41,613 bases of DNA from a bacterium (GTDB lineage: Bacteria > Calescibacteriota > Calescibacteriia > Calescibacteriales > Calescibacteriaceae): assembly GCA_030550715.1 (NCBI GenBank), contig JAUQOU010000015.1, positions 1 through 41,613 on the forward strand, written 5' to 3'. The position numbers and the translations under genes are program-made. The notes below the pieces were generated by a model that was not told the origin of the DNA, ran no database searches, and saw only the letters and a list, made by a program, of their open reading frames with translations. Positions 1-41,613 of the stretch are shown here, in pieces (position 1 is the stretch's first letter; every line of letters begins with the position of its first letter).

Positions 1-148
1 AAATTTTTGGATATAATAAACCGTAAAAAATTTCATGAAGATAAAAATTTTTTCAAGTTTGTTTTCTGCGAGAGAAAAAGAGAAGATTCAGAAGGTAACC
101 TGAAAACATCACAGCAAAAGAATTGAAAGAAACAAGATTTTCAAAAAC

Positions 149-2482
149 TCACTCGGAAATCTCTAAAAAATTTGATAAAGGGATTTTATCTCCCAGCAAA
201 TTGATAGGAGTAGCTTTTTTGAAATATCTGCTCTCAAAAATCAAAGTAGATTCAGGGAAAACAGTCCTCAAAATAAACTTGCCATCTTCAATCTCCTTTA
301 TGCTTAAAACTATGTTATCTTTTACGCTGAGGAGCGAGAATGACTGCATCAAAGAAGTGGTTTCGGCTTTGCCTTCTGTAATATACAGAGGGAAGTAAAA
401 AGAATACGACTCCTTGAAAGAATCAAATTCTCCCAAAGCCCCATCTTTGACAAGAACTTCCGCAATAAACGGTCCATCTTCGCTCATATCTCCCGGAGGA
501 CCCAAAATATCATATTTTTCAAATCTGACATTTCTCCCTAAAAAAACATCAACACCTTTTTCAGAAGTTAATGCGACTCCTTTCCCTCCTTTGAATGACA
601 CCAAAAAGGTTCTCCCATCTTCAAGATATACCTTAAAAAATGTCAGAAAAGGAAGGAAAGTGGGTTTATATATTTTCAGGTTTTCCTGAAACTCAGTAAG
701 TCCCAAATGTGATTCCACGCGCAAAGAAGTTACTCTGCTCTGGAAAGAGAACCTGAGAGTAAGAGAATGCCCTTCTGGTATTGACTCTGCAAAAGCTCTG
801 ATAAAGATTGATTCTCCCAATTTTTCAAAAGTTATTTCTGCTGGAAATGTTCCGAATTCTGAAAACTCTCCCGGAGGAGTTTCAGAACCTATTCTCCATG
901 CGCCACCATCATCTTTCCATAAAATCGCCCTGACATCAAAATCAAGGGGCTTTTCTATTTTCTGCGGTTTATAGACAGAAGAAAAATCCCGTATTATAAA
1001 TCCGAAAGATGGGATATTTTCTCTATCAACACCAAGCGGGTTTATAATTATTTTTTGTCCTACTGCTACTTTTTGGGAGAAAAGCTCGAGAATCTGGTTT
1101 TCAAGTTCGTTTAGTTTCATTTCTATCTCCCAAGACAGCGGTTTTATTTCTTTCTCTTCGGTCTCTTTGTATAATGTTCCAGATCCTGAATCGTGGTTTG
1201 TCAGCATTGCGAGTTTGAACCAGAGATCGTCTATTTTTTCTTTCAAAGCATTTTTAAAATCTGATTTCTTACTTTGAATTAAGCCCAGTTTTTCTGCCAT
1301 AACTATCATGTTCTCACAAGATATGAGACGATATATTGAAGAGAAGAGGAATCTTTTGAGCCAAGTACGTGAGCCGTAATAACCTGTCCAGTAAGGCGCA
1401 AGATGTCCTTCAAATCTTGGAAGATTATCTCTTTCCCTCTCAACAAGAGATATGAAATCTGAAAAAGAAGCAATAGTAAGGTAAGTTCCGGTCATCGGGA
1501 AATATTTTTCATTCCAGTAATCCGCGAATTTCCCAAGTTCCTTTTTTGGTTTTTCAAAGTCCCAACCTATGGGTATAAAAACGAACTTTGAATTAGGTTT
1601 TATTCGTGAAAGATACGATTTAAGTTTTTGAGAAAATGTTTCTTCATCTGCTTTTTCTCCGACACATTCTGAATCTGGATTAATATAGACCTGAGGTGGT
1701 AAATCTAACTTGCAGAAAAAGAATGAGCCGACGCCGTAGAGGTTATGCATAAAGTAGAGAATAACTTCTCCTATTTTTCCTTTCCAGACAACTAGCTGTC
1801 CGAGCCGGAAAAGTTTTTGTCCAGCAGAATCATTTTCAAAATCTGCATCGGTTATTGGTTTTAGATACTTTTCTGTTTTTGTAAAGCCATTTACTCTTGA
1901 AAGTGCGACAGACCTGAAACCAAGCATATATAGCAAATCCGGCGTAGATTCTGGGAATCCGAAAGAGTCAGGGATCCATGCATCTTTGGGAATTGGCAAA
2001 CCAAACTTCTTGAGCCATTTCCTGCCAGATATGTAATTGCCTATTATTCCATCTGTTGGAACAACCAGAAAATCATCTGTGCCTATACCTCCACCTTCTA
2101 TGATTATCTTTCTTTCTTTGAGAAAATTTAAAAATCTTTCTTTGAGTTCTGGTTCTTTTGATATGAATTTATTTATCCAGAATATTTCAGCGAAAAACAC
2201 GTTGTGTTTTTGATGTTCTTCAATGAAATCAAGAGCGGAGATAAAGATATTTTTAACCATTTTCTGGTAGTATTCTTCTGATGTATATACCCATGAGATG
2301 TCAAGGTGGCTTGACTGCCCTAAAATCACAACAGTTTTCGCATCCTCTGGGTAATCTATTAATTTTCTGCTTTCCATCCTTCCCCCACAATAAGATAAAA
2401 GTAAAATAAGCACTGCTATCTTGAGAAAAAAGCTGAGCTGAAAGTTAAAAATCTTCACAGTATACCCTGATAATTTTTCCAT
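149..2482 (-). CDS. Glycoside hydrolase family 38 (alpha-mannosidase-like), predicted lipoprotein
   Basis: A 777-residue protein resembling GH38 retaining alpha-mannosidases, which use one zinc ion and an aspartate nucleophile. Visible family landmarks are SHLDISW with H59 and D61 (zinc ligands), WIPDSFGFP with D172 (expected nucleophile), a YxGxxxSRxxLK-type segment near residues 366-376, and NHDSGSGT with H430 and D431 (the family's HD..SGT zinc motif). The FGHS found in many members reads FGFP here. The N-terminus has a hydrophobic stretch (residues 17-31) ending in LSYC, so a lipid-anchored, externally acting enzyme is inferred. ATG start; no Shine-Dalgarno, but a TATACT hexamer lies 10 bases upstream (2493-2498). 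It is separated by 79 bases from the small gene upstream. The family is clear from motifs; substrate is unknown. Confidence 0.85.
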   Translation of the reverse strand: MEKLSGYTVKIFNFQLSFFLKIAVLILLLSYCGGRMESRKLIDYPEDAKTVVILGQSSHLDISWVYTSEEYYQKMVKNIFISALDFIEEHQKHNVFFAEIFWINKFISKEPELKERFLNFLKERKIIIEGGGIGTDDFLVVPTDGIIGNYISGRKWLKKFGLPIPKDAWIPDSFGFPESTPDLLYMLGFRSVALSRVNGFTKTEKYLKPITDADFENDSAGQKLFRLGQLVVWKGKIGEVILYFMHNLYGVGSFFFCKLDLPPQVYINPDSECVGEKADEETFSQKLKSYLSRIKPNSKFVFIPIGWDFEKPKKELGKFADYWNEKYFPMTGTYLTIASFSDFISLVERERDNLPRFEGHLAPYWTGYYGSRTWLKRFLFSSIYRLISCENMIVMAEKLGLIQSKKSDFKNALKEKIDDLWFKLAMLTNHDSGSGTLYKETEEKEIKPLSWEIEMKLNELENQILELFSQKVAVGQKIIINPLGVDRENIPSFGFIIRDFSSVYKPQKIEKPLDFDVRAILWKDDGGAWRIGSETPPGEFSEFGTFPAEITFEKLGESIFIRAFAESIPEGHSLTLRFSFQSRVTSLRVESHLGLTEFQENLKIYKPTFLPFLTFFKVYLEDGRTFLVSFKGGKGVALTSEKGVDVFLGRNVRFEKYDILGPPGDMSEDGPFIAEVLVKDGALGEFDSFKESYSFYFPLYITEGKAETTSLMQSFSLLSVKDNIVLSIKEIEDGKFILRTVFPESTLIFESRYFKKATPINLLGDKIPLSNFLEISE

Positions 2483-2561
2483 TCAAATATCAAGTATATT
2501 TTAATTTTTATTCTTGTTTTTTAACTCGCAAATCAGAAGGATTTTGCTAAATGTAATTTTT

Positions 2562-2909
2562 TCACTGCTGATATGGTGGGGGACAGACCTGAGGAGTTAA
2601 TCCAGACGGCATAGTTTGTGAAAAAGGATAAACCTTAGGGTTGCTATCATCGCAATCTCCATATGTTAATATAAGTTCATCAGCAGTATAATATCCTTCC
2701 TGTTTTATGCAAGATGTTATACCATCTGAGAATTTATCACCGTCAAAATCTTTGTAATAAACAACCGGGCAATCCTTTATGGTATTCCCACCTTCTTTTA
2801 CCGCAATCTTATCACATCTAAAAACGAAAAAAACGAGGAAGCAAACCGAAATTGAAAGAACAAAATTAATATATCTCAAAGCTGAAAGTATTTTTAAGTA
2901 AATAAACAC
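2562..2909 (-). CDS. Short exported protein with a MopE-type metal-binding motif
   Basis: A 115-residue protein with an N-terminal hydrophobic segment (about residues 14-30) followed by FRC, possibly a poor lipobox. The mature part has YYKDFDGDKFSD followed by GDCDDSNPKVYP. This Asp-rich pair is the pattern of the MopE copper/calcium-binding repeat (DxDGDxxGD ... DCDDxNPxVyPG) found in many secreted proteins. Only one repeat is present, followed by a short Pro-rich tail. The start is GTG; no in-frame ATG is available upstream before a stop. It could be cotranscribed with the GH38 gene (79-base gap). Role unknown; a small secreted metal-binding lipoprotein is the most that can be said. Confidence 0.6.
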   Translation of the reverse strand: MFIYLKILSALRYINFVLSISVCFLVFFVFRCDKIAVKEGGNTIKDCPVVYYKDFDGDKFSDGITSCIKQEGYYTADELILTYGDCDDSNPKVYPFSQTMPSGLTPQVCPPPYQQ

Positions 2910-2997
2910 AATACTTTACAACATAAAATTTAAATTCCTTTGTTTTGTATTGACCCTTCAACAAAACTTATAAGAACAAAAATCAAAAGAGAAATTT

Positions 2998-3003
2998 TAA
3001 AAT
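2998..3003 (+). promoter_or_regulatory. Leaderless-type -10 box for the acylase gene
   Basis: TAAAAT followed by exactly 7 bases and then the ATG at 3011; no Shine-Dalgarno sequence. This places the expected transcription start at or next to the start codon. An alternative pair, TTGTAT (2945-2950) and TATAAG (2969-2974) with 18-base spacing, would give a leader of about 30 bases. Confidence 0.5.
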
Positions 3004-3010
3004 TTAAAAC

Positions 3011-5983
3011 ATGAAAAAGAGCGAGTTTTTTTCTCTGACATTAAAACTTTTTCTGCTTCCGGTTATTCTCATAAATTCATGCTCACGCGAGAAAAAGGGC
3101 TCATACTCTCTGCAAAATCCTGTCCATGTTATAATAGATAGATGTGGAACTCCTCACATATTTGCTGAAGATGATAAAGATGCTTTTTTTGTCTTCGGAT
3201 ATATTCAGGCACATTTCAGATTGTTTCAGATGGATCTTTCAAGAAGAGAAGCTATGGGAAGACTTGCAGAGATATTCCCAGATCAGCTCACTCAAGATAT
3301 CATCAACAGAATGTTAAGCTTCAAACTGATGGCAGAAATATCAAGAGAGTCGTTTGAGAAAACCGGCATGCTGAAAAAGATTCAAGCTTTCGTAGATGGT
3401 ATAAACAAATACATAGAAGATGCAAAAGCTGGACGAGAATTTGGCGGGATAAAAGCTCAAATTCCCCCTCAATACCAAGCACTAAAAATAGAACCAGAAC
3501 CATTTTATATTGAAGATGTTATAGCTGTTGGTAAAAAGAGAGCTTTTGACCTAGCAGGAGGAGGACTTATAGACCTCGCTTCAAAACTTATGCAACTTGT
3601 CTTCGGAGAAAACTTTGAAGAAAAATTCTCAATATCTTCCATAGAAAAAGTCAGTGTAGTTGATGACTTCCCGAAAACGAGATTATCTCCCTTTGAGAAC
3701 AACGAAAATATAGATCTCCAAGAACTAAAATCAGCAATTGAAAAAATATCGGAAAAGGTCAAAGGTTTAAAGAATTTGCTGTCTCTCAATTCAAATAACT
3801 TTGTCGTATCCGGTAGAATAACAAAATATGGATACCCAATTTTAGAAAATGACCCTCATCTTGCGGTCATATCTCCTTCTACATTCTTTCCATTTCAGAT
3901 AAACTCGCCTCAGTACTCAGGTTTTGGATTCACATTTCCGGGGATACCTATCGCTCTTGTAGGTGGAGGTAAAAATGTATGCTGGGGTGTGACAACAACC
4001 CTAATAGACGCAATGGATATCCTCTTCACTCCAATAATAGAAGAAAACGGAAAGTTTTTCATAATATGGGGTAAGAGAAAGTTAGAGGCGATTCCAAGAG
4101 AAGAAGAAATCTTTTACCTTGAGAACGGAGAAAAAAAATCTAAAAAGATAAAGTTTCTTTTCGTTCCAAATATAGGAATTGTCCTTGACGCAGGAAACAA
4201 AGAGGGATTCTCATCTATAATACCTTATCTTTTTGGTATAGTAGGAGTGCCGGGCGTAGAAGAAAGTATATCAAAAATACTCAAATACGTTTTTACTCTT
4301 GGCATGAATGTTGATAGAAAGGAAGCCGGAAATTTGGGAATAGTTCTGTTGTGGACAGGTTATAAGCCGACGAGCGAGTTTGCTGCTTTTTACGAGGTAC
4401 CATCTGCCGAAGATATTTTCTCAGCAATGATATTCTATAAATTTTTCCAAACTGGAATACAGAACTTCATAGTTGCAGATATAAAAGGGAATATAGGATA
4501 TTTCCCTCACGGTGAAATACCGATAAGACCTTCTGGAACAAAACCTTATCTCCCCGACCTCTCTGAAAATCTTTTCTGGCTCGGGAATATTGAACCCGAC
4601 TTTATTCCAAGAGCGGTAAATCCGCAATCTGGATACATCGTTACTGCAAACAACGATATAGTCGGGACATCGTTTGATAACAATCCTTTAAACGAGAGAT
4701 TCTATCTCGGTCCAGTTTACGATTTCGGATTCAGAGCAAAAAGAATAAGCGAGATGATAGAGGAAAACAGAGGCAAAATAGATAAGCTCGTCGCAGCGAC
4801 AATAATAAACGATGTTACCTCTCCTCTTGCAAGAAGGTTTGTAAAGGTACTTTTAAACTTTGTTTCTGAAAAAGATATTGAAAACCTTGATACCGATGAA
4901 AACAAAAAGGAATTTATGATTTTTATCTTGAACAAGCTGAAAAATTGGAACTTTGAAGAAGATGTGAACTCATTCGAACCACTCGCTTACGAGATGATAA
5001 TGCGAATGTCTTTCTCTAATTTCGCCTGGAAAAACTTCTCAAATAACTATGTGAAATATAAATTCAAAGATATAATTTTCTCAGCTCTGAAAGGGACAGA
5101 TTTAGAGAATTTAGCAGGAGCAATATATGAGATAGGGGCTGAACCGCTGAGCGAAGCTTTGTTTCAACTCTCCTCCGACCCGCAAGTTATTATCCGTTCA
5201 GTTCTGCCAATTCTTCAAGGAGAAAAAGGAACTCTTTGCGATAATAAAGAAGCAAAGAATTTATCAGATGAGAGGTTCATATTTTTAGGAGAAGATATAT
5301 GTCCAAAAGATGAATTTCTTTCCGCAATTTCAAAAACCGCAGATTACCTTATTGAGAATGCAAAAATTTGTAAGAGAAAAGAAGGTGATTTATGTGTAGA
5401 GTTTTTATGTAAAGATGGATTGCCAGAAAACTGTGTCCTCGGGGATTTCTCAGCAAAAAGATTCAACTACATAGCAGATATTCCCGGAAAAGAGAACTTT
5501 GAAGCGAAATATTTTGGGAGCTTATATTTCAGGAAATCAGGAGGAACAGCACTCGTATATGCAAGCGATATTGATACAGTAGAACTAGATAAAAGTAGCA
5601 AGGAGATAGTTTTCAAAAAACCTATTACAGAAAACGAGTTTGTAGCTTTTCTGCAGGGTGAAGGAGGTCAGACACTCAAATATATCTGCGAAGCCAAACC
5701 AGAAGGTGTTGAGATATGGTATGCTATACCAGGGGGAGTTGCAGATGACCCATCTTCTCTATACTTTGCAAACATGATTACCGCCTGGGCTTGTGCAAGA
5801 GAGTGGCTGAAAGGCGTAACACAAGGATACTGCTCTATACCGAAAGATATATTACCAGAAGATAAAGATTATTTCAAAATAGCATTTTCAAAGCTTGAAA
5901 CCGATTTTGAGAAACTCATAAGTTCAGATTACCACACTTCGCCATTATGTAACCAAAGGGAGATTTATCTCATTTTCAGATAG
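3011..5983 (+). CDS. Penicillin acylase family (Ntn-hydrolase) lipoprotein
   Basis: A 990-residue secreted amidohydrolase of the penicillin/acyl-homoserine-lactone acylase family. These are made as one chain and self-cleave in front of a catalytic serine. N-terminal signal with lipobox INSC (C24). The alpha-chain hallmarks follow: RCGTPHIFAEDDKDAFF (44-60), GYIQAHFRLFQMDLSRR (63-79) and GRLAEIF. The predicted nucleophile is S261 in LNSNNFVVSG, followed by the family's PILENDPHL (276-284). The beta-chain oxyanion Asn is visible in GYIVTANND (541-549). The residue before the nucleophile is Asn, where Gly is common. It is longer than usual (about 700-850), with a Cys-rich C-terminal part. Divergent from the MopE-like gene. 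Substrate cannot be read from sequence; lipopeptide, AHL or other amides are all possible. Confidence 0.88.
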   Translation: MKKSEFFSLTLKLFLLPVILINSCSREKKGSYSLQNPVHVIIDRCGTPHIFAEDDKDAFFVFGYIQAHFRLFQMDLSRREAMGRLAEIFPDQLTQDIINRMLSFKLMAEISRESFEKTGMLKKIQAFVDGINKYIEDAKAGREFGGIKAQIPPQYQALKIEPEPFYIEDVIAVGKKRAFDLAGGGLIDLASKLMQLVFGENFEEKFSISSIEKVSVVDDFPKTRLSPFENNENIDLQELKSAIEKISEKVKGLKNLLSLNSNNFVVSGRITKYGYPILENDPHLAVISPSTFFPFQINSPQYSGFGFTFPGIPIALVGGGKNVCWGVTTTLIDAMDILFTPIIEENGKFFIIWGKRKLEAIPREEEIFYLENGEKKSKKIKFLFVPNIGIVLDAGNKEGFSSIIPYLFGIVGVPGVEESISKILKYVFTLGMNVDRKEAGNLGIVLLWTGYKPTSEFAAFYEVPSAEDIFSAMIFYKFFQTGIQNFIVADIKGNIGYFPHGEIPIRPSGTKPYLPDLSENLFWLGNIEPDFIPRAVNPQSGYIVTANNDIVGTSFDNNPLNERFYLGPVYDFGFRAKRISEMIEENRGKIDKLVAATIINDVTSPLARRFVKVLLNFVSEKDIENLDTDENKKEFMIFILNKLKNWNFEEDVNSFEPLAYEMIMRMSFSNFAWKNFSNNYVKYKFKDIIFSALKGTDLENLAGAIYEIGAEPLSEALFQLSSDPQVIIRSVLPILQGEKGTLCDNKEAKNLSDERFIFLGEDICPKDEFLSAISKTADYLIENAKICKRKEGDLCVEFLCKDGLPENCVLGDFSAKRFNYIADIPGKENFEAKYFGSLYFRKSGGTALVYASDIDTVELDKSSKEIVFKKPITENEFVAFLQGEGGQTLKYICEAKPEGVEIWYAIPGGVADDPSSLYFANMITAWACAREWLKGVTQGYCSIPKDILPEDKDYFKIAFSKLETDFEKLISSDYHTSPLCNQREIYLIFR

Positions 5984-5998
5984 AAAATAAAATTTTAA

Positions 5999-6274
5999 TC
6001 AGTATTTTATCTCAAAACTCTTGAAAGTTCCCTGATATGGTAAAAATTCATACTCAATCTTTTCAACTCTTGCTGATGAAGGTCCTCTTTTAGCCCATTG
6101 AACGAGTTCTTCTAATTTTTCTTTTTCACCTTCTGCTAATATTTCAACTTCTCCGGTTTCAAGGTTTCTGACATATCCTGTGAGACCCAATTCTTTCGCC
6201 TTATAGTAAGTGCTTGCTCTGAATCCAACCCCCTGAACTAATCCATAAACCTTTATATATACTCTTGCTTTCAT
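5999..6274 (-). CDS. acyP: Acylphosphatase
   Basis: A 91-residue protein matching the whole small acylphosphatase fold, which hydrolyses acyl-phosphates such as acetyl- and carbamoyl-phosphate in the cytoplasm. The signature VYGLVQGVGFR gives the phosphate-binding loop and R19; GYVRNLETGEVEI supplies the catalytic N37. Length is typical. It follows the GcvH-like gene by 12 bases on the same strand, so they are probably cotranscribed. Its end lies 15 bases from the end of the convergent acylase gene, with no obvious hairpin between. The start is ATG at 6274. Confidence 0.95.
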   Translation of the reverse strand: MKARVYIKVYGLVQGVGFRASTYYKAKELGLTGYVRNLETGEVEILAEGEKEKLEELVQWAKRGPSSARVEKIEYEFLPYQGTFKSFEIKY

Positions 6275-6286
6275 ATAAAAATATTT

Positions 6287-6676
6287 TCAAGTTTCTTCAA
6301 TAAGCTGTTTATACTCTTCTGGCGTAAGAAGAGAAAAAGAAGACAAATCTTGATCCAGCTCTATTTCCATGAGCCACCCCTGATCATATGGGTCATCTAA
6401 AATGATTTCTGGATTTTCAATAACTTCTTTGTTTATTTTCTTTAATTTTCCGGAAACGGGCAGAATTATCTCTATTGAATCATCATCTTTCGTTATTATC
6501 TCTCCCACAACATCTCCTACATACAGTATAGAATTTTCATCACCATCTATGGTTATCTTTTCTATATCTTTATCTGATATAAGGTATTCAGTTATTCCTA
6601 CAAGGACTGTATTTTTACCTTTTGGCATTACCCATAAATGATCTTCTGAGTAGAATATTTTCTTTGATTTTTTCAT
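6287..6676 (-). CDS. GcvH-like (glycine cleavage H-protein family) lipoyl-domain protein, atypical lipoylation site
   Basis: A 129-residue GcvH-fold protein. KIFYSEDHLWVM matches the KYSxEHEWV start of H-proteins, and PVSGKLKKIN, EIILDDPYDQGWLMEI and LTPEEYKQLIEE match the C-terminal half. H-protein normally carries lipoate on the Lys of ESVKA. Here that region reads GEIITKDDDSIEIILP, with no ESVKA; only one Lys (about residue 63) lies near the expected place, in an acidic setting. It may be a lipoate-free paralogue or a carrier with a changed site. No gcvT or gcvP is in the window. Start chosen at ATG 6676 because GGAGG lies 8 bases upstream; a longer frame from TTG 6706 would include the ribosome-binding site as coding sequence. 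Confidence 0.8.
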   Translation of the reverse strand: MKKSKKIFYSEDHLWVMPKGKNTVLVGITEYLISDKDIEKITIDGDENSILYVGDVVGEIITKDDDSIEIILPVSGKLKKINKEVIENPEIILDDPYDQGWLMEIELDQDLSSFSLLTPEEYKQLIEET

Positions 6677-6684
6677 AATCACAT

Positions 6685-6689
6685 CCTCC
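6685..6689 (-). promoter_or_regulatory. Ribosome-binding site deciding the GcvH-like start
   Basis: GGAGG on the minus strand with 8 bases to ATG 6676. It supports the shorter start over TTG at 6706, and is one of the few clear Shine-Dalgarno sequences in the window. Confidence 0.8.
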
Positions 6690-6857
6690 GTTCCTCTAAT
6701 ATTCAAAAATCTTCAGAAAAATTAAGATTTGGTCAAAATAGATTTTCTTTTTAATTTTTGTATCCAAAAAAATTTTTTTCAAAAAATCTTGGTTTTTGTT
6801 AATATTTTATTTTCCATTTTGATTTTGTAAAATATAAAAAATTTTCTGAATATGCAA

Positions 6858-6866
6858 TAATATAAT
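6858..6866 (+). promoter_or_regulatory. Leaderless-type -10 box for secG
   Basis: Overlapping hexamers TAATAT (6858-6863, 7 bases from ATG) and TATAAT (6861-6866, 4 bases from ATG). There is no Shine-Dalgarno and no clear -35 box in the AT-rich stretch upstream. The 7-base spacing matches that at other genes here. Confidence 0.5.
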
Positions 6867-6870
6867 CTTC

Positions 6871-7167
6871 ATGATAGTGATTTTGTGGATACTTGAAATA
6901 ATAGTTGGAATTTTGCTTGTTATATCTGTTCTTCTGCAGGTTCGGGGTGGAGATGCAGGAGCTTTTTTTGGTGGGACCCAATCTATCTTCGGTCCAAGAG
7001 GGCCTACTACAATTTTGGAGAAAATGACCTATGGTCTCATAGGCGCCTTTTTCATCATAACTCTGCTCATATCTAAACTCTCAAGCTCAGAAAGAATAGC
7101 TCCAACTCAAGAAATTCCTTCTGCACCTTCCCCCGAAGAAGTATTGCCAGAATCTGTCACAAAATAG
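6871..7167 (+). CDS. secG: Protein translocase subunit SecG
   Basis: A 98-residue membrane protein with two transmembrane segments (about residues 3-22 and 52-68). They are joined by the SecG signature loop LLQVRGGDAGAFFGG followed by FGPRGP. SecG sits beside SecYE in the inner membrane and helps SecA-driven export. The tail (about 70-98) is hydrophilic and Pro/Glu-rich, as usual. The gene stands alone, divergent from the GcvH-like/acyP pair, and ends 22 bases before the convergent GtrA-like gene. Length and loop are typical, so the assignment is firm. Confidence 0.93.
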   Translation: MIVILWILEIIVGILLVISVLLQVRGGDAGAFFGGTQSIFGPRGPTTILEKMTYGLIGAFFIITLLISKLSSSERIAPTQEIPSAPSPEEVLPESVTK

Positions 7168-7189
7168 AAATAAAATTACACCAAGATTT

Positions 7190-7669
7190 TTATCTGAAAA
7201 TAAATTTCCTTGAAATCATAAAACTTATAAAACCCACAATAACAGAAGTCGTAAGTTGAGAGATAACCTTAGGTATATGCAATACTTCAACCTGGAAATA
7301 AAGGAGCGAAGAGAAAAGGGGAGTATTGAACACAGAAAGAGCAAAAAATTTCAGATACCTTTTGAGCCCATCATAAGACCTTATCTTGAAGGTTGAGTAA
7401 TTTTTGAAGGTGAATTTTCTGTGTAGTATAAAGTTTTGAGTCATAGCGAAAAAGCCGGCAATAGGACCAGCTATCATATACCAAACTTTCACAACATAAA
7501 CAAGAAATGAAAACAATGCGAGGTTTGAAGTTATTCCCGCTACTCCTACCGAACCATATTTTAGCGCTTGAAATATAAAGTCCCTGTTGAAGAGCTGGAA
7601 AATTTCTGTTTTCTTATGAACCGAATCAGATTTACTCTGTGAAATCTGATTTTCAGGTTCTTGAAACAT
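7190..7669 (-). CDS. GtrA-like family membrane protein
   Basis: A 159-residue protein with four predicted transmembrane segments in the GtrA arrangement. It starts QALKYGSVGVAGITSNLALF (residues 35-54), has the conserved NFILHRKFTF between helices 2 and 3 (about 88-97), and ends SFMISRKFIF. GtrA-family proteins are thought to move lipid-linked sugars or to sit with glycosyltransferases at the inner membrane; exact roles vary. A hydrophilic N-terminal extension of about 30 residues precedes helix 1. No glycosyltransferase gene is adjacent. ATG start without a Shine-Dalgarno; TATAAA lies about 26 bases upstream. Family sure, function open. Confidence 0.85.
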   Translation of the reverse strand: MFQEPENQISQSKSDSVHKKTEIFQLFNRDFIFQALKYGSVGVAGITSNLALFSFLVYVVKVWYMIAGPIAGFFAMTQNFILHRKFTFKNYSTFKIRSYDGLKRYLKFFALSVFNTPLFSSLLYFQVEVLHIPKVISQLTTSVIVGFISFMISRKFIFR

Positions 7670-7726
7670 AAATGAGTTTTTGCACCGTTTTTATAGCTCA
7701 GGTAATCAGAAACAAAGATATGATCA

Positions 7727-9505
7727 TCAAGATGAAGAGAATATTATTGAATCTATTTCGTTAGATGTAAGGGTTTCTTTTTCAAAGAGCATTGACGCAA
7801 GCTTATGAAGTTTATCTATATTTTCTGATATAATGCTCTTTGCCTTCGCATAGCACTGTGAGATTATGTTCATAACTTCTTGATCTAGTTTTCTTGCGGT
7901 TTCTTCGGAAATATCCTCGTGCCTTGCGATCTCTCTTCCCAAAAATATATACTCTTCTTTTGATTTAAAAGCTATTGGTCCAAGAGAACTCATTCCCCAT
8001 TCATAAACCATTTTCCTTGCCAGGTCTGTGGACTTTTCTATATCGTCGGCTGCGCCGGTGGATATTGTTTCAAACACTATTTCCTCGGCTGCTCTACCAC
8101 CGAGCAAAACCGTTATCTTCCTGTAAAGATAATCTCTGTCTATCACATACATATCTTCATCTGGTATCTGAACTGTAACACCTAGGGCTTTTCCTCTTGG
8201 AATTATGCTCACACGCTCAACTTTATCTGGTCCCTGAATTTTCGCAACAAGAGCATGCCCTGCCTCATGGTAAGCTATTTTTTTCTTCTGCTCATCTGTC
8301 AAAAAGAATGTTTTTCTCTCAACCCCCATTATCATCTTATCTCTTGCTCTCATCAGAAGTTCTTCATCAACAAAAGGTTTTTTCTCTCTTATCGCTATTA
8401 TCGCAGCTTCGTTTATCATACTTTCAATATCTGCTCCGGAAAACCCCGGAATTGACCTCGCTATCTTCTCAACATCTATATTCGGGTCAGATTTAACCCT
8501 TTTGAGATGCACTTTGAGTATTTCTATTCTCCCTTTAAGGTCTGGAAGAGAAAAGTATATTTTTCTGTCAAATCTACCGGGACGCAAAAGAGCTGGGTCC
8601 AAAATATCTGGTCTATTTGTAGCTGCTATCACAACTATTGGTTCTCCTCTTGATTCTATTCCATCAAGTTCAACAAGAAGCTGATTTAGAGTTTGCTCTC
8701 TTTCGTCGTGTCCTCCTCCTATTCCCGTTCCTCTTCCTCTTCCTACAGCATCAATTTCATCGATGAAGATTATACAAGGAGCATTTTTTCTCGCTCTCTC
8801 AAAAAGGTCTCTCACACGCGAAGCGCCTACTCCGACAAAAAGTTCTATAAAAGATGAGCCGACCTCATAGAAAAAAGGAACCCCAGCTTCATTCGCTATT
8901 GCCTTTGCAAGAAGTGTCTTTCCAGAACCCGGAGGTCCTATAAATATAACTCCTTTTGGTGGTCTTATACCGAACTCCTTGAACTTATCAGGATTTTTCA
9001 GATAATCAATTATGTCTTTTACTTCCTCCTTCACTTCGTCCAAACCCGCAACATCATCAAAAGTCACTTTATTGTCTTTCCTCGGAACAAAGATCTTCGC
9101 TTTTGACCTTGTAAAAGATATAGCTCTTGAGTTTCCTCTCTCAATTCCCCTTATAAAACTGAAAAGAAGGAAAATTATCAGAAGAGTTGGGACCCAAGCT
9201 ATAAGTAAATCTCTCACCCACGATGTTTTTTCTTCTGGAATTATCGTGACTTTGACATTCTTTTCAGAGAAAGTTTTCAGAAGCTCCCACTCAACGGGAC
9301 CGTAGGTTTTGAAAGCTCTTCCGTCTTTGAATTCTCCGTCTATTCTGTTTCCTTTTACCCTTACCTCTTTTATATTTTCAATATCTTTTATCAGGTCTGT
9401 GAATGAAATAAATTCTACTTTCTGGGATTCCTGTATATCAACTATTGCTCTGTAAAGCAGTATCGCTCCCGTGAAAATAAGTATCCACAAAACAAGATAT
9501 TTCAT
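7727..9505 (-). CDS. ftsH: ATP-dependent zinc metalloprotease FtsH
   Basis: A 592-residue membrane AAA+ protease that extracts and degrades membrane and soluble proteins. The N-terminus has transmembrane helix 1 (about 3-20), a short periplasmic domain, and helix 2 (about 100-118). The AAA domain has Walker A GPPGSGKT (190-197), Walker [10 protein letters not shown] (244-252) and the second region of homology [19 protein letters not shown]. The zinc protease site is HEAGH (413-417). The C-terminal tail is short. A single full-length copy with ATG start; no Shine-Dalgarno is visible. It lies downstream of fliN on the same strand with 74 bases between, so it may be separately transcribed. Confidence 0.97.
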
Positions 9506-9579
9506 ATTTTTTCTTACACTTAAAGTTAATTTAATTTACCATTATTTTGAGATTTTTAGGATAAATTTCTGGTTTGAAT

Positions 9580-9993
9580 TTATATTTTCCCGAGCTTCTT
9601 TATTCTTTCCTCTGGGCTTATTATATCAATTATTCTCACACCAAACCTATCGCCAACAAGAATCACCTCACCTCTTGCTATATGTCTGCCGTTCACAAGA
9701 ATTTCAACCGGTTCATTCTCCTGTTTATCAAGTTCTATTGTTGAACCCTGAGTGATTTGTAGAAGGTCTCCAAGTAGCATTCTTGTTCTTCCTATTTCCA
9801 CCGACACTTCAAGCGGTATATCAAGAAGCGTTCTTAAAACCTCTGGAATTCCTTCTTCTTCTCTTTTTCTTCTTAATTCTTTTTTTTCCTCTTCTTTTTT
9901 CTCTTCTTCGGTTACTTCATTTATTGCTTTTGCAAGAGCTTCTTTCATCTCATCTGATAAACTCTCTATACCTTCTGTTTCCTTTTCTATCAT
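9580..9993 (-). CDS. fliN: Flagellar motor switch protein FliN
   Basis: A 137-residue protein. Its C-terminal half is a SpoA (FliN/FliM C-terminal) domain: LLDIPLEVSVEIGRTRM (58-74), LLQITQGSTIELD, GRHIARGEVILVGDRFGVRI. FliN forms the C-ring of the flagellar switch with FliM and FliG and binds export components. The N-terminal third is a very charged Glu/Lys-rich stretch (about 1-50), likely helical or disordered. No fliM or fliG is adjacent; flagellar genes here are scattered. Divergent from efp, with a leaderless-type -10 box. A type III secretion SctQ-like role is less likely because flaG and fliS are also present in the window. Confidence 0.9.
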   Translation of the reverse strand: MIEKETEGIESLSDEMKEALAKAINEVTEEEKKEEEKKELRRKREEEGIPEVLRTLLDIPLEVSVEIGRTRMLLGDLLQITQGSTIELDKQENEPVEILVNGRHIARGEVILVGDRFGVRIIDIISPEERIKKLGKI

Positions 9994-10001
9994 GATATAT
10001 T

Positions 10002-10007
10002 ATTTTA
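10002..10007 (-). promoter_or_regulatory. Leaderless-type -10 box for fliN
   Basis: TAAAAT on the minus strand, 8 bases before ATG 9993; no Shine-Dalgarno sequence. Confidence 0.45.
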
Positions 10008-10074
10008 ATGATTTCGGACAATTTTTTCTTTTTCTTCCCTTTTAAAAGTTTAATTCAATTATTTTTTTATTATC

Positions 10075-10629
10075 ATGAGAGCGGGAGAACTAAAAATAGG
10101 AACATTTGTAGAGATAGAAAACAGAATATATGAAGTCATCAGTTTTGAAAGACAAAAAATTGCTCAGAGACAACCACACATAAAAGTAAAACTTAAAGAT
10201 ACAGTTTCAGGAAGAGTTATAGAAAGAACTTTTGTCTCGTCAGACGAAATCAATACCCCAGATGTCCTGATAAGATACGCTAACTTCTTATATAAAGATA
10301 AAGACCAATATGTTTTTATGGATACAGAAAATTATGAAGAGTACAGATTCACCGAAAATCAAGTAGAAGATATAAAGGATTGGTTCATTGAAGGAATACA
10401 GTTCCAAATAATAGTAGCTAATGGTAGTCCGATCGCTGTCAAATTACCGAAAGTAATAGAAATAGAGGTCGTAGATACTCCGCCCGGAGTGAGAGGAGAT
10501 ACAGAAAGCGGAGGAAGCAAACCGGCAACACTATCAAATGGAGTTGTCATTCAAGTCCCTCTTCACATAAAAAAAGGAGAAAAAATCAAAGTCAATCCCG
10601 AGACAAGAGAGTATATAGGTAGAGCATAA
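10075..10629 (+). CDS. efp: Elongation factor P (atypical tip loop)
   Basis: A 184-residue, three-domain EF-P, which binds the ribosome E site and relieves stalling at proline runs. Domain I starts MRAGELKIGTFVEIE; the C-terminal OB signature is GVVIQVPLHIKKGEKIKVNP near residues 158-177. The loop that normally reads KPGKG or RPGRG, whose tip Lys or Arg is modified, is KIAQRQPHIK (28-37). By alignment the tip is Q31-R32, and the flanking Pro-Gly is missing. The rest of the protein looks sound. No epmA, epmB, earP or ymfI homologue is in the window. No Shine-Dalgarno. The 3' end overlaps the convergent MFS gene by 38 bases. Confidence 0.93.
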   Translation: MRAGELKIGTFVEIENRIYEVISFERQKIAQRQPHIKVKLKDTVSGRVIERTFVSSDEINTPDVLIRYANFLYKDKDQYVFMDTENYEEYRFTENQVEDIKDWFIEGIQFQIIVANGSPIAVKLPKVIEIEVVDTPPGVRGDTESGGSKPATLSNGVVIQVPLHIKKGEKIKVNPETREYIGRA

Positions 10630-11821
10630 CTATTGCGACCAAACTTCCAACCTGAAGCAATAACGGGATAAAAAGCATTTCGTTCTTCCCGTATAGCTCC
10701 GCAAAAATTAGTCCTGATATAAGCCCTGATATTCCAAAAATCATGTGAAATAAACCGAACCCTGTTCCTCTCTTCTCTTCTTCTGTAAAAAGAGCAACAG
10801 CCGACCTCATAGAACTCTCTGTCATTCCTATGTATATTCCCCAAAGTAAAGTCCCTGATATATTCCATTTAAAATAGAAAATCAAAAACAAAGAAAGTAT
10901 AGATAAAACTGGCATGAGACAAAAAAAGAGGATTTTATTTTGTCTCTTTTTTAAATTATCAAATAGTATACCAAGGGGAATTGCAGATAAAGCGTCAGCG
11001 ATCATTGCTAATGAAAACATAAGAGGTATCTTCTCGTCAGGCAATCCAGAATTTATAAAACTAACAGATATAATCTGAAAATTTGGCACCCCTGATAAAG
11101 TCAGAGCTGAAAAAATCAGAAATAAGATAAAGCTCACCTTTTTACTTCCTGAATCTTTCTGATAAATTATACTTCCAGCTCTTACTTCCATCTTTTCATT
11201 TTCTCTCTTTGTTGATTTTCCTCTCAAATCATCTGAATTTATTTTATTTTCTTTTCTTGGTTCGCCAATTTCTCTGCTGTAAATTGACCTTGCGAGAATG
11301 AGGAAGACAAAAGATATGGTAGCGGGAATAAACAGGGCGTAAAAAGAACTTCTATAATCGTATTTTGCGAGAACAAAGGAGATGAGAAATGGACCTACCA
11401 CAGAACCTATCTGATCAAGCGCTTCGTGTATAGCAAATCCTTTACCATAACCTACCTTCTTCGCTGAAAAAGAAATGAGAGTATCTCTTGATGGACTTCT
11501 CAAAGCTTTCCCGAACCTTTCTGTCATGAGAAGAAGGAAGGCAAACTCCCAGCCGTTTGAAAAACCCATAAAAGGCAGAGAAAAAAGACCTAAAAAGTAT
11601 CCACAAATTGTCATAAGCCAATACTTCCTGACTTTATCTGATATATAACCGAATATCAACCTCAGAGAATATCCTAAAAACTCACCTATTCCACCTATGA
11701 TAGATACAAGAGAAGCACTCGCTCCAAGATGATACAAAAAAGGTCCTGAAATACTTCTTGCACTCTCATAAGTTATATCGGCAAAAAGAGATACTACCCC
11801 AAATAGCAGTATTATCTTCAC
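10592..11821 (-). CDS. Major facilitator superfamily transporter
   Basis: A 409-residue protein with about 12 predicted membrane segments and a hydrophilic central loop (about residues 185-225, with REIGEPRKENK). The segment GYISDKVRKYW (58-68) is the MFS loop 2-3 motif (GxxxDrxGrR type), with a weaker repeat as GILFDNLKKRQNK in the second half. The first helices (SLFADITYESARSISGPFL) resemble MFS proteins often annotated as drug or sugar-type exporters, but the substrate cannot be inferred. The start is GTG 11821; the next gene upstream ends 95 bases away. Its last 12 codons overlap the end of efp on the other strand. Confidence 0.85.
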   Translation of the reverse strand: MKIILLFGVVSLFADITYESARSISGPFLYHLGASASLVSIIGGIGEFLGYSLRLIFGYISDKVRKYWLMTICGYFLGLFSLPFMGFSNGWEFAFLLLMTERFGKALRSPSRDTLISFSAKKVGYGKGFAIHEALDQIGSVVGPFLISFVLAKYDYRSSFYALFIPATISFVFLILARSIYSREIGEPRKENKINSDDLRGKSTKRENEKMEVRAGSIIYQKDSGSKKVSFILFLIFSALTLSGVPNFQIISVSFINSGLPDEKIPLMFSLAMIADALSAIPLGILFDNLKKRQNKILFFCLMPVLSILSLFLIFYFKWNISGTLLWGIYIGMTESSMRSAVALFTEEEKRGTGFGLFHMIFGISGLISGLIFAELYGKNEMLFIPLLLQVGSLVAIVMLYLYTLLSRD

Positions 11822-11890
11822 TTTATCAAATATTTATTGAGATATTTTATAAAACCCCTATAAAGCTTTGAGGATTTCAAATCAGATACT

Positions 11891-11918
11891 GAAGTAAAAA
11901 GCATTCTCTTTTAACTTC
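11891..11918 (-). other. Hairpin at the end of the DUF59/SufT-type gene
   Basis: An inverted repeat of 11 + 11 bases (one mismatch, 6-base loop) begins at the stop codon of the upstream gene. It is not followed by a T-run, so it is more likely a weak terminator or an RNA-stabilising stem than a strong intrinsic terminator. Confidence 0.35.
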
Positions 11919-12219
11919 ACTCTATTCCGAGTATCTGTTTTGCTTCTTCTGACATCATAGAAGGATTCCATGGTGGATCCCAAACTATCTGAACATTCAC
12001 ATTCTTAACTCCGTCTATGGATTCAAGAACTGCTCTTACTGCCTCCTCTATTGTTGCGGTAAGCGGGCATCCCGGAGTTGTAAGGGTCATCTTTATATCA
12101 ACATTTCCTTCATCATCTACATTAAGGTCGTAGATCAATCCAAGATTGACTATATCTAATCCTATTTCTGGGTCATAAACGCTCTTTAAAGCTTCAAGTA
12201 TTGTCTCTTTCTGCAACAT
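11917..12219 (-). CDS. MIP18/SufT-type DUF59 protein (iron-sulfur assembly)
   Basis: A 100-residue single-domain protein. It matches the DUF59/MIP18 family, members of which (SufT, PaaD, the N-terminus of Mrp/ApbC) act in Fe-S cluster assembly or in maturing Fe-S oxygenases. DPEIGLDIVNLGLIYD (16-31) and LTTPGCPLT (46-54, C51) are the family's two signatures, and VNVQIVWDPPWNPSMMS gives the usual end. No suf or isc genes are adjacent. It sits between cdaA and the MFS gene, all on the minus strand, with 81- and 95-base gaps. A TATAAA hexamer lies 11 bases before the ATG. General Fe-S maturation is inferred. Confidence 0.88.
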   Translation of the reverse strand: MLQKETILEALKSVYDPEIGLDIVNLGLIYDLNVDDEGNVDIKMTLTTPGCPLTATIEEAVRAVLESIDGVKNVNVQIVWDPPWNPSMMSEEAKQILGIE

Positions 12220-12300
12220 ATTTATTTATTTTTATAATTTTTTCTTTTGATTTGAATTTTATCTGATTTCTACGAAAAAACAATCTAAAAGAGAAAAAAA

Positions 12301-13098
12301 TCAGCTTTTTCTTAGAAAACCAAATAGTTTGGGTTTTGGCTTTTCTTTTTGTTTAGCTCCTATAAATTCTTGAACTACATCTTTGATTTTTGAAGGATGA
12401 ATATTTGGCAGAATGTTTCCCCGATAAGCTAACGATATTCTTCCGGTTTCTTCCGAAATAATTATACTTATTGCATCTGATTCTTCGGTTATACCTATTC
12501 CCGCTTTGTGTCTTGTGCCGAACGGAATATCAAAATCTTTGTTTGAAAGTGGCAAAATAGCTTTTATCATATAAATTTTTCCTTTTCTTATTATGACCGC
12601 ACCATCGTGTGTTGGAGAACCTTTGTTGAAAATTGAAATGAGAAGTTCTGCCGATAATTCAGAATCAAGAACTTTTCCACCTTGAACGAGAGGAGTAATA
12701 TCTACCGACCTCTCAATAACTATTATGCAACCTTCTCTTCTCTTTGAAAGGTACTCACAAGCCCTGCTTATCTCATCTAAAACTCTTTCGTCTATATTTT
12801 TTTCAAATATCTTCAACCTTATTCCTAATATTGTCCTTCTGAGTTCTGGTTGGAAAAGAACTATAAGTATAAGTATTGAGTATTCTGCAAATTTTTCCGT
12901 TATCCATGATGTAGCAAAAAGTCCGAGCAGCTTTGCTGTTGAATTGAGAATAAACAAAGCAGAAAAAAAGATTATAGCACCAATTATTCTTGGGTCATAA
13001 CTGAAAGACAAAACACGGTATATCAAAAACGAGAGAAAAGCTATATCTACTGTTAGCTTTAAAATTAAAATAGAAAGGTCTTTCAAATCAGAAAACAT
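12301..13098 (-). CDS. cdaA: Diadenylate cyclase, CdaA type
   Basis: A 265-residue membrane enzyme making c-di-AMP from two ATP. Three predicted N-terminal helices (about 7-27, 38-62, 70-85) are followed by the DAC (DisA_N) domain. SPTHDGAVII contains the catalytic DGA (165-167), and PFGTRHKAGIGI contains the second motif. This is usually RHR and is RHK (196-198) here, a conservative change. The ATG begins one base after the dnaX stop, so translation is probably coupled; no Shine-Dalgarno is seen apart from that. The usual partners ybbR/cdaR and glmM do not follow. A C-terminal basic tail is short. c-di-AMP usually governs potassium and turgor; targets here are unknown. Confidence 0.92.
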   Translation of the reverse strand: MFSDLKDLSILILKLTVDIAFLSFLIYRVLSFSYDPRIIGAIIFFSALFILNSTAKLLGLFATSWITEKFAEYSILILIVLFQPELRRTILGIRLKIFEKNIDERVLDEISRACEYLSKRREGCIIVIERSVDITPLVQGGKVLDSELSAELLISIFNKGSPTHDGAVIIRKGKIYMIKAILPLSNKDFDIPFGTRHKAGIGITEESDAISIIISEETGRISLAYRGNILPNIHPSKIKDVVQEFIGAKQKEKPKPKLFGFLRKS

Positions 13099-13099
13099 T

Positions 13100-14551
13100 T
13101 TACCAGATGTTTTCTTCCTCTACTCCCTCAATTTTTACAAAATCATCTCCAAGCATTTTTTCCACATCAATACTGTTTTGGCTTTCCCTTTCCACCCTTA
13201 TCTTTATCTGAACCTTCTTTGTTGTAAAAAGGAATTCTTCTATGTCTTTTTTTATATCTTCAATAGCTTTTGCAAGTTTGACATCATCTGTGAAGAACGA
13301 AATCAAACTATCTTTTACCTCATATTTTAGAGAACTAACCTTTTCAGCCAGAAAAACTCTTCCCGTTTCCTTGAGATAATCAATTATGGAAGAAAATATT
13401 TTGTCTGGCTCCTGAAATTGCGTGTTCTGAGATAAACTCATTTTTTCAAGAATCTCTCTTACGCTTTTTACTCTGTTAAGATAGCAGAGTTTAAACACAA
13501 TCATTTTGAAAGCAACTTCATCTGATATAGAAAATTTGAGGTCTTCTTCAAACTTTATAAGAGCGTTGTAAATTCTCATAGCATTCTCAACATCGAGATT
13601 TGTCTCAGAGATAAATCTCTTTATATCTTCTCTTTCTGTTTCTATTCCTTCAAGATAAAATACACAATCTTTTATGATCTCGGCAAAATCTTTAAGCACT
13701 CTTCTTATATTGTATCCTCTTTCAATTATTCCTTGGGAGATTTCATACGACTTTTTTATATCCTGATTGATTATGCTTTTGAAAAGTTCATACACAGAGG
13801 TTCGCGGAGCTATACCGAGGAATTTTTCAACAGCCGACTGAGTTATCTTTTCTTCACCGGAAAACATCCATACAGCTTCCAGTATAGATATTGAGTCCCT
13901 CAATGAGCCGTCTCCTTCTTCTGCAATAAGGTTCAGAGCGTTATCTTCGCAATCTATCTTTTCTTGTTCGCATATTATCTTCAACCTTTCAACTATCTTT
14001 TCTTTTGGAATTTTTCTGAAATCAATTCGTATAGCTCTTGATGATACAGTTTCTGGTATTTTGTGTGGTTCTGTTGTAGCAAGTATAAAAACATCAAATT
14101 CTGGGGGTTCTTCAAATATTTTCAAGAGAGCGTTGAAGGCTGAGTTTGAAAGCATATGTGCTTCGTCTATTATGAAAACTTTGTATCTTCCTTGCGAAGG
14201 GGGGTATATAGCTTTTTCTTTTATTGCTCTTATATCTTCAACAGATGTCTGGCTTCCCGCATCTATTTCTATGAGGTCTATAAAACTTCCCGATGAAATC
14301 TGAACGCAGTTTGAGCATTTAGAGCAGGGAGAGATGGTCGGACCTTTTTCGCAGTTGAGGGCTTTTGCAAAAACTCTTGCAGCAGTTGTCTTTCCTGTTC
14401 CTCTCACACCGGCAAAGATGTAAGCGTGATGGATTCTTTTCGTAGAGATTGAGTTCTGGAGTATTCTCACAGCAACTTCTTGACCGAAGATCTCTTCAAA
14501 ATCTTTTGGTCTGTACTTTCTTGCGAGCGAGAGGTATCTTTCTTGCAGCAA
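13100..14551 (-). CDS. dnaX: DNA polymerase III subunit tau/gamma
   Basis: The clamp-loader ATPase. With the TTG start at 14551 it is 483 residues. YLSLARKYRPKDFEEIFGQ is the classic N-terminus. Walker A GVRGTGKT (about 48-55), a four-Cys zinc site (67, 76, 79, 82) and DEAHM (129-133) follow, then the domain III helices. Beyond about residue 360 the tail is short, as in gamma-like or small tau proteins. The frame stays open to ATG 14587, but those 12 codons lie largely inside the tRNA-Ser gene, so the TTG is preferred although no Shine-Dalgarno is seen. CTG 14560 is another possibility. dnaX is followed directly by cdaA rather than the usual ybaB-recR. Confidence 0.93.
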   Translation of the reverse strand: MLQERYLSLARKYRPKDFEEIFGQEVAVRILQNSISTKRIHHAYIFAGVRGTGKTTAARVFAKALNCEKGPTISPCSKCSNCVQISSGSFIDLIEIDAGSQTSVEDIRAIKEKAIYPPSQGRYKVFIIDEAHMLSNSAFNALLKIFEEPPEFDVFILATTEPHKIPETVSSRAIRIDFRKIPKEKIVERLKIICEQEKIDCEDNALNLIAEEGDGSLRDSISILEAVWMFSGEEKITQSAVEKFLGIAPRTSVYELFKSIINQDIKKSYEISQGIIERGYNIRRVLKDFAEIIKDCVFYLEGIETEREDIKRFISETNLDVENAMRIYNALIKFEEDLKFSISDEVAFKMIVFKLCYLNRVKSVREILEKMSLSQNTQFQEPDKIFSSIIDYLKETGRVFLAEKVSSLKYEVKDSLISFFTDDVKLAKAIEDIKKDIEEFLFTTKKVQIKIRVERESQNSIDVEKMLGDDFVKIEGVEEENIW

Positions 14552-14562
14552 ATTTTTCAGTG

Positions 14563-14650
14563 CGGAGGAGGTGGGATTTGAACCCACGAGGGGGTTTCAG
14601 CCCCCAACGGATTTCGAATCCGCCCCGTTCGGCCTCTCCGGCACTCCTCC
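14563..14650 (-). tRNA. tRNA-Ser(CGA)
   Basis: An 88-base class II tRNA. The acceptor stem GGAGGAG pairs with CTCCTCC and is followed by discriminator G, typical of tRNA-Ser. The anticodon loop TTCGAAA gives anticodon CGA, reading UCG. A long variable arm is formed by GGGGGC and ACCCCC, and the T-arm is GTGGG-TTCAAAT-CCCAC. The 3' CCA is not encoded (CAC follows G73), so it must be added. The gene lies 11 bases upstream of the preferred dnaX start on the same strand. A possible promoter upstream is TTGATA, 16 bases, TAACTT, at low confidence. Confidence 0.95.
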
Positions 14651-14812
14651 ACACCTAATAAATAAAGTTAATAATAAAAAACATCTTATCAAAAACTCAA
14701 ATTCATCTCCTAAAAATAACGAGAGCCGAAAAAATTGGTTGATGATAAAATTGCTCTTGTGATGGAGTGCAAAATTTTACAATTTAGAAAAAGCAATTAA
14801 AGTAATATCTGA

Positions 14813-14818
14813 TATATT
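14813..14818 (+). promoter_or_regulatory. Leaderless-type -10 box for rluD
   Basis: TATATT followed by 7 bases and ATG 14826. There is no Shine-Dalgarno sequence and no clear -35 box. It lies in the 175-base divergent region between tRNA-Ser and rluD, which otherwise shows only AT-rich sequence. Confidence 0.5.
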
Positions 14819-14825
14819 AAACGAA

Positions 14826-15830
14826 ATGAAAGAAGAAATAAAGAATAAAAAAGAAACAATTATAAACAACTCAGAAGAAAACATAAGAGTAGATATTTTC
14901 ATATCAAAAAAATTGAACTTAACAAGAAACTTTGTTCAAAAACTGATCGCAGAAGGAAGAGTGAAAATCAACAACAAAATCGTAAGCAAAAAATCCGAAA
15001 ATGTATCAAAGGGAGATATCGTAGAAGTTGAAATACCAGAAGAAGAAAAATTTTTCTTGACGAAATCAGAAAAAAAATTTGATGTTATATGGGAAGATGA
15101 AAATATCCTCGTGATAAACAAACCAGCCGGCTATATTGTCCACCCCTCATCTTCCGAATATAAAAACACAATAGTCAATATGATACTTGATCAAATTGAT
15201 TTCAGCATGGAAAGCAAAGTGAAAAAAGAAGACCTGATAAAAGGGAGAATAAGACCTGGAATAGTTCACAGATTAGATAAAGATGTCTCGGGCGTCCTTG
15301 TGATAGCCAAAAACCAAAAGATATCAGCATACCTTTCAGAACTCTTCAAAGAAAGAAAAGTTAAAAAAAGATATGTAGCTCTGTGTTTCGGATGCACAAC
15401 AAAAGATATGTGGATGATAAATCAAAAAATCACACGAGCAAGAGGAGAAAAAATAATGAGAGTAGGAGAAGAAGGCAAAGAAGCAATAACATTTGTAAAA
15501 AAATTAAGAGACAGAAAAGATCTCAATCTATCTTTATTTGAGGTCCTTCCTATCACCGGAAGAACACACCAGATAAGAGTTCATCTATCTTCCAATGGTT
15601 TTCCAATAGTCAAAGACGAGATGTACGGAGGCGGAGGAAAAAAACTTCAAACACTCAAAAAAAAATTAGGAGAAGAAATTTTTGATTTTCAGGGTATTTT
15701 CTTACACTCATTATCAATAGAAATTGAAGGAAAAGTTTTCTTCGCACCACTTCCACCTTATTTTCAAAAAATCATTCAAGTTCTCTGGCAAGAGATTCCT
15801 CCCACGCTTTACGAAGTTCAGAAATCTTGA
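14826..15830 (+). CDS. rluD: RluD-type 23S rRNA pseudouridine synthase
   Basis: A 334-residue pseudouridine synthase of the RluA/RluD family, which isomerises uridines in large-subunit rRNA. It has an N-terminal S4 RNA-binding domain (about 20-70: RVDIFISKKLNLTRNFVQKL and GRVKINNKIVSK). Then VINKPAGYIVHPSS and the catalytic motif GIVHRLDKDVSGVLVIAK, where the Asp is catalytic and Val replaces the commoner Thr. Later GRTHQIRVHLSSNGFPIVKD completes the fold. The S4 domain favours RluD over RluC or RluA, but the exact target is not provable from sequence. The 3' end overlaps convergent purL by 59 bases. Confidence 0.88.
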   Translation: MKEEIKNKKETIINNSEENIRVDIFISKKLNLTRNFVQKLIAEGRVKINNKIVSKKSENVSKGDIVEVEIPEEEKFFLTKSEKKFDVIWEDENILVINKPAGYIVHPSSSEYKNTIVNMILDQIDFSMESKVKKEDLIKGRIRPGIVHRLDKDVSGVLVIAKNQKISAYLSELFKERKVKKRYVALCFGCTTKDMWMINQKITRARGEKIMRVGEEGKEAITFVKKLRDRKDLNLSLFEVLPITGRTHQIRVHLSSNGFPIVKDEMYGGGGKKLQTLKKKLGEEIFDFQGIFLHSLSIEIEGKVFFAPLPPYFQKIIQVLWQEIPPTLYEVQKS

Positions 15831-18003
15831 AAGAAAAAATACTCTCAACCTCAAAAATATCGCTCTCGACTGTCTCGCCAATCACCTGATATGGAATACC
15901 ATTTTCACCACAGAGGGAAATAAACTTTTCCAGATTTTCGGGTTTAACGCTCACTATATAAAGAGGATAGCATTCCGAAAAAACAAAAAGATCCCACCTC
16001 TGCTCATCCTTTATAAAATTTTTCTTTATCTTCACTCCAACTTCTCTACCGGAGGGAGAAAAAACCCCACTTACAGCACACTCAAAGATAGCAGGGACTA
16101 TTCCGCCTTCGGAGACATCGTGGGCTGAATCAACTATACCTTCTGAAACAACATATCTTATAAACGAAAAGAGCTTTTTTTCAAGCTCAAAATCTGGCTC
16201 AGGCAAAATTCCACCTACCTTTTCAAAATTGACATATATATAAAGGCTACCTGCAAGTTGAGGGAAAATCTTGCCCACAGCTATAACAAAACTTCCGGGG
16301 TCAAAAAAGCTTTTTGGAACAGACCTGAACGGAAAAATTTCTCCAATAGTCCCCACCACAGGTAAAGGTGGAATTGATACACCTTCATACTCGTTGTAAA
16401 AACTGACATTTCCTGAAACAACGGGTATTCCGAACTCCTTCAAAGCTCTTTCCATACCTTCTATTGTTTTTACGAACTCCCACATAACCTCTGGATTTTC
16501 AGGGTTGCCAAAGTTAAGATTATCTGTTATGGCTATCGGCTCAGCACCAACACAGGAGATATTTCTTATACCCTCAGCAACAGTTAAAATTGCTCCAACA
16601 TAAGGGTCAACGAAAGAGTAAAGAGGATTCCCATCAAGAGAGATAGCTATCGCAATTGAGTTCTCCTCTTCTGATGATACATATTCATTAAATGATCTCA
16701 TCTTGTTTAATTTTATGATCGCAGCATCTCCACCGGGTGCAGAACAAGTTTGCCCTAATACGCCCCAGTCGTACTGCTCAAAAATAAATTTCTTTCCCGC
16801 AAAGTTAGGTGAAGTTATAACTTTTAAGAAAGCATCCTCTTTATTTTTAGGGGGTGGAAACTTTTCGGGAGCAACCGCTCTGAGAGAATCTATCCAAGAT
16901 GGTTTCCTCTGAGGTCTATCATATACCGGAGCAGAATCAACAATAGCTGAGATGGGAAGAGATATAACTTTTTTCTCTCCGTCAAAGACCTCGTAAAGAC
17001 CTGTATCTGTAAGTTCTCCTATTATCTCACAATCCAGACCCCACTTTTGAGCTATCTCCTTTATTTTTGGAAAGTGCTTTTCTTCGGCGACAAGGAGCAT
17101 TCTTTCCTGCGATTCAGACAGAAGAAATTCAATTGGCAAAAGCGGTTGTCTTTTTGGGACCCGTGAGACATCTATTTTTGCTCCGAATCCACCTTTTGAA
17201 GCGAGTTCAGATGAAGAGTTCAAAAGCCCCGCAGCTCCCATATCTTGCATAGCTATAACATCAATATCAGGAGAAGAGAGGATTTCAAGAATAGCTTCAA
17301 TAAGGCATTTTTCTGTGAAAGGGTCGCCTATTTGAACTGCTGGTTTCTTTTCGCTCAGATCTCCTTCAAAGGACTGCGAAGCCATAGATGCACCGCCTAT
17401 GCCATCTCTTCCCGTTTTCCCGCCTATATAAATGAGTTTCCCTTTTTTCGATGGTTTGCTCGAAATCAACTTTACGCCTTCTGGAACCTTTCCCACACAC
17501 ATCACATTAACGATTATGTTATGGTCAAAAAAGCCATAAAAGAGAGTTTGACCTCTCACAACAGGAACTCCAACAGAGTTTCCGTAATCAGAAATTCCAT
17601 CAACAACTCTCTCACAGAGGTATTTCATTTTTCTGTCTTTTATATTTCCGAAGCAGAGAAAATCGGCAAGAGCAATAGGTCTTGCGGAAACGCACAGAAC
17701 ATCTCTTATTATACCTCCGACTCCCGTTGCAGCACCTGAATATGGTTCTATGTAAGACGGATGATTATGCGACTCTATTTTGAATGCTATAAGAGAGTCG
17801 TCTTTTAACTTAACAACTCCTGCGTTTTCACCGAAACCGAAAATAACTTTATCTGACTCTCTCGGAAGCTTTCTGAGGTGGAGCTTTGATGATTTATATG
17901 ACGCATGCTCACTCCACATCGCATCAAAAATCATAACCTCATCACTCGTCGGTTCCCTTCCTATAAGCTTCTTTATCCTCTCTATCTCCTCTGATGTAAG
18001 CAT
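15772..18003 (-). CDS. purL: Phosphoribosylformylglycinamidine synthase II (small PurL)
   Basis: A 743-residue small-type PurL, the synthetase subunit of FGAM synthase. It works with PurS and the glutaminase PurQ in step 4 of purine synthesis. MWSEHASYKSSKLHL (29-43) and ESHNHPSYIEPYSGAATGVGG (starting at 77) are the PurL signatures. DMGAAGLLNSS, FEQYDWGVLGQT and SVGVPVVRGQT-like segments mark both pseudo-symmetric halves. Length fits the Bacillus type. purS and purQ are not in the window. ATG start with a pyrimidine-rich leader of about 40 bases and no Shine-Dalgarno; a TAATAT hexamer about 40 bases upstream may be its promoter. The last 59 bases overlap rluD. Confidence 0.96.
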   Translation of the reverse strand: MLTSEEIERIKKLIGREPTSDEVMIFDAMWSEHASYKSSKLHLRKLPRESDKVIFGFGENAGVVKLKDDSLIAFKIESHNHPSYIEPYSGAATGVGGIIRDVLCVSARPIALADFLCFGNIKDRKMKYLCERVVDGISDYGNSVGVPVVRGQTLFYGFFDHNIIVNVMCVGKVPEGVKLISSKPSKKGKLIYIGGKTGRDGIGGASMASQSFEGDLSEKKPAVQIGDPFTEKCLIEAILEILSSPDIDVIAMQDMGAAGLLNSSSELASKGGFGAKIDVSRVPKRQPLLPIEFLLSESQERMLLVAEEKHFPKIKEIAQKWGLDCEIIGELTDTGLYEVFDGEKKVISLPISAIVDSAPVYDRPQRKPSWIDSLRAVAPEKFPPPKNKEDAFLKVITSPNFAGKKFIFEQYDWGVLGQTCSAPGGDAAIIKLNKMRSFNEYVSSEEENSIAIAISLDGNPLYSFVDPYVGAILTVAEGIRNISCVGAEPIAITDNLNFGNPENPEVMWEFVKTIEGMERALKEFGIPVVSGNVSFYNEYEGVSIPPLPVVGTIGEIFPFRSVPKSFFDPGSFVIAVGKIFPQLAGSLYIYVNFEKVGGILPEPDFELEKKLFSFIRYVVSEGIVDSAHDVSEGGIVPAIFECAVSGVFSPSGREVGVKIKKNFIKDEQRWDLFVFSECYPLYIVSVKPENLEKFISLCGENGIPYQVIGETVESDIFEVESIFSFKISELRKAWEESLARELE

Positions 18004-18091
18004 AATCAGAAGAAGAAAAAAGATAATAAAAATTCTTTATATTATCATCTAAACCAAATTTCCTCACAAAACAAAATTTTTTATTCCTTCC

Positions 18092-19618
18092 TCAATCTTT
18101 CACTCCCTCAAGCAATTTTTTCCATACAAATATGTTGAAAAGAACTATAAAGCTACACATCACAAAAGTAGAGAAAATCATAAGTTCAATTTTCCCCTCA
18201 CGGGCAGATTGAAATATTAAAGAACCTATCCCGAAAATCTTATACTCCTTTTCTTGGAAAATTATAGATTCAGCGACAAATGTTCCGTTCCACGCACCTC
18301 CCCAAGCGGTAATAAATCCAACAAGCATATCTTTTCTTGAACCCTTCAGAATTATCTGCCTTAATTTATCTTTCAAGTTCATCCTCAAAGATTCCCCAAC
18401 AAGGAAAAGCTCTTTTGGGATTGAATTGACTCCAGCAAGAGTGTTGTAAAATATATACCATACAGATGAAGTTGATATTATAAAAAGAGCGTTTAGCTCA
18501 AGTCCCATAGGAAGTTGTAAAAAGAACGGAAAAACAAAAGGAATTAGAGCTGGAACGGGAAAAGATGAGATTATCTGAATTACGCTTATTATCCTTTCCT
18601 GATAGGGCTTCCATCTGGTCCCGATAAGTATAGCAAGCAGGATAGCAAAAAGTGATGCGAGAAAAATTCCCAGAGAAACCCTAAGTAAAGTTGGAAAAAT
18701 TGAAACTATGCAGAGCAAAACATCTGATGGCTCTAATCTCAGAAAAAATCTAAAAATAAAAATCAGAAAAACAGCAATAGCAAACAGAACAAGAAAAGAT
18801 GAGTAATCAAAAAATTTACTGATCTTATCAGATTTGCTCATAAGAAATTGGTTAAGGCGAGAAAAAAATCGTTCCGCTTGCATTATTCTTTTCAAAATTT
18901 GGAAGTAGAACTTATCTAAAAAATTCATACGGGTTAATATTTCCTCTTCCGATTCCTCCTCAAACTTCATCACAAACGAGGCAACCAAAAGAGGTTTCCA
19001 GATCAAAAAGTAAGAAGTAGAAATTATAAACAATATAACCAAAAACCCGTAAAAAGTTTTTGAAATTTCCCCTCTCTCCATAGAGTTAAGAATGAACGCT
19101 CCTATACCATCTACTTTTATTTCAAGCTCACCTATTGAAAACATCTCGCAGTACATAAGAAAATACCAAGCATTTCCAAAAGACAAAAGAGAGTTCCATA
19201 AAAACTGAGGGAGAGAAAAAGGTAAGTGAAGCAGAAAGAATTTTCTTATACCTTCAACCTTTAAAATTTTTGATAACTCATCAAACTCTTCGGGAATATT
19301 TTTGAGAGAAGCATAAAACGAAAATATAAGGTTCCAAATAATGCTCGTTATTATAAGAAATATTGCTGCGAGCTCAAATCCCGCTCTACCAAGTTTGTAA
19401 AAGATAAGCATAACGCCAGGGGTGAAAGATAGAACGGGAACAGATTGCATAATATCAACAGCGGGAATCAAAATTCTTTCAAATCTCTTTGAATAAAAGG
19501 CAAGGTAAGATATAAGTATAGATAAAAAAGCGCTCAGCAGATATGCAATAAAGATGCGAAAAAAGGAAATGAATCCAAGAGGAAATGTCTCTGAAAAATT
19601 TTTCAGAGCATCCATCAT
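18092..19618 (-). CDS. ABC transporter permease, two fused permease domains (nitrate/taurine-type, COG4986-like)
   Basis: A 508-residue membrane protein with two tandem BPD_transp_1 permease units. The first spans about residues 15-215 and the second about 285-505. They are joined by a hydrophilic linker (about 225-260). Each half has the permease pattern of several helices, with a cytoplasmic coupling loop between them. SLKNIPEEFDELSKIL in half 1 and LAGVNSIPKELFLVGESL in half 2 are the EAA-type loops that contact the ATPase. Duplicated permeases of this type carry anions or small organics, but the substrate is unknown. The ATG overlaps the stop of the upstream gene by 4 bases. No substrate-binding protein is nearby. 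Confidence 0.82.
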   Translation of the reverse strand: MMDALKNFSETFPLGFISFFRIFIAYLLSAFLSILISYLAFYSKRFERILIPAVDIMQSVPVLSFTPGVMLIFYKLGRAGFELAAIFLIITSIIWNLIFSFYASLKNIPEEFDELSKILKVEGIRKFFLLHLPFSLPQFLWNSLLSFGNAWYFLMYCEMFSIGELEIKVDGIGAFILNSMERGEISKTFYGFLVILFIISTSYFLIWKPLLVASFVMKFEEESEEEILTRMNFLDKFYFQILKRIMQAERFFSRLNQFLMSKSDKISKFFDYSSFLVLFAIAVFLIFIFRFFLRLEPSDVLLCIVSIFPTLLRVSLGIFLASLFAILLAILIGTRWKPYQERIISVIQIISSFPVPALIPFVFPFFLQLPMGLELNALFIISTSSVWYIFYNTLAGVNSIPKELFLVGESLRMNLKDKLRQIILKGSRKDMLVGFITAWGGAWNGTFVAESIIFQEKEYKIFGIGSLIFQSAREGKIELMIFSTFVMCSFIVLFNIFVWKKLLEGVKD

Positions 19619-20388
19619 TTCTCCGGCTCAAATAAAAAAATACTTCCCCAAATACTTGATAAGATAAAATCTTGATTTTCTATCATCAGTCTTTCTGCAA
19701 ATTCATCTTTTTTCAATATAGAAAATCCTTTCAGTTTCTTATCTGAAAATAAAAAGTCAATAAGGCGGTGTGAGTCCCTCGGAAGCTCCAAAATCAAAAA
19801 TTCTCCTCCAAAAAGAGCGAAAAAATTATCAAAATCCTCCTCAAAATCAAAAAAAAAGAATATTCTTCTGTATTTTTTTATGATGAGAAAAGGTAGTTTG
19901 AGCAGGAAATTAAGATTTGAAGATAAAATGTTCTCTCTCTTCTCACAAACAAAGACCCGCCCTCTTTTCATAAGATTGATAAAAACCCTCTCAATTTTAA
20001 AATAACCAATAAGAGAAAATATATCTGAAAAAAAGGACTCCGAAGATACATATAAACCTCTCTCTCCCTGAAGATAAAAAGTTCTTTTTATATCAGAACC
20101 GAAAAACAAAGGAAGTATATTTATTCCCGTGTTTGTTTTGTATATTTTCCCTCCGTAATTTATCTTCCCGTAATGACCATATATTTCTATTCCTCCTATA
20201 AAGTGTTCTAGTGGGAAACCGAAAGCCCTATTTTTGAACCCGTTCAGAGAAAAAAACTCCCTTAGGGTAACATCAAAAAAAGGCATAAACGGGAAAACAA
20301 AACCATTTTCTGAGGATAACAAAAAGGCATCTTTTATCTTATCGTCCTCTCCAAGAGCCAAAGAAAAATCATCAGCAAAAAAATCCAC
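19615..20388 (-). CDS. Unrecognised protein coupled to the fused permease; possible degenerate ABC ATPase
   Basis: A 257-residue, very Phe-rich soluble protein that I do not recognise by a clear family motif. Its length and its position immediately before the permease (ATGA overlap) are those of the ATPase in a nitrate/taurine-type ABC operon. Faint ABC-like landmarks can be aligned: GHYGKINYGGKIY followed by INILPLF (about 71-95), LSSN near residue 160 where LSGGQ is expected, and RIFFFFDFEEDFDNFF where Walker B and the D-loop would be. No Walker A GxxGxGK(S/T) exists. It could therefore be a nucleotide-binding-dead ABC subunit or an unrelated partner. GTG start, 8 bases after a CATAAT box. 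Identity is inference; the gene itself looks real. Confidence 0.6.
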   Translation of the reverse strand: MDFFADDFSLALGEDDKIKDAFLLSSENGFVFPFMPFFDVTLREFFSLNGFKNRAFGFPLEHFIGGIEIYGHYGKINYGGKIYKTNTGINILPLFFGSDIKRTFYLQGERGLYVSSESFFSDIFSLIGYFKIERVFINLMKRGRVFVCEKRENILSSNLNFLLKLPFLIIKKYRRIFFFFDFEEDFDNFFALFGGEFLILELPRDSHRLIDFLFSDKKLKGFSILKKDEFAERLMIENQDFILSSIWGSIFLFEPEK

Positions 20389-20396
20389 AAAAATAA

Positions 20397-20402
20397 ATTA
20401 TG
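20397..20402 (-). promoter_or_regulatory. Leaderless-type -10 box for the permease operon
   Basis: CATAAT on the minus strand, 8 bases before GTG 20388; no Shine-Dalgarno. It supports GTG as the true start. Confidence 0.4.
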
Positions 20403-20437
20403 AAAAAAAATCTCTATTTTACGCGATTTTGAAGTTT

Positions 20438-20443
20438 TAAAAT
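20438..20443 (+). promoter_or_regulatory. Leaderless-type -10 box for the SpoIID-like gene
   Basis: TAAAAT followed by 7 bases and ATG 20451; no Shine-Dalgarno sequence. Confidence 0.5.
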
Positions 20444-20450
20444 TGATTTT

Positions 20451-21305
20451 ATGCAATTTCTTCCTCTGCTATTTTTTATTTCCCTTAACCTTTCAAATTA
20501 TAAAGTGAAGGTGATATATGGTGGTAAAGAGATAAAGTCAATAGCTCTTGAGGATTATTTGAAGGGTGTAGTGGCAGGAGAAATGCCTCCATCATGGCAT
20601 CCCGAAGCACTAAAAGCCCAAGCGGTAATAGCGAGATCATTCACAATATACCACATCAAAAAAGGGAAAAATTACTTTTTTGCATCTGAAAGAGACCAGG
20701 TGTGGATACCAAAAGAAAAATGGCTAAATTACAGCGAAAAAATAGAAAAAGCAGTTGATGATACAAGAGGATACGTTCTAACTTTTCCTTCGGGTGAAGT
20801 AGCTCCGGGATTTTTTCACTCAACATGCGGAGGAAAAACAGAAAATGCAACCGAACTCTGGGAAGGAGATGAAAATCTCAAATTAATCGTATCAGTAAAA
20901 TGCTCAAAATGTTATGATTCTCCGTATTTTTTCTGGCGTGAGAAAATCAAAAAAGATGAAATAATAAGGGTAAGCAGAGAAATAGGAGACATGATAACCC
21001 AAAAAATAATCTCTCTCTCTTATGATATATTTGCAGAATATTCAGAAACAGGGAGAGTAAAAAAACTCTTTTTACCTTATGGAGTTTTCTTAAATTACTA
21101 TGATATGAGGAACAAACTGAATTTGAAAAGCAATTTTTTTAAGTTTGAGTTTGACGGAGAATATTTCATATTTTACGGGAGAGGGAACGGACACGGTGTT
21201 GGATTGTGCCAGTGGGGTGCGAAAAAACTCGCCGAAGAAGGGCTAAAATGGAACGAAATCCTCAAGTTCTACTTCCCGCTTCTCAAAATCAAAAAAATAT
21301 ACTGA
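20451..21305 (+). CDS. SpoIID/LytB domain protein (peptidoglycan-acting)
   Basis: A 284-residue exported protein of the SpoIID/LytB family; SpoIID itself is a lytic transglycosylase acting on stem-peptide-free glycan. A short signal peptide (about 1-15) is followed by the family core. ALEDYLKGVVAGEMPPSWHP (27-46) contains the catalytic-type Glu of the GEMP motif, then EALKAQAVIARSF, and the C-terminal NGHGVGLCQWGAKKLAEEG. GYVLTF, FHSTCGGKTE and ELW are further landmarks, with a Cys pair (KCSKC). No other sporulation genes occur here; in non-sporeformers the family is a general wall-remodelling protein. It probably shares a region with the acyltransferase gene 59 bases downstream, which has its own -10 box. 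Confidence 0.9.
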   Translation: MQFLPLLFFISLNLSNYKVKVIYGGKEIKSIALEDYLKGVVAGEMPPSWHPEALKAQAVIARSFTIYHIKKGKNYFFASERDQVWIPKEKWLNYSEKIEKAVDDTRGYVLTFPSGEVAPGFFHSTCGGKTENATELWEGDENLKLIVSVKCSKCYDSPYFFWREKIKKDEIIRVSREIGDMITQKIISLSYDIFAEYSETGRVKKLFLPYGVFLNYYDMRNKLNLKSNFFKFEFDGEYFIFYGRGNGHGVGLCQWGAKKLAEEGLKWNEILKFYFPLLKIKKIY

Positions 21306-21351
21306 AAGGAATATAAAAAAGCAATAAATAGCAAAACGAGAAAATATCAAC

Positions 21352-21357
21352 TAAAAT
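21352..21357 (+). promoter_or_regulatory. Leaderless-type -10 box for the acyltransferase gene
   Basis: TAAAAT followed by 7 bases and ATG 21365; no Shine-Dalgarno sequence. This suggests the gene has its own promoter although it follows the SpoIID-like gene. Confidence 0.5.
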
Positions 21358-21364
21358 TTTTGTT

Positions 21365-22978
21365 ATGTCATCTTTCAGAAAATACCTTCCAGATGAAAAA
21401 GAAAAACTTGAAATAAAAAGAGAAGTAAAAGAGAGAACACTGAAAAATATTTTTTACTACACAAGAGAAGATGATTCATATATGAGAAGATTACTTAACG
21501 AGACAATCTCCGCAGAAATAGAAAGATGGAAAAACGAAAGAGAGTTTCCTCTATCCTCTTTCTATATCAAATACTTCAAAAAAGTGAGACAAAAACTTTC
21601 AAAAATTTCAGATAACGAAAGAAAATATCTGCTATCTCAAATAGTGGAAATATATATGGACGAAATTCAGGGGCATTTTTCTCCACTTATATATAACCTC
21701 GCAACAAAAGTCGTACCACAAGCGCTTTCTTTCATGCTAACAGGACTATCTCTGCCGAACATACTTATAAGATTGATTGAACTTAATCTGCCTTCAATTG
21801 ACACTCACCTTATAATTGATGGGAACAGAGAGAAGATAGTGAAATTAGCGAAAAAGGGAACTATAATGCTTGTTCCAACACATGTGAGCCACATGGATTC
21901 ACCACTGATTGGTTATGTTGTATATAAACTCGGTCTTCCCCCATTCCTTTACGGCGCAGGACTTAATCTTTTTGCAAATCCAATTCTTGGATTTTTCATG
22001 AAAAATCTCGGCGCATACAAAGTTGATAGAAAAAGAAAGCACGAACTTTATCTTGACACACTCAAAGAATATGTATGCGCAACTCTTGAAAGAGAATATG
22101 ACCACATATTCTTTCCAGAAGGAACAAGGTCAAGAACAGGAACTTTCCCAGAAAAACTCAAGATGGGAATATTAGGTTGTGGATTGAAATCTTTTATAAA
22201 TAATCTCCAAATGAAAAAAGAAAGACCAAATATATACATCGTTCCTGCTACATTTACATATCACCTTGTACTTGAAGCCGAAAGCTTGATAAAACAATAC
22301 CTTGAAGACACAACAAAAGAGGACTGGGTTTCTTATTCAGACGAAGCTTTCAAAATCCCAAGAATAGTTGATTTCATAAAGAGAATAGTTGAGATGGACA
22401 TAAAAGTTTTTGTAAGGTTATCAGACGCTTTTGATCCATTCGGAAACTATGTTGATGATGATGGGAACTCTCTTGACCCCTCAGGAAGACCGATAGACCC
22501 GAAAAAATATGTGATAAAAGATGGCAATATAGTTCATGACAGCCAGAGAGATGCAGAATACACAAAAGAGCTCGCAGGGAAAATACTCAAAACATATAGG
22601 AAAGATAACATGGTGCTTTCTACAAATCTCTCGTGCTTTACTATATTTCACCTTGGAATGAAAAAAGTTGAGGAGGACAACGAAATAAGAGCGCTCTCTC
22701 TTATGGAAGGTTTAGAAATAGATATGAAAGAGACGCTAAAATACCTTGAAATAGCAAAAGAAAAATTCGTAGAACTTGAAAAGGAAGATAAAATAAAGGT
22801 CGTAGATAGAGTAAAAGTGAAAACAGCAGGGAACATTATTGATACCGCATACAGGGTCTTTTCAAAATACCATAAAATCCCCCCGTTTACTATTTCAAAA
22901 AACAAGATAAAAATTCTAAACCCACCGCTGCTATACTATTACAGGAACAGATTGAAAGATTACATCTTGCTTGATTAA
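21365..22978 (+). CDS. Glycerolipid acyltransferase (PlsB/PlsC superfamily)
   Basis: A 537-residue acyltransferase likely acting in phospholipid synthesis at the inner membrane. Block I is THVSHMDSP, with catalytic H173 and D178 (HxxxxD). Block III is FFPEGTRSRTG (249-259), which binds the glycerol phosphate, and IVPATFTYH gives block IV. HVSHMD and EGTRSRTG followed by a long C-terminal domain resemble glycerol-3-phosphate acyltransferase PlsB more than the short PlsC, but it is shorter than E. coli PlsB (about 800). The N-terminal 150 residues are helical and charged. The C-terminal third (about 400-537) includes YTKELAGKILKTY and probably forms a regulatory or accessory domain. Whether it acts on position 1 or 2 is unclear. 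Confidence 0.82.
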   Translation: MSSFRKYLPDEKEKLEIKREVKERTLKNIFYYTREDDSYMRRLLNETISAEIERWKNEREFPLSSFYIKYFKKVRQKLSKISDNERKYLLSQIVEIYMDEIQGHFSPLIYNLATKVVPQALSFMLTGLSLPNILIRLIELNLPSIDTHLIIDGNREKIVKLAKKGTIMLVPTHVSHMDSPLIGYVVYKLGLPPFLYGAGLNLFANPILGFFMKNLGAYKVDRKRKHELYLDTLKEYVCATLEREYDHIFFPEGTRSRTGTFPEKLKMGILGCGLKSFINNLQMKKERPNIYIVPATFTYHLVLEAESLIKQYLEDTTKEDWVSYSDEAFKIPRIVDFIKRIVEMDIKVFVRLSDAFDPFGNYVDDDGNSLDPSGRPIDPKKYVIKDGNIVHDSQRDAEYTKELAGKILKTYRKDNMVLSTNLSCFTIFHLGMKKVEEDNEIRALSLMEGLEIDMKETLKYLEIAKEKFVELEKEDKIKVVDRVKVKTAGNIIDTAYRVFSKYHKIPPFTISKNKIKILNPPLLYYYRNRLKDYILLD

Positions 22979-22995
22979 AATTGTATATTCCGATT

Positions 22996-23511
22996 TCAGG
23001 CGAGAGAGCTTAATTTTTTACTCATCTCCTCAGAAAGAACCTTCGCTTCAACTGCCATGTTCTTTTCAAGGTAATCTTTCATATACTTTTCAATAATCTT
23101 ATTTACAAGCGGATTTAACGAAATCTTCAACTCGCCTTCTATTATTCTTCTTGTTTTATTTTGTCCTTCTGGAAGGAGTTTTATCCTTCCTTTGAAATGT
23201 ATCTTACCTTCAAAAAACACCGGAATCATTTCAAATTCATATTCTTTTTTATCGGGATAGTATTTTGTTATCTCATACCATTTGAGCATATCTGGTTTTA
23301 CCGCCTTTTTCACAACATCAGGTATTTCAGCTTCTCCTTCGTAAAGAACTTTTCTATATATATAACTTCCTTCGTTTCTCTGTTCTAAAACCTCCCTTTT
23401 CTTAACATTAGGGAGTTTTCTCACGACATTATTTATAACCTCAATATCACTCCAAAGAATATCAAACTTATCAACAGGAACATCAAAGATATGCTCCATC
23501 TTAACTTTCAT
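22996..23511 (-). CDS. DUF2505-like SRPBCC-fold protein
   Basis: A 171-residue soluble protein with the pattern of the START/SRPBCC superfamily: an N-terminal strand MKVKMEHIFDVPVDKFDILW, a run of beta strands, and a long C-terminal helix (about 128-165: LVNKIIEKYMKDYLEKN). The best match by eye is DUF2505. Such proteins have a hydrophobic pocket and may bind or carry lipids, but this one's ligand is unknown. It lies between an acyltransferase gene and a MaoC-like gene, both plausible lipid-metabolism genes, which fits but does not prove a lipid role. ATG start with AGAAGGA just upstream and TATATT before that. Confidence 0.65.
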   Translation of the reverse strand: MKVKMEHIFDVPVDKFDILWSDIEVINNVVRKLPNVKKREVLEQRNEGSYIYRKVLYEGEAEIPDVVKKAVKPDMLKWYEITKYYPDKKEYEFEMIPVFFEGKIHFKGRIKLLPEGQNKTRRIIEGELKISLNPLVNKIIEKYMKDYLEKNMAVEAKVLSEEMSKKLSSLA

Positions 23512-23606
23512 TTTCCTTCTAATATACCGGCAGAGGGTGATTGAAACCCAAAACCGGAATATAAAAAATTATAATAAATCCTAACTTCTTTTTTGTCAAA
23601 AAAAAT

Positions 23607-24143
23607 CTAATCAATTTCCTTTTTCAAAAAATGCTCTTTTTTCTTCACGAGAACTGACCTTTTATACTCTATCACCACTTCTCCGTTTTGATTTACTCCT
23701 ACTGTTCTGAAAGTCACGATTCCCGCCTCAGGTCTTGAGCGTGACTCTCTTTTTTCAATAACCTCTGAGAAAGCAAAAATTGTATCTCCGGGATAGACGG
23801 GCTTTAAAAATTTGACATCTGTGTATCCCAAAAGTGCGAGTGCTTGCTCGCTTAAATCTTCAACGCTCATTCCCAAAACTGTGTTGAAAACCAAAAGGTG
23901 GTTTATTATGCTCCTTTCATAACCCATCTTTCTCGCCCACTCATCGTTAAAATATATGGGATTATAATTCATCGTGAGAGTGGTAAAAATTATGTTATCA
24001 GCTTCTGTAAATGTTCTTCCCCAGTGATGATAATATCTTTCGCCTAACTCAAAATCCTCAAAAAATCTCCCTCTTACTACCTTTTTTACCTTTTTACCAT
24101 CTCTTTCTATCTCAAGAATCTCTTTTGATTCAATCTTTTTCAT
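23607..24143 (-). CDS. MaoC-like hot-dog domain protein, catalytic dyad replaced
   Basis: A 178-residue single hot-dog protein of the MaoC/R-specific enoyl-CoA hydratase family. FFEDFELGERYYHHWGRTFTEADNI (27-51) and LALLGYTDVKFLKPVYPGD are the family's strands. In R-hydratases the hydratase-2 motif supplies Asp and His (DxNPxH). Here the same place reads NYNPIYFND, with N59 in place of Asp and Y64 in place of His. The fold is therefore likely but ordinary enoyl-CoA hydration is doubtful. Some MaoC-like proteins dehydrate other acyl-CoAs or act as binding domains. A 95-base gap separates it from the DUF2505 gene downstream. Confidence 0.82.
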   Translation of the reverse strand: MKKIESKEILEIERDGKKVKKVVRGRFFEDFELGERYYHHWGRTFTEADNIIFTTLTMNYNPIYFNDEWARKMGYERSIINHLLVFNTVLGMSVEDLSEQALALLGYTDVKFLKPVYPGDTIFAFSEVIEKRESRSRPEAGIVTFRTVGVNQNGEVVIEYKRSVLVKKKEHFLKKEID

Positions 24144-24234
24144 AGTTTTTATAAGTAAAAAAAAAAGAAAATTTTTGAGTTTTTCAGAAATATTGACTTC
24201 ACAATGAGGTGATCTTATAGGTTCAGAGTAAAAA

Positions 24235-24735
24235 TTATGTTTTTGATTTTATCTTTCTCCATGCCTGCTCAAGTTCTTCTATATATGAAATAACCTTCTC
24301 AAAGATTTTCTCATCTTTTGATATATCTGCTTCAACTATTTTTTTTGTGATAAAAAGATACGATGTTATAAGATGTTTTCCTACATCGTTAGGTTCTGTT
24401 ATAGCGATCAGGGTATCAAAAATTCGCATAGCCCGAGAGACGCCTTCATACTTTAACTCATAATCTTTGTTTCTTATACCTTCTATCGCCTTTTTCAAAG
24501 AAGCTTTCGCAAGGTCATAACACATAAGTAAAAGAGAAACAGGATCAGCAGTCCTCAAAGAGCTCTCAAAAAAACTATCAAAATTCTTCCCTTGAATTTT
24601 CTGATAACTTCCTGATGGAGCGGGAGCTGGTATATCAGTTTTCTCAACATCAGACCGCTCTTCACTTTTTTCTTCCTCTAATTCAAACTCTATTTTTCTT
24701 GAAACTAAATCGTCTATTATCTTTTTTGATGACAT
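24235..24735 (-). CDS. fliS: Flagellar export chaperone FliS, with N-terminal extension
   Basis: FliS binds the C-terminus of flagellin in the cytoplasm and prevents early polymerisation. The helical core is recognisable from about residue 57: LRTADPVSLLLMCYDLAKASLKKA (FliS: LxxASPEELxLMLYDGAIRFL), then YELKYEGVSRAMRIFDTLI and a last helix ISYIEELEQAWRKI. The first 50 residues are an acidic, Pro-containing extension not found in ordinary FliS, which starts with a short NPYQ-type arm. ATG 24735 gives 166 residues; TTG 24759 would add 8. No Shine-Dalgarno. The flaG stop is 28 bases upstream, so the two are cotranscribed. fliD, normally between them, is absent. Confidence 0.82.
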   Translation of the reverse strand: MSSKKIIDDLVSRKIEFELEEEKSEERSDVEKTDIPAPAPSGSYQKIQGKNFDSFFESSLRTADPVSLLLMCYDLAKASLKKAIEGIRNKDYELKYEGVSRAMRIFDTLIAITEPNDVGKHLITSYLFITKKIVEADISKDEKIFEKVISYIEELEQAWRKIKSKT

Positions 24736-24763
24736 AAAATTAAACCAAAACAACTTCAAGCGA

Positions 24764-25129
24764 TCAGAAATGTTTTTTCAGAATAAATCCCACAAGTATA
24801 TCAAAAACCTCGTTTATCCTCCGAACAATATCGGTAATTTCTTTTGGTGGGAAGACTTTTACTACCTTTCTATTCCGAACATCTATAACCTTAACAACAG
24901 GGATATTTCCTTCTTTATCAAACGCAAGATATATGCCGAGGTCTTTTATCTTTGAGTTTATGCTCTCTATAATCTTCTGCATTTCTTCAACTGTTATTTC
25001 TTTTTGAGATACAACAGAGTTCTGCATCATCTTGAGTTCGTTTATTGTGTTTTTAATGTTTTCGGGTATAGAATTCGCTGAAGTTCCGAGTAGGTTTCCA
25101 TACTCTGATCTTATTTTTTTGACGTCCAT
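24764..25129 (-). CDS. flaG: FlaG family protein
   Basis: A 121-residue protein with the FlaG domain in its C-terminal part. LGIYLAFDKEGNIPVVKVIDVRNRKVVKVFPPKEI matches the FlaG pattern LxFxxdexxgrxvVkViDxxTgEVIRqIPpEE. FlaG proteins influence filament length. The N-terminal helices, with VTVEEMQKIIESINSKI-like sequence, are also typical. It starts an operon with fliS. The start is ATG 25129, preceded by AGGGAGG (25141-25147, 11-base spacing) and a TATATTATA stretch suited to a -10 box, so unlike many neighbours it has a conventional leader. Confidence 0.85.
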   Translation of the reverse strand: MDVKKIRSEYGNLLGTSANSIPENIKNTINELKMMQNSVVSQKEITVEEMQKIIESINSKIKDLGIYLAFDKEGNIPVVKVIDVRNRKVVKVFPPKEITDIVRRINEVFDILVGFILKKHF

Positions 25130-25140
25130 GCCCCATTGAA

Positions 25141-25147
25141 CCTCCCT
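25141..25147 (-). promoter_or_regulatory. Ribosome-binding site of flaG
   Basis: AGGGAGG on the minus strand, 11 bases before ATG 25129. An out-of-frame ATG lies between at spacing 4, but it does not begin a long frame. Confidence 0.7.
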
Positions 25148-25236
25148 TTTATCGTATAATATAAGTTATTAATCGGAAAAAATAGAAAGTAATTTAATAT
25201 ATTTTAGAAAAATTTAATTTGATTTAAGTTTGTGCA

Positions 25237-26211
25237 TCAAGTTATGAAGAAAACTTGGTCCCCAGAGGAGACCGAAATTTTTCTAGCTGTATATAGGTCG
25301 CCATCTACCGTAAATCCAATCTCTCTTTCCGATTCAATATCAATTTTTACCGCAAGTTCGTTCAGAGATTCTTTGGGAAGAATTCCGAACCATATTAAAG
25401 GGAGGAAAAATCCCAATTTTATTACTGAACCTGAATAAGCGAGAGCGTTGAAGTTATTGTGAGAATAAGGTGCCTTTGGGAAGTTTGAAAAATTCAATCC
25501 AAAAGTGTGAATAGTGCTTGCTCCTATAATAAAAAAATCTTTTTCTATCTCCAAATCGCACATTTTTTCATCTGAAAGATAAACGTTGAGTTTGCATCTT
25601 TCAAAACGCAAAATATTTTTTTCATTTTTAGGAATCTCCGATAATGCTCTGATGATAGTTTTCGCTCCTCCAACAGGTCCCTGAATCTTACCGCTGTAAT
25701 AATCTTGTAAAAATTTGTATGGAGTTATAGCTCCAAAAATTATACCTGCTAAAAAATCTTTTTCTGTTGAGATAAATAGAACATTTCTTGGTATGACTTC
25801 TATTTCTTCGGAAGAGATGTAGCTTTGGATTTTTTTTAAAAGTTGTGAAGGTTTTGGGATACGAAGAGAGGAGGCGATTGTGTTCATTGTCCCACCACGA
25901 AGATGAGCAAGAAAGATTTCAGAAATTCTTCCCATTGCTCCGCTCTTTTTCAAGCTTGTAAGAAGATAAGACAGAGTTCCGTCTCCACCGAAAACCAAAA
26001 ATATATCTCCATCTTTCACATCAAACTCTATATTCTGATCAGGGAAGAATATGACTTTATTTGGCAAAATTTTCTCACCTTCAAGCAATCTGTATAGGGT
26101 TATAAATCTTGAGGGGCTGTAATTAGAGTTATTGCCTGCTTTTTTATTATATACCAGGATTAATCTACTTATTTTTTTCTTTTTTTTGAGTTTTTTGTAA
26201 TTGTGGTACAT
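25237..26211 (-). CDS. Diacylglycerol/lipid kinase family protein
   Basis: A 324-residue protein of the DAGK catalytic (YegS/sphingosine-kinase-like) superfamily. LILVYNKKAG (17-26) opens the nucleotide-binding domain. FGGDGT (74-79) is the family's ATP-binding signature, and HLRGGTMNTIAS (103-114) aligns with the PxGTxND segment. The C-terminal beta-sandwich (about 130-324) contains the substrate side. It probably phosphorylates a lipid such as diacylglycerol or a long-chain base. The ATG lies 2 bases after the rplQ stop, so it is translated with the ribosomal operon. A weak 6-bp hairpin overlaps its end. Confidence 0.85.
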   Translation of the reverse strand: MYHNYKKLKKKKKISRLILVYNKKAGNNSNYSPSRFITLYRLLEGEKILPNKVIFFPDQNIEFDVKDGDIFLVFGGDGTLSYLLTSLKKSGAMGRISEIFLAHLRGGTMNTIASSLRIPKPSQLLKKIQSYISSEEIEVIPRNVLFISTEKDFLAGIIFGAITPYKFLQDYYSGKIQGPVGGAKTIIRALSEIPKNEKNILRFERCKLNVYLSDEKMCDLEIEKDFFIIGASTIHTFGLNFSNFPKAPYSHNNFNALAYSGSVIKLGFFLPLIWFGILPKESLNELAVKIDIESEREIGFTVDGDLYTARKISVSSGDQVFFIT

Positions 26212-26213
26212 TT

Positions 26214-26594
26214 TCAGTTCACGAAAGTTATGATAGATTTTTGTGCGGCATCTCCTTTTCGCTCGTAAAGTTTTATAATTCTTGTGTATCCGCCGGGTCT
26301 ATCTTTGAACTTCGGTGCTATTTCTTCAAGAAGTTTTTTAACTGCTTTTTTATCTTGCAGGAAGGAGAAAACATATCTTGCGCTGTTTATTGATTGAGGG
26401 GATTTTGTATTGTTCGGGTCAAATTTTTTTGCCTTTGTTATAAGTTTTTCCACAACTCTTCTGAGTTCTTTCGCCTTAGCTGTTGTGGTTTCAATTTTTC
26501 CTGACAGTATAAGGTCGCGAGCAAGTTGCTTCAAAAGCGCAATTCGGTGAGGCGTAGGTCTTTTGAGCTTTCTCATCTTAACTCTGTGCCTCAT
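26214..26594 (-). CDS. rplQ: Ribosomal protein bL17
   Basis: A 126-residue large-subunit protein with the full L17 signature [40 protein letters not shown] and the C-terminal [18 protein letters not shown]. Length is typical. It follows rpoA by 24 bases, the usual end of the alpha operon. AGGGGG at 26605-26610 is a Shine-Dalgarno sequence 10 bases before the ATG. Confidence 0.98.
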
Positions 26595-26618
26595 ATCAAT
26601 CTTACCCCCTTCAAATTA

Positions 26619-27632
26619 TCACTTCTCTTTTTTCTCTTCCATAATTTTTTGTTGAATCTGTTCGTCTGTCATTCCGAGGTCAAGATTAGCTCTAAGGAGA
26701 GTTTCCCTTATTTCTTTGAGCGACCTTCTTCCGAGGTTAGGTAGAGCAAGCAAATCCTTTTCTGTCTTTTTAACGAGATCATAAACAGTATTTATGTTAT
26801 GGGATTTGAGAACTTCATAAGCTTTGCGCGGTAGGTTAAGATCTTCTATATCTCTTTTGAGAAGCTCTTCAATTGTGGAAACTTTTATATCTTTCCTTTC
26901 TCTCTCATATTTACCTCTTTCAACATAGTTTTTGAGCGCTTCAAAATGCTCTATGAGAAGGTCTATTGATTTTTCATATGCTTCCTGTGGAGTAATAGTT
27001 CCATCTGACCATATATCTAAAACAAGCTCGTCATAATCAGCTCTTTCCTGATACATAGTTGTTCTGACCTCGTAATTGACTTTAACTATTGGGTTGAAAA
27101 TGGCATCTATGGGTATAGTTCCGGCAGGCAGGTCAAACATAAACTGAACTCTTTCCGCTGGAACATACCCTCTGCCTTTTGCTATGAAAAGTTCGCATCT
27201 GAACTTATACTTCGGCATAACTTCGGTTATATACTGGTCTTTATTTTCCACCTCAACGCTTCCTTGAATATCTCCGGCTCTCACTACTTTTGGAGCATCA
27301 CCTTTTGTGTTATCGACTTTGATCTCTGCCCTGACAAAATCTTTATCTCCGATTATCTTCAATCTTACTCTTTTGAGGTAGAGTATTATCATTGCCACAT
27401 CATCTCTGACACCTTCTATGGAAGAGAACTCGTGGGGAACATCGTCTATTTTCACACCAACTATTGCTGAACCTTCCATTGAACTCAAAAGAACTCTTCT
27501 CAGCGAGTTTCCAAGAGTATATCCGAAACCTCTTTCAAGGGGACCGATGTAAAATCTCTGATACATTCTTCTTGCTTTTTCTGGTACTGTTTCGTCTATT
27601 TTTGTTCCTTCTGGGAAGACAAATTCAACCAT
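26619..27632 (-). CDS. rpoA: RNA polymerase alpha subunit
   Basis: A 337-residue alpha subunit. The N-terminal dimerisation domain contains RFYIGPLERGFGYTLGNSLRRVLLSSM (from about 26), with IEGVRDDV and the later PAGTIPIDAIFNP. A linker then leads to the C-terminal domain that contacts promoter DNA and activators: LNLPRKAYEVLKSHNINTVYDLV, ALPNLGRRSLKEIRETL. The usual upstream genes of the alpha operon (rpsM, rpsK, rpsD) are not in the window; a 5S rRNA gene on the other strand lies just upstream instead. ATG start with AAGGAGG (27643-27649) at 10-base spacing, a strong ribosome-binding site. Confidence 0.98.
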   Translation of the reverse strand: MVEFVFPEGTKIDETVPEKARRMYQRFYIGPLERGFGYTLGNSLRRVLLSSMEGSAIVGVKIDDVPHEFSSIEGVRDDVAMIILYLKRVRLKIIGDKDFVRAEIKVDNTKGDAPKVVRAGDIQGSVEVENKDQYITEVMPKYKFRCELFIAKGRGYVPAERVQFMFDLPAGTIPIDAIFNPIVKVNYEVRTTMYQERADYDELVLDIWSDGTITPQEAYEKSIDLLIEHFEALKNYVERGKYERERKDIKVSTIEELLKRDIEDLNLPRKAYEVLKSHNINTVYDLVKKTEKDLLALPNLGRRSLKEIRETLLRANLDLGMTDEQIQQKIMEEKKEK

Positions 27633-27642
27633 ACTGAAAAAT

Positions 27643-27649
27643 CCTCCTT
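27643..27649 (-). promoter_or_regulatory. Ribosome-binding site of rpoA
   Basis: AAGGAGG, complementary to the anti-Shine-Dalgarno tail of 16S rRNA, 10 bases before ATG 27632. It shows that this organism does use Shine-Dalgarno initiation for some genes. Confidence 0.85.
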
Positions 27650-27706
27650 GTGGTATTTTTTAAAGGTAATGAGGTAGGGAAAAAATTTGAAATTTTTCTG
27701 AAAAAT

Positions 27707-27734
27707 TTGCACTTATATTTTTTTGATTTAGATT
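27707..27734 (+). promoter_or_regulatory. Promoter of the 5S rRNA gene
   Basis: TTGCAC (27707-27712), 16-base spacer, TAGATT (27729-27734), then 7 bases to the predicted 5S 5' end at 27742. The spacing is that of a sigma-70-type promoter and suggests an independently transcribed 5S gene. Confidence 0.6.
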
Positions 27735-27741
27735 TTGAGTT

Positions 27742-27861
27742 AGCTCAGGAGCCATACCGGGGGTGAAACCCGCCTTCCCATTCCGAACAGGACCGGGAAA
27801 CCCCCCAGGGCCGATGATACTGCGTCCGCACGGGCGTGGGAAAGTAGGTCGCTCCTGGGCT
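27742..27861 (+). rRNA. rrf: 5S ribosomal RNA
   Basis: A 120-base 5S rRNA. The ends AGCTCAGGAGC and GCTCCTGGGCT pair over 11 positions (one G-U) as helix I. The conserved interior CCCATTCCGAACAGG, GGGCCGATGATACTGCG and GAAAGTAGGTCGC matches loops B, C and E and helices II-V of bacterial 5S. It stands alone; 16S and 23S are not next to it. It lies 109 bases from the divergent rpoA and 8 bases from the end of the convergent metallo-beta-lactamase gene. It has its own promoter, and a T7 run at its 3' end. Confidence 0.93.
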
Positions 27862-27867
27862 TTTTTT
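27851..27867 (+). terminator. Helix I plus T-run at the 5S end
   Basis: The 3' strand of 5S helix I (GCTCCTGGGCT) runs directly into seven T residues (27861-27867). No separate hairpin exists before the next gene's stop codon at 27870, so closure of helix I or the last 5S stem may act in termination. Confidence 0.4.
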
Positions 27868-27869
27868 CA

Positions 27870-28952
27870 CTATATCTTCGGATAATAGTTTCTGACACTA
27901 ACCCACCTCGCAGGAACATCGTCATCTTTTAAAAAATCATCTATATTATTTATTCCAAGAAAACCCCTATCCCAAAGATACTCTACATGTGCTCCTACTT
28001 CATCTAATGCAAGAATAAACTGATAACCCTTTTTATCTGGGAACATTCTCTCTGTTATTTCAACGATAGTGAGTGGTTCTTTACACATATCAAGAATTGC
28101 TCTCATTCTATTTCTGTGATGCTCTTTTATTTCATCAATTCTTTTGACAACATCTTCAATTACCGAGTAGTGTGCCGGAAGCCCTAAACTTATCTTTCTC
28201 TTCAAAACTATCTCTCTTACTTTGTCAAGAGATTCAATGTAATGTCCTACTCCTGTATATTTCATTATACTTTCCGGGAACTGATGGGGCGTTATGTAAG
28301 GCAATATGTGGTCTCCGGTGAAAATAACATCATCTAAGATAAGACACATGTGTCCTGGGCTATGTCCGGGGGTATGAACCACCTCAAAACCATAAAGTTT
28401 ATCTCCGTCGTGCAAAGCTCTTGTTATTTTTGCCGACCTCAAAAACTCTTTTGATGCAGTGTACATAGAAACATATGTTTTTATTCCTTCTTCGTCAAGC
28501 CCAGCTCGTGCGAGGAATATTTTTAGATAGTGTCTTGCATAGATGAAGACCTCTTCAAACCTCTCAACTGCTTTTGAGTCAACCTCATGAACATAAACTT
28601 CTATATTTGGATTTACATTCCTGATAAGGTTTATTCCTCCGAAATGGTCTATATGAGCATGAGTTATGAACAAAGCTTTAACATCTTCAATTTTCACTCC
28701 ATACTTTTGAGTTATCTCCTGTGAGAACTTATTTAAAAATTTATTGAAGTCGGTCATATAACCGAGGTCTATCAGGAATGCTCCTTCGTCACCAAGAACG
28801 ATATAGATGCTGTTGTAAAGGTAAGGAAGTGTATTTATGGAGAGGCGAACTATTTTGCGTTTTTGAGATGTTTCAAACTCCTCGGTTGGAAGTTCCTGAG
28901 TTATTCTTTCTCTCCTCTCTTCGCCCTGAGTTCTACTTTTTTCCGACGCCAT
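27870..28952 (-). CDS. Metallo-beta-lactamase fold hydrolase
   Basis: A 360-residue MBL-fold protein. The metal site is FITHAHIDHFGG (H98, H100, D102, H103), with HTPGHSPGHMCL and FTGDHILP supplying further ligands and GLPAHYSVI near the end of the fold. The C-terminal 90 residues, with a HHRNRMRAILDMCKEPLTI segment, look like the winged-helix tail seen in LACTB2-like and other MBL hydrolases, suggesting a thioester, lactone or nucleic-acid substrate. ATG 28952 is chosen; TTG 29006 would add 18 charged residues and lies 10 bases after the upstream stop. It is the last gene of the eIF2B-like/lipoprotein run. Confidence 0.88.
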   Translation of the reverse strand: MASEKSRTQGEERRERITQELPTEEFETSQKRKIVRLSINTLPYLYNSIYIVLGDEGAFLIDLGYMTDFNKFLNKFSQEITQKYGVKIEDVKALFITHAHIDHFGGINLIRNVNPNIEVYVHEVDSKAVERFEEVFIYARHYLKIFLARAGLDEEGIKTYVSMYTASKEFLRSAKITRALHDGDKLYGFEVVHTPGHSPGHMCLILDDVIFTGDHILPYITPHQFPESIMKYTGVGHYIESLDKVREIVLKRKISLGLPAHYSVIEDVVKRIDEIKEHHRNRMRAILDMCKEPLTIVEITERMFPDKKGYQFILALDEVGAHVEYLWDRGFLGINNIDDFLKDDDVPARWVSVRNYYPKI

Positions 28953-29015
28953 AGATAAATTTTTACCTATTGTTCTTTCGGTTTGGTTTTCTTCAAGTGT
29001 TTTCAACTGATGCGA

Positions 29016-29741
29016 TTATACAGATATGAAACTGATATTATCGGTTGCGATGAATTTTTCAAATCCTTCTTCAACTTCGACATCGTAGCTTATGAACTTT
29101 TCTTTTTCAGAAAAAACGAAAATTCTCTTATCTTTCAGAACATCACAGAATTTTTTAGAAGGAGATCCGTTCAGAATAAAGATTTCTTTTTGTTTTGAAA
29201 TCACGGCATCAGCTCCCATAATACCTATTTCAACAGAATTTTTCAGCTGCTCTCCATCAACAAAAATTATATTTTTTTTGAATCTTCTTGCATGATTATC
29301 TTCGGAAAGGGCGAAGAACTTTTTACCTCCGGAGGCAATTATTATTTCGTTCAGTATAGATGAAAAACTAACAACTCCTATAAGTGAATAAGGTTTTATG
29401 ATTTCAAGACCTATCTCGACGAGCTTTTTTCTTTTCTGCTCGATTTCATCTATAAGAGAAGAAATAAAATCTTTCAGGTTTTGCAAATCTTTATTATTTT
29501 CAAGAAATTTTTCTATCTTTTCAGCATAAGAAGATATGATGACCATTGATGGTCTCAAATTTTTCATCTCTCTAATGAGTTTTAAAATTTGATCTTTGTT
29601 TGGGTTCCAAGATGAGATGAAGTCGTAGATTCTGCGGAGTGATTTTATAGCGAGAGTTGTTGCTCCATCTTCTCTATTACGCTTTATATCATCAAACAAA
29701 AAACCTATCTCCCAAACCTGTAATTTATTATGATTCTGCAT
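29016..29741 (-). CDS. eIF-2B alpha/ribose-1,5-bisphosphate isomerase family protein, divergent
   Basis: A 241-residue protein with the layout of the eIF-2B alpha/MtnA/R15P isomerase family. The N-terminal helices contain GATTLAIKSLRRIYDFI (26-42) and LRPSMVIIS (62-70). The Rossmann-like half has LIGVVSFSSILNEIIIASG (120-138), then KKFFALSE, IGIMGADAV (172-180) and FILNGSPSKKF (188-198) where relatives have GAD and NKIGT. The isomerase Cys, normally in THCN, is replaced in VVSFSSIL, so classical isomerase activity looks unlikely. It overlaps the end of the large lipoprotein gene by 37 bases and precedes the MBL gene. ATG start. Family assignment is by motif order; function is open. Confidence 0.7.
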   Translation of the reverse strand: MQNHNKLQVWEIGFLFDDIKRNREDGATTLAIKSLRRIYDFISSWNPNKDQILKLIREMKNLRPSMVIISSYAEKIEKFLENNKDLQNLKDFISSLIDEIEQKRKKLVEIGLEIIKPYSLIGVVSFSSILNEIIIASGGKKFFALSEDNHARRFKKNIIFVDGEQLKNSVEIGIMGADAVISKQKEIFILNGSPSKKFCDVLKDKRIFVFSEKEKFISYDVEVEEGFEKFIATDNISFISV

Positions 29742-32700
29742 ATTTCCGGGGTAATCATAGGGTCGCCGGTTTTCAGGTTAGCTCTCCACATAAGAGATGT
29801 TCCCGTAGAGTTAAAAGGGAAGAATCCAGCGTTAGGAATAACTTCAACCCATGAAAGCCCACCGTTATTTGATAGCTGAAAAGATACATTGCAACCGACT
29901 TTATCACAATTTGCATCTTGTGTCTCGCAATATGACACACTTACTGATGCATCTTTTATAGATGTCTTCAAATCTGGCGTGAGATTGGTAGATTGAGCTT
30001 TACCTTCCGAAATGTATAATGTTTTTCCTCTTGCAAACCTGATAATCTTTGCTTTTCCATCTCCATCATACACTACCGCCAAATCACCAAAAATAGAGCC
30101 ATTTTTAGCTTTCAAACTCGCAGAATAAACTTCTCTTGGTCTATCTATATACGTGTTATCTGCAAGAGATAAACTGTTATCTCTGAAAACAAGGTCAAAG
30201 TATCCGAAGTTTCTAACTCCTATTGCGTTCTGAACCGGAAGAGCTCCGATTTGAGCAATCCTTCCGAATATGAGCTGGCTCACATCATAGTATATAAGAC
30301 CGGAAATTCCCTCAGCAACAGCTATGTATTTCCCGAAATAAATGCTCCCCCACACAGCAGAAGATACAAGATTATCTAAAAGCAAACTTATGTTTGGTCC
30401 CTCAGCAATTCGTAAAACCATAACTCTTGAATCTCTTGAAGAGACAAAAAGGGTATCTCCGGATATATCTATATCGTAAAATGAAACGCCTGTTCTTTCA
30501 TATTTGAAGATTTTATCTGGTGTGAGGTCTGCAATCTGAGAGAGAGGGACAAGAAAAAGAGCACTTTCTCCTGCTACAATAGCGGTATCACCCCACCCTA
30601 AAATCTTATGAACCCTAACTCCGGACTTCAAAGAAGAAAGGTCAATTTCTTTTATCGGATCCGTAGGAGGAAAATCATAGAACTTCATCTTTGAGCCGTC
30701 TCCCAAAATAAGCTTTGTACCCCAAACGAGCAGAGAAGATAAATCGCTCCCAGAAACATTTGTGATACTTGAAGGAGCAAAGGGATCTGAAATGATGAAA
30801 AATTTCGCTTTATCTCCACCAGCAGTAGATCCAATAAACCCATCACAAGAAGCGTAAGCTGAACCTGTGTCAAGGACCGAAACCTCGTATGGTTTTTCGT
30901 ATGGTTCAGCAATCTTATATATGTATAGCCCCGAATTTATATCACCTGCTAATAATCTATCACCATAAACGAAAGAAGACGGAGTTCCTCCTCTTCTCAG
31001 GTCATAGACAACCGATGGATTTGAAGGGTCTCTAACATCAATGAACTTTACCCCTTGATTATCTGATATGATAAGTATATTGCCCCACACATCTATATCG
31101 TTTATTTGTATTCCGGAGGCAACAGTAAAAGATGAAATCTGTTTTGTTTTTTTAGGATTCAGAGAATCAAAGATATATATTCCGCCGTTATTTGTTCCGA
31201 CAGCAATGTATGGGAAGAAAAACTTCACCGCCTGTGCGGATTCCCCCGATGAAAGAAAATCTGAAACAGAAGTGAGCTGAGACGGAGCAGATGGATTTTG
31301 CAAAGATAAGATTCTCAAACCTCCTCTGCCTTCTGCAACAGCAACAAGATTGCCAAAAACATCTATGTCTTGTGATGAGACACCCGAAGCATTTGAAGAT
31401 GGCATAATTCCCCCTACCCTTTCAAATGCCACAGAGTGAGTTGAGGTTGTCTGGTCTCTCCTCACTTTCACAAGAACTACTCCCTGATTACCCGCAGATA
31501 TGATAATATATTTCCCCCACACCCTTATCTTGTTCGCTTGATTTGGTGATATTGATAGGTCAGAAGATAAATCAGCAGAGCCCACCTGTTTTATATTTCT
31601 CACATTTGATATATCGTATGCAAAAATTTTGGAATTTGTGAGAACAAAGAGGATGTCGTGCCACAGAGAGAGCGATATTGCAGAAGTTAATCCCAGCTGA
31701 GCAACAACACCCGGCGCAGAAGGAGAAGAAATATCTATCACCTTTACACCTGAATTAGAATCAACTATAAAGGCGGTTTTATCTCTTATGTCTATATCAA
31801 GAGTTCCTGCACCTTGGGTATCAACTGACCCTTCAGATGCTGGAGAATCTCTTTTGAGTGTGAGTTTTCCATTACCCCAAGAAGCAGTTGTCTCTTTGCT
31901 ATCCATCTTATCTTGATTGTCAAACTCCTCAATATATTTTCCTGATACCTCGCATTCGGTCTTAATTACCTCAGATGTGTTCCCAGCCAAATCCCTTCCA
32001 CAGACGAAGACAAAGGATGGAATATCTATCACTATATTTGTCACAGGAGCGGTTCCAGATAAGACATCGGGAGAGTTAGGATCACAAGAAGGGAGAGAAC
32101 ATCCCGGTAAATCTTTCTCGCAGATTTTCCAGAAAACCTTCACTTTTTCTTCATCTGCCTTTATTGTAGCTGATATTGGACCAGAATCTGAGAAACAGTT
32201 CGCAGGTTCAAAAAATACTCTCGGAGGCGTCTTATCTATTATAAAATCTGCTCTTCTCTGTTCATCTGCCAATCCACCCTTATAAGCTCTGAAAGTAATT
32301 ATATTTTTTCCTTCTTTATCTAAAAGTATTTTGCATGGTGAGGAGCAATCGGTAGAGGTATAAGTTGAGCTATCGGGATAGCTCACCGTGTAGCTTATGA
32401 GAGCATCATCTGGGATAGAGAATATCTGAACTTCAAGGGGTATCTGTGAGCTTCCGAAAACCCCACCGGGAGGAATAGCATAAGCAAAAGGTCTATCTCC
32501 TATGAGAACTATGAGAGTTCTGATGTTTTCCTTATTTCCGGCAAGGTCTTTTGAGAAGAACTTCACTATGGTGTGGCTCCTTATAGGAACCTGCCCGGAA
32601 TTTTTAGCTCTATAAGTATTACCCCCCGCTTCAAATGATTTTTCAACCTCATCTGATGGGTCAAAACCATCAACAGACCAAAAAACATCAATAGAAGGAG

Positions 32701-33496
32701 ATTTATCGTCATTTCCTATTAAACTCAGTGTGACAGCATTTTTACATCTTACCACATCTGGGACTTTCTTATCGCATCCTTTTTCACACTTACAGGTTTC
32801 TGTCCCGAGAACTATCGTTTGTGGTGGAGATTTATCTATAAAATATTCTTCGGTTTTTATATCTGATTTGAGACCTAACACCTTATCTTCTGCATATACT
32901 TGAAGTTTTATATCGTTTTTGACATCTATTATAAATCCATTCTCTTCTCTTTTTCCCTTCTCGAGGGGGTTGCTTCCATCTATTGTGTAGTAGAGGAAGC
33001 ATGGTTTATTACATCCGACAGCAACTGTTATATCTTTTGAGTAGAAACCTCCTTTGGGGTTCACGGTTATGAATGGTTTGAGTATGATTTTATATCTTCT
33101 TGATTCTAAAATTTCTTCTCCATCTTTACTTTTTGCGAGGATTTTTAAGTGGAAAACACCTTCTGTTGCGCCTTCGGTAAATTCAGGGGTCACAGGAATT
33201 GTCACGGAATTATCAGCAGAAACCTTGACTCTTTTTACATATTCTCTTTCGCATGGTTTTGGGTTGTCTTTTTCTCTTGTAGTATAGCACAGCTCGGCGT
33301 CTTGACCTCTGACCTTGACGCTAACGTAAAGCGTACTGTACTCAGGATAAACACCCTCTTTAGGAGAAATTTCAAGAAAGAAATCTTTTTGAGCATTTTG
33401 TTCGTTTCTCTTACATGAAGGTGAAAAAAACAGAAAAAGCAGAAAAACAGAAAAGTTAAAGAAAACAAAAAGTGGTCTCTTGTCAACTCTTCCCAT
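29705..33496 (-). CDS. Large secreted lipoprotein with Ig-like domains and LVIVD beta-propeller repeats
   Basis: A 1263-residue exported protein. A signal segment (about 8-27) ends in SPSC, giving a probable lipid anchor at C28. Residues about 40-535 hold several beta-sandwich domains of chitobiase-C-terminal/Ig type, for example GGFYSKDITV followed by LYYTIDGSNP, and a second series with IDKTPP linkers. From about 565 to 1165 come repeats of the LVIVD kind (GVKVIDISSPSAP, GVKFIDVRDPSNP, GLYIYKIAEP), expected to form propeller blades. The last 100 residues form another sandwich. Many Cys residues suggest disulfides. Likely a surface adhesion or binding protein. ATG start with TATCTT 8 bases upstream. 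Confidence 0.8.
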   Translation of the reverse strand: MGRVDKRPLFVFFNFSVFLLFLFFSPSCKRNEQNAQKDFFLEISPKEGVYPEYSTLYVSVKVRGQDAELCYTTREKDNPKPCEREYVKRVKVSADNSVTIPVTPEFTEGATEGVFHLKILAKSKDGEEILESRRYKIILKPFITVNPKGGFYSKDITVAVGCNKPCFLYYTIDGSNPLEKGKREENGFIIDVKNDIKLQVYAEDKVLGLKSDIKTEEYFIDKSPPQTIVLGTETCKCEKGCDKKVPDVVRCKNAVTLSLIGNDDKSPSIDVFWSVDGFDPSDEVEKSFEAGGNTYRAKNSGQVPIRSHTIVKFFSKDLAGNKENIRTLIVLIGDRPFAYAIPPGGVFGSSQIPLEVQIFSIPDDALISYTVSYPDSSTYTSTDCSSPCKILLDKEGKNIITFRAYKGGLADEQRRADFIIDKTPPRVFFEPANCFSDSGPISATIKADEEKVKVFWKICEKDLPGCSLPSCDPNSPDVLSGTAPVTNIVIDIPSFVFVCGRDLAGNTSEVIKTECEVSGKYIEEFDNQDKMDSKETTASWGNGKLTLKRDSPASEGSVDTQGAGTLDIDIRDKTAFIVDSNSGVKVIDISSPSAPGVVAQLGLTSAISLSLWHDILFVLTNSKIFAYDISNVRNIKQVGSADLSSDLSISPNQANKIRVWGKYIIISAGNQGVVLVKVRRDQTTSTHSVAFERVGGIMPSSNASGVSSQDIDVFGNLVAVAEGRGGLRILSLQNPSAPSQLTSVSDFLSSGESAQAVKFFFPYIAVGTNNGGIYIFDSLNPKKTKQISSFTVASGIQINDIDVWGNILIISDNQGVKFIDVRDPSNPSVVYDLRRGGTPSSFVYGDRLLAGDINSGLYIYKIAEPYEKPYEVSVLDTGSAYASCDGFIGSTAGGDKAKFFIISDPFAPSSITNVSGSDLSSLLVWGTKLILGDGSKMKFYDFPPTDPIKEIDLSSLKSGVRVHKILGWGDTAIVAGESALFLVPLSQIADLTPDKIFKYERTGVSFYDIDISGDTLFVSSRDSRVMVLRIAEGPNISLLLDNLVSSAVWGSIYFGKYIAVAEGISGLIYYDVSQLIFGRIAQIGALPVQNAIGVRNFGYFDLVFRDNSLSLADNTYIDRPREVYSASLKAKNGSIFGDLAVVYDGDGKAKIIRFARGKTLYISEGKAQSTNLTPDLKTSIKDASVSVSYCETQDANCDKVGCNVSFQLSNNGGLSWVEVIPNAGFFPFNSTGTSLMWRANLKTGDPMITPEICRIIINYRFGR

Positions 33497-33504
33497 AACA
33501 AAAA

Positions 33505-33510
33505 AAGATA
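33505..33510 (-). promoter_or_regulatory. Possible leaderless-type -10 box for the LVIVD lipoprotein gene
   Basis: TATCTT on the minus strand, 8 bases before ATG 33496; no Shine-Dalgarno. It lies in the 90-base gap after the upstream lipoprotein gene, so the gene may be transcribed both with and without that gene. Confidence 0.35.
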
Positions 33511-33586
33511 AAGATTTGGCGAATGCTTGAACTTTTTCTGCAATAATTTTCGCTCACAGCTAACAGAAATTCTATTTGATAAAGTA

Positions 33587-35995
33587 TCATCTATATGGAT
33601 AGTTTTCAATAAATCCTGTAAGCGCTATACCTTTCCATATTGTGCGGAATAAAAGAGCATTATCTGTAAGAACTTCTCCTTTCTTATTTTTCACAACTCC
33701 TCCTTTCCCTTTATATAACCTTATAACTCCGGAAAATGTAGGGTCTGGCAAAAGCAGGTAGATGAGGTCTATAACATCGTCTCTATCTCCTGAATAAACT
33801 CCCGTTTCACAGATTATTCCACCGGGACCTATGGAGTTCGCTGGATCAACTTTCCCATCTGGCCAGTAGTGTTCGACATCCATAACATCAAATTTATTAT
33901 TTCCAATCACAGAATCTCCACCTGTTCCTCTTTTACCGTTCAAAATTCCGTAGTCATCATCCCACGGTTCAGTTATATCACCTTTATCTGGGATTTTATT
34001 TCCGTTCTTATCTTTCCAATCAAAGAACATATTGCCTTCTGTTCCGAAGTCATTATTTTCAACAGTAGAGTTGATAAAGTTTTTGCAGTCACGAGGGGAA
34101 GAAGGGGTAATACCCTGTTTATACTCGCTATATGCTTTATAAGCTTCTGAGTTAGCACATTTGCCGTTATCGTTAGTATCAACACCATCTTGATTATTTG
34201 AGGGTGGGTTAAAATCATCTTCATCTGGATCTGGATTTGAAAAAGGATGAAAAGTATCATACTCCCATGAAAATTTACCATCGTAGCCGGTATCTTTGAA
34301 CGGTTCTGTATCTCTCTGAACAATAATTGATTTTGTATTCGGGTCCCAAAGAGGCAACATATCTCGCAGCGGGGTTGGATTTATGAAAAATTCCCACAAT
34401 CTGACTTCCGGGAAAGAAATTCCCTGAGAGCAGAGCAAATCACGGAGGGCTTCGTTTGTGCTTCCCACAAGCTTTCCTATATCAAGTATTCCACCTTTGA
34501 CATTATCGGCTAAAATCTGGAACAGCTTTCTTTCAAACAAAATGGTATATACAGTTTGCCCGAAGTTCCCAGAAAAAGCTAATTTTATTCCCTGAGAGCT
34601 AAAGAGCTGAACTTTCTCTGTCCCTATCATCTCTCCTATGTCGTATCTGTTGTTTCCTTCTCCTTCGTCAGGGGAAGACCAGGCGCCATTCCATTTTCCG
34701 TTTCCATTTATATCAAGATAGGGTTCTCCATCATCGTATTTTCCATTGTTATTTATATCTGCGAACGGTTCAACGGGATCACCTGGGCAGACATTATCTT
34801 TCCCGCAATCCCAATACCTTATTATATCATCTGATTGGTCGTCTGTTTCCACTCTGAGCGAGTCAAGCATTCTTTGGAGGTTGATAAGACCGTTATAGAT
34901 AGATGATTGAGCGCTTTTCAGACGCTCTCCCGCTTCGGAAGACAATCCCAAAAAAGCAGGATTGCTCATAAGTTCTTCTATAAAAATATAAGATATAGAA
35001 TTGAATATGCTCACCCTCTCGCCGTTGGAGACCCTACTTACAACCTGCTCTGGTAACCTCAAAATAAATTCTATTGAACCATTATAAGCTAAAAGTACAT
35101 CAAATACTCCCGAAACGAATTCAACGAGAGAAGTAAGGAAATAAAGATCTGTTATATCGTGTTCTCCACTGAGATCCACAGAAACATTTTCAACTTGTTC
35201 GGTTTCCGGAAAATCTTTTATAACATACACAAAAACTCTCTTTACTCTGAAAGAGAAGTCAGAAGGTATTGAGCCCGAATTTATAACACCTTCAAGGACC
35301 GTTTGAGCTGGTTTAACTGCTCCATCTACAAGCAGACGAATATCTGAAGGAGTTAATTTACCTAAAAAAAGGTCTATGATAAGTTTATTAAGCTGAGAAA
35401 GTATATATATTACTTTTCCAAGAGTGAGAGAATATACCGCTTCAACATCACAGGCATTTTCCTCATAAACATATTTTTCAAGAGTAAGAACTGAGTCCAG
35501 AACCTTGTTAATATTTTTCTCTGACTCGGCATACTCTGCCCCTATTATTATAATGTCGTTCTTGTAGATATCTATTGCAGATTGAACCTCCTGACTTCTT
35601 TGAACTTCATTTTTAACAACAGAAATTTTCAATTTTTTCGCTTCCAAATCTTTGTTTTCATTTGAAGAAATGACCTTGAAATCAACTTCTCTTTCACCTT
35701 CTGAACAGAAAAGGAGATTCACATAGGGGGAAGTAGATATAACTTTGTCTCCCATTTTCCACTCAAAAAGGCAATCTGAACAGTTTTTAAAATCGCCATC
35801 GTATTTTATTAGAAAACTCTGCCCTACCTTCACTTCAACTGAACTAGATACTGGCACTGTTTCGGGATTCTTTTTGTTCGGATTTTTTACAGCCAAAAAT
35901 TGAACTTTTTGTCCGTTTTTACTATCGCTACAAAACGAAAATAAAAAAGATAAAGAAAATAAAATCACAACCCTCTTGAAAAAAATTCTACGCAT
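33587..35995 (-). CDS. Large secreted lipoprotein with PKD-like domain and EF-hand-like Asp-rich loops
   Basis: An 802-residue exported protein. MRRIFFKRVV begins a signal peptide ending in FSFC (C22). Residues about 52-127 look like a PKD/Ig domain (VKVGQSFLIKYDG, WKMGDKVISTSPYV). A long helical middle follows, to about 395. The C-terminal part carries Asp/Asn/Gly loops of the calcium-binding DxNxNGxxD type: ADINNNGKYDDGEPY and LDINGNGKWNG (about 412-438), with more near VDTNDNGK and WKDKNGNKIPDKGD. ATG 35995 is chosen because TAAAAT lies 7 bases upstream; ATG 36013 and TTG 36043 would extend the protein. It begins the leftward run that includes the LVIVD lipoprotein. Function unknown. Confidence 0.75.
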   Translation of the reverse strand: MRRIFFKRVVILFSLSFLFSFCSDSKNGQKVQFLAVKNPNKKNPETVPVSSSVEVKVGQSFLIKYDGDFKNCSDCLFEWKMGDKVISTSPYVNLLFCSEGEREVDFKVISSNENKDLEAKKLKISVVKNEVQRSQEVQSAIDIYKNDIIIIGAEYAESEKNINKVLDSVLTLEKYVYEENACDVEAVYSLTLGKVIYILSQLNKLIIDLFLGKLTPSDIRLLVDGAVKPAQTVLEGVINSGSIPSDFSFRVKRVFVYVIKDFPETEQVENVSVDLSGEHDITDLYFLTSLVEFVSGVFDVLLAYNGSIEFILRLPEQVVSRVSNGERVSIFNSISYIFIEELMSNPAFLGLSSEAGERLKSAQSSIYNGLINLQRMLDSLRVETDDQSDDIIRYWDCGKDNVCPGDPVEPFADINNNGKYDDGEPYLDINGNGKWNGAWSSPDEGEGNNRYDIGEMIGTEKVQLFSSQGIKLAFSGNFGQTVYTILFERKLFQILADNVKGGILDIGKLVGSTNEALRDLLCSQGISFPEVRLWEFFINPTPLRDMLPLWDPNTKSIIVQRDTEPFKDTGYDGKFSWEYDTFHPFSNPDPDEDDFNPPSNNQDGVDTNDNGKCANSEAYKAYSEYKQGITPSSPRDCKNFINSTVENNDFGTEGNMFFDWKDKNGNKIPDKGDITEPWDDDYGILNGKRGTGGDSVIGNNKFDVMDVEHYWPDGKVDPANSIGPGGIICETGVYSGDRDDVIDLIYLLLPDPTFSGVIRLYKGKGGVVKNKKGEVLTDNALLFRTIWKGIALTGFIENYPYR

Positions 35996-36002
35996 AATAG
36001 AA

Positions 36003-36008
36003 ATTTTA
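36003..36008 (-). promoter_or_regulatory. Leaderless-type -10 box for the PKD/EF-hand-like lipoprotein gene
   Basis: TAAAAT on the minus strand, exactly 7 bases before ATG 35995. It is the main argument for that start over the two earlier in-frame starts. Confidence 0.5.
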
Positions 36009-36081
36009 ACCATAAAACAAATCACAAAGTAAATTTCTCGCAAAGAGAATTTTAAAATATTAGATAAGAAACTCTCATCAA

Positions 36082-36087
36082 GATAAT
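36082..36087 (+). promoter_or_regulatory. Leaderless-type -10 box for the L,D-transpeptidase gene
   Basis: GATAAT followed by 6 bases and ATG 36094; no Shine-Dalgarno sequence. Confidence 0.4.
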
Positions 36088-36093
36088 TCTCGT

Positions 36094-36570
36094 ATGATAA
36101 TAGTCATTTCGTTAGAGAGACAGAAACTTTATGTAATTGATGGTGATAAAATCATAAAAGAGTATCCTGTCTCTACCTCAAAGTATGGGAAGGGAAATGA
36201 GAAGGATTCAGAAAAAACTCCAACAGGAATTCACAGAATATATAAGAAAATAGGAGAAGGAATGTCTCCTGATACTTACTTTATTGGAAGAGTACCTTAC
36301 ACAAAGGAAGAAGCAGAAAGAAAATTCGGAGAGCTAAAAGATAAAATAACCGCAAGAATAATCTGGCTTGAAGGTTGCGAAGAAGGAATAAACAAAGGTA
36401 AAAACAAAGAAGGAAAAATCGTAGATACAAAAGAAAGATACATTTACATACACGGAACTCCAGAAGATATATCTTCACCATCTTCAAGAGGGTGTATAAG
36501 AATGAGAAATGAAGATATTATTGAGCTTTTTGATATGGTCAGGGAAAACGACCTTGTGCTGATATTCTGA
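36094..36570 (+). CDS. L,D-transpeptidase (YkuD domain), no visible signal peptide
   Basis: A 158-residue protein consisting almost wholly of a YkuD domain. IIVISLERQKLYVIDGDKII (2-21) is the usual opening, then PVSTSKYGKG and KTPTGIHRI. The catalytic signature is YIYIHGTP (H120) and SSRGCIRM, with nucleophile C134 and R136. YkuD enzymes make 3-3 cross-links in peptidoglycan or attach proteins to it using the active Cys. The first strand of the domain starts at residue 2, so there is no signal peptide in the frame. It either uses another export route or acts on cytoplasmic precursors. It ends 11 bases from the convergent DUF4416 gene. Confidence 0.9.
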   Translation: MIIVISLERQKLYVIDGDKIIKEYPVSTSKYGKGNEKDSEKTPTGIHRIYKKIGEGMSPDTYFIGRVPYTKEEAERKFGELKDKITARIIWLEGCEEGINKGKNKEGKIVDTKERYIYIHGTPEDISSPSSRGCIRMRNEDIIELFDMVRENDLVLIF

Positions 36571-36581
36571 ACCGAAAAAAC

Positions 36582-37136
36582 TTATTTCAGTGAATATTTT
36601 TCTTTTTTGAATTGGGAAATTTGGGCTTTATAGATTTTTCTTATCTGCAAAAGGATACTATCGTATAGACCTTCCTTGAAATCGGGAAACGTCCAGGGAA
36701 AAGTAAGAAATTTTCCTTTTTCATATCGTAGAACAAGATCTGCCCAAACACCATCGGAGAGGTATATTTTACATCCTCCCGGCTTACACGTAGCTAAAAC
36801 AACCTTGTAAAAATCAATATATCCCGGGTCTAAATTCACCTTTCTCTTGCCAAATTCATCTCGTAGCTTATCTTCAATCTCAATACATTTTATTTTAATT
36901 TGTGTGAGCTTATCTGGTTTCATAAGTTTCTCAAATGAGAAGAAAACCCTTTTTATGTTATCTCCCATTTCGTCCTTGTAGTAATCTGTCACAGTAAATG
37001 GTACGGATTGACTTTCAAAATCAAAATCACCAAAATTTTTCTGAATTTCCTTCTTAGCGGAGATGAGTTTTTCCTCGTCTGAAAACAGAACAGCAACAAA
37101 GAACTTGACAAAATCAGGTTCTTTCGGATGAGCCAT
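36582..37136 (-). CDS. DUF4416 family protein
   Basis: A 184-residue soluble protein of the DUF4416 family. It shows DYYKDEMGDNIKRVFFSFEKL (about 51-71), RKVNLDPGYIDFYKVVLAT (97-115) and the C-terminal WTFPDFKEGLYDSILLQIRKIY. The conserved Glu, Asp, His/Arg-type residues have no known reaction. Length is typical for the family. The ATG lies inside the end of the upstream NAT-like gene (23-base overlap), so the two are translated together. No function can be given. Confidence 0.85.
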   Translation of the reverse strand: MAHPKEPDFVKFFVAVLFSDEEKLISAKKEIQKNFGDFDFESQSVPFTVTDYYKDEMGDNIKRVFFSFEKLMKPDKLTQIKIKCIEIEDKLRDEFGKRKVNLDPGYIDFYKVVLATCKPGGCKIYLSDGVWADLVLRYEKGKFLTFPWTFPDFKEGLYDSILLQIRKIYKAQISQFKKEKYSLK

Positions 37137-37914
37137 ATCCTAACTTTGCACAAACCTTCTTAAAAACTTCTTTTTTTATACCTATTTTCTCTACAAAATT
37201 TTCAAGCTCAAAAATACTATCTAACTTTATGTTTTTTGAAACCCCGTCTTTTATGATATGAACAAAGTTATCTCTAAGATAAATCAGCTTGTCTTTTAAT
37301 AATTTAACAACTACTATGTGGTTCATCATTTCAAACTCAAATGTTTTCTCCCATGCAGAAAGGAAATCATCAAAAGAGATTTTCTCAAGTTTAACAGAAT
37401 ATCTGAATTTTCTATGTCCATTTTCAAAAATAGTAAAAACATCTATTCTTTTACCATCGTTACTCCACAAAAATTCAAGTTCTCCCTGAACGGTCTTAAC
37501 TCTGATTTTACTTTGTGATATATCAACGGGGAAAAATATTGAAAACCCTATATCACCAAGATATAATTTATCTCGGATTTGAGTTATGACGACACAGTGA
37601 GAAGATGGGGCGTAAGTTCTGTCGGCAAGAACGATATATGAGTTGAAGCCAAGAAAATCAAGAACTCTTTTGAGAAAGTACGTCAGAGGGAAACATGTTC
37701 CTCCCGTGCCAAATTCAAGGTATCCCCTCATTATATCAAAGGGACTTGCAAACTTTTCTTTTATATAGTTATGTTTTGTCAGGTTTTCATATGGGATATT
37801 AGAGAACGCAAGAAAGACCTTTTTCAAAAGCTGTTGTTCTCTATCTTTACTCCACTCTTTAATAAAGTGAGAGAAGAAAAGCTCAATTCCTTTATCTTCG
37901 TTTCGAAAAATCAC
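37114..37914 (-). CDS. Arylamine N-acetyltransferase-like protein
   Basis: A 266-residue protein with the NAT Cys-His-Asp triad layout. IPYENLTKHN (40-49) matches the family's PFENL. GTGGTCFPLTYFLKRVL gives C74 (family RGGxCxExN; here Phe-Pro replaces the usual Glu or Phe-Glu), APSSHCVV gives H106, and LYLGDIGF gives D121. NATs move acetyl from acetyl-CoA to arylamines, and relatives cyclise polyketides. The changes around the Cys leave the substrate uncertain; a transglutaminase-like peptidase role is an alternative. GTG start 37914, with AT-rich sequence upstream and no Shine-Dalgarno. Coupled to the DUF4416 gene. Confidence 0.75.
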   Translation of the reverse strand: MIFRNEDKGIELFFSHFIKEWSKDREQQLLKKVFLAFSNIPYENLTKHNYIKEKFASPFDIMRGYLEFGTGGTCFPLTYFLKRVLDFLGFNSYIVLADRTYAPSSHCVVITQIRDKLYLGDIGFSIFFPVDISQSKIRVKTVQGELEFLWSNDGKRIDVFTIFENGHRKFRYSVKLEKISFDDFLSAWEKTFEFEMMNHIVVVKLLKDKLIYLRDNFVHIIKDGVSKNIKLDSIFELENFVEKIGIKKEVFKKVCAKLGYGSSERT

Positions 37915-37974
37915 AATGAAAAATTAATTATAATGAGTACTTTTTGATAAACAGGAGAAAATAAATTTGCACAT

Positions 37975-39495
37975 CTAAAATTGCTGGTCAATATTGAAGA
38001 AGCTCTCTGCTTTTCTCATCTGCAGTGCTTCGAGGATATGTTCTGATTTTATTCTATCGCTGTGGTCTAAATCGGCTATTGTGAGAGCCATTTTGAGAAC
38101 TCTGAAGACCGCCCTTGCTGAAAGTGAAAACTTCAAAATAGCGTTTTTCATTATCTCTTCACATTTTGAATCAAGCTTGAAAAACTCATTTTGTAAAGAA
38201 GGAGGGATTTCAGAATTCAAGAAAAAACCAAAGTTTTTAAATCTTCTCATCTGCATTTCTCTGACTTCTGCAACAATATCTCTCAACTTCTCTGCCTCCG
38301 ATGTCTGAGATGTTCTATTTGATAAAATATCTTCTGGTTCAAGAGCAGGAACTTCAAGGTACATATCAAATCTATCAAGAAGAGGACCTGATATTTTTGA
38401 AATATACTTTTTGATCTGGGCAAAAGTACATCTGCATTCTTTTTTAGGGTTCTTGAAATTACCACACGGGCAGGGGTTCATAGCAGAAATAAGCTGGAAG
38501 CTTGCGGGAAATGTAACAGTTCTTTGAGCACGAGAAATAGTAACTTTCTTTTCTTCTATGGGTGTTCTCAGTGATTCAAGAGTTTGACGTCTGAATTCCG
38601 GGAGTTCGTCAAGGAAAAGAATGCCTCTGTGAGCCAGAGATACTTCTCCGGGTTTTGGAATAGAACCACCGCCTATCATTGCGACATCTGATATTGTATA
38701 GTGCGGTGAGCGAAAAGGTCTTACTCTGTGTTCTCTTTTCACTCCCGCAACCGAGTATATTTTCATAACTTCTATCTCCTCGTCATCAGTGAGTGTTGGG
38801 AGGATTGAGAGCATAGATTTTGCGAGAAGGGTCTTTCCTGCACCGGGAGGACCTATCATGATAACATTGTGTCCACCACACGCCGAGATCAAAAGCGCCC
38901 TTTTTATAAAGTCATGCCCCCTTATATCGTCAAATGTCACTTCAAAAACTTTTGGAGGAATCTCGGAAAAGCTCCTGCTCTTCACTTCCTCGAGATGTCC
39001 CGAACCTTTAAGGAAATTCACAAGATTTTTGAGGTGATCTACATAAAAACCTTTTACTCCTATGTATTCTACCTCTGAATTCTCATTTGATATTATGAGC
39101 TCTACTGATTTCTCTTTGGCTAAAACCGCAATAGGGATAACTCCATTTACACCCTTGACAAATCCATCAAGAGATAGCTCTCCAACAAAAATAAACTTTT
39201 TAGGTAAAGATAGCTTTTTCTCAGAAGCTAAAATTCCTATGGCTATTGGGAGATCATAAATTGACCCTTCTTTCTTTATATCCGCGGGAGCAAGATTAAC
39301 AGTTATTCTTTTGAGAGGGAAATCAAACCCAGAATTTTTTATAGCACTTCTCACTCTATCTCTGCTTTCTTTTACAGCAGAATCAGGAAGTCCCACAATA
39401 TTGAAAGAAGGTATGCCGGGAGATATATCTACTTCTACTTCAACCTCGTACGCATCTATTCCGAAGACACCAGCAGAAAAAACCTTTGAAACCAT
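37975..39495 (-). CDS. comM: ComM/YifB family Mg chelatase-like AAA+ protein
   Basis: A 506-residue protein with the full ComM layout. The N-terminal ChlI/Lon-like domain has IPSFNIVGLPDSAVKESRDR (28-47) and ITVNLAPADIKKEGSIYDLP. The AAA+ core has Walker A GPPGAGKT (215-222), Walker B-like GILFLDELPEF, and a Cys cluster NPCPCGNFKNPKKECRC. The C-terminal helical domain ends SARAVFRVLKMALTIADL. ComM is a hexameric helicase that helps branch migration during natural transformation. It is a lone gene, divergent from hisS, with a leaderless-type box. Confidence 0.93.
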   Translation of the reverse strand: MVSKVFSAGVFGIDAYEVEVEVDISPGIPSFNIVGLPDSAVKESRDRVRSAIKNSGFDFPLKRITVNLAPADIKKEGSIYDLPIAIGILASEKKLSLPKKFIFVGELSLDGFVKGVNGVIPIAVLAKEKSVELIISNENSEVEYIGVKGFYVDHLKNLVNFLKGSGHLEEVKSRSFSEIPPKVFEVTFDDIRGHDFIKRALLISACGGHNVIMIGPPGAGKTLLAKSMLSILPTLTDDEEIEVMKIYSVAGVKREHRVRPFRSPHYTISDVAMIGGGSIPKPGEVSLAHRGILFLDELPEFRRQTLESLRTPIEEKKVTISRAQRTVTFPASFQLISAMNPCPCGNFKNPKKECRCTFAQIKKYISKISGPLLDRFDMYLEVPALEPEDILSNRTSQTSEAEKLRDIVAEVREMQMRRFKNFGFFLNSEIPPSLQNEFFKLDSKCEEIMKNAILKFSLSARAVFRVLKMALTIADLDHSDRIKSEHILEALQMRKAESFFNIDQQF

Positions 39496-39501
39496 AAAAA
39501 A

Positions 39502-39507
39502 ATTTTA
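39502..39507 (-). promoter_or_regulatory. Leaderless-type -10 box for comM
   Basis: TAAAAT on the minus strand, 6 bases before ATG 39495. It lies in the 70-base region shared with the divergent hisS promoter. Confidence 0.45.
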
Positions 39508-39551
39508 GAGCAAAAAATGATTTATCAAAAATGATATCAAATTTACGCAGA

Positions 39552-39557
39552 TAAAAT
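39552..39557 (+). promoter_or_regulatory. Leaderless-type -10 box for hisS
   Basis: TAAAAT followed by 8 bases and ATG 39566; no Shine-Dalgarno sequence. Confidence 0.45.
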
Positions 39558-39565
39558 TTTTCTTT

Positions 39566-40843
39566 ATGCCAAGAGTTTCCGGAACAAGAGATATTTTCGG
39601 AGAAGAGATTAAAAAAATCAACTTCTTAGAAAGCAAAGCTCGTGAGTTTTTCTCAAAACTTGGATTTGAAGAGATAAGAACACCAATTTTAGAATATTCA
39701 GAGATATTTCAAAAATCGCTCGGGGAAGGTTCAGAAATCATAATGCACCAGATGTATGTTTTTGAAGATAAAGATGGAAAAGAAGTAGCACTGAGACCCG
39801 AAGGAACGGCACCGGCTGTAAGATTCTACATAGAAAACCTGATGAATAAAAAACCAAGAACAAAACTACTTTATATAGGTCCCATGTTCAGAAGAGAACG
39901 TCCCCAGAGAGGAAGATTCAGACAGTTCCATCAGATAGGATGCGAGATGTTCGGATTTGACTCGCCCGAAAGCGATTTCTACCTCATCTCCACCCTGAGC
40001 TTCTTCCTGAAAGAGATAGGAGTAGAACACAAAATTGATATAAACTCTGTTGGATGTCCAATCTGCAGACCAAAATATTCACAAAAACTCAAAGAGTTCT
40101 TTTCAAATAAACCACTGTGTTCAGATTGTCAGGTGAGGTTGAAGATAAATCCTATGAGAATTCTTGACTGCAAAAAAGATATCCAAATAGTAAATGAAGC
40201 ACCAGATATAAGAGAATTCCTGTGTGAAAAATGTAGATCATCACTTAAAAATGTAGTTGATAATCTGAAAAAATACAAAATAAATTTTGAAGAAAACCCC
40301 AAAATAGTCAGAGGACTTGAATACTACACAGGAGTTGTATTTGAAGTTTTCTTTCCAGAAGATAATTTGGCAATAGCAGCAGGAGGAAGATACGATCTCC
40401 TCGTTGAATCTATGGGAGGGAATCCAACCCCCGCTCTTGGATTTGCAATAGGAACCGAAAGATTAGCAAACATACTTATGAAAAAAATAAAAGAAGATGA
40501 AAAGAGAGATGGAATATTTATATGCTATACACAAGAAGGGAAAGAAAAAGCTTTTGAGTTCTTCACAAAGATAATATCTGACCTTCATAAATTTGAAAAC
40601 ATTCAAAAAGAAGAAAACCAAAAAATGCTAAATGAACTAATCAACGAAATAAAAAATGGTAGAATAGATATAAGTGTTGAAGGGCAAAAGAGCTTGAAAT
40701 CTCAAATAAGATACGCCGATTCTCAAAATTTCAAATTCGTTATCATCTTCGGGAAAGATGAAGTTATAAATAATTCTTTCTCGCTGAAAAAACTTGAAAG
40801 CTCAGAACAAATAATGGTTAGCATAAAAGAAATTCTAAGCTGA
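39566..40843 (+). CDS. hisS: Histidyl-tRNA synthetase
   Basis: A 425-residue class II synthetase. Motif 1 region IRTPILEYSEIFQKSLGEGS, motif 2 LRPEGTAPAVRFYIEN (with R83 of RFRQFHQIGCE following later), and the His-A sequence GLEYYTGVVFEVF are present. AAGGRYDLL and ALGFAIGTERL complete the catalytic core. The insertion domain has the common Cys set (CPIC, CSDC, CEKC). In the anticodon-binding domain about 24 extra, charged residues (near 345-370) lie before GQKSLKSQIRYAD. Otherwise length and motif order are normal. Monocistronic, ending 41 bases from the convergent nuclease gene. Confidence 0.96.
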   Translation: MPRVSGTRDIFGEEIKKINFLESKAREFFSKLGFEEIRTPILEYSEIFQKSLGEGSEIIMHQMYVFEDKDGKEVALRPEGTAPAVRFYIENLMNKKPRTKLLYIGPMFRRERPQRGRFRQFHQIGCEMFGFDSPESDFYLISTLSFFLKEIGVEHKIDINSVGCPICRPKYSQKLKEFFSNKPLCSDCQVRLKINPMRILDCKKDIQIVNEAPDIREFLCEKCRSSLKNVVDNLKKYKINFEENPKIVRGLEYYTGVVFEVFFPEDNLAIAAGGRYDLLVESMGGNPTPALGFAIGTERLANILMKKIKEDEKRDGIFICYTQEGKEKAFEFFTKIISDLHKFENIQKEENQKMLNELINEIKNGRIDISVEGQKSLKSQIRYADSQNFKFVIIFGKDEVINNSFSLKKLESSEQIMVSIKEILS

Positions 40844-40884
40844 TAAAATCCTTTTTATCTGTGGATTTTCTCTTGAACAGAAAA

Positions 40885-41613
40885 TTACTTCCTTCTCAAA
40901 GATTTTATTTTCTTTATAAATTCATCGGGTGTTTTTGCTGAAAAGATGAGTTTTTTTATCCTTCTCAACCTCCTTATATCATCTATTTCAGATAACAGTT
41001 TTTTCAGCTCGTTTGCCTTGCTTTTTCTTAACTCCCCATCCCCAAATTTCAACTCAAAACCAAGTAAAATCGCTTCCTTCAAACTTTCCTTTTTTCCTTC
41101 TTTTACTCCTTCCCGAAAGCCAATCTTATAAAAAGTTGTTTTCTCAACTGGTATCTCTATCTTCGGTATCATCTCCCTTGCTATCTTTATTTTAAGCATG
41201 TCTGAAACCAAAATCAAGTTTTTCATAACCTCTCTCCTCTCATCTTCATCTCTTGCAAGAAATCTTATCCTATCTTTTATAAGTTCTATATCATTTTTGC
41301 TCCTTGCTGAAACTATGCCAAGCAGAACAAAATAAGGGTTCTGACTTTCTAAAAATCTTTTCAATCCGAGCTTTCTCATATCTATCACTCTGAACCTGTG
41401 AATTGTGCTCTTATCTTTGTAGTAGGATTTTGGGGGTTTTCCTTTCCCAAACCAAAGAAGAAACTGCTCTGGCTCTGTTTTATACTTTGATTTTATGGCT
41501 ATTTTGTAAAGCAGCATTTTCTCTGGTATGAGCTTATCAGGGTGGTTTTGGATTTCAAAGTGGAATATATGCGAGCCAGCTTTTGTTTTTACAGATAAAA
41601 GTAGGTCGGTTCT
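40885..41613 (-). CDS. Rpn/PD-(D/E)XK nuclease-transposase family protein, 5' end outside the window
   Basis: The frame stays open from the ATG at 41517 to the end of the window. The extra 32 codons read RTDLLLSVKT and HIFHFEIQNHPD, which hold the PD-(D/E)XK core (D3, E20, Q22 of the visible part). Hence the true start lies beyond 41613. Downstream come ESQNPYFVLLGIVSAR and the family's C-terminal linker GFREGVKEGKKESLKEAILLGFELKFGDGELRK, with repeated GxxEGxxEG-type heptads. This is the Rpn (recombination-promoting nuclease)/PDDEXK transposase group, often multi-copy and mobile. At least 242 residues are visible. I see no terminal repeats inside the window. Confidence 0.8.
   Translation of the reverse strand, partial: RTDLLLSVKTKAGSHIFHFEIQNHPDKLIPEKMLLYKIAIKSKYKTEPEQFLLWFGKGKPPKSYYKDKSTIHRFRVIDMRKLGLKRFLESQNPYFVLLGIVSARSKNDIELIKDRIRFLARDEDERREVMKNLILVSDMLKIKIAREMIPKIEIPVEKTTFYKIGFREGVKEGKKESLKEAILLGFELKFGDGELRKSKANELKKLLSEIDDIRRLRRIKKLIFSAKTPDEFIKKIKSLRRK

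What the first reader, a model, noticed from the sequence alone, without database searches (positions are those of the whole stretch)
2998..39566. Widespread leaderless-type start sites: a -10 box 6-8 bases before the start codon and no Shine-Dalgarno
At least eleven genes share one pattern, a TAAAAT/TATAAT-like hexamer exactly 6-8 bases before the start: acylase (2998-3003), secG (6858-6863), fliN (10002-10007), rluD (14813-14818), permease-operon GTG (20397-20402), spoIID-like (20438-20443), acyltransferase (21352-21357), LVIVD gene (33505-33510), PKD lipoprotein (36003-36008), L,D-transpeptidase (36082-36087), comM and hisS (39502-39507, 39552-39557). Five have 7-base spacing with TAAAAT, TATATT or TAATAT. 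Since the -10 to +1 distance is about 7, transcription should begin at the start codon. rpoA, rplQ, flaG and the GcvH-like gene have real Shine-Dalgarno sequences, so two initiation modes coexist. Similar TANNNT-at-ATG promoters are known in Deinococcus.
Basis: partly seen in the sequence, partly recalled or inferred. Interest (0 to 1): 0.75.

Follow-up and report, generated by a model that had tools for sequence, protein, structure and literature searches.

The report
Widespread leaderless genes in hot-spring bacterium
In this uncultured hot-spring bacterium and its relatives, about half of the genes that head a transcription unit seem to have their promoter pressed against the start codon, so that the message begins at or within about three bases of the first codon and needs no ribosome-binding sequence; this is a known mode of gene expression, here very common in an isolated, AT-rich lineage where it does not seem to have been described.

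Summary
All twelve hexamers are at the stated places, with no Shine-Dalgarno (SD) in front of any of the starts. Ten are strict TANNNT; the other two are CATAAT and GATAAT. In 638 kb of the same genome, ATG genes that head a transcription unit carry TANNNT at -15..-12 in 35% of cases, against 14% expected (p = 4e-17). The peak corresponds to spacers of 6-9 nt. The same peak occurs in three relatives (G001, G003, G004). It is absent from five comparison genomes and is found, sharper, at -12 in Thermus. A mixture model assigns 56% of own head-of-unit genes to the -10-at-start class (4-12% after shuffling) and 21% to SD. The hexamer tends to be kept at the same place in orthologues about 55% identical. 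An upstream model that omits the hexamer still places the promoter at -13/-14 in genomes it was not trained on. These genes alone show helically phased A-tracts registered to the box. SD genes instead have TANNNT enriched at -30..-26. The best reading is true promoters giving leaderless or near-leaderless (0-3 nt) mRNAs beside SD-led ones, as in Deinococcus-Thermus. No 5' ends were mapped. New member of a known kind, in an isolated lineage (bacterium HR19 group).

The parts
2998..3003 (+). -10 box TAAAAT, 7 nt before ATG 3011 (penicillin amidase/acylase)
6858..6863 (+). -10 box TAATAT, 7 nt before ATG 6871 (secG); orthologue in G001 has TACATT at the corresponding place in otherwise diverged DNA
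10002..10007 (-). -10 box TAAAAT, 8 nt before ATG 9993 (fliN)
10060..10065 (+).
14813..14818 (+). -10 box TATATT, 7 nt before ATG 14826 (rluD-like)
20397..20402 (-). CATAAT 8 nt before GTG 20388 (permease operon); an overlapping strict TANNNT (TAATTT) lies at -12 (20395-20400)
20438..20443 (+). -10 box TAAAAT, 7 nt before ATG 20451 (SpoIID-domain protein)
21352..21357 (+). -10 box TAAAAT, 7 nt before ATG 21365 (acyltransferase)
33505..33510 (-). -10 box TATCTT, 8 nt before ATG 33496 (LVIVD-repeat protein)
36082..36087 (+). GATAAT (not strict TANNNT), 6 nt before ATG 36094 (L,D-transpeptidase)
39502..39507 (-). -10 box TAAAAT, 6 nt before ATG 39495 (comM)
39552..39557 (+). -10 box TAAAAT, 8 nt before ATG 39566 (hisS); orthologue in G004 has TATTTT at the corresponding place
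27633..27652 (-). region with Shine-Dalgarno AGGAGG just upstream of rpoA ATG 27632; SD conserved in G003 (contrast class)

Best explanation
The hexamers are the -10 elements of housekeeping-sigma promoters whose whole architecture is registered to the start codon: an A/T-tract region about 25-40 bp upstream of the -10 box, a weak A-rich region where a -35 would sit, then TAAAAT, 6-9 nt, and ATG or GTG. RNA polymerase would start at the start codon or 1-3 nt before it, giving leaderless or near-leaderless mRNAs. Ribosomes would then start on the 5'-terminal AUG/GUG without SD pairing. A smaller class of genes uses normal SD pairing (intact anti-SD in 16S), with the promoter typically about 15 nt further upstream. 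Shown here: the sequence pattern, its position, its concentration at unit heads, its tendency to be conserved, and its register with upstream promoter-like DNA. Inferred: the transcription start and 5'-AUG translation.
For: Positional peak vs background, resampling and operon-internal genes. Three-component mixture: T10 0.56/0.59/0.76/0.72 in own/G003/G004/G001; shuffles of own, G003 and G004 give 0-0.15; L. salivarius control equals its shuffles with SD 0.85; Thermus TA...T at -12. Comparators G011, G014, G016, G027 and L. salivarius show no excess. Orthologues with conserved ATG, own vs others: 13 of 23 keep TANNNT in the same 4-nt window vs 14 of 62 without it (p = 0.004), seven other windows show nothing, and only 1 of 23 has SD in the orthologue. 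Hexamer-excluded upstream PWM, trained on other genomes, peaks at -14/-13 in held-out T10 genes and also in own and G004 genes with neither SD nor TANNNT. Phased A-tracts registered to the hexamer: power 0.254 vs 0.019 at control hexamers, 0 of 500. SD genes have TANNNT enriched at -30..-26 (29% vs 16%, p = 2e-5). GTG starts are 46% T10 and 3% SD. Alpha-CTD present in rpoA.
Against: No transcript 5' ends. Spacing is spread over four positions, not one as in Thermus, so many mRNAs could carry 1-3 nt leaders. Residual T10 signal in operon-internal genes (weight 0.27-0.37) is not fully explained. No canonical TTGACA at 16-18 bp. T at -1 is equally common in SD genes, so it is no evidence for a start at A. 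Starts were taken as the 5'-most ATG by a simple gene caller; with orthologue-supported starts the excess is smaller (about 27-29%). The G003 'none' class does not show the -13/-14 peak.
Confidence: 0.87

Rival explanations
1. The TAAAAT-like element is an AT-rich, non-SD ribosome-binding element (as reported for the FCB group) acting in the mRNA, and transcription starts further upstream.
For: It sits at the same distance as SD. AT-rich RBSs are known (PMC9581028). Some signal remains in operon-internal genes.
Against: Signal halves in operon-internal genes (42% to 22%, p = 7e-7). Conserved T1, A2 and T6 are the -10 signature. It is registered with upstream phased A-tracts and with an upstream-only model, a DNA-level property. 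TANNNT is displaced to -30..-26 in SD genes. In D. radiodurans the equivalent motif was tested and is a promoter, not an RBS (PMC12340547).
Confidence: 0.08
2. Real promoters, but the mRNAs mostly carry very short leaders of 2-5 nt rather than none; initiation is by near-leaderless or 70S mechanisms.
For: The own-genome mode at -14/-15 puts the A of ATG 9-10 bp downstream of the -10 box, against 7 in Thermus. Spacing differs between own and G003 (p = 0.04).
Against: G003 peaks at -12/-13, the Thermus-like place. GTG starts are T10-rich while TTG starts are less so (46% vs 26%), as expected if polymerase starts on the purine of the codon; small numbers.
Confidence: 0.3
3. Artefact of AT-rich composition, in-frame TAA/TAG stops upstream of the first ATG, or start miscalling.
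For: Genome GC is 36%. Some hits at -15 and -12 are in-frame TAA.
Against: Resampled and position-shifted background 13-15% vs 29-40% in the two head-of-unit classes. Hits that are not in-frame stops still reach 29% and 23%. The peak includes the out-of-frame positions -14 and -13. AT-rich controls (L. salivarius 32% GC, G014 35%, G011 38%) show no excess. Conservation in orthologues.
Confidence: 0.02

Closest known systems
Leaderless -10-motif (TANNNT at the ORF) genes of Deinococcus-Thermus (PMC12340547, PMC3160421)
   Same: TANNNT just upstream of ATG/GTG, no SD, coexisting with SD-led genes, common genome-wide; Thermus pTT27 run through the same pipeline shows it
   Different: Low GC (36%), middle bases A-rich (TAAAAT), spacing 6-9 nt spread over four positions rather than 6-7, phased A-tracts upstream, unrelated lineage
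Leaderless genes of Actinobacteria (Mycobacterium, Streptomyces; PMC3898074, PMC4633059)
   Same: Leaderless mRNAs beside SD-led ones, about a fifth of genes or more; ATG or GTG at the 5' end
   Different: High-GC lineage with mapped 5' ends; here there are no RNA data and the share by sequence is higher
AT-rich non-SD initiation of the FCB group (PMC9581028)
   Same: AT-rich signal near the start, few SD genes
   Different: Here the signal has the -10 signature, is concentrated at unit heads, and SD with intact anti-SD is still used

Membership tests
Bacterial leaderless (TA-led) gene set | TANNNT core about 12 nt upstream of the start, above shuffled expectation | tested here: met
   35% vs 14%, p = 4e-17; same in three relatives
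Bacterial leaderless (TA-led) gene set | No SD in these genes, SD present in others | tested here: met
   SD in 22% of unit-head genes; SD and TANNNT mutually exclusive, though partly because they occupy the same place; intact anti-SD
Bacterial leaderless (TA-led) gene set | Signal concentrated at the first gene of a transcription unit | tested here: met
   42% vs 22% among SD-less genes, p = 7e-7; residual signal inside operons
Bacterial leaderless (TA-led) gene set | Transcript 5' end at the start codon | not testable with these tools
   no RNA data
Bacterial leaderless (TA-led) gene set | Translation starts on a 5'-terminal AUG/GUG | not testable with these tools
   needs ribosome profiling or reporters
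Deinococcus-Thermus-type sharp spacing | One preferred spacing (6-7 nt) | tested here: not met
   spread over -15..-12 in own, G003 and G004; Thermus sharp at -12
FCB-type AT-rich RBS | Element equally present in operon-internal genes | tested here: not met
sigma70 promoter with canonical -35 | TTGACA 16-18 bp upstream of the -10 box | tested here: not met
   no enrichment over control hexamers; A-rich region and T/A tracts instead

The most novel reading that the evidence does not exclude
This isolated hot-spring family has made the start-codon-registered promoter its default: more than half of transcription-unit heads are leaderless, and SD genes carry only a minimal leader of about 15 nt. 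Promoter recognition relies on phased A/T-tracts (UP-like, alpha-CTD) instead of a -35 box, with a relaxed -10-to-start spacing. It would be among the most leaderless-rich bacteria known and an AT-rich model for this state.
Probability: 0.4. Interest if true: 0.55.

Novelty: new member of a known kind. Interest (0 to 1): 0.42.

Why it matters
Leaderless expression is well documented in Deinococcus-Thermus, Actinobacteria and archaea. Finding it as the commonest mode in another isolated, thermophilic, AT-rich bacterial lineage supports repeated or ancient use of the mode. It also means that gene starts in such MAGs should be called with a promoter model: standard callers trained on SD will misplace many starts. 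The phased A-tract architecture gives a specific, testable picture of promoters that work without a clear -35.

Tried and rejected
A canonical TTGACA at 16-18 bp: no enrichment; bipartite promoters show a slight excess that does not concentrate at the start codon. Extended -10 (TG): none. Zero-order de novo motif search on SD-less genes was swamped by poly-A in own DNA, so I moved to first-order backgrounds and a three-component mixture. T at -1 as a mark of transcription start: rejected, equally frequent in SD genes. A first orthologue test with a strict gapless rule had too few pairs and was redone. A literal match to the E. coli UP consensus: the mean score peaks at a plausible place, but strong matches are not more frequent, so I claim only phased tracts. 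Loss of ribosomal protein S1: rejected, an S1-repeat protein is present.

Full report
WHAT WAS CHECKED. The window is contig 47 of a 1.95 Mb draft genome. Its family holds four other genomes in the collection and no further relative below the rank of domain was offered, so it is an isolated lineage. One close relative (rpoA 98%) is 'bacterium HR19', a metagenome bin that NCBI taxonomy leaves unclassified; the hot-spring origin is my own knowledge of the HRbin series. The 16S 3' end reads GGATCACCTCCTTTCT, an intact anti-Shine-Dalgarno. Controls: Thermus pTT27 as positive, L. salivarius pMP118 as AT-rich SD-using negative, and 100 kb from each of four unrelated genomes. Genes were called with a simple length and codon-use caller and 5'-most ATGs were used. 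Transcription-unit heads are genes with a divergent neighbour or a gap of at least 50 nt.

THE TWELVE SITES. Ten are strict TANNNT; the permease operon has CATAAT (with an overlapping TAATTT at -12) and the L,D-transpeptidase GATAAT. In the window 11 of 20 ATG heads have TANNNT at -15..-12 against 14% expected (p = 2e-5), and 1 of 9 operon-internal genes.

GENOME-WIDE. Divergent heads: 40% vs 15% background and 15% resampled (p = 2e-12). Heads with gaps of at least 50 nt: 29% vs 13%. Overlapping operon genes: 7% vs 6%. Pooled over the family, SD-less heads 42% vs operon-internal 22% (p = 7e-7). L. salivarius, G011, G014, G016 and G027 show no excess; Thermus shows it at -12. A mixture of background, -10 and SD components gives -10 weights of 0.56, 0.59, 0.76 and 0.72 in own, G003, G004 and G001 (shuffled controls 0-0.15 for the first three) and SD weights of 0.17-0.28. 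L. salivarius gives SD 0.85 and a -10 weight equal to shuffles. The consensus is TAAAAT at -15..-12. For comparison, Zheng et al. (PMC3160421) report 46% of all genes as the bacterial maximum, in D. radiodurans; their measure is over all genes, mine over unit heads, so the figures are not directly comparable.

IS IT A PROMOTER. Four lines of evidence. (a) Conservation: among orthologues with an aligned ATG, own genes with the hexamer have it in the same four-nucleotide window of the relative in 13 of 23 cases, against 14 of 62 for genes without it (p = 0.004); seven other windows show nothing; SD class is conserved too (p = 4e-8). In the window, secG (G001) and hisS (G004) keep it in otherwise diverged upstream DNA. 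(b) A weight matrix of the 37 bp upstream of the hexamer, excluding the hexamer, trained on the other genomes, places the promoter at -14/-13 (own), -13/-12 (G003) and -13/-14 (G004) in held-out genes, and again at -14/-13 in own and G004 genes with no SD and no exact TANNNT. So more genes than the strict count probably belong; the G003 'none' class does not show this. (c) AAA tracts near -39, -27 and -19 and a T-tract near -35 relative to the hexamer are in register: spectral power at about 10 bp is 0.254 against 0.019 at other intergenic TANNNT and 0.024 with jittered anchors, 0 of 500 each. This resembles a UP-type region; alpha-CTD is present. (d) In SD genes TANNNT is enriched at -30..-26 instead (29% vs 16%, p = 2e-5): the same element moved by the length of a short leader.

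MECHANISM. Sigma and RNA polymerase bind a promoter whose -10 box ends 6-9 nt before the start codon, so the RNA begins at the codon or up to about three bases before it. Such an mRNA has no room for SD and would be started by ribosomes on its 5'-terminal AUG or GUG. GTG starts are 46% -10-type and only 3% SD, TTG 26%, which fits initiation on a purine. The transcription start and the mode of translation are inferred, not shown.

WHAT REMAINS OPEN. The spacing is looser than in Thermus and differs slightly between own and G003 (p = 0.04). A residual signal inside operons (weights 0.27-0.37) may be internal promoters, upstream stop codons (TAA) or some translational role. The within-gene exclusion of SD and TANNNT is partly mechanical because they occupy the same place. 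The gene caller is simple; with orthologue-supported starts the share is about 27-29%.

VERDICT. The finding is real and its interpretation is supported. The phenomenon is known in bacteria (PMC3160421, PMC12340547; 21.6% of bacterial species predicted leaderless in PMC9581028). What is added is a strong case in an isolated AT-rich lineage with a loosely spaced, A-tract-phased promoter. I found no paper describing it there, but the library searched is partial.

Noticed in passing
window 27744-27860 (+): A 5S rRNA gene lies alone between rpoA and the next gene, while the 16S gene is on another contig (C58); the rRNA genes may be unlinked.
   Followed up: no
window 35995-36043 (-): The PKD-type gene is probably started at ATG 35995 (TAAAAT 7 nt upstream), not at the longer TTG frame at 36043; likewise the GcvH-like gene at ATG 6676 (SD upstream) rather than TTG 6706.
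   Followed up: partly
upstream regions of SD genes, pooled over the family: SD genes have TANNNT enriched at -30..-26, which suggests minimal leaders of about 15 nt that just hold the SD.
   Followed up: yes
upstream regions of -10-type genes, pooled over the family: A-tracts in helical phase (near -39, -27, -19 from the hexamer) with a T-tract near -35, in place of a canonical -35 box.
   Followed up: yes
GTG-start genes, pooled over the family: GTG starts are almost never preceded by SD (3% of 72) and 46% carry the -10 box at -15..-12.
   Followed up: partly
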